A DNA stretch of 25,429 nucleotides from Atopobium sp. ICM42b (GTDB lineage: Bacteria; Actinomycetota; Coriobacteriia; Coriobacteriales; Atopobiaceae), in contig JDFH01000011.1 in assembly GCA_000564995.1 (NCBI GenBank), positions 1 through 25,429 of the forward strand. The letters are read 5' to 3'. Under the pieces are notes generated by a model, which was given only the letters and a program-made list of their open reading frames with translations, ran no database searches and was not told the origin of the DNA. Below are positions 1 through 25,429 of the stretch, piece after piece (the first letter of the stretch is position 1; each line of letters opens with the position of its first letter). Made by a program: the position numbers and the translations under genes.

Positions 1-60
1 GAGGTATTTTCTGCGTCATGTATACGTCTTTTTAACAGATTATCCGACTTAGGTGTGTTT
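1..60 (-). repeat. Edge-truncated copy of intergenic repeat element C
   Basis: Read on the minus strand, these 60 bases align without gaps to 14532-14591, with 47 of 60 positions identical by my count. The best conserved part is the terminal arm at 36-59, containing TGTCGGATAATCTG-like sequence (here with AGTCGG), followed by a shared CGTATACAT and GAAAATAC. In the complete copy at 14533-14663 the arm is one of two inverted ends, so this copy probably continues left of the window. No gene is encoded here. Confidence 0.7.
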
Positions 61-106
61 TGAACTGCCTCCTATTTTTTGTGTCTAAGAAATGGGAGGC
101 AGTTCA
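61..106. repeat. 12-bp inverted repeat downstream of the membrane protein gene
   Basis: TGAACTGCCTCC at 61-72 is perfectly complementary to GGAGGCAGTTCA at 95-106, with a 22-base loop that includes a run of T on the plus strand. It lies just past the end of the minus-strand membrane protein gene and could end its transcript. However, no U-tract follows the stem on either strand, so a classical intrinsic terminator is not shown. It directly abuts the repeat element ending at base 60. Confidence 0.5.
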
Positions 107-144
107 GATACAGAGGCTTTTTGCAAGCAATTGCTTTTTACATG

Positions 145-1302
145 CTACGCATTGGAACAAATCTTCTTCCACAAGCGTAGACCATAGCTATTTGGCAATC
201 CCGCTTCAATACGAATAGCCAAATATAATCCAGCAATGTTATAGGTCAACTCAAAGATATCTTGGCTGTTTACAGCAGGGATGCCCTGCGTTAGTGCAGT
301 AAAGATAATCCTCGCTACGTCAAACAGAACGATAACGGTAACAGCAATAATATACGGTCTAATAAATCGGGCATCGTTTGAGCCCTTTAGAGCTAAAAGA
401 CCTGCAATAAGAGAAAATACTGCACCAACTGTCACCAAGAAAATAGTAAGAATACCCTGTTGCTCAAGAAATTGATTAACAGTTGCCAAGAACGGTTGAT
501 TTACAACTCTAGAAAGGTCATGCAGTCCAAGCAGAATCAGAACTAGAAAAAGTGCAATTCCGCTCAATGCAATAGAGACCAGCGAAAAGAAATGAAGAAC
601 TCGCTGATGACGAGAGCGCCAATACGTAGTTCCCACAATACCCTGGTCATGCTCCTTCTTTACTTTATCCGCAAGATTTGAACAAATTACCACGTAAACT
701 ATAGTATTAAGTTGAACAAAGGGATCAAGAATAATCAACTCTCCTCTACCCCAGGCCCATAAAATTCCTACCAGAATAATCAAGCCAATCAGATAGCAAA
801 GAAATCTGTATGGTTCAACTTTTGATGAGTCTTTGGCGGCACGTAATCCAAATATCGAAGTGACAACTTGCAACATTCCAATAAGAAGTACAAATACATA
901 CCCCAAAAGTACGTTATTGCTAAACGTAAAATACACGCCACTAAACTCAAGCCTCTCCAAAGGAACTGCAGGCTGTAAGCCCATAACAGTTGAAACAAGA
1001 GATCCAGTTGTAGTTAAAACATCTGCCGCGCCCAAGATAATCAATACAATTGAGACAATACGTAAGATATGTTGAGCAGGAGTTCTAGGAACAGTAGCCT
1101 TAACTCGATCAGACGCAGGACGCTCTAGTGGTTCATCTTCATCAACTACGAGGATTTTCTCGGCATGTTCTGCTACTTCAGAAACGTTTTCTGCCAGCTC
1201 AGAGGATACCTCAGTGACCTTTTTAGAGAGCTCTTCTACCTTTGAATTTTTAGCCAGCTTGGCGATCTCAGCACCGATATCTTTTTTCTGTTCCACTGAC
1301 AC
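145..1302 (-). CDS. Polytopic membrane protein of unknown function, internally duplicated
   Basis: I do not recognise a named family. The 385-residue product starts at a GTG (1300-1302) with a GAGGA ribosome-binding site about seven bases upstream. Residues 1-70 are charged, helical and probably cytoplasmic, rich in Glu and Lys with a coiled-coil look. About eight hydrophobic segments follow, roughly at 76-100, 130-155, 165-185, 190-207, 237-262, 284-305, 315-337 and 350-368. The two halves of the membrane part look related: each has a short loop of the form G-x-x-D or A-K-D followed about six residues later by PY at the start of the next segment. That suggests a duplicated four-helix module. 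The gene stands alone and diverges from the MATE pump. It could be a sensor, a transporter-like protein or a stress membrane protein; nothing in the sequence decides. Confidence 0.75.
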   Translation of the reverse strand: MSVEQKKDIGAEIAKLAKNSKVEELSKKVTEVSSELAENVSEVAEHAEKILVVDEDEPLERPASDRVKATVPRTPAQHILRIVSIVLIILGAADVLTTTGSLVSTVMGLQPAVPLERLEFSGVYFTFSNNVLLGYVFVLLIGMLQVVTSIFGLRAAKDSSKVEPYRFLCYLIGLIILVGILWAWGRGELIILDPFVQLNTIVYVVICSNLADKVKKEHDQGIVGTTYWRSRHQRVLHFFSLVSIALSGIALFLVLILLGLHDLSRVVNQPFLATVNQFLEQQGILTIFLVTVGAVFSLIAGLLALKGSNDARFIRPYIIAVTVIVLFDVARIIFTALTQGIPAVNSQDIFELTYNIAGLYLAIRIEAGLPNSYGLRLWKKICSNA

Positions 1303-1386
1303 AAAAAATCCTCACACTTGTCCAAAATGTTCAAATAAATCATAGCATTAGCTACTTTGCTGTGTTAGTATGTGCAACTGTCCGTG

Positions 1387-1398
1387 TACCTGCAGGTA
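1387..1398. promoter_or_regulatory. 12-bp perfect palindrome upstream of the MATE pump
   Basis: TACCTGCAGGTA is a perfect palindrome about 105 bases before the pump start and just upstream of the leader mini-ORF. Position and symmetry suit a dimeric repressor site, as is common for drug pumps. No regulator gene is adjacent, and no repressor family can be named from the sequence. Confidence 0.3.
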
Positions 1399-1401
1399 TG
1401 T

Positions 1402-1428
1402 AAGGAGGCTTGTTCGATGCTTTTTTAA
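1402..1428 (+). promoter_or_regulatory. Candidate three-codon leader mini-ORF of the MATE pump
   Basis: AAGGAGG at 1402-1408 is a near-perfect ribosome-binding site. Eight bases later comes ATG CTT TTT TAA (1417-1428), encoding Met-Leu-Phe-stop. The mini-ORF sits 73 bases before the pump start, which has its own ribosome-binding site. A strong site in front of a three-codon frame recalls leader peptides that control resistance genes by ribosome stalling. Whether it is translated is unknown. Confidence 0.3.
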
Positions 1429-1501
1429 TCTTCTCGTGAGCGTGTCACATGTCCACACCACGAGTTTGTCTGACATGTTCCACCACTAATCGAGGAGAAG
1501 T

Positions 1502-2998
1502 ATGGAATCGAATAAGCTTTTTGCGGAAACACCACCATTTAAATTATTTTTACGAGCAGCCCTTCCGGGTGCTATTGCTATGCTTGCGTCGATGCTTTAC
1601 GACACTGCAGATGGAATCCTTGTCGGACGCTATCTGGGTCAGGATTCCTTTGGCGCGGTTACCATTGCCATTCCACTGGTTATTCTCTGCTTTGCTGTTG
1701 CCGACCTTATTGGCGTTGGAGCCTCTGCGGTCATTGCCGTTGAGCACGGCAAGAAAAATCACCAGACAGCCAATAACATCTTTACCATTGCTTTTATCAT
1801 GCTTGTTACCACTGGTGTTATCAGCGGCATTTTCTTCTTCTTTTGTGCACCAAACGTTTTAGCACTGATGGGTGCTCAAGGAAAGGTTGCCGAACAAGGA
1901 ACTATCTACCTGCGCGTATGGACACTGTTCTTGCCGGTTATGTGCATCTCATACGCTGTTGATAACTTCCTTAAGATTTGTGGCAAAATTAGGCGCTCTA
2001 CCAGCATTGCTTTTATTTCCGCAATTCTGGGAACCGTGCTTGAATACTACTTTTTAGGTGTTTTGGGATTATCCGTTGAGTACGCAGCACTGGGTTACTG
2101 CATCTCAATCACTTTCTCGTCCCTTTATGGCATCTGGCCCTTTATTGGCAACAAGCAAATCCTTAAGTTTGTAAAGCCACACTTTAATTGGACGCAGATC
2201 AAAGAAATCTTTGTAAACGGCTTCCCTATCTTTATGCAGAACATCTCGAGCAGGATTTATTCGCTACTAATGAACGCTGCCCTACTGAGCCTCGGCGGAG
2301 ATATTGCCATTGCTTCTTACGGCGTGCTTCTCTATTCTGGTGGACTCATTCAGCCGCTCATTTATGGACAGGCCGATGCCATGCAGCCAGCCATTGGCTA
2401 CAACTGGGGCGCAAAGAAAAAAGATCGAGTGCTTGCTATCGAGAAATACATCTTCTCCACAGGCATCATTATTGGCATCTTTGCCTTCTGCGTCTCGTTC
2501 TTCTTCTCGGAGTTCTTGGTCAAACTCTACCTGCCTGAAGGAACGCAAGAGCTGCTCAACATGGCTATCCCAGCCATGCGCATTCATGCTTTTATCTTCA
2601 TTTTTAGCTGGATTACCATGTGCACAGAAAGTCTTGCCATTGCCCTGAAGCAGACAAAGATTTCCAATCTCTTGAGCATCTTTATGGCACTTATCTTCCC
2701 TATCAGCTCACTGCTGATACTGAGGCCATTTGGTCTGGACGCACTTTGGTACGTGTCAGTTGTGTCCAATATACTCTCAGCACTGCTCTCTGTTGGCTGC
2801 CTCATCCACATCTATCGCAAGCATTTTAAAGGTGTGAATTCAGACGGTGTTGATGGCGCTGATGCTGTATCCGATGACACTCAAGAAGAAGACTCCCAGC
2901 TCACCGAGGCAGAGCTCACCGAGGCAGAGCTTGCAGCGTCCGAGCTCTCCAGCCCAGAAGAGCATGTGGACCCAGAATCCATCTCCCGAGCTCAATAG
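1502..2998 (+). CDS. MATE-family multidrug/sodium efflux transporter
   Basis: The 498-residue product is an integral membrane protein with about twelve hydrophobic segments ending near residue 445, the usual MATE topology of two six-helix halves. The start PFKLFLRAALPGAIAML followed by YDTADGILVGRYLG resembles the first helices of MepA-type MATE pumps, where an Asp/Asn-rich pair takes part in cation coupling. Such pumps export cationic drugs and dyes in exchange for Na+ or H+. The ATG at 1502 has GAGGAG about five bases upstream. The tail beyond residue 450 is acidic and low in complexity, with LTEAE twice from a 15-bp tandem duplication, which is unusual for the family. The gene is alone on its strand and converges on metY; its leader carries a palindrome and a mini-ORF. 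The substrate cannot be read from the sequence. Confidence 0.9.
   Translation: MESNKLFAETPPFKLFLRAALPGAIAMLASMLYDTADGILVGRYLGQDSFGAVTIAIPLVILCFAVADLIGVGASAVIAVEHGKKNHQTANNIFTIAFIMLVTTGVISGIFFFFCAPNVLALMGAQGKVAEQGTIYLRVWTLFLPVMCISYAVDNFLKICGKIRRSTSIAFISAILGTVLEYYFLGVLGLSVEYAALGYCISITFSSLYGIWPFIGNKQILKFVKPHFNWTQIKEIFVNGFPIFMQNISSRIYSLLMNAALLSLGGDIAIASYGVLLYSGGLIQPLIYGQADAMQPAIGYNWGAKKKDRVLAIEKYIFSTGIIIGIFAFCVSFFFSEFLVKLYLPEGTQELLNMAIPAMRIHAFIFIFSWITMCTESLAIALKQTKISNLLSIFMALIFPISSLLILRPFGLDALWYVSVVSNILSALLSVGCLIHIYRKHFKGVNSDGVDGADAVSDDTQEEDSQLTEAELTEAELAASELSSPEEHVDPESISRAQ
2900..2929 (+). repeat. 15-bp tandem repeat in the tail of the MATE gene
   Basis: CTCACCGAGGCAGAG occurs twice in direct succession (2900-2914 and 2915-2929), encoding LTEAE twice in frame in the acidic C-terminal tail. 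It is a candidate site for replication-slippage variation in tail length. Confidence 0.8.
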
Positions 2999-3043
2999 CC
3001 TGCTCTCTCACAGCTCTACGCACAACGTACTCCTCACAAAAAC

Positions 3044-3083
3044 ATGGCGAGAAGATCTTCTGAATCCAAGATCTTCTCGCCAT
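3044..3083. terminator. Bidirectional hairpin made of an inverted pair of GGCGAGAA motifs
   Basis: ATGGCGAGAAGATCTT (3044-3059) is perfectly complementary to 3068-3083, giving a 16-bp stem and an eight-base loop. It sits between the convergent ends of the MATE gene and metY. Both arms contain the motif that recurs throughout the window (3046-3053 forward, 3074-3081 reverse). No long U-tract follows, but stem strength and position make a shared terminator likely. Inverted uptake-sequence pairs play this role in Haemophilus and Neisseria; here that is inference. Confidence 0.75.
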
Positions 3084-3110
3084 AACCATGAGCGGTTATA
3101 GAACGACTAA

Positions 3111-4391
3111 CTACAGCGCGGCAAGTGCCTGCTCGACGTCGTTGATAAGGTCTTCGGTGCCCTCAATACCGCAGCTCAAGCGCACAGTACCTGGGGTAAT
3201 GCCTGCTGCTACAAGCTCCTCATCAGTAAGCTGACGGTGCGTTGAAGAAGCTGGATGCAAGCAGCAAGAACGAGCATCTGCAACGTGTGTAGCAATGGAG
3301 AATACCTTGAGGTTACCCAGGAACTTCTCAGCAGCCTCGCGACCACCTGCAACGTCAACAGTGATAACACCGCAAGAACCGTTTGGCAGGTACTTCTGAG
3401 CCAACTCGTAGTACTTGTCACCTGGGAGGCCAGGGTAGCTTACGTGCGCAACCTTAGGATTGTTTGCAAGTGCCTCGGCAACTGCCTGGCCATTCTTGCA
3501 ATGCTGAGCCATACGAACGTGCAGGGACTCAAGGCCAAGGTTAAGATAGAAAGCGTTCTGTGGTGACTGAATGGAACCAAAGTCACGCATAAGCTGAACA
3601 GTTGCCTTAGTAATAAAGGCGCCACCATTACCAAACGTATCTGCATAGACAAGGTTGTGATACGAAGGATCAGGCTGGGTCAGACCTGGGAACTTATCTG
3701 CGTGAGCAGCCCAGTCAAAGTTGCCACCGTCAACAATGGCGCCGCCAACAGCAGAGCCGTGACCGTCCATATACTTGGTTGTGGAATGGGTCACAATATC
3801 TGCTCCCCACTCAAAAGGACGGCAGTTCACAGGTGTAGCAAACGTATTATCAACAATCAGAGGTACGCCATGGTCATGAGCGGCCTTTGCCCAACGTTCA
3901 ATATCAAGAACAACCAGTGCAGGGTTTGCAACAGTCTCACCAAAGACGCACTTTGTATTTGGTCTGAATGCTGCGTTAATCTCCTCGTCAGTTGCATCTG
4001 GTGAGATAAACGTACACTCAATACCCATCTTCTTAAGAGTGATAGCAAACAGGTTAAAGGTGCCGCCATAAATGGTAGACAGGGAGATAAAATGATCTCC
4101 AGCCTCAGCAATATTAAAGACGGCAAAGAAGTTTGCAGCTTGACCAGAAGACGTCAGCATTGCAGCTGTACCACCCTCAAGAGCACAAATCTTTGAAGCT
4201 ACGTTATCAAGCGTTGGATTTTGAAGACGAGAATAGAAATAACCCGCAGCTTTGAGGTCGAACAACTCTCCAAGCTGCATCGACTCGTCATATTTGAACG
4301 TGGTTGATTGAATGATAGGCACTTGCCTAGGCTCACCGCAACCAGGCTGATAACCGCCCTGTACGCAGCGAGTCTCGATGCTCTCAGACAT
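3111..4391 (-). CDS. metY: O-acetylhomoserine aminocarboxypropyltransferase (O-acetylhomoserine sulfhydrylase)
   Basis: The 426-residue product belongs to the Cys/Met-metabolism PLP-dependent enzymes. It makes homocysteine from O-acetylhomoserine and sulfide in methionine synthesis, in the cytoplasm. The start ETRCVQGGYQPGCGEPRQVPIIQSTTF and the PLP lysine in HSTTKYMDGHGSAVGG (Lys about 206) are typical of the MetY branch, as is the length; cystathionine-type relatives are usually nearer 380 residues. The ATG at 4389-4391 is chosen because GGGAGG lies six bases upstream; an in-frame extension to 4445 has no such support. It follows sixA-CHAD on the same strand after 69 bases, so they may be cotranscribed, though no functional link is obvious. 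A methionine gamma-lyase-like activity cannot be excluded by eye. Confidence 0.92.
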   Translation of the reverse strand: MSESIETRCVQGGYQPGCGEPRQVPIIQSTTFKYDESMQLGELFDLKAAGYFYSRLQNPTLDNVASKICALEGGTAAMLTSSGQAANFFAVFNIAEAGDHFISLSTIYGGTFNLFAITLKKMGIECTFISPDATDEEINAAFRPNTKCVFGETVANPALVVLDIERWAKAAHDHGVPLIVDNTFATPVNCRPFEWGADIVTHSTTKYMDGHGSAVGGAIVDGGNFDWAAHADKFPGLTQPDPSYHNLVYADTFGNGGAFITKATVQLMRDFGSIQSPQNAFYLNLGLESLHVRMAQHCKNGQAVAEALANNPKVAHVSYPGLPGDKYYELAQKYLPNGSCGVITVDVAGGREAAEKFLGNLKVFSIATHVADARSCCLHPASSTHRQLTDEELVAAGITPGTVRLSCGIEGTEDLINDVEQALAAL

Positions 4392-4415
4392 AGCATCCTC
4401 CCTCATAATCATCAT

Positions 4416-4451
4416 CCACGCCGCGCAAACGTCTCTGCGCTCCAAACGTGG
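4416..4451 (-). promoter_or_regulatory. Nested inverted repeats in the metY leader
   Basis: On the minus strand CCACG...CGTGG encloses GCGCA...TGCGC, so two short stacked stems could form in the RNA just before the metY ribosome-binding site. The stems are only five base pairs each with unpaired bases between. It does not match any SAM riboswitch pattern I can recognise. It may be a weak attenuator of the preceding gene or nothing. Confidence 0.2.
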
Positions 4452-4460
4452 ACTATGTGA

Positions 4461-5801
4461 TTACCTTAGGATACTAGTCTCTCTACCCTCAATCACACGC
4501 TCAATCAAAACTTTTTCATGTTCTGAAACAATTGCGAGGTCTGAGGTAACATCTCTGAAGTCCATAGAATCTTTCCACTCTTTGACCAGAGAAATATTGC
4601 GCTGAGCTGTGCAAATAGTGCTGAGCTCAGAGTCAATGTCCTGCATAATCTGGGTATAATTTGCGCGTTTCTCGCCCAGCATATCACTGAGGTGGAAAAG
4701 AATGTGCTCAACTTCACGAACTTCTCGCCTTGCATGGTGTACCTCAGAGAAGCTAGTCATATCCAGGCCAAAGAGGCGCGCATCAATAGTCTCCAGCATG
4801 TAATCAAAGCGGCTACTAATGTCTTCAAACGAGAGGCCATCTTTTAGTACCGCGTCTGACCATGCAGGCTCAAAGAGCTCATCCAGCGCACAGCGCAGAC
4901 TACGACGGACAGCCTTCTTGCGCAGTCCCTCGCAAATGCGATCGCGCTCAGACTCGCGAGCTGCTTCTACAGCGCTGACCAGCTTGGAGCCCTGAGAAAG
5001 CTCTCCAGACTCCATCAAATCTGCAACGGTATCAGAGAAGCCGTCAATCTCACGAAGACGCGTAGTTGCGCCAAGCATCAGCCTATAAACAGGCTCAGCA
5101 ATCTCAACTGCCTCCTCATTAAGAAGTGGCGAGAAAAACTTGGTAAGCAGCTGGGTTCCTCTAAGAGCAAACCTAAATGCTGCGATTACTGCAGGGTCTT
5201 CTGGATGAGCACGGAACTCTGTGTATGCATCTTCCAGATTGGTTGCTGCATGAGCGCATGCCTCATCCAGGGCATCAAGCGTCTCCCAAGGCTGAGTGGA
5301 AGGACCACTGACCAGCCAAAGAAGCTTTCCATGAGGCTCTCGAACGTCTCCAAGCTGCTTCCAGACGCACTCGTGTTGATGACCAAGTGAACCGCGTACG
5401 TCAATAGCGCACACGGCGCCCTTTGTCAGCGGAAGTTCAAATCCCAGCAGAGTTTCTGCAACATAACCCAAAAATGGGGCGTGACCAACAAGAATAAGCG
5501 TTTCTGCATCAGCGTGCTCAAGCTCTGCCTGAAGTGCAGGAAGATCTTGATCGTAAAGGGAGTCATGAATCTCTAGACCTTCTGCATCCAGAGCCTCTGC
5601 CACAATCTCTGCAGTCTCAAGCGCGCGAAGAGCGGGACTTGTCCAAATCTCAGCCTCTTCACCCTCTGGTCCCAACAAACCAAAAATATGAGGATAATTG
5701 GCAGATAAAGCCCTCTGACCAGCACGTGTAAGCTCTCGACTCATGTCTTCAGAGCCACGTTCAGATACACCATGTCTAACAAGAACCAAAGTCTTTACCA
5801 T
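4461..5801 (-). CDS. SixA-like histidine phosphatase fused to a CHAD-like domain
   Basis: The 446-residue protein has two parts. Residues 1-170 are a histidine-phosphatase-superfamily domain of the SixA type: VRHG with catalytic His10, an Arg near 59 in SPALRALETAE, and the second His107 in LVGHAPFLGY. Residues about 185-440 are an all-helical region with the basic repeats of CHAD domains (FRFALRGTQLLTKFF early, VHHARREVREVEHIL late). CHAD domains bind polyphosphate in the families where they have been studied. In the first half the hallmark His is replaced by Phe, while the second half keeps it. The ATG at 5801 has GGAGG five bases upstream and a plausible promoter beyond. A role in phosphohistidine or polyphosphate handling is inference. 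CHAD is more usually found with a CYTH domain. Confidence 0.8.
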   Translation of the reverse strand: MVKTLVLVRHGVSERGSEDMSRELTRAGQRALSANYPHIFGLLGPEGEEAEIWTSPALRALETAEIVAEALDAEGLEIHDSLYDQDLPALQAELEHADAETLILVGHAPFLGYVAETLLGFELPLTKGAVCAIDVRGSLGHQHECVWKQLGDVREPHGKLLWLVSGPSTQPWETLDALDEACAHAATNLEDAYTEFRAHPEDPAVIAAFRFALRGTQLLTKFFSPLLNEEAVEIAEPVYRLMLGATTRLREIDGFSDTVADLMESGELSQGSKLVSAVEAARESERDRICEGLRKKAVRRSLRCALDELFEPAWSDAVLKDGLSFEDISSRFDYMLETIDARLFGLDMTSFSEVHHARREVREVEHILFHLSDMLGEKRANYTQIMQDIDSELSTICTAQRNISLVKEWKDSMDFRDVTSDLAIVSEHEKVLIERVIEGRETSILR

Positions 5802-5836
5802 GTTTACCTCCGCTGGTCATCTGCAGAAAACTGCTT

Positions 5837-5864
5837 CTTATAGCGTAATAGGACGCCCGCGCAA
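5837..5864 (-). promoter_or_regulatory. Candidate promoter of sixA-CHAD
   Basis: On the minus strand TTGCGC (5859-5864) and TATAAG (5837-5842) are separated by 16 bases and lie about 40 bases before the start codon. They resemble housekeeping -35 and -10 boxes. The promoter is embedded in the inverted repeat at 5847-5884. Confidence 0.4.
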
Positions 5865-5884
5865 TTTTGCACGAACGTCCTATT
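5847..5884. repeat. Inverted repeat with a T-run on the plus strand
   Basis: AATAGGACG (5847-5855) pairs with CGTCCTATT (5876-5884), and plus-strand T residues continue to 5887. As an intrinsic terminator it would act on plus-strand transcripts, yet no plus-strand gene lies upstream. It overlaps the candidate sixA promoter, so it may instead be an operator or a block to antisense transcription. Confidence 0.4.
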
Positions 5885-5916
5885 TTTACTGCCAACGGGC
5901 AAATATATCGGTATAT

Positions 5917-5940
5917 GGCGAGAAAAACTTTTTATCTCGC
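5917..5940. terminator. Hairpin built from one GGCGAGAA motif and a degenerate partner
   Basis: GGCGAGAAAAAC (5917-5928) is followed by TTTTTATCTCGC. GCGAGA pairs with TCTCGC, and the A-run largely pairs with the T-run. It lies between asnS and sixA-CHAD, both on the minus strand, and could end asnS transcripts. Confidence 0.4.
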
Positions 5941-5950
5941 ATCTCTGCTA

Positions 5951-5985
5951 TGCAGTTATTGCATAACGGCTATGCATAATCTGCA
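5951..5985. repeat. Stem-loop downstream of asnS
   Basis: TGCAG and TGCATA (5951-5955, 5960-5965) pair with TATGCA and CTGCA (5971-5976, 5981-5985), leaving a small internal loop and a five-base hairpin loop. It lies about 90 bases past the asnS stop on the minus strand. Together with the motif hairpin at 5917-5940 it probably forms the 3' end region of that transcript. Confidence 0.4.
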
Positions 5986-6075
5986 CGCAAAAATCCAACT
6001 TGAAAGACTTGGCAACTGTGGCGGTAAAGCTAGTGCTCTATCCACGCGTCCCTATACCGCCTGTGACCGGCAATC

Positions 6076-7479
6076 TTAGAAGTCAGCGTTGCCAACGGTA
6101 CGAGGGTGAGGAATAACGTCGCGGATGTTATCCACACCGGTGAGGTACATAACAAGGCGCTCAAAGCCAAGACCAAAGCCAGAGTGTGTGCAAGAGCCGT
6201 AACGGCGAAGATCCAAGTAATACTTGTAATCGTCGGGGTTCATGCCAAGCTCAACAATGCGCTTCTCCAGAAGTTCAAGACGGTCTTCTCGCTGTGAGCC
6301 ACCAATAATCTCGCCAATGCCTGGAACAAGGCAGTCAGCTGCGGCAACAGTCTTGCCGTCATCGTTAAGGCGCATGTAGAAGGCCTTGATTTCTGCTGGA
6401 TAATCAGTAACAAAGATTGGCTTTCCAAAGTGCTGCTCGGTGAGGTAGCGCTCGTGCTCAGTCTGAAGGTCAATGCCCCACTCGACGGGATACTCAAACT
6501 TCTGGCCAGCCTTTACTGCCTCCTGCAGAATCTCAATTGCCTCGGTGTAAGAAACACGAGAGAACTGCGAAGTTGCAACGTGGTTCAGACGCTCAAGCAA
6601 ACCCTTATCCACAAACTTGTTAAGCATCTCAAGCTCATCTGGGCAGTGCTCAAGAACGTATGCAATAACGTAGCGGAGCATCTCTTCTGCAACATCCATG
6701 TCCTGTGCAAGATCACAGAAAGCCATCTCTGGCTCAATCATCCAGAACTCTGCTGCATGACGACGTGTGTTGGAGTTCTCTGCGCGGAACGTTGGACCAA
6801 ATGTGTACACGTCACCAAAGGCCATAGCAAAGTTCTCTGCCTGAAGCTGTCCAGAAACGGTGAGGTGAGAAGACTGACCAAAGAAGTCCTTTGAGTAGTC
6901 AACATCGCCCTTCTCGGTACGTGGAACGTTGTTTAGATCAAGCGTGGTAACACGGAACATCTCGCCTGCACCCTCAGCATCAGATGCGGTGATGATTGGG
7001 GTGTTCACATAGACAAAGCCACGATCCTGGAAGAACTGGTGAATGGCAAAGGCAGCCACAGAACGGATGCGGAAAACTGCACGGAACATGTTGGTGCGAG
7101 GACGAAGGTGCTGTTGCGTACGAAGGTACTCGAGAGACTGACGCTTCTTCTGCATTGGATAATCTGGGCTGGATGGTCCCTCAATCACAATGGTCTGCGC
7201 CTGCAGCTCAATAGGCTGTGGGCGATTGGGGGTAAGCTCAAGGACACCCTGAATAATCAGAGCAGCGCCAACGCCACAGGAAGCAACCTCCTCGTAATTG
7301 CCAAGGTTCTCACGATTCATAACAACCTGTAGGTCTTTGAAGCAGCTACCGTCATTAAGTGTGACAAAGCCAAAATTCTTCATATCCCTTACTGAACGTA
7401 CCCAGCCGGCCACCGTAACTTTTTGGCCACCAAGTTGCTCTGCATCTGCGTACAATGCAGAAATCGTGATGCGCTCCAC
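6076..7479 (-). CDS. asnS: Asparagine--tRNA ligase
   Basis: This class IIb aminoacyl-tRNA synthetase charges tRNA(Asn) with asparagine. The N-terminal part ([21 protein letters not shown]) is the OB-fold anticodon-binding domain. The catalytic core shows motif 2 around [16 protein letters not shown] and motif 3 around [15 protein letters not shown]. The [14 protein letters not shown] signature and [14 protein letters not shown] linker favour AsnRS over AspRS. The start is uncertain: AAGGAGG lies eight bases before a GTG (7477-7479), the best spacing, but only two bases before an in-frame ATG (7483-7485). A GTG at 7503 has no ribosome-binding site. The gene stands alone with a leader carrying two tandem hairpins. 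Confidence 0.95.
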
Positions 7480-7502
7480 GGGCATACCCTCCTTGTAACT
7501 CA

Positions 7503-7542
7503 CTCTGCAGGCTTTTCCTGCGCTCTGCAGGACTATCCTGCG
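7503..7542 (-). promoter_or_regulatory. Tandem 20-bp repeat forming two hairpins in the asnS leader
   Basis: CTCTGCAGG..CCTGCG occurs twice head to tail (7503-7522 and 7523-7542) with 17 of 20 bases identical. On the asnS mRNA each unit folds as a GCAGG/CCTGC stem with a short loop. Both lie just before the ribosome-binding site. Two matching small hairpins suggest an RNA-binding protein site or a translational control element. It lacks the features of a T-box that I could check (no long specifier stem or conserved T-box loop seen). Confidence 0.4.
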
Positions 7543-7646
7543 AGACGAACAAATATCTATTTAGAATACCGCATAACCACATGGCAAACGTTCACTTTTA
7601 TATATCTGGCGGTATTTACGCTAATCTCACACAGCCAAGCCAGCGC

Positions 7647-7674
7647 GCCATAAAACACCGTGCCATAAAACACC
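7647..7674. repeat. Direct repeat GCCATAAAACACC upstream of pyrE
   Basis: The 13-mer GCCATAAAACACC occurs at 7647-7659 and 7662-7674, a 15-bp period, about 85-110 bases before the pyrE start. It could be a regulator site for pyrE or for the divergent asnS. A poor candidate -10 (TAAACT, 7690-7695) follows. Confidence 0.4.
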
Positions 7675-7756
7675 TATCCGCAATTCGGCTAAACTAGTGC
7701 AGTAGAACTTACCTACAAAATGCCGCCACGTTAAAAGGCCTGCTAAAGGAGAAACC

Positions 7757-8437
7757 ATGGAAGACTACAAGCGCGAGTTTATTGAGTTTATGGTCCAGAG
7801 CAACGTACTTAAATTTGGCGATTTTACGCTCAAGAGTGGTCGCAAATCTCCTTTCTTTATGAACGCCGGCGCTTATGTCACTGGCGAGCAGCTCCACAAG
7901 CTGGGACTTTATTATGCTCGCGCCATTCACGACAACTTTGGTCTGGATTTTGACGTAGTCTTTGGTCCTGCTTACAAGGGCATTCCCCTTTCGGTTATCA
8001 CCGCAATGGGCATCAATGAGCTCTATGGCAAGCAGGTTCAGTACTGCTCCAACAGAAAAGAAGCAAAAGATCACGGCGCTGATGCTGGCATGCTTTTAGG
8101 AGCAGAGCTTAAAGACGGCCAGAGAGTAGTTATGGTTGAAGACGTCACCACTTCTGGTAAGTCTATTGAAGAGACCTATCCTCTGATTACCTCTATTGCA
8201 AACATCGAGGTAGTTGGCCTTATTGTCTCGCTCAACCGCATGGAGGTTGGCAAGGGCGGAAAGGTTGCCGCACTTCAGGAAGTCTCCGAGCGCTGGGGTA
8301 TGCCAACTGCAGCCATTGTCTCCATGGATGAGGTTACCGAGGCCCTCTACAACAAAGAGGTTGACGGCAAAGTTATTATCGACGACACCTTAAAGGCCGC
8401 CATTGATGCCTACTACCAGCAGTATGGCGTTAAATAA
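7757..8437 (+). CDS. pyrE: Orotate phosphoribosyltransferase
   Basis: The 226-residue enzyme joins orotate to PRPP to make orotidine 5'-phosphate, the fifth step of pyrimidine synthesis. It has FGDFTLKSGRKSPFF near residue 20, typical of PyrE, and the PRPP-binding motif VVMVEDVTTSGKS near residue 130. The ATG at 7757 follows AAAGGAG with good spacing. No other pyr genes are adjacent, so this copy is detached from the usual pathway cluster. A GGCGAGAA motif begins at the first base after its stop codon. The lysR gene follows after 33 bases and may be read through from it. Confidence 0.95.
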   Translation: MEDYKREFIEFMVQSNVLKFGDFTLKSGRKSPFFMNAGAYVTGEQLHKLGLYYARAIHDNFGLDFDVVFGPAYKGIPLSVITAMGINELYGKQVQYCSNRKEAKDHGADAGMLLGAELKDGQRVVMVEDVTTSGKSIEETYPLITSIANIEVVGLIVSLNRMEVGKGGKVAALQEVSERWGMPTAAIVSMDEVTEALYNKEVDGKVIIDDTLKAAIDAYYQQYGVK

Positions 8438-8470
8438 GGCGAGAAAAACCTCTGCGTAGAAACCTGACTT

Positions 8471-9385
8471 ATGACTCTGACTCAACTGAAATACGTTCTT
8501 GCTATTGCTAAGGCAGGCACTATTAACGCCGCAGCTAAACAGCTCTTTATCTCGCAGCCTACCCTGAGTAGCGCAGTCAAAGAGCTTGAAGCCGAGCTGG
8601 GAATCTCCCTTTTTAACAGGACCAGCAAGGGTGTTGAGCCTACAGCTGATGGCGAGGAGTTTTTGAGTTACGCCAGGCAAGTTGTCATGCAGACCGACCT
8701 TATTGAAGAGCGCTATCTGGGCACCGCCCCTTCTAAGCAGCGCTTTTGTGTTTCTTGCCAGCACTATTCCTTTGCAGTTGAAGCCTTTGTCAACCTGATT
8801 AAAGAGCACGGCGGCTCAAAGTACGATTTCCGTATCAGAGAGACGCAAACGTACGAGATTATTGAAGATGTCTCAAAGCTAAGAAGTGAAGTAGGCGTCC
8901 TTTACCTCAACTCATTCAACGAGCGCGTTATTAGAAAAACGCTGCAGGACCAGGGCCTGGTTTTCTCGCCATTGTTTAAGTGCAAACCAAGCGTTTTTGT
9001 GGGAAAAGATAACCCGCTGGCAAAGCGTTCCTCGGTAACACTCAACGATCTTGCCCCCTACCCTCGCCTTTCTTACGAGCAGGGTGAACACAACGCGTTC
9101 TATTTCTCCGAGGAGCTTCTGGCAACGCTTGATCGCGATAAGGACATCATGGTCCGAGACCGCGCCACTATCTTCAACCTGATTATTGGCCTGAACGGCT
9201 ACACCATCAGCACTGGCCTTATTAACGAGGAGCTCAACGGCCCAAACATTGTTGCAATTCCTCTAGCTGTTGATGATTACATGGAAGTTGGCTACGTTAC
9301 CCACGACGAGAAGAGCCTCTCGCCCTTTGGTGAACTCTACATCGACGCGCTCAAGCGCTGCTGCCAGGCAGTTACGTGGGTGTAG
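8471..9385 (+). CDS. LysR-family transcriptional regulator
   Basis: The 304-residue product has the LysR winged helix-turn-helix at residues 1-60 (LKYVLAIAKAGTINAAAKQLFISQPTLSSAVKELEAELG), followed by a periplasmic-binding-protein-like effector domain. The ATG at 8471 has no good ribosome-binding site, so it may depend on translation from pyrE, whose stop lies 33 bases upstream. Targets and effector are not evident. LysR regulators often act on a divergent neighbour, but here both neighbours are codirectional. The gap to engB holds a weak AT-rich box. Confidence 0.9.
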   Translation: MTLTQLKYVLAIAKAGTINAAAKQLFISQPTLSSAVKELEAELGISLFNRTSKGVEPTADGEEFLSYARQVVMQTDLIEERYLGTAPSKQRFCVSCQHYSFAVEAFVNLIKEHGGSKYDFRIRETQTYEIIEDVSKLRSEVGVLYLNSFNERVIRKTLQDQGLVFSPLFKCKPSVFVGKDNPLAKRSSVTLNDLAPYPRLSYEQGEHNAFYFSEELLATLDRDKDIMVRDRATIFNLIIGLNGYTISTGLINEELNGPNIVAIPLAVDDYMEVGYVTHDEKSLSPFGELYIDALKRCCQAVTWV

Positions 9386-9452
9386 GGGGTCTACTCCTCT
9401 CAACTTGCGCTAAAATAATACCTTACGTTTTTGAAGCGCAATGGGAGGCATC

Positions 9453-10037
9453 ATGGGTCTTAAGTATGAAACCGCACAATATGAGGCATCATACGGGGCA
9501 ATTTCACAACTTCCTTCTCCAGAGACCCCAGAGGTGGCCTTTGTGGGCCGCTCAAACGTGGGTAAGTCTTCCCTCTTAAATAAACTTATTGGACGAAAAC
9601 AGCTTGCACGAGTTTCAAGCGTTCCAGGTAAAACCGCTAATATCAACTTCTTTGACGTTGATGGCGTCAAATTTGTAGACTTGCCTGGATACGGATTTGC
9701 ACGAGTTTCTCGCCAAGAAAAACAACGCTGGGCGGACCTCATTGGCGGCTATTTTGAGCAAGAACGCAGCTTTAACCTGGTCATTAGTCTTGTTGATATC
9801 AGACACGAAGCTCAAAAGCTTGACCTGCAGATGATTAGCTTTCTCCAAGAGGCTGATCTGCCCTTTGTAGTTGCGTTTACCAAGGCTGATAAGATTGCAC
9901 GCGGCAAGCAAAACCAAGCCGCGGCTGCTTTGCGTAAAGCATTCCACATTACCCCTGAACAGGCCATTATTACCTCATCCGAGACCGGCCTGGGCATTGA
10001 CGAGTTGCGCCGCCGCATCGAAGACGCAACTATCTAG
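9453..10037 (+). CDS. engB: Ribosome biogenesis GTP-binding protein YsxC/EngB
   Basis: This 194-residue TrmE-Era-EngA-type GTPase is needed for assembly of the large ribosomal subunit in the species where it was studied. The GTPase motifs are G1 GRSNVGKSS at residues 32-40, a conserved threonine in the GKTANINFF segment, G3 DLPGYGFA, G4 TKAD and G5 SSETG. The ATG at 9453 is chosen because GGGAGG lies five bases upstream; an upstream ATG at 9441 would place that site inside the gene. Its stop overlaps the helD ribosome-binding site, so the two are probably translationally coupled. Confidence 0.93.
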   Translation: MGLKYETAQYEASYGAISQLPSPETPEVAFVGRSNVGKSSLLNKLIGRKQLARVSSVPGKTANINFFDVDGVKFVDLPGYGFARVSRQEKQRWADLIGGYFEQERSFNLVISLVDIRHEAQKLDLQMISFLQEADLPFVVAFTKADKIARGKQNQAAAALRKAFHITPEQAIITSSETGLGIDELRRRIEDATI

Positions 10038-10044
10038 GAGCATC

Positions 10045-12261
10045 ATGGATCCAATCCACCAGCAAGAGCAAGAGCACCTCTCCCACGTTTATCAAAAACT
10101 TGTTGAGATTCGTGAGGATTTGGACACAACGCTCAATACTACGCAAAAAGATGCAGCTAGAGACCTTCGTCAGATGAGTGAAGAAATCCGCCCAGACTTT
10201 GGTGGAGCGGACGAAACCATCGAGACCCTTGCGGCCATTGAGACGCTCAACAGCGTTATTGATACCTACAACCAGTACCACGATTTTACTGTCGAGAAAC
10301 TCGGTCGAGTTGAAATCCTTTTGAGGCAGCCTTACTTTGCTAAGGTTACGCTCAAGATGCGACCTGGACGTCCTTCTCGCGATGTGTATATTGGCGCGGC
10401 GGGCATCACCGACAAAGACCGCACACCGCTTATTGTTGACTGGCGCAGCCCCGTTGCCGAGACGTATTACAACCAAGAGATGGGTACTACGTCGTACCAG
10501 GTAGACGGCAAGAAAAGAACGGTTGAGCTGGAACTTAGACGACAGTTTGACATCACGCGCGACAAGCTGAACCTCTACTTTGACACAACGGTTGCCATTG
10601 AAGACTCTCTGCTGCTCGCCGCACTAAAGCGTCAGCACACCGAGAAACTGCAGGCCATCACCGCAACTATCCAGCGCGAACAAAACGTTGTGGTCAGGCA
10701 CGAGGATGTGCCCGTTCTACTGGTCAACGGCATTGCAGGCTCGGGTAAAACGTCCGTTTTGCTGCAGCGCATTGCGTACCTTCTCTACCAGCAGCGCACC
10801 ACACTTACCGCAGATCAGGTGTACCTGTTCACCCCTAACGAGATGTTTGGTCGCTACATCAACACTGTTTTGCCTAGCATGGGCGAGCACAATCCGCAGG
10901 TATTCACCTGGGATTCTTTTCTCAAGGCTTTGGGTCTGGCCGACCACGCATCGGGCGCCCACAACAACCCCAAGTCTCTGAAGAAACTTGAAGAGCAACT
11001 TGCCTCACTTGAACTTTACGAGGACGACTTCAAGGCCATTTCTGTTGAAGGAACTACGCTCATTAAGCCAGCTCAGGTGGCTAGTTCTGTGGCAAAGTTC
11101 TCGCAATTCCCTGTTGGCCCGCGCCTCATTGCACTTGCCAAAGACGAGCTCCACACCCGTCTGGAGCGCAGACTTGGCCAAATGGCTCACAACGACGAAA
11201 TCCAAGAAGAGATGCTCTCCCTTGACGTTGAGCAGCAGCTTGAGGTCTTTGGTCGCACCATCAGCCCTTCCGACGAGGAAGAAGTTCTGGCGCGCACCCG
11301 CGAGTTTCTCAACTGGCGTTTTGCCTCTGCACACGAGGTCATCGAGTCCGCTTCCTGGCTGCGCATCGACCGCATTGGCATGCGCATACTCAACGCCTCC
11401 GCGCTAAGCGGTGCCGAATGCGTTTACCTGCGTCTTCTTATCACAGGCGCTGGCGAGAAAAACATCAAGTTTGTCATGATTGACGAGGTCCAAGACTACA
11501 CCGAAACGCAGCTTATGGTGCTAGGAAAGTACTTCTCGCGCGCGCACTTTTTGCTTTTGGGCGACTCTAACCAGGCAATTTGGGAAGACACTGCAACGTT
11601 TGGGCAGATTGAGAGGATCTTTAGCGCAACACACGGCGAGGGTGCAGTTTCTACCTGTAAGCTTCTGACCAGCTACCGCTCCTCTCCCGAGATTACTGCA
11701 CTGTTTACCTCGCTTTTGAGCGAAGAAGAACGTGGCCAAACAAGCTCCGTTCAACGCGGCGGCAAAAAACCTGAGTTCTTTGAGGTGGCCGCTGACAACA
11801 AAGATACTGAGCGCGCCGAGTACCTGCAAACTATGAAGTCTCTTATTGAGCAGGCGCAGGAGTTTGACGGGCTAACCGCCATTGTGTGTACCGAGAAGTC
11901 TCGCGTTCGCTGGCTGGCCAAACAGCTGGAAGGGGTTTTTGCAGAGGGCGGAAACGACGCTGCAGATGGCGCGACCGATGGCGTTGCAGGCAACGGTGCG
12001 ACGCAGGCCAAGCTGTGCACCGGCGTCAAAGTGCTCACCAGCCACGATTCCCTACCCGCGAAGGGCGTTGTTCTTCTCGACCTTGCACTAGCAAAGGGCC
12101 TTGAGTTTGATCAGGTCATTGTTGCCGACGCACAAGAGGAAGTATATAAAGCAGACGGAATTTCTCGCCGTAGGCTCTACACCGCCCTGTCGCGTGCGAT
12201 GCATCATGTGATGGTGGTCTCTCAAGGAAAGATGACTCCGCTGCTCAGTAAATTGCTTTAA
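10045..12261 (+). CDS. helD: HelD-like UvrD-family helicase
   Basis: The 738-residue protein is a superfamily 1 ATPase. Residues 1-120 are helical, with a coiled-coil start (HQQEQEHLSHVYQKLVEIREDLDTTL split over two turns). The DWRSP segment and KRTVELELRRQFDI are followed by Walker A GIAGSGKTS near residue 229, Walker B MIDEVQDY near 478, TSYRSSPEI, KGLEFDQVIV and a C-terminal YTALSRAMHHVMVV motif VI. The order, the long N-terminal arm and the length near 740 match HelD, which removes stalled RNA polymerase from DNA in Gram-positive bacteria, better than UvrD, Rep or PcrA. The ATG at 10045 has AGGAG overlapping the engB stop. RNA polymerase recycling is inferred from the family. Confidence 0.85.
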   Translation: MDPIHQQEQEHLSHVYQKLVEIREDLDTTLNTTQKDAARDLRQMSEEIRPDFGGADETIETLAAIETLNSVIDTYNQYHDFTVEKLGRVEILLRQPYFAKVTLKMRPGRPSRDVYIGAAGITDKDRTPLIVDWRSPVAETYYNQEMGTTSYQVDGKKRTVELELRRQFDITRDKLNLYFDTTVAIEDSLLLAALKRQHTEKLQAITATIQREQNVVVRHEDVPVLLVNGIAGSGKTSVLLQRIAYLLYQQRTTLTADQVYLFTPNEMFGRYINTVLPSMGEHNPQVFTWDSFLKALGLADHASGAHNNPKSLKKLEEQLASLELYEDDFKAISVEGTTLIKPAQVASSVAKFSQFPVGPRLIALAKDELHTRLERRLGQMAHNDEIQEEMLSLDVEQQLEVFGRTISPSDEEEVLARTREFLNWRFASAHEVIESASWLRIDRIGMRILNASALSGAECVYLRLLITGAGEKNIKFVMIDEVQDYTETQLMVLGKYFSRAHFLLLGDSNQAIWEDTATFGQIERIFSATHGEGAVSTCKLLTSYRSSPEITALFTSLLSEEERGQTSSVQRGGKKPEFFEVAADNKDTERAEYLQTMKSLIEQAQEFDGLTAIVCTEKSRVRWLAKQLEGVFAEGGNDAADGATDGVAGNGATQAKLCTGVKVLTSHDSLPAKGVVLLDLALAKGLEFDQVIVADAQEEVYKADGISRRRLYTALSRAMHHVMVVSQGKMTPLLSKLL

Positions 12262-12273
12262 AAAAAGCAATTT
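12250..12273. terminator. AT-rich hairpin at the end of helD
   Basis: AAATTGCTTT pairs with AAAGCAATTT across a four-base A loop, and the helD stop codon lies within it. The stem is weak and only three T residues lie at its end, so termination is possible but not certain. Confidence 0.4.
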
Positions 12274-12320
12274 CTACCTGCGATTTTTTGGAAATTTACT
12301 GATTGAAGACGGCTGAATCG

Positions 12321-12350
12321 GGTAAATGCTAGTCATCGATAACATTTACC
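12321..12350. promoter_or_regulatory. Inverted repeat GGTAAATG-N14-CATTTACC before the cupin gene
   Basis: The two 8-bp arms (12321-12328 and 12343-12350) are perfectly complementary and end three bases before the ribosome-binding site of the cupin gene. The spacing and symmetry fit an operator or a small translational hairpin next to the start. No regulator can be named. Confidence 0.4.
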
Positions 12351-12363
12351 GTTGGAGGTTAGT

Positions 12364-12720
12364 ATGTCCGAAGAATTGATTCCTGGTGTTATGAAGAACA
12401 TCGACGCAAAGACTGTGGTAACTCTTAAAGACCAGGTTGCATGCCTTCCTGGCCAGGTCATCAGCAAGACTCTTGCGCAAAACGATGCCGTCAGCGTTAC
12501 CCTCTTTGGTTTTGGCGCAGGCGAAGAGATTGCAAGCCATCGCGCAGGTGGCGACGCATTTGTCACCATTCTTGAAGGACGCGCAAGCATTACCATCGAT
12601 GACGACGTCTACACCCTTGAAGCTGGCCAGTCTATTGTGATGCCACTTGGCCACCCACATGCACTTCAGGCTCCAGAAGAGTTCAAGATGCTGCTGGTTG
12701 TTGTGTATCCGCAGAAATAA
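12364..12720 (+). CDS. Small single-domain cupin protein
   Basis: The 118-residue product is almost entirely one cupin barrel. Cupin motif 1 is seen around SHRAGGDAFVTILEG (His at about 61, with Asp where the first Glu/His often lies) and motif 2 around GQSIVMPLGHPHAL, ending in two histidines. These would bind a metal. Such small cupins are enzymes or ligand sensors; the substrate cannot be inferred. The ATG at 12364 has GGAGG six bases upstream. The gene is alone, between helD and enolase, with a symmetrical site before it and a strong hairpin after it. Confidence 0.85.
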   Translation: MSEELIPGVMKNIDAKTVVTLKDQVACLPGQVISKTLAQNDAVSVTLFGFGAGEEIASHRAGGDAFVTILEGRASITIDDDVYTLEAGQSIVMPLGHPHALQAPEEFKMLLVVVYPQK

Positions 12721-12738
12721 TTTATATATTTACCTAAC

Positions 12739-12768
12739 AATTCTGCAGAATTCTGCATAATTCCGCAG
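12739..12768. repeat. Three tandem 10-bp repeats after the cupin gene
   Basis: AATTCTGCAG, AATTCTGCAT and AATTCCGCAG follow one another without gaps, a 10-bp period close to one helical turn. They lie between the cupin stop and the larger 21-bp repeat array, in an AT-rich stretch. No function can be assigned. Confidence 0.6.
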
Positions 12769-12775
12769 GCATTTT

Positions 12776-12880
12776 CTATTTGACCAGGTGGACAGCTTGT
12801 CTGCCTGGTCAAATACTTTCTTTGTCCAGTCAAATAGTCTCTCTGCCTGGTCAAATAGTATCTACTTCTGGCCTAATACT
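12776..12880 (-). repeat. Repeat element D: 21-bp units capped by an inverted unit
   Basis: Read on the minus strand there are about four head-to-tail units with core TATTTGACCAGGCAGA. Two are near-identical, one carries ACTGGAC and the outermost is degenerate. They are spaced 21-22 bp and followed by one inverted unit that forms the hairpin at 12777-12815. The array fills the gap between the cupin gene and the enolase promoter. The plan matches elements A, B and C although the sequence differs. Confidence 0.6.
12777..12815 (+). terminator. Strong hairpin after the cupin gene
   Basis: TATTTGACCAGG (12777-12788) pairs with CCTGGTCAAATA (12804-12815). The inner bases continue through two wobble pairs and GACA/TGTC to a three-base loop, about 18 pairs in all, followed by a T-rich run. 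It probably ends the cupin transcript. It is also the capped end of the 21-bp repeat array. Confidence 0.65.
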
Positions 12881-12917
12881 CTGTGTAATTACAATACACA
12901 CCTCATAACAGAATGGG

Positions 12918-12923
12918 TATACT
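12918..12923 (+). promoter_or_regulatory. Candidate -10 box of enolase
   Basis: TATACT lies 50 bases before the enolase start. No convincing -35 box is seen at 17 bases upstream, but the position is suitable. The same hexamer appears before the phosphofructokinase gene. Confidence 0.4.
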
Positions 12924-12970
12924 AGTTATGTCTGTGCAATCAGCAAATTGTTAAACCTAAAGAAAGGTGA

Positions 12971-14263
<1,293 letters not shown>

Positions 14264-14340
14264 ACCCGCAGGTCGTGCACTAGACGGCTCGCGTCCGGCC
14301 CGACCGAGCTGCAACGCCGTTTAGGCTGCTAAAAGCTACG

Positions 14341-14372
14341 AAGCCGCATCTCATTTGAGGTGCGGCTTTTTT
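14341..14372 (+). terminator. Intrinsic terminator of enolase
   Basis: AAGCCGCA (14341-14348) pairs with TGCGGCTT (14361-14368), with an inner CTCA/TGAG pairing, and six T residues close the stem. This is a classical terminator about 78 bases past the enolase stop. Confidence 0.92.
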
Positions 14373-14470
14373 GTGCGCGCGAGTGCTGCGCGGGTGGTGC
14401 AGCGCGGGTCCGGGTGCGGCGCGGGTGTGGGTCTAGGAACGGCTGCGTGAACTGCGGGTTTCTCGCCGCA
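14373..14470. repeat. GC-rich degenerate tandem tract after the enolase terminator
   Basis: The sequence is dominated by variants of GCGCGGGTG spaced about 14-17 bases (around 14386-14430), much richer in GC than the flanks. It then contains one GGCGAGAA motif in reverse (14460-14467). No gene is supported here. Similar GC-rich tracts follow the phosphofructokinase and purL genes. Confidence 0.45.
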
Positions 14471-14532
14471 CGCGATAACTTAGCGGGCGCATGGGTTCCG
14501 TAGACGCATCCGAGCCTAGTTTGAAACGCCCG

Positions 14533-14663
14533 AACACACCTATGTCGGATAATCTGCCGAAAATGCGTATACATTTCGTTGAAAATACTTATCTCATGCA
14601 GAATATCGTTATTAGATGTGTTTTTTATCCTTGATTTTGCAGATTATCCGACATAGATGTGTT
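14533..14663. repeat. Repeat element C, complete copy with 25-bp inverted ends
   Basis: The left arm at 14533-14557 and the right arm at 14639-14663 are inverted copies matching at 24 of 25 bases (core TGTCGGATAATCTGC). The interior has degenerate units carrying GTATACATTTCG and CTCATGCAGAATATC, the last resembling the arm. The first 60 bases match the minus strand of bases 1-60 of the window. With 131 bp, inverted ends and no coding capacity, it looks like a small non-autonomous element or a multi-site recognition element. No target-site duplication was evident. Confidence 0.7.
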
Positions 14664-14933
14664 TGCTTAACTCTGAAATTAAGGGTAATTAAATCTTTGA
14701 TATATCTTCATTCATAATTATGTATATCAGATAGAAATTATGCATAATAGTGAATTGAGCGTACGTGATTAAATTCAAATTCTATAACCAAAGCTGCTCC
14801 ACGATGTATTTGGGCTATTGAGTCTGGTTTTATCTGCAGTTTTTTGAGGATGTTCCGTCAGTCGATATAACGGCACCGCAGCATCCCACCGCGGTTATAC
14901 TTGATATGTCAACTCTCAAGAATCCGAGGCGCC
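14664..14933. other. AT-rich intergenic stretch before the phosphofructokinase gene
   Basis: The first 150 bases are AT-rich with short dyads such as GATATA..TATATC (14699-14728) and two ATTATG copies, but no open frame with a ribosome-binding site. The last 100 bases rise in GC. TATACT (14896-14901), 33 bases before the start codon, is a candidate -10 box. I see no RNA gene here. Confidence 0.4.
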
Positions 14934-16241
14934 ATGAACACCACATCAGAGCATGTAATACGCACAATCCTGGTTGGACAGTCGGGCGGGCCGACTGCAG
15001 CCATCAATGCATCGCTTGCGGGTGTTATTCGCGCAGCTCACGCCCAGGGCCTCCGAGTGCTCGGGATGCGCAACGGAATCCAGGGATTTCTTGAGGGCGG
15101 CGTCGTTGATCTGGTGGAAGCACTTGAACTTACAGCGTCTGAATCCGGATCGTCCAACCACGCATCCACAAATCCTGGCGAGAAGAACCTCCAGCTCCTA
15201 AGGAAAACGCCATCAAGCTGGCTGGGTAGCTGCCGCTTTAAGCTGCCGGAGCTTGCTGACAACTCAGAATCCGCAGCCATCTCCCCTATCTACCAGCAGA
15301 TTGATGCGCAGCTCAAGAAATACCAGGTAGACGCCGTGCTATACATCGGCGGCAACGATTCCATGGACACCACGCACAAGCTGTCTCGATACTTTGCCCA
15401 GGTGGAAAGCCATGTTCGCGTTGTAGGTGTGCCAAAAACCATCGACAACGACCTCGAGGGCACCGATCACACCCCCGGCTTTGGTAGCGCGGCGCGATTC
15501 GTTGCGTCCGTAACCGCCGAGCTCACCCGCGACGGCGGCGTCTACAACAGCAAAAACGTCACGTTTATCGAAGCCATGGGTCGCGACGCCGGCTGGCTCA
15601 CGGCAGCTGGTGCGCTGGCACAAGATATTTGCGGAACTGCCCCGGATTTTGTCCTCCTGCCCGAGGTTCCGCTTGATGAACACGCGCTACTTTCCACCAT
15701 TGAGCAGCGACTTCGCGAGAAAAACAACGTGATCGTAGTTGTTAGCGAGGGCGTTCATCACGCAGATGGTAGTTTCCTTTTTGATGCAAAATCCGTTGCG
15801 ATTGACACGTTTGGCCATCTCGCGGCACAATCCGGAACGGCTCAATACTTGTCGCAGCTAGCCAAGGATCAACTGGGCGTAAAGTCTCGCGGCATTGAGC
15901 TCAATACGCTGCAGCGTTGCGCTTCGCATGCTGCTAGCAAGGTTGACTTGGACGAGGCAGAAGCGCTCGGTGCTGCAGGAGTTGAAGCTGTTCTCCAAGG
16001 TAAAACCGGTGTTATGGTAGGCGTTCACCGAACTTCTGATGTCCCATATACTTCGGAGATTCGCGCCACCCCTGTCGCCGATGTTGCTAACAAGGTAAAG
16101 CTTGTACCTCGAGAAATGATCTCCGAAGACGGCTTCAACGTTACCGACACTGCCCTGACCTATCTGCGTCCTCTTGTCGCAGGTATGGAGGAGCCGATTT
16201 CTACCGACGGACTTCCCCGTTTTCTTGCGGAGCTATCGTAG
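14934..16241 (+). CDS. 6-phosphofructokinase, probably pyrophosphate-dependent
   Basis: The 435-residue enzyme phosphorylates fructose 6-phosphate at C1. Motifs are GGPTAAIN at residues 18-25, GGNDS at 139-143, PKTIDND at 167-173, and a later EAMGRDAGWL. In ATP enzymes of this family the second and third motifs carry Gly where this protein has Asp (GGNDS) and Lys (PKTID). Asp and Lys at these positions mark the pyrophosphate-using enzymes, which work reversibly in glycolysis and gluconeogenesis. The ATG at 14934 is preceded by GAGG; a TTG at 14901 would overlap the candidate -10 box and is rejected. It follows enolase but has its own promoter region. The phosphate donor is inferred from residues alone. 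Confidence 0.9.
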   Translation: MNTTSEHVIRTILVGQSGGPTAAINASLAGVIRAAHAQGLRVLGMRNGIQGFLEGGVVDLVEALELTASESGSSNHASTNPGEKNLQLLRKTPSSWLGSCRFKLPELADNSESAAISPIYQQIDAQLKKYQVDAVLYIGGNDSMDTTHKLSRYFAQVESHVRVVGVPKTIDNDLEGTDHTPGFGSAARFVASVTAELTRDGGVYNSKNVTFIEAMGRDAGWLTAAGALAQDICGTAPDFVLLPEVPLDEHALLSTIEQRLREKNNVIVVVSEGVHHADGSFLFDAKSVAIDTFGHLAAQSGTAQYLSQLAKDQLGVKSRGIELNTLQRCASHAASKVDLDEAEALGAAGVEAVLQGKTGVMVGVHRTSDVPYTSEIRATPVADVANKVKLVPREMISEDGFNVTDTALTYLRPLVAGMEEPISTDGLPRFLAELS

Positions 16242-16259
16242 CGATTCGTTGCGGACGAA

Positions 16260-16297
16260 ACAGCGCCGCGCGGACGCGACAGCGCCGCGCGGACGCG
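16260..16297. repeat. Two tandem 19-bp GC-rich repeats after the phosphofructokinase gene
   Basis: ACAGCGCCGCGCGGACGCG occurs twice without a gap (16260-16278, 16279-16297) between the convergent ends of the phosphofructokinase gene and murB. Looser copies of TTCGTTGCGGA flank them. No coding frame is credible. Identical units suggest recent slippage or duplication. Confidence 0.85.
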
Positions 16298-16337
16298 TGT
16301 GATTCGTGCAAACGCGTGCAATCCGTTGCGGATGGGT

Positions 16338-16353
16338 GTGAGCCGCGGCTCAC
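16338..16353. terminator. 16-bp perfect palindrome at the end of murB
   Basis: GTGAGCCGCGGCTCAC is perfectly self-complementary and touches the last base of the murB stop codon. It lies between convergent genes and could act as a terminator stem or as a protein-binding site. There is no loop and no U-tract, so the role is uncertain. Confidence 0.4.
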
Positions 16354-17279
16354 TACTCCCCGAGGAACCTTACCTCTGGGTGAAGCTCGACATCAAACTG
16401 GCGCTTGACCTCTGCCTGAACATGCTCGATAACTGCATGAACCTCGGCAGCGGTAGCGTTGTCGTAGTTGACCACAAAGCCAGCATGCTTATCGGAAACA
16501 CCGGCACCGCCAAAGCGATAGCCCTTAAGACCAGCGTCGGTGACAAGCTTGCCTACAAAGTGACCCTCAGGACGCTTGAAAGTTGAACCAGCGGAAGGCA
16601 GCTCAAGAGGCTGCTTTTCCTCGCGAGCGCGCGTAAATTCTTCCATCTTTTCACGGATTTTCTCGCCATCCGCACGATGAAGATTGAACGTGGCAGAAAG
16701 CACAATCATGCCCTCATCAGCGATTCTGCTTTGACGATAACCCAGGTCAAGCTCGGAAGCGTCCAGCGTAGCAAAGGTGCCATCGTCGAGAAGGACACGG
16801 ACGGATTTGAGCACGTCAGCGATGCAGCCGTCGTAAGCGCCTGCGTTCATGAAGCATGCACCGCCCACAGAACCTGGGATGCCGCACGCAAACTCCAGTC
16901 CAGAAAGGTCCAGCTCACAGGCCATCTCGGAGGCTTCTTTGAGGCCAACGCCGGCCTGGCAGGTCATCTCGGTATCGTCGATGCTTACGCCGGTGAGACC
17001 ATCGGCAATAGCAATGATGACGCCACGATAACCTGCATCGGAAACAAGCAGGTCAGAGCCGTAGCCAAGAATAAAATAAGGAGCTTCTGCATCTTTAACT
17101 GCAAGGAGAATCTCTTTAACCTCATCGGGATCATCAGGGATGACATAGAGATCCGCAGGTCCACCCACTTTAAAAGTGGTGTGCTCGCTCATTGGCTCGT
17201 CTACCAGGACGTTCTCTTCTCCAACAATCGAGCAAAGCTTTCCGGCCAGGCTTTGTAAGTCATAGCCACTTTCAGACAT
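16353..17279 (-). CDS. murB: UDP-N-acetylenolpyruvoylglucosamine reductase
   Basis: This 308-residue FAD enzyme reduces UDP-GlcNAc-enolpyruvate to UDP-MurNAc with NADPH, the second committed step of peptidoglycan synthesis. The FAD-binding domain shows TTFKVGGPAD at 34-43, GYGSDLLVSDAGYRG at 72-86 and CGIPGSVGGACFMNAGAYDG at 132-151. The substrate domain has PSAGSTFKRPEG at 228-239 with the catalytic serine, GGAGVSDKHAGFVVN, and the closing HPEVRFLGE with a conserved glutamate. The ATG at 17279 has AAGGAG nine bases upstream. It is alone on the minus strand. One GGCGAGAA motif lies in frame (16660-16667). Confidence 0.96.
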   Translation of the reverse strand: MSESGYDLQSLAGKLCSIVGEENVLVDEPMSEHTTFKVGGPADLYVIPDDPDEVKEILLAVKDAEAPYFILGYGSDLLVSDAGYRGVIIAIADGLTGVSIDDTEMTCQAGVGLKEASEMACELDLSGLEFACGIPGSVGGACFMNAGAYDGCIADVLKSVRVLLDDGTFATLDASELDLGYRQSRIADEGMIVLSATFNLHRADGEKIREKMEEFTRAREEKQPLELPSAGSTFKRPEGHFVGKLVTDAGLKGYRFGGAGVSDKHAGFVVNYDNATAAEVHAVIEHVQAEVKRQFDVELHPEVRFLGE

Positions 17280-17294
17280 GTAACACGCTCCTTA

Positions 17295-17400
17295 GTAAGT
17301 TACTTTTTATAGTTTATCGCAAGCGAGAAAAACGTGGCGTTGGGGCGAGAAAATCACGGCGTTGGGCCGAGAAAATCATGATTCTGGAACGATAAAACAA
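17295..17400. repeat. 22-bp tandem array carrying the GCGAGAAAA core
   Basis: From 17333, units of 22 bp follow head to tail: GCGAGAAAAACGTGGCGTTG, GCGAGAAAATCACGGCGTTG, CCGAGAAAATCATGATTCTG and a degenerate ACGATAAAAC unit. A possible inverted unit (GCGATAAAC on the minus strand) precedes them. Only the second unit is a full GGCGAGAARNNC motif. The array lies between the divergent starts of murB and the ribU riboswitch. Confidence 0.6.
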
Positions 17401-17466
17401 TTTCTTTTGCAATTCTGTCAAAAAAATGTCCATCCTGTTTTACGTGTTATCAGCTGTTAACTCTGC

Positions 17467-17472
17467 TATAGT
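17467..17472 (+). promoter_or_regulatory. Candidate -10 box of the riboflavin transport operon
   Basis: TATAGT lies 13 bases before the first riboswitch helix, the right place for a promoter whose RNA starts just upstream of the aptamer. No strong -35 box is seen. Confidence 0.35.
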
Positions 17473-17484
17473 ACTTATCGATAT

Positions 17485-17650
17485 GTTTCAGAAATGGTTG
17501 CAATTACCTACTGGTGGTAAGGTGGCCGAGCTTCAGGGTTTGTAACAACCCAGCTCAAAGAGCCATCAAGTCCGCGACCCGCAAAAAGGCGGTTAACCTG
17601 GTTAAAGTCCAGGACCAACGGTACAGTCCGGATGTCAGAAACGGAGACTT
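17485..17650 (+). ncRNA. FMN riboswitch (RFN element)
   Basis: The sequence follows the FMN aptamer pattern: CAGAAATGGTTGCAATTACC, then CTGGTGGTAAG, a variable stretch, GTCCGCGACCCGC, GGTTAAAGTCCAGGACC and the hallmark ACGGTACAGTCCGGATG. The closing helix P1 is GTTTC (17485-17489) with GAAAC (17638-17642). The 3' strand of P1 lies directly before the GGAG ribosome-binding site of ribU. FMN binding would therefore be expected to block translation initiation, as no terminator stem is seen between aptamer and gene. The gene downstream encodes a riboflavin transporter, which fits. Confidence 0.88.
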
Positions 17651-17652
17651 TT

Positions 17653-18232
17653 ATGGCTTCATCCCACTCAACCCACGCAACAACCGCATCTTCTAACGGC
17701 TGGTCTACCAAGAGAATCGCTATTCTCGCCATGCTTTGTGCAGCTGCTGCAATCAGCACCATGGTGCTTCAGTTCCCCCTGATCCCAGGCGTGACGTTCT
17801 TGAAGTACGATCCATCGGGCGTTTTTGCCCTGCTTGCAGGCGTAGCTTTTGGCCCTGCTGCGGGCGCGATCGTCTCGGTGCTTCCCTACCTTCTACACCT
17901 CACCACGGAGTCTGGAATTTACGGCACTATCATGGCAATTCTGGCAACGCTTACCTACGTTTTGCCTGTTTCGCTAATTGTGTATAACCGTTCCGAGAAT
18001 ATCAAACAGCTGGTGCTTGCCCTGATTGTGGGCAGCGTTGTCAGCGTTGTCGCATGCATTCTGGGCAACCTTGTAGTTACCCCAATCTACACCGGCATGA
18101 GCGTCGAGGCAGTAAGCGGACTGATTGTCCCTGCTCTTCTCCCCTTCAACGTGGTAAAGGTTGCTATCAACAGCATCATCTTTGTTGTTATCATGCGCTC
18201 GGCTACTTCACTTTTTGAGAGCATCAAAAACG

Positions 18233-18240
<8 letters not shown>
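17653..18240 (+). CDS. ribU: Riboflavin ECF transporter substrate-binding subunit RibU
   Basis: The 195-residue membrane protein has about six hydrophobic segments and the RibU pattern: a cytoplasmic start, KRIAILAMLCAAAAISTMV, FPLIPGVTFLKYDPSGV (the short loop next to the substrate site), FGPAAGAIVS, ESGIYGTIMAILATLTYV, and ALLPFNVVKVAINSI near the end. It captures riboflavin for the energy-coupling module. The ATG at 17653 has GGAG seven bases upstream; an in-frame upstream ATG at 17632 lies inside the riboswitch and is rejected. The FMN riboswitch gives the substrate independently. The stop overlaps the GTG start of the ATPase gene, so the operon is tightly coupled. Confidence 0.93.
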
Positions 18241-20120
<1,880 letters not shown>

Positions 20121-20131
<11 letters not shown>

Positions 20132-20915
20132 GATTTCTGTGGGGCAGTACTATCACGGGGACTCGCTCATCCATAGGCTTAATCCCAACGTTAAATGTCT
20201 GGCTGCACTCCTTCTGATGCTTGCAACATTTTTTATCCGCAACGCACCACAGCTTGCACTGCTGGTAGTAGGCGTGCTCTGCCTGCTGGCACTCGCAAAA
20301 ATCCCCGTCAAACAGGTGCTTGTGTCAATCATCCCGCTTGCTTGGTTGCTCATTTTCCTCTCGCTCTTCAATCTGTTGCTTACGCGAGAAGGAACTGTGC
20401 TTGTCTCCTGGTCAATCTTTACCATCACTGATGTGGGAGCATGGAGTGCTTTCCTCTACCCTGTACGCATTTTAGCTGCAATTTTAATGGGCGCACTACT
20501 CCTGCTTACCACAACTCAAACGGATCTAGGCAATGCCTTTGAAGCAGCATGCTCGCCGCTTTCTAAAATTGGTCTTCCTGGCAAAGAAATTGCCATGATT
20601 TTCTCGCTTATGCTGCGCTTTATTCCAACGCTTGCGGGCGATGCTGTATCTATTTCAGAGGCTCAAACTGCTCGTGCAGGAGACGTTGCTTCAGGTTCGC
20701 TGCCCAAAAGACTCCGCGCCACCTTCTCCATTGTGGTGGCACTTCTGGCCAGCTCGCTCAGGCATGCCAACAACCTTTCTAAGGCACTTGACGCTCGTCA
20801 CTATGTAGCAGGGGCTTCTCGCACACGTTGGCATCAACCAACCTTTGGCATTAATGAGTCAATAGCCTTGGGCGTAACCGTTTGTTTTATCGCGCTTATC
20901 TTTGTGCTGGCGTAA
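20121..20915 (+). CDS. ecfT: ECF transporter transmembrane subunit EcfT
   Basis: The 264-residue membrane protein is the scaffold that links ATPases to the substrate subunit. It begins ISVGQYYHGDSLIHRLNPNVK, the usual EcfT start with a D-x-x-x-H-R-L-x-P motif. Hydrophobic segments follow, then two coupling-helix motifs: SEAQTARAGDVASG near 195 and SKALDARHYVAGASR near 235, matching the Ala-Arg-Gly-type motifs that sit in the ATPase grooves. The ATG at 20121 has AAGGAGG at good spacing and overlaps the end of ecfA by 11 bases. An upstream in-frame ATG at 20061 lies inside ecfA and is rejected. Confidence 0.93.
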
Positions 20916-21056
20916 AACTTTTAACTAAATAATCTGTATTTTTACCGCTCTGTTACAACCCATTTTTCTTTTCTCGACAACCGCCAATTTGACCACCTAA
21001 GTAACGTACAATAAAGCCAGTAAAAGCGTTCAAGGCTTGCATTGAAAGGTGGCCCC

Positions 21057-24000
21057 ATGGTCCTGCGCGTCTACGTCCAAAGAAAATCTGGTTTCGAGGG
21101 CGAGGCAAAAGCCCTGCTCAAAGAAGTGAAAGACCTTCTTGGTATTACCGAGTTACAACGCATTGACCTGCTTAACCGCTATGATGTTGAGGGAATTTCA
21201 GAGGAACTCTTTGAGTCCTGCATCCCCACCGTTTTCTCCGAGCCACAGTCCGATCTTGCCAGCCGTACCATGCCAGAGTTTTCTTCTGAAGGTGTGGCTG
21301 TTCATACGTTTGCTGTTGAGTTTTTGCCTGGCCAGTTTGATCAGCGCGCAGACTCCGCGGCTGAGTGTGTACAGCTTATCAGCCAAGGAGAGCGCCCTCT
21401 TGTTCGCTCCGCACGCATTTATGTGCTAACTGGAAACCTCAGTGAGGCAGATGTTGCTGCCATCAAAAATTACCTGATTAACCCTGTTGAGGCTCGCGAG
21501 GCTTTCCTTGAGCTTCCCGAGACCCTCAAGATTTCCATTCCAGAGCCTGCTGATGTAGAGGTTCTTGAGGGCTTTAACGCTCTTGACCAGGACGGCCTCA
21601 AGGAGTTCATTGCTTCTCACGGCCTTGCTATGGACCTGGCTGACCTCACCTTCTGCCAGCAGTACTTCACCGATGAGCAGCGCGATCCTACCATCACTGA
21701 GATTCGCGTCATTGACACCTACTGGTCTGACCACTGCCGCCATACTACCTTCAACACCGGAATTACCGGTGTGCAGATTGATGATGACCTGGTAAAGGCC
21801 GCGTTTGAGAAATATCTCTCCATGCGCAAAGAGCTTGGGCGAGAAGATCGTGCCGTCTCTCTTTGGGACATGGCCACTATTGGTGCAAAGTACCTTCGCG
21901 AGAAGGGCGTTCTCACCAATCTTGATGAGTCAGAAGAGATTAATGCCTGTACCGTAAAGGTAAAGGTAGACGTTGACGGTAAAGACGAAGACTGGCTTTT
22001 CCTCTTCAAGAACGAGACTCACAATCATCCAACCGAGATTGAGCCTTTTGGTGGCGCAGCTACCTGCATCGGTGGCGCAATCCGCGACCCTCTTTCTGGC
22101 CGCAGCTACGTCTACCAGGCAATGCGCGTCACCGGCGCCGCAGATCCAACCGTTCCTGTTTCCCAGACACTTCCTGGAAAGCTTCCTCAGCGCACCATTG
22201 TTCGCACGGCAGCTGCGGGTTATTCCAGCTACGGTAACCAGATTGGCCTTGCTACCGGCCAGGTTTCTGAGCTCTATCACCCAGGCTATGTTGCAAAACG
22301 CATGGAGATTGGTGCTGTTGTAGGCGCAACTCCTCAAAGTCACGTTCGTCGTGAGCGTCCAGAAGATGGCGATATCATCGTTCTTCTCGGCGGCCGCACT
22401 GGTCGCGATGGCATTGGTGGCGCAACCGGCTCTTCAAAGGCACACGATGCTGGCTCCATTGAGCGCGACGGTGCCGAGGTCCAGAAGGGTAACGCTCCTG
22501 TTGAGCGCAAGCTTCAGCGCCTCTTCCGCCGTGAAGATGCCTGCAAGCTCATCAAGCGTTGCAACGACTTTGGTGCAGGCGGCGTTTCTGTTGCTATCGG
22601 CGAGCTTGCCGACGGCCTTGACGTCAACCTGGATGCTGTTCCTAAGAAGTATGACGGCCTTGATGGCACTGAGCTGGCAATCTCCGAGTCTCAGGAGCGC
22701 ATGGCCGTTGCGCTTGAGGCAAAAGACGTCGATCAGTTCTGCGCATACGCCCGCGAAGAAAACCTCGAGGCAACCATTGTGGCTACTGTCACCGAGGATC
22801 CTCGCCTGGTCATGCGCTGGCGCGGTCAGAAGATTGTCAACATTAGCCGTGCATTTCTCGCCTCAAACGGTGCACCTAAATCAATCACCGTGCGCCTGGC
22901 CAAGCCTCTTGCCTACCAGCGCACCTGGGCAGGTACAACTCTTGGCGAGAAACTCCACTCGCTGGTACGCGATCTAAACGTTGCATCTAACAAGGGTCTC
23001 TCCGAGCGCTTTGACTCTACCATTGGCGCAGGTACCGTCCTCATGCCATTCGGTGGCGCTCGCCAGCTGACCCCTGCCCTTTCTATGGTGGCTAAGCTTC
23101 CTGTTATGGGCCAGACCAATACAGTCTCGGGCATGGCTTGGGGCTTTAACCCCTACCTCATGGAAGCTGACCAGTTCCGTGGCGCCTACCTTTCTGTTGT
23201 TGAGTCCGTTTCCAAGCTGGTTGCTACCGGCTTTAAGTACCAGGACCTCTACCTCACCTTCCAGGAGTACTTTGAGAAGCTCGGTCAGAATCCTAACCGT
23301 TGGGGCAAGCCAGCCGCGGCCCTTCTCGGCGCACTGATGGCCCAGGTCAACCTTGGCCTTGCAGCTGTCGGAGGCAAGGACTCCATGTCCGGTACCTTTG
23401 AGGACCTGGACGTTCCACCAACGCTGGTTTCGTTTGCTACCGGCCTTACCAAGGTAGACAAGATTGTCTCCAACGAGTTCAAGGGTGCAGGTCACAGACT
23501 TATTTCTATTGTCCCATCCTACGACGAGTCCGGTCTTCTCCCCGACAACGAGTCCCTGCTCGCAGTATACAAGCTGGTCAACACCCTGGTCCAGTCTAAG
23601 AGCGCGCTTGCCATTACCACGCCAGGTTACGGCGGCGTGGCCGAGGCTCTCTTCAAGAGCTGTCTGGGTAACAAGCTGGGCGTTGAGCTGGTCCCAGAGA
23701 TTTCTGCCGACGCGCTCTTCTCGCCAACTTACGGCGCCTTCATCGTTGAGCTGGCAGACGGCGTATCCGTTGACGACGTCGTCGGCGTGTGCGTGGCTCC
23801 TCTGGGCGTCACCACGTCCGAGTACGCTTTCATCGCATGTGGCGAGAAGATCGACCTCTCCGAGCTCCAGGAAGCATGGGAGCGCCCACTTGAGGAGGTC
23901 TTCCCGTACCGCGGAGGTTCCGACGAGGCTGTGGAGAAAGTCAGCTTTGACGGCGCATCCACACGACACTCCTATGCTGGTCCAGCCCTTATCGCACCTG

Positions 24001-24812
24001 CTCGCCCACGCGTCATCATCCCCGTATTCCCAGGTAACAACTGTGAGTACGACGTTGCGCGCGCCTTTGAGCGTGCGGGCGCCGATCCAACCACGCTGGT
24101 CATCAACAACCTGACGCCTCAGGACATTGTTGAGTCCGCAAATGCGCTGGCAGAGTCCATCAAGAAGAGCCAAATTGTCATGATTCCAGGCGGTTTCTCC
24201 GGCGGAGACGAGCCAGACGGATCTGCTAAGTTCATCTGCGCCCTCTTCCGCGCACCTCAGGTTACCGAGGCTGTTCGCGAGCTTCTGCAGCAGCGCGATG
24301 GCCTTATGCTGGGCATCTGCAATGGCTTCCAGGCACTCATCAAGCTGGGCCTTGTTCCTTACGGCGATATCCGACCCATGGACGACACCTGCCCAACACT
24401 GACGTTCAACACCATCGGCCGCCACCAGAGCCAGCTTGTCCGTACCAGCGTTGCATCCACGATGTCGCCATGGCTCTCCAAGTGCACGCTTGGCGACATC
24501 CACACTATCGCAATCAGCCACGGAGAAGGTCGCTTTGTTGCTTCCGACGAGCTTCTTGAAACGCTGAAGGCTAACGGCCAGATCGCAACGCAGTACGTTG
24601 ACGCAGCAGGTGTTCCGAGCATGGACTTCTCCGTTAATCCTAACGGCTCCGTCCTGGCTATCGAGGGCATTACCAGCCCCGATGGTCGTGTCCTGGGCAA
24701 GATGGGCCACACGGAGCGCTCTGGCGCGGGCCTCTACAAGAATATCCCTGAACTCACCGCCGGTGACCAGTTCCAGCCTCTGATTGAGGGCGGCGTCGAG
24801 TACTTCAAGTAA
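21057..24812 (+). CDS. purL: Phosphoribosylformylglycinamidine synthase, single-chain form
   Basis: The 1251-residue enzyme makes FGAM from FGAR, glutamine and ATP in purine synthesis. The N-terminal part replaces PurS. The synthetase core shows WSDHCRHTTF near residue 223 and FKNETHNHPTEIEPFGGAATCIGGAIRD near 315 (shown in two runs of conserved residues), the ATP and substrate sites. From about residue 983 a class I glutamine amidotransferase domain follows (RVIIPVFPGNNCEYD), with nucleophile Cys1088 in GICNGFQ and His in ISHGEGRF near 1152. Many actinobacteria use separate PurS, PurL and PurQ chains; here all are in one. The ATG at 21057 follows AAAGGTGG. The gene stands alone with its own terminator and contains five GGCGAGAA motifs. 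Confidence 0.96.
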   Translation: MVLRVYVQRKSGFEGEAKALLKEVKDLLGITELQRIDLLNRYDVEGISEELFESCIPTVFSEPQSDLASRTMPEFSSEGVAVHTFAVEFLPGQFDQRADSAAECVQLISQGERPLVRSARIYVLTGNLSEADVAAIKNYLINPVEAREAFLELPETLKISIPEPADVEVLEGFNALDQDGLKEFIASHGLAMDLADLTFCQQYFTDEQRDPTITEIRVIDTYWSDHCRHTTFNTGITGVQIDDDLVKAAFEKYLSMRKELGREDRAVSLWDMATIGAKYLREKGVLTNLDESEEINACTVKVKVDVDGKDEDWLFLFKNETHNHPTEIEPFGGAATCIGGAIRDPLSGRSYVYQAMRVTGAADPTVPVSQTLPGKLPQRTIVRTAAAGYSSYGNQIGLATGQVSELYHPGYVAKRMEIGAVVGATPQSHVRRERPEDGDIIVLLGGRTGRDGIGGATGSSKAHDAGSIERDGAEVQKGNAPVERKLQRLFRREDACKLIKRCNDFGAGGVSVAIGELADGLDVNLDAVPKKYDGLDGTELAISESQERMAVALEAKDVDQFCAYAREENLEATIVATVTEDPRLVMRWRGQKIVNISRAFLASNGAPKSITVRLAKPLAYQRTWAGTTLGEKLHSLVRDLNVASNKGLSERFDSTIGAGTVLMPFGGARQLTPALSMVAKLPVMGQTNTVSGMAWGFNPYLMEADQFRGAYLSVVESVSKLVATGFKYQDLYLTFQEYFEKLGQNPNRWGKPAAALLGALMAQVNLGLAAVGGKDSMSGTFEDLDVPPTLVSFATGLTKVDKIVSNEFKGAGHRLISIVPSYDESGLLPDNESLLAVYKLVNTLVQSKSALAITTPGYGGVAEALFKSCLGNKLGVELVPEISADALFSPTYGAFIVELADGVSVDDVVGVCVAPLGVTTSEYAFIACGEKIDLSELQEAWERPLEEVFPYRGGSDEAVEKVSFDGASTRHSYAGPALIAPARPRVIIPVFPGNNCEYDVARAFERAGADPTTLVINNLTPQDIVESANALAESIKKSQIVMIPGGFSGGDEPDGSAKFICALFRAPQVTEAVRELLQQRDGLMLGICNGFQALIKLGLVPYGDIRPMDDTCPTLTFNTIGRHQSQLVRTSVASTMSPWLSKCTLGDIHTIAISHGEGRFVASDELLETLKANGQIATQYVDAAGVPSMDFSVNPNGSVLAIEGITSPDGRVLGKMGHTERSGAGLYKNIPELTAGDQFQPLIEGGVEYFK

Positions 24813-24841
24813 GGTGCGCTCGCAGGTTGCAAGCGATTTCT

Positions 24842-24880
24842 ACCCGGTATCCATTTCGTGTGGATGCCGGGTTTCTTGTG
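24842..24880 (+). terminator. Intrinsic terminator of purL
   Basis: ACCCGGTATCCA (24842-24853) pairs with TGGATGCCGGGT (24861-24872), with one wobble pair and a seven-base loop, then TTCTTGTG. It lies 30 bases past the purL stop. Confidence 0.85.
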
Positions 24881-24959
24881 CGAAAGCGCTGCTAGTGGAC
24901 GGGGCTTCTCGCCAGGCGGGCGGTGCGAGCTGGCGCGTACCAGGTGTACGCTTGGGTGC
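24881..24959. other. GC-rich tract between the purL terminator and the repeat cluster
   Basis: This stretch holds one reverse GGCGAGAA motif (24906-24913) and a hairpin GCGTAC-caggt-GTACGC (24935-24951). I see no supported gene. Confidence 0.4.
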
Positions 24960-25077
24960 GCCTGATTTCTGCAAAGAATCTGTAACTTCTGCCTAATAAC
25001 ATCAAAGAATCGGTGGATTTGCCTGATTTTGTCAAAGAATCGGTGCCCTAAATACAGATTCTTTGCACTTTTCAGGC
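24960..25077. repeat. Repeat element A, copy 1
   Basis: The 118-bp element has three head-to-tail units starting GCCTGATTTCTGCAAAGAAT, GCCTAATAACATCAAAGAAT and GCCTGATTTTGTCAAAGAAT (24960, 24991, 25021; 30-31 bp each) and a fourth inverted unit at 25053-25077 ending TTTTCAGGC. First and last units form imperfect inverted ends. Copy 2 at 25291 has the same length and about 90% identity by my count (12 differences). There is no coding capacity. Confidence 0.85.
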
Positions 25078-25132
25078 GGACTTTTCTATACGTAACTCTG
25101 ATTTCAAGGTTGGTTTTATGGACGCTCTTATG

Positions 25133-25256
25133 GAGCCTGATTTTCCCGCCAAGTCTGAACGATTTGCCGGAAAAGCGCACCATATCTGAGCTATTTGCCG
25201 GTTTTTCTCGCCAAGTCTGAGCGAATTTACTCAGACATGGTGGGGTTTTCAGGCTC
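25133..25256. repeat. Repeat element B, between the two copies of A
   Basis: The 124-bp element begins GAGCCTGATTTTCC and ends with the inverted GGTTTTCAGGCTC. Inside are three units with cores CCAAGTCTGAACGATTTGCC, CCATATCTGAGCTATTTGCC and CCAAGTCTGAGCGAATTTA, spaced about 30 bp, then an inverted unit CTCAGACATGG. The plan is the same as A with different unit sequence. One unit junction is a GGCGAGAARNNC motif (25205-25212 reverse). Confidence 0.75.
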
Positions 25257-25290
25257 GCAAAATTTGGAGACAGCACCCTAGTTAGAACGA

Positions 25291-25408
25291 GCCTGATCTC
25301 TGCAAAGAATCTGTAACTTCTGCCTAAAAATGTAAAAGAAACTGTGGATTTGCCTGATTTTGTCAAAGAATCTGTATTCAAAATACAGATTCTTTGCACT
25401 TTTCAGGC
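25291..25408. repeat. Repeat element A, copy 2
   Basis: This is the second 118-bp copy in the same orientation as copy 1, with units at 25291, 25322 and 25352 and the inverted unit at 25384-25408. The outer units are conserved best; most differences from copy 1 lie in the second and third units. It begins 331 bases after copy 1. Confidence 0.85.
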
Positions 25409-25429
25409 GCGCATGTTGTTAAGGCACGC

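Follow-up and report, generated by a model that had tools for sequence, protein, structure and literature searches.

A directional 12-bp motif abundant in Atopobiaceae chromosomes is probably a DNA uptake sequence

The window, the whole stretch of 25,429 nt analysed here from contig JDFH01000011.1 of Atopobium sp. ICM42b (nearest record found: Atopobium sp. BS2, at 94.6% DNA identity), contains GGCGAGAA as its most frequent octamer. Two copies form the arms of an inverted pair (3046..3057, + strand; 3070..3081, - strand) within a terminator-like hairpin at the 3' end of metY (3043..3084, -). Three sites follow in a SixA-like gene (4665..4676, -; 4718..4729, -; 5128..5139, +), then one in intergenic DNA (5917..5928, +), one immediately 3' of the pyrE stop codon (8438..8449, +), one in a LysR-type regulator gene (8959..8970, -), one in the open reading frame at 9441-10037 (9703..9714, -) and two in the HelD gene (11452..11463, +; 12158..12169, -). 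An intergenic site lies after eno (14456..14467, -), with further sites in the phosphofructokinase gene (15177..15188, +), in murB (16656..16667, -), between genes (17344..17355, +) and in an ECF S-component gene (17719..17730, -; an octamer-only site with T at position 9). The ECF ATPase gene holds two sites (19124..19135, -; 19148..19159, +), purL holds five (21838..21849, +; 22851..22862, -; 22944..22955, +; 23714..23725, -; 23841..23852, +), and the last two are intergenic (24902..24913, -; 25201..25212, -).

All 25 octamers reported by the initial annotation were located where it had placed them, and its split into 11 forward and 14 reverse copies was reproduced on recounting; dinucleotide shuffles gave a mean expectation of 1.0. 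The octamers extend, as had been claimed, to a C at position 12 (25/25) and a purine at position 9 (24/25), so that 24 of the 25 fit the 12-mer GGCGAGAARNNC (0.11 expected as the mean of dinucleotide shuffles), the sole exception being the octamer at 17723 with its T at position 9. A T directly preceded the motif at 16 of the 25 sites. Sites of NGCGAGAA with another first base also followed the RNNC pattern in 8 of 10 cases, the number previously given. The reported distribution of 17 genic and 8 intergenic copies, with 12.9% of the window intergenic, and the occurrence of genic copies in five of the six frames were both recovered using gene bounds picked by the analyst, and a coordinate check found 0 sites in enolase, asnS and metY, all three said to be motif-free.

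Genome-wide figures were obtained from relatives of the window's strain, among them F0494 and G061. Within the order, 48 of 297 genomes carried 339-1,563 motif copies each, the motif-rich chromosomes being those of many Atopobiaceae from the gut and the mouth. Counts in these relatives stood in large excess over the control, and the C at position 12 was present in other genomes as well. The density of about one copy per kb that had been claimed did not hold, the genome-wide value in Atopobium relatives being one per 2.6 to 3.4 kb. In F0494, motif words topped the rankings of over-represented 8-, 9- and 10-mers, and core density correlated with GC content (r = 0.54 in 10-kb bins); a PTS operon was one among the motif-free gaps inspected. 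Ten other frequent words, inspected at nine loci of motif-rich and motif-poor relatives, were mostly clustered or paired repeats, and for this reason we claim no second uptake-like motif.

The motif sites were better conserved between species than control words. At 94.6% identity, 23 of 23 motif sites were intact against 40 of 56 controls, with 0 changes in 207 fixed positions and 4 in 69 at the three free positions of the same sites. At 89.2% identity, 19 of 22 sites were intact against 36 of 70 controls, and between BS2 and G061 the values were 29 of 36 against 69 of 152; in a first comparison, the 1-400 kb region of G061 had overlapped with the window and BS2 contig 46 in short repeats only. 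Against the more distant F0494 there was site turnover (2/9 intact; control 2/23). Fixed motif positions are conserved between species and free positions change. The strict part of the motif appears to be CGAGAA together with the C at position 12, and copies occur on both chromosome strands. The edges of the motif differed between genera, forming dialects among groups picked by hand; this comparison was seeded with CGAGAARNNC, and the constancy of the core within it is therefore built in. Unseeded at position 12, C followed CGAGAAR at a frequency of 0.72-0.90 in motif-rich groups and 0.37-0.64 in others, and core variants were also tallied without a seed in F0494 and G061. Preferences beyond position 12 were weak, at <= 0.08 bits in F0494 and, to position 22, <= 0.15 bits in G061.

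The forward and reverse counts in the window were correct, and the balance drawn from them says nothing about replichore bias; orientation was therefore tested per replichore in the relatives, where no strong bias was seen. Strict sites were in slight excess on the leading strand (348/645; p = 0.049). This excess would suit a Chi-like hotspot, at which the motif would halt a nuclease of the RecBCD/AddAB/AdnAB type and load RecA, with chromosomes gaining the motif and foreign DNA going without, as would the high motif density and the depletion in phage DNA (14 copies vs 64.6 expected, about one fifth of the host density). Chi, however, is orientation-dependent, and its copies in E. coli are strongly biased, whereas core sites showed no leading-strand excess (859/1,676 in F0494; 236/466 in G061); nor does a hotspot call for inverted pairs, yet 17 of 26 close motif pairs were inverted repeats (+-). 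We consider this role unlikely. A binding site for an abundant chromosome-organising or segregation protein (a nucleoid protein, an SMC loader or an FtsK guide) would agree with the genome-wide spread and the conserved fixed positions, but FtsK-guiding sites (KOPS) are strongly strand-biased, with nearly all on the leading strand, and such bias is absent here; in F0494, copies also clustered near neither the origin nor the terminus (20-kb counts, judged by eye), making such a site a very unlikely explanation. The motif resembles Chi and KOPS in being frequent and non-palindromic and differs from these replication-oriented signals in its near balance by replichore, on which identity with either was rejected.

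A tag of no known function, maintained by a methyltransferase or by biased mutation or repair, would have a parallel in HIP1 of cyanobacteria, which is likewise repeated genome-wide and also attains high densities. HIP1 is the palindromic octamer GCGATCGC, whereas the Atopobiaceae motif has a defined direction and a C set apart by a spacer; its consensus is not this palindrome and identity with HIP1 was rejected. A genome-wide mutational bias is further disfavoured because integrated prophages, whose GC content is the same, would be expected to share it, yet they are depleted, and we hold such a tag to be highly improbable. That the motif arose from codon or amino-acid usage, or from the spread of dispersed repeats, can be given hardly any credence: frame 0 in both orientations was favoured (306/414 coding-sequence copies) and 16 of 150 G061 sites lay within multi-copy stretches, but synonymous shuffling of F0494 reduced the coding copies from 415 to 36, in line with the earlier claim that codon use does not explain them, the motif was denser in intergenic than in genic sequence, and a dispersed-repeat origin was rejected on the flanks of the other 134 of 150 G061 sites, which occur once in the 455 kb compared.

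Competence and pilus genes, which had been proposed as a place to look, were present in the relatives. F0494 encodes ComEA, ComEC and a full Tad/Flp locus, and a regular-expression search with by-eye checking of the listed open reading frames turned up nothing convincing as a classical type IV pilin in this genome. DprA was found in 11 of 11 genomes checked and ComEC in 288 of 297, including all 48 motif-rich ones, so that co-occurrence with ComEC is uninformative as a functional link. The same applies to the pilus ATPase: a PF00437 ATPase, taken to be of the Tad type, occurred in each of the 37 motif-rich genomes of the panel, and all 70 panel genomes had a PF00437 match (69 above the cut-off). 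A second PF00437 ATPase above the cut-off was seen in 6 of the 37, and tad neighbours of the ATPase were checked at 10 loci besides F0494. Presence of TadE/TadG-type minor pilins was the same in motif-rich and motif-poor genomes. As ComEC, the PF00437 ATPase and the minor pilins also occur in motif-poor genomes, no gene tracking the motif was found. In two Thermophilibacter genomes, the flp pilin gene was interrupted by serine-integrase elements at an identical position.

Taken from sequence, the excess, the C at position 12, the lack of strong strand bias and the competence genes support the reading of the initial annotation, and it is further in keeping with the conservation of fixed positions, the dialects at the motif edges, the inverted pairs and the phage depletion. 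We infer that the motif (T)GGCGAGAARNNC is a DNA uptake sequence of the Atopobiaceae, most likely acting via a Tad/Flp pilus with ComEA/ComEC, and assign this a probability of roughly 0.8. A surface receptor would bind the motif on free DNA during natural transformation and, through this recognition, the cell would prefer DNA of its own kind; motif copies may then build up because tagged alleles are more often taken up and recombined. By analogy with Micrococcus luteus, the Tad/Flp pilus would most likely form the uptake machine together with ComEA and ComEC, and one of the TadE/TadG-like minor pilins would be the likeliest receptor.

To our knowledge, self-recognition tags for DNA uptake are so far known only in two other bacterial families. 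The DUS of Neisseriaceae are short and directional, occur in hundreds to thousands of copies on both strands, form terminator-like inverted pairs and have dialects; the core is CTG in DUS and GCGG in USS (both as described in PMC12616744). The Atopobiaceae motif is likewise short, directional, abundant and present on both strands, with inverted terminator-like pairs and dialects, and differs from DUS, whose receptor is ComP, in its actinomycetotal host and in the Tad/Flp pilus that, in F0494, stands in place of a convincing classical type IV pilin. It resembles the Pasteurellaceae USS (predicted receptor ComN/PpdA) in density, in occupying both strands, in having more than one type and in its terminator-like pairs, but is without the two AT-rich downstream segments of USS and belongs to another phylum and probably to another machine. 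The fixed letters GGCGAGAA..C contain neither CTG nor GCGG on either strand, and homology with Neisseria DUS or Haemophilus USS was rejected on these missing cores; an origin independent of both is the best reading. Micrococcus luteus, also of the Actinomycetota and possessing ComEA, ComEC, DprA and tad genes, is transformed via a Flp pilus (PMC4322843); TadZ, present in F0494, is reported missing there, and the wording 'uptake sequence' is absent from the main text of that paper.

The literature searched, which was short on subscription journals, yielded no paper on competence in these genera, nothing on natural transformation in Lancefieldella or on natural competence in Olsenella, and nothing joining uptake sequences with Coriobacteria; among the matches listed, no title concerned uptake sequences or competence in Coriobacteriia. 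The letter string GGCGAGAA as such is not claimable as absent from print. The wider proposal, of a third DNA uptake sequence of independent origin that would be the first among Actinomycetota and among single-membrane bacteria, read by a minor pilin of the Tad/Flp pilus, with dialects across the Atopobiaceae and phages answering via integration into the flp pilin gene of this uptake pilus, seems to us slightly better than an even bet. If true, a further uptake system in another phylum and with another pilus type would represent a third independent origin, the evolution of uptake specificity could be compared, Tad minor pilins would gain a candidate role, and tagged DNA would offer a practical handle for the genetics of Olsenella, Atopobium and Lancefieldella.

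Some of the inverted motif pairs may be reused as transcription terminators. A T-run was present in 9 of the 17 inverted pairs, as counted without a chance control. The window's other close pair, at 19124 and 19148, folded no better than shuffles. The metY hairpin has a 17-bp stem and an 8-nt loop followed by TTTTTG, resembling an intrinsic terminator, and G061 holds a similar hairpin.

The initial annotation had counted 25 copies of the octamer GGCGAGAA in the window, 11 forward and 14 reverse, and all of these were confirmed at their coordinates, with 24 of the 25 also fitting the strict 12-mer form GGCGAGAARNNC (strict sites). The octamer was the most frequent in the window; dinucleotide shuffles gave chance means of 1.0 for the octamer and 0.11 for the 12-mer, and Markov models of orders 1 to 4 predicted 1.0 to 4.1 octamers, with 11.9 predicted at order 5, where the model already includes most of the word. 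The regularities described outside the octamer held too, with C at position 12 in 25/25 copies and a purine at position 9 in 24/25, and T preceded the motif in 16/25. Using gene bounds picked by ourselves, 17 sites were genic, in five of the six frames as had been proposed, and 8 were intergenic, where intergenic DNA is 12.9% of the sequence. Named genes surrounding the sites were ordinary metabolic and transport genes.

Genome-wide analyses were run on relatives, namely Atopobium sp. BS2, Atopobium sp. oral taxon 199 F0494 (best segment identities to the window purL protein of 99% and 81%, respectively) and a third genome, G061, probably L. parvula DSM 20469; BS2 and L. parvula are classified in the Atopobiaceae, order Coriobacteriales. 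The F0494 sequence analysed comprised 1,665,560 bases, containing all 510 strict sites of the genome search, and that of G061 the first 455 kb. The predicted genome-wide excess was found, with 626 copies of GGCGAGAARNNC in BS2, 510 in F0494 and 1,466 in Olsenella profusa An794, relative to 17, 23 and 54 copies of the reversed pattern. Among 297 genomes of the order (a sample drawn by the search tool, low-count genomes being tallied by reading), 48 carried 339 to 1,563 copies each, 38,451 between them, and are termed motif-rich here; two carried 213 and 267, and 247 carried 2 to 191.

Lists of over-represented 8-, 9- and 10-mers in F0494 (order-4 model, 280 kb of contig 2) were led by motif words. 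The logo of 684 F0494 octamers gave G 0.72 or A 0.17 at position 9, C 0.82 at position 12 and T 0.45 preceding the motif, with all other positions from 15 before to 36 after at or below 0.1 bits. In G061 (455 kb) the corresponding values were A 0.43 or G 0.47, C 0.89 and T 0.61, with further weak preferences of at most 0.17 bits, among them A at position 10 and T at positions 15 and 20; C at position 12 was common to both relatives. F0494 contained 427 copies of GGCGAGAAGNNC; variants differing from it by one base numbered 54-181 copies where the change was at position 1 or 2, which were tolerant, and 0-46 copies where it was at positions 3-8, which tolerated little. Together with the logos, this indicates that the strict part is CGAGAA plus C at 12, the 5' part being softer. 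The edges differed as dialects: TGGCGAGAARNNC in the window, BS2 and G061, TGGCGAGAAGNNC in F0494, GGCGAGAAGNNC in O. profusa An794, and GCCGAGAAGNNC in Olsenella kh2p3 and Tractidigestivibacter, with O. intestinalis tending to CGAGAAGAGC (one locus, 36 sites, just 2.4 times the reversed control). Loci were grouped by hand for this comparison from the seed CGAGAARNNC (the core), so that the constant core is built in; seed-free support came from over-represented word lists of the relatives' loci, and from C at 12 after CGAGAAR, at 0.72-0.90 in motif-rich groups compared with 0.37-0.64 in others. Core density was 1.0-1.9 per kb in motif-rich groups, compared with 0.36 in eleven motif-poor relatives taken as one mixed group (including one locus with 20 sites in 24 kb), 0.33 in Eggerthellales and 0.13 in Bifidobacterium.

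Dispersed repeats were rejected as the source of the motif, as flanks were unique within the 455 kb of G061 for 134/150 sites. F0494 genic sites did favour frame 0 in both orientations (306/414), but codon use was also rejected as the source: F0494 coding sequence (1,387 ORFs from our own caller) contained 415 strict sites, whereas synonymous shuffling, at 20 rounds per mode, gave 36 (s.d. 5) when applied across the genome and 43 (s.d. 5) when confined to each gene. Sites lay 199 times on the gene strand and 215 times opposite, and were denser in intergenic than in genic DNA (0.53 versus 0.28 per kb, p = 1e-7). Chi-like or FtsK-orienting roles, raised in the initial annotation, should give a strand bias. 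With F0494 replichores taken from GC skew (excluding a 100-kb stretch at the presumed origin) and the 455 kb of G061 treated as one replichore, strict sites were leading/lagging 265/230 and 83/67, a slight pooled leading excess (348/645, p = 0.049). The larger core sets had no such excess (859/1,676 in F0494, 236/466 in G061), and no strong bias was found; 991 of the 1,387 F0494 ORFs were on the leading strand.

The sites were conserved between close species. Against BS2 (94.6% DNA identity, 24,932 window bases aligned), 23/23 aligned strict sites were intact, with 0/207 changes at the nine fixed positions and 4/69 at free positions 9-11, both position-9 changes being purine to purine, while 40/56 same-letter control words were intact; reciprocally, 23/24 BS2 sites were intact in the window. 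Against G061 (89.2% identity), 19/22 sites and 36/70 controls were intact, with 8/198 changes at fixed positions and 7/22 at position 9, and 19/20 G061 sites were intact in the window. Between BS2 contigs 46 and 1 and G061, 29/36 sites and 69/152 controls were intact. Fisher p values were 0.004, 0.005 and 0.00016, respectively, for these three comparisons, which overlap in sequence and cannot be taken as independent. In F0494, 2/9 sites and 2/23 controls were intact; between more distant species the sites thus turn over.

Neighbouring sites within 60 bases were in excess in F0494 (20 pairs, 7.4 expected; +- 11, -+ 4, -- 3, ++ 2) and in G061 (6 pairs, 2.9 expected, all +-), giving 17/26 +- pairs against a one-quarter expectation (p = 2e-5). 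A T-run lay on one side in 9/17 +- pairs, a count made without a chance control, and overlap in five F0494 pairs formed the palindrome GGCGAGAAGNNCTTCTCGCC. At the metY end in the window, positions 3043-3084 fold into a 17-bp stem that is followed, on the minus strand, by TTTTTG (folding z-scores -5.2 to -7.1), and the orthologous stretch of G061 has a similar hairpin; the second window pair, 19124/19148, gave a folding z of -0.5.

Ten proteins were sampled from five of the largest F0494 gaps without core sites. They included a type I restriction subunit accompanied by a GmrSD nuclease, proteins of a phage tail, a STAND NTPase and products of a PTS operon; one gap had 5,278 N, and the protein searched from it gave no match. 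The F0494 phage region encodes portal, terminase, tail, head and integrase. Core sites numbered 5 in the prophage part (16.4 expected at host density), 2 in a second, related prophage (14.8), 7 in a T. mediterraneus phage part (23.4) and 0 in a T. provencensis element part (10.0), or 14 against 64.6 pooled, and 9 against 48.2 without the F0494 prophage, which had been chosen for lying in a gap. The first two prophages have a GC of 0.51, near the 0.52 of the F0494 host, where core density tracks GC in 10-kb windows (r = 0.54).

The motif matches DUS and USS in several respects taken together: it is dense and not strongly oriented, forms inverted pairs with features of terminators, varies at its edges between dialects, is constrained at its fixed letters and is depleted in phages. 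Chi, KOPS, HIP1 and codon effects account poorly for this combination. The DUS core CTG and the USS core GCGG (PMC12616744) are both absent from the motif and the phylum differs, so that the motif would be an uptake tag that arose independently of DUS and USS; we infer that it promotes DNA uptake.

Competence and pilus genes were present in F0494, where comEA (HhH and SLBB domains) adjoins comEC, dprA is present (11/11 genomes tried), and a tad locus encodes CpaB-, TadZ-, TadA-, TadB- and TadC-like proteins (TadB and TadC named from gene order and length), Flp and several TadE/TadG-like proteins. Much of this locus (contig C1 723911-731197, L121) is without core sites over 7.3 kb, a stretch among the larger gaps of the genome. 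ComEC was found in 288/297 genomes, including all 48 motif-rich ones, and a PF00437 ATPase in 37/37 motif-rich panel genomes, 6 of which had a second above cut-off. Scanning F0494 with a regular expression for classical pilins turned up nothing convincing. In M. luteus, likewise of the Actinomycetota, transformation depends on ComEA/ComEC together with Flp pili encoded in tad clusters (PMC4322843, PMC6370729). The Tad pilus would be the putative uptake machine, with a minor pilin as candidate receptor for the motif. TadE, TadG and a 154-residue pilin-like protein were matched in 8/10 motif-rich and 7/7 motif-poor tad loci (TadG lying farther away in the remaining two, of T. provencensis and T. 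mediterraneus), and this similar presence singles out no receptor. A second, partial match to the ComEC C-terminal part (F0494 contig C2 276011-276739, 30% identity over 261 residues) is perhaps a separate metallo-beta-lactamase-fold protein.

In these same two Thermophilibacter genomes flp was broken after GVLV, within 1-2 codons of the same place, by different elements, each with a large serine integrase (fetched loci L185 ~4597-6203, L186 ~4142-5912 and L230 ~4380-4490, minus strand). The T. mediterraneus element encodes a phage-type repressor, and a 44-kb IMG/VR viral contig carries the identical junction at one end; flp was whole in the nine other motif-rich tad loci examined. The gene looks like a phage attachment site. 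As prophages inside competence genes are a known pattern in Firmicutes, the insertions give a hint, by analogy, that the pilus may serve DNA uptake.

Several loci of Coriobacteriia, and one of Bifidobacterium, carried short repeats in clusters or inverted pairs, of types peculiar to them, such as GTGCAAAAG and AATTGGGGAC...GTCCCCAATT (L066 9611-15844, L018 15441-22276, L007 14812-17063, L039 3251-3552, L012 1284-1563, L014 and L071). Family search of the window ORF 145-1302 gave no match, and the gene at 4461-5801 has an N-terminal SixA-like phosphatase part and a longer C-terminal part, the latter matching nothing in NCBIfam. An FMN riboswitch (17480-17647) precedes genes for an ECF S-component, an ATPase and a transmembrane protein; this is an ordinary uptake locus of the riboflavin type. 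Intergenic stretches 24831-25409, 14520-14756 and 3-106 have matches at several other spots within the initial 400 kb of G061, and 24960-25078 and 25291-25409 are 90% alike, with three 31-base copies in between.
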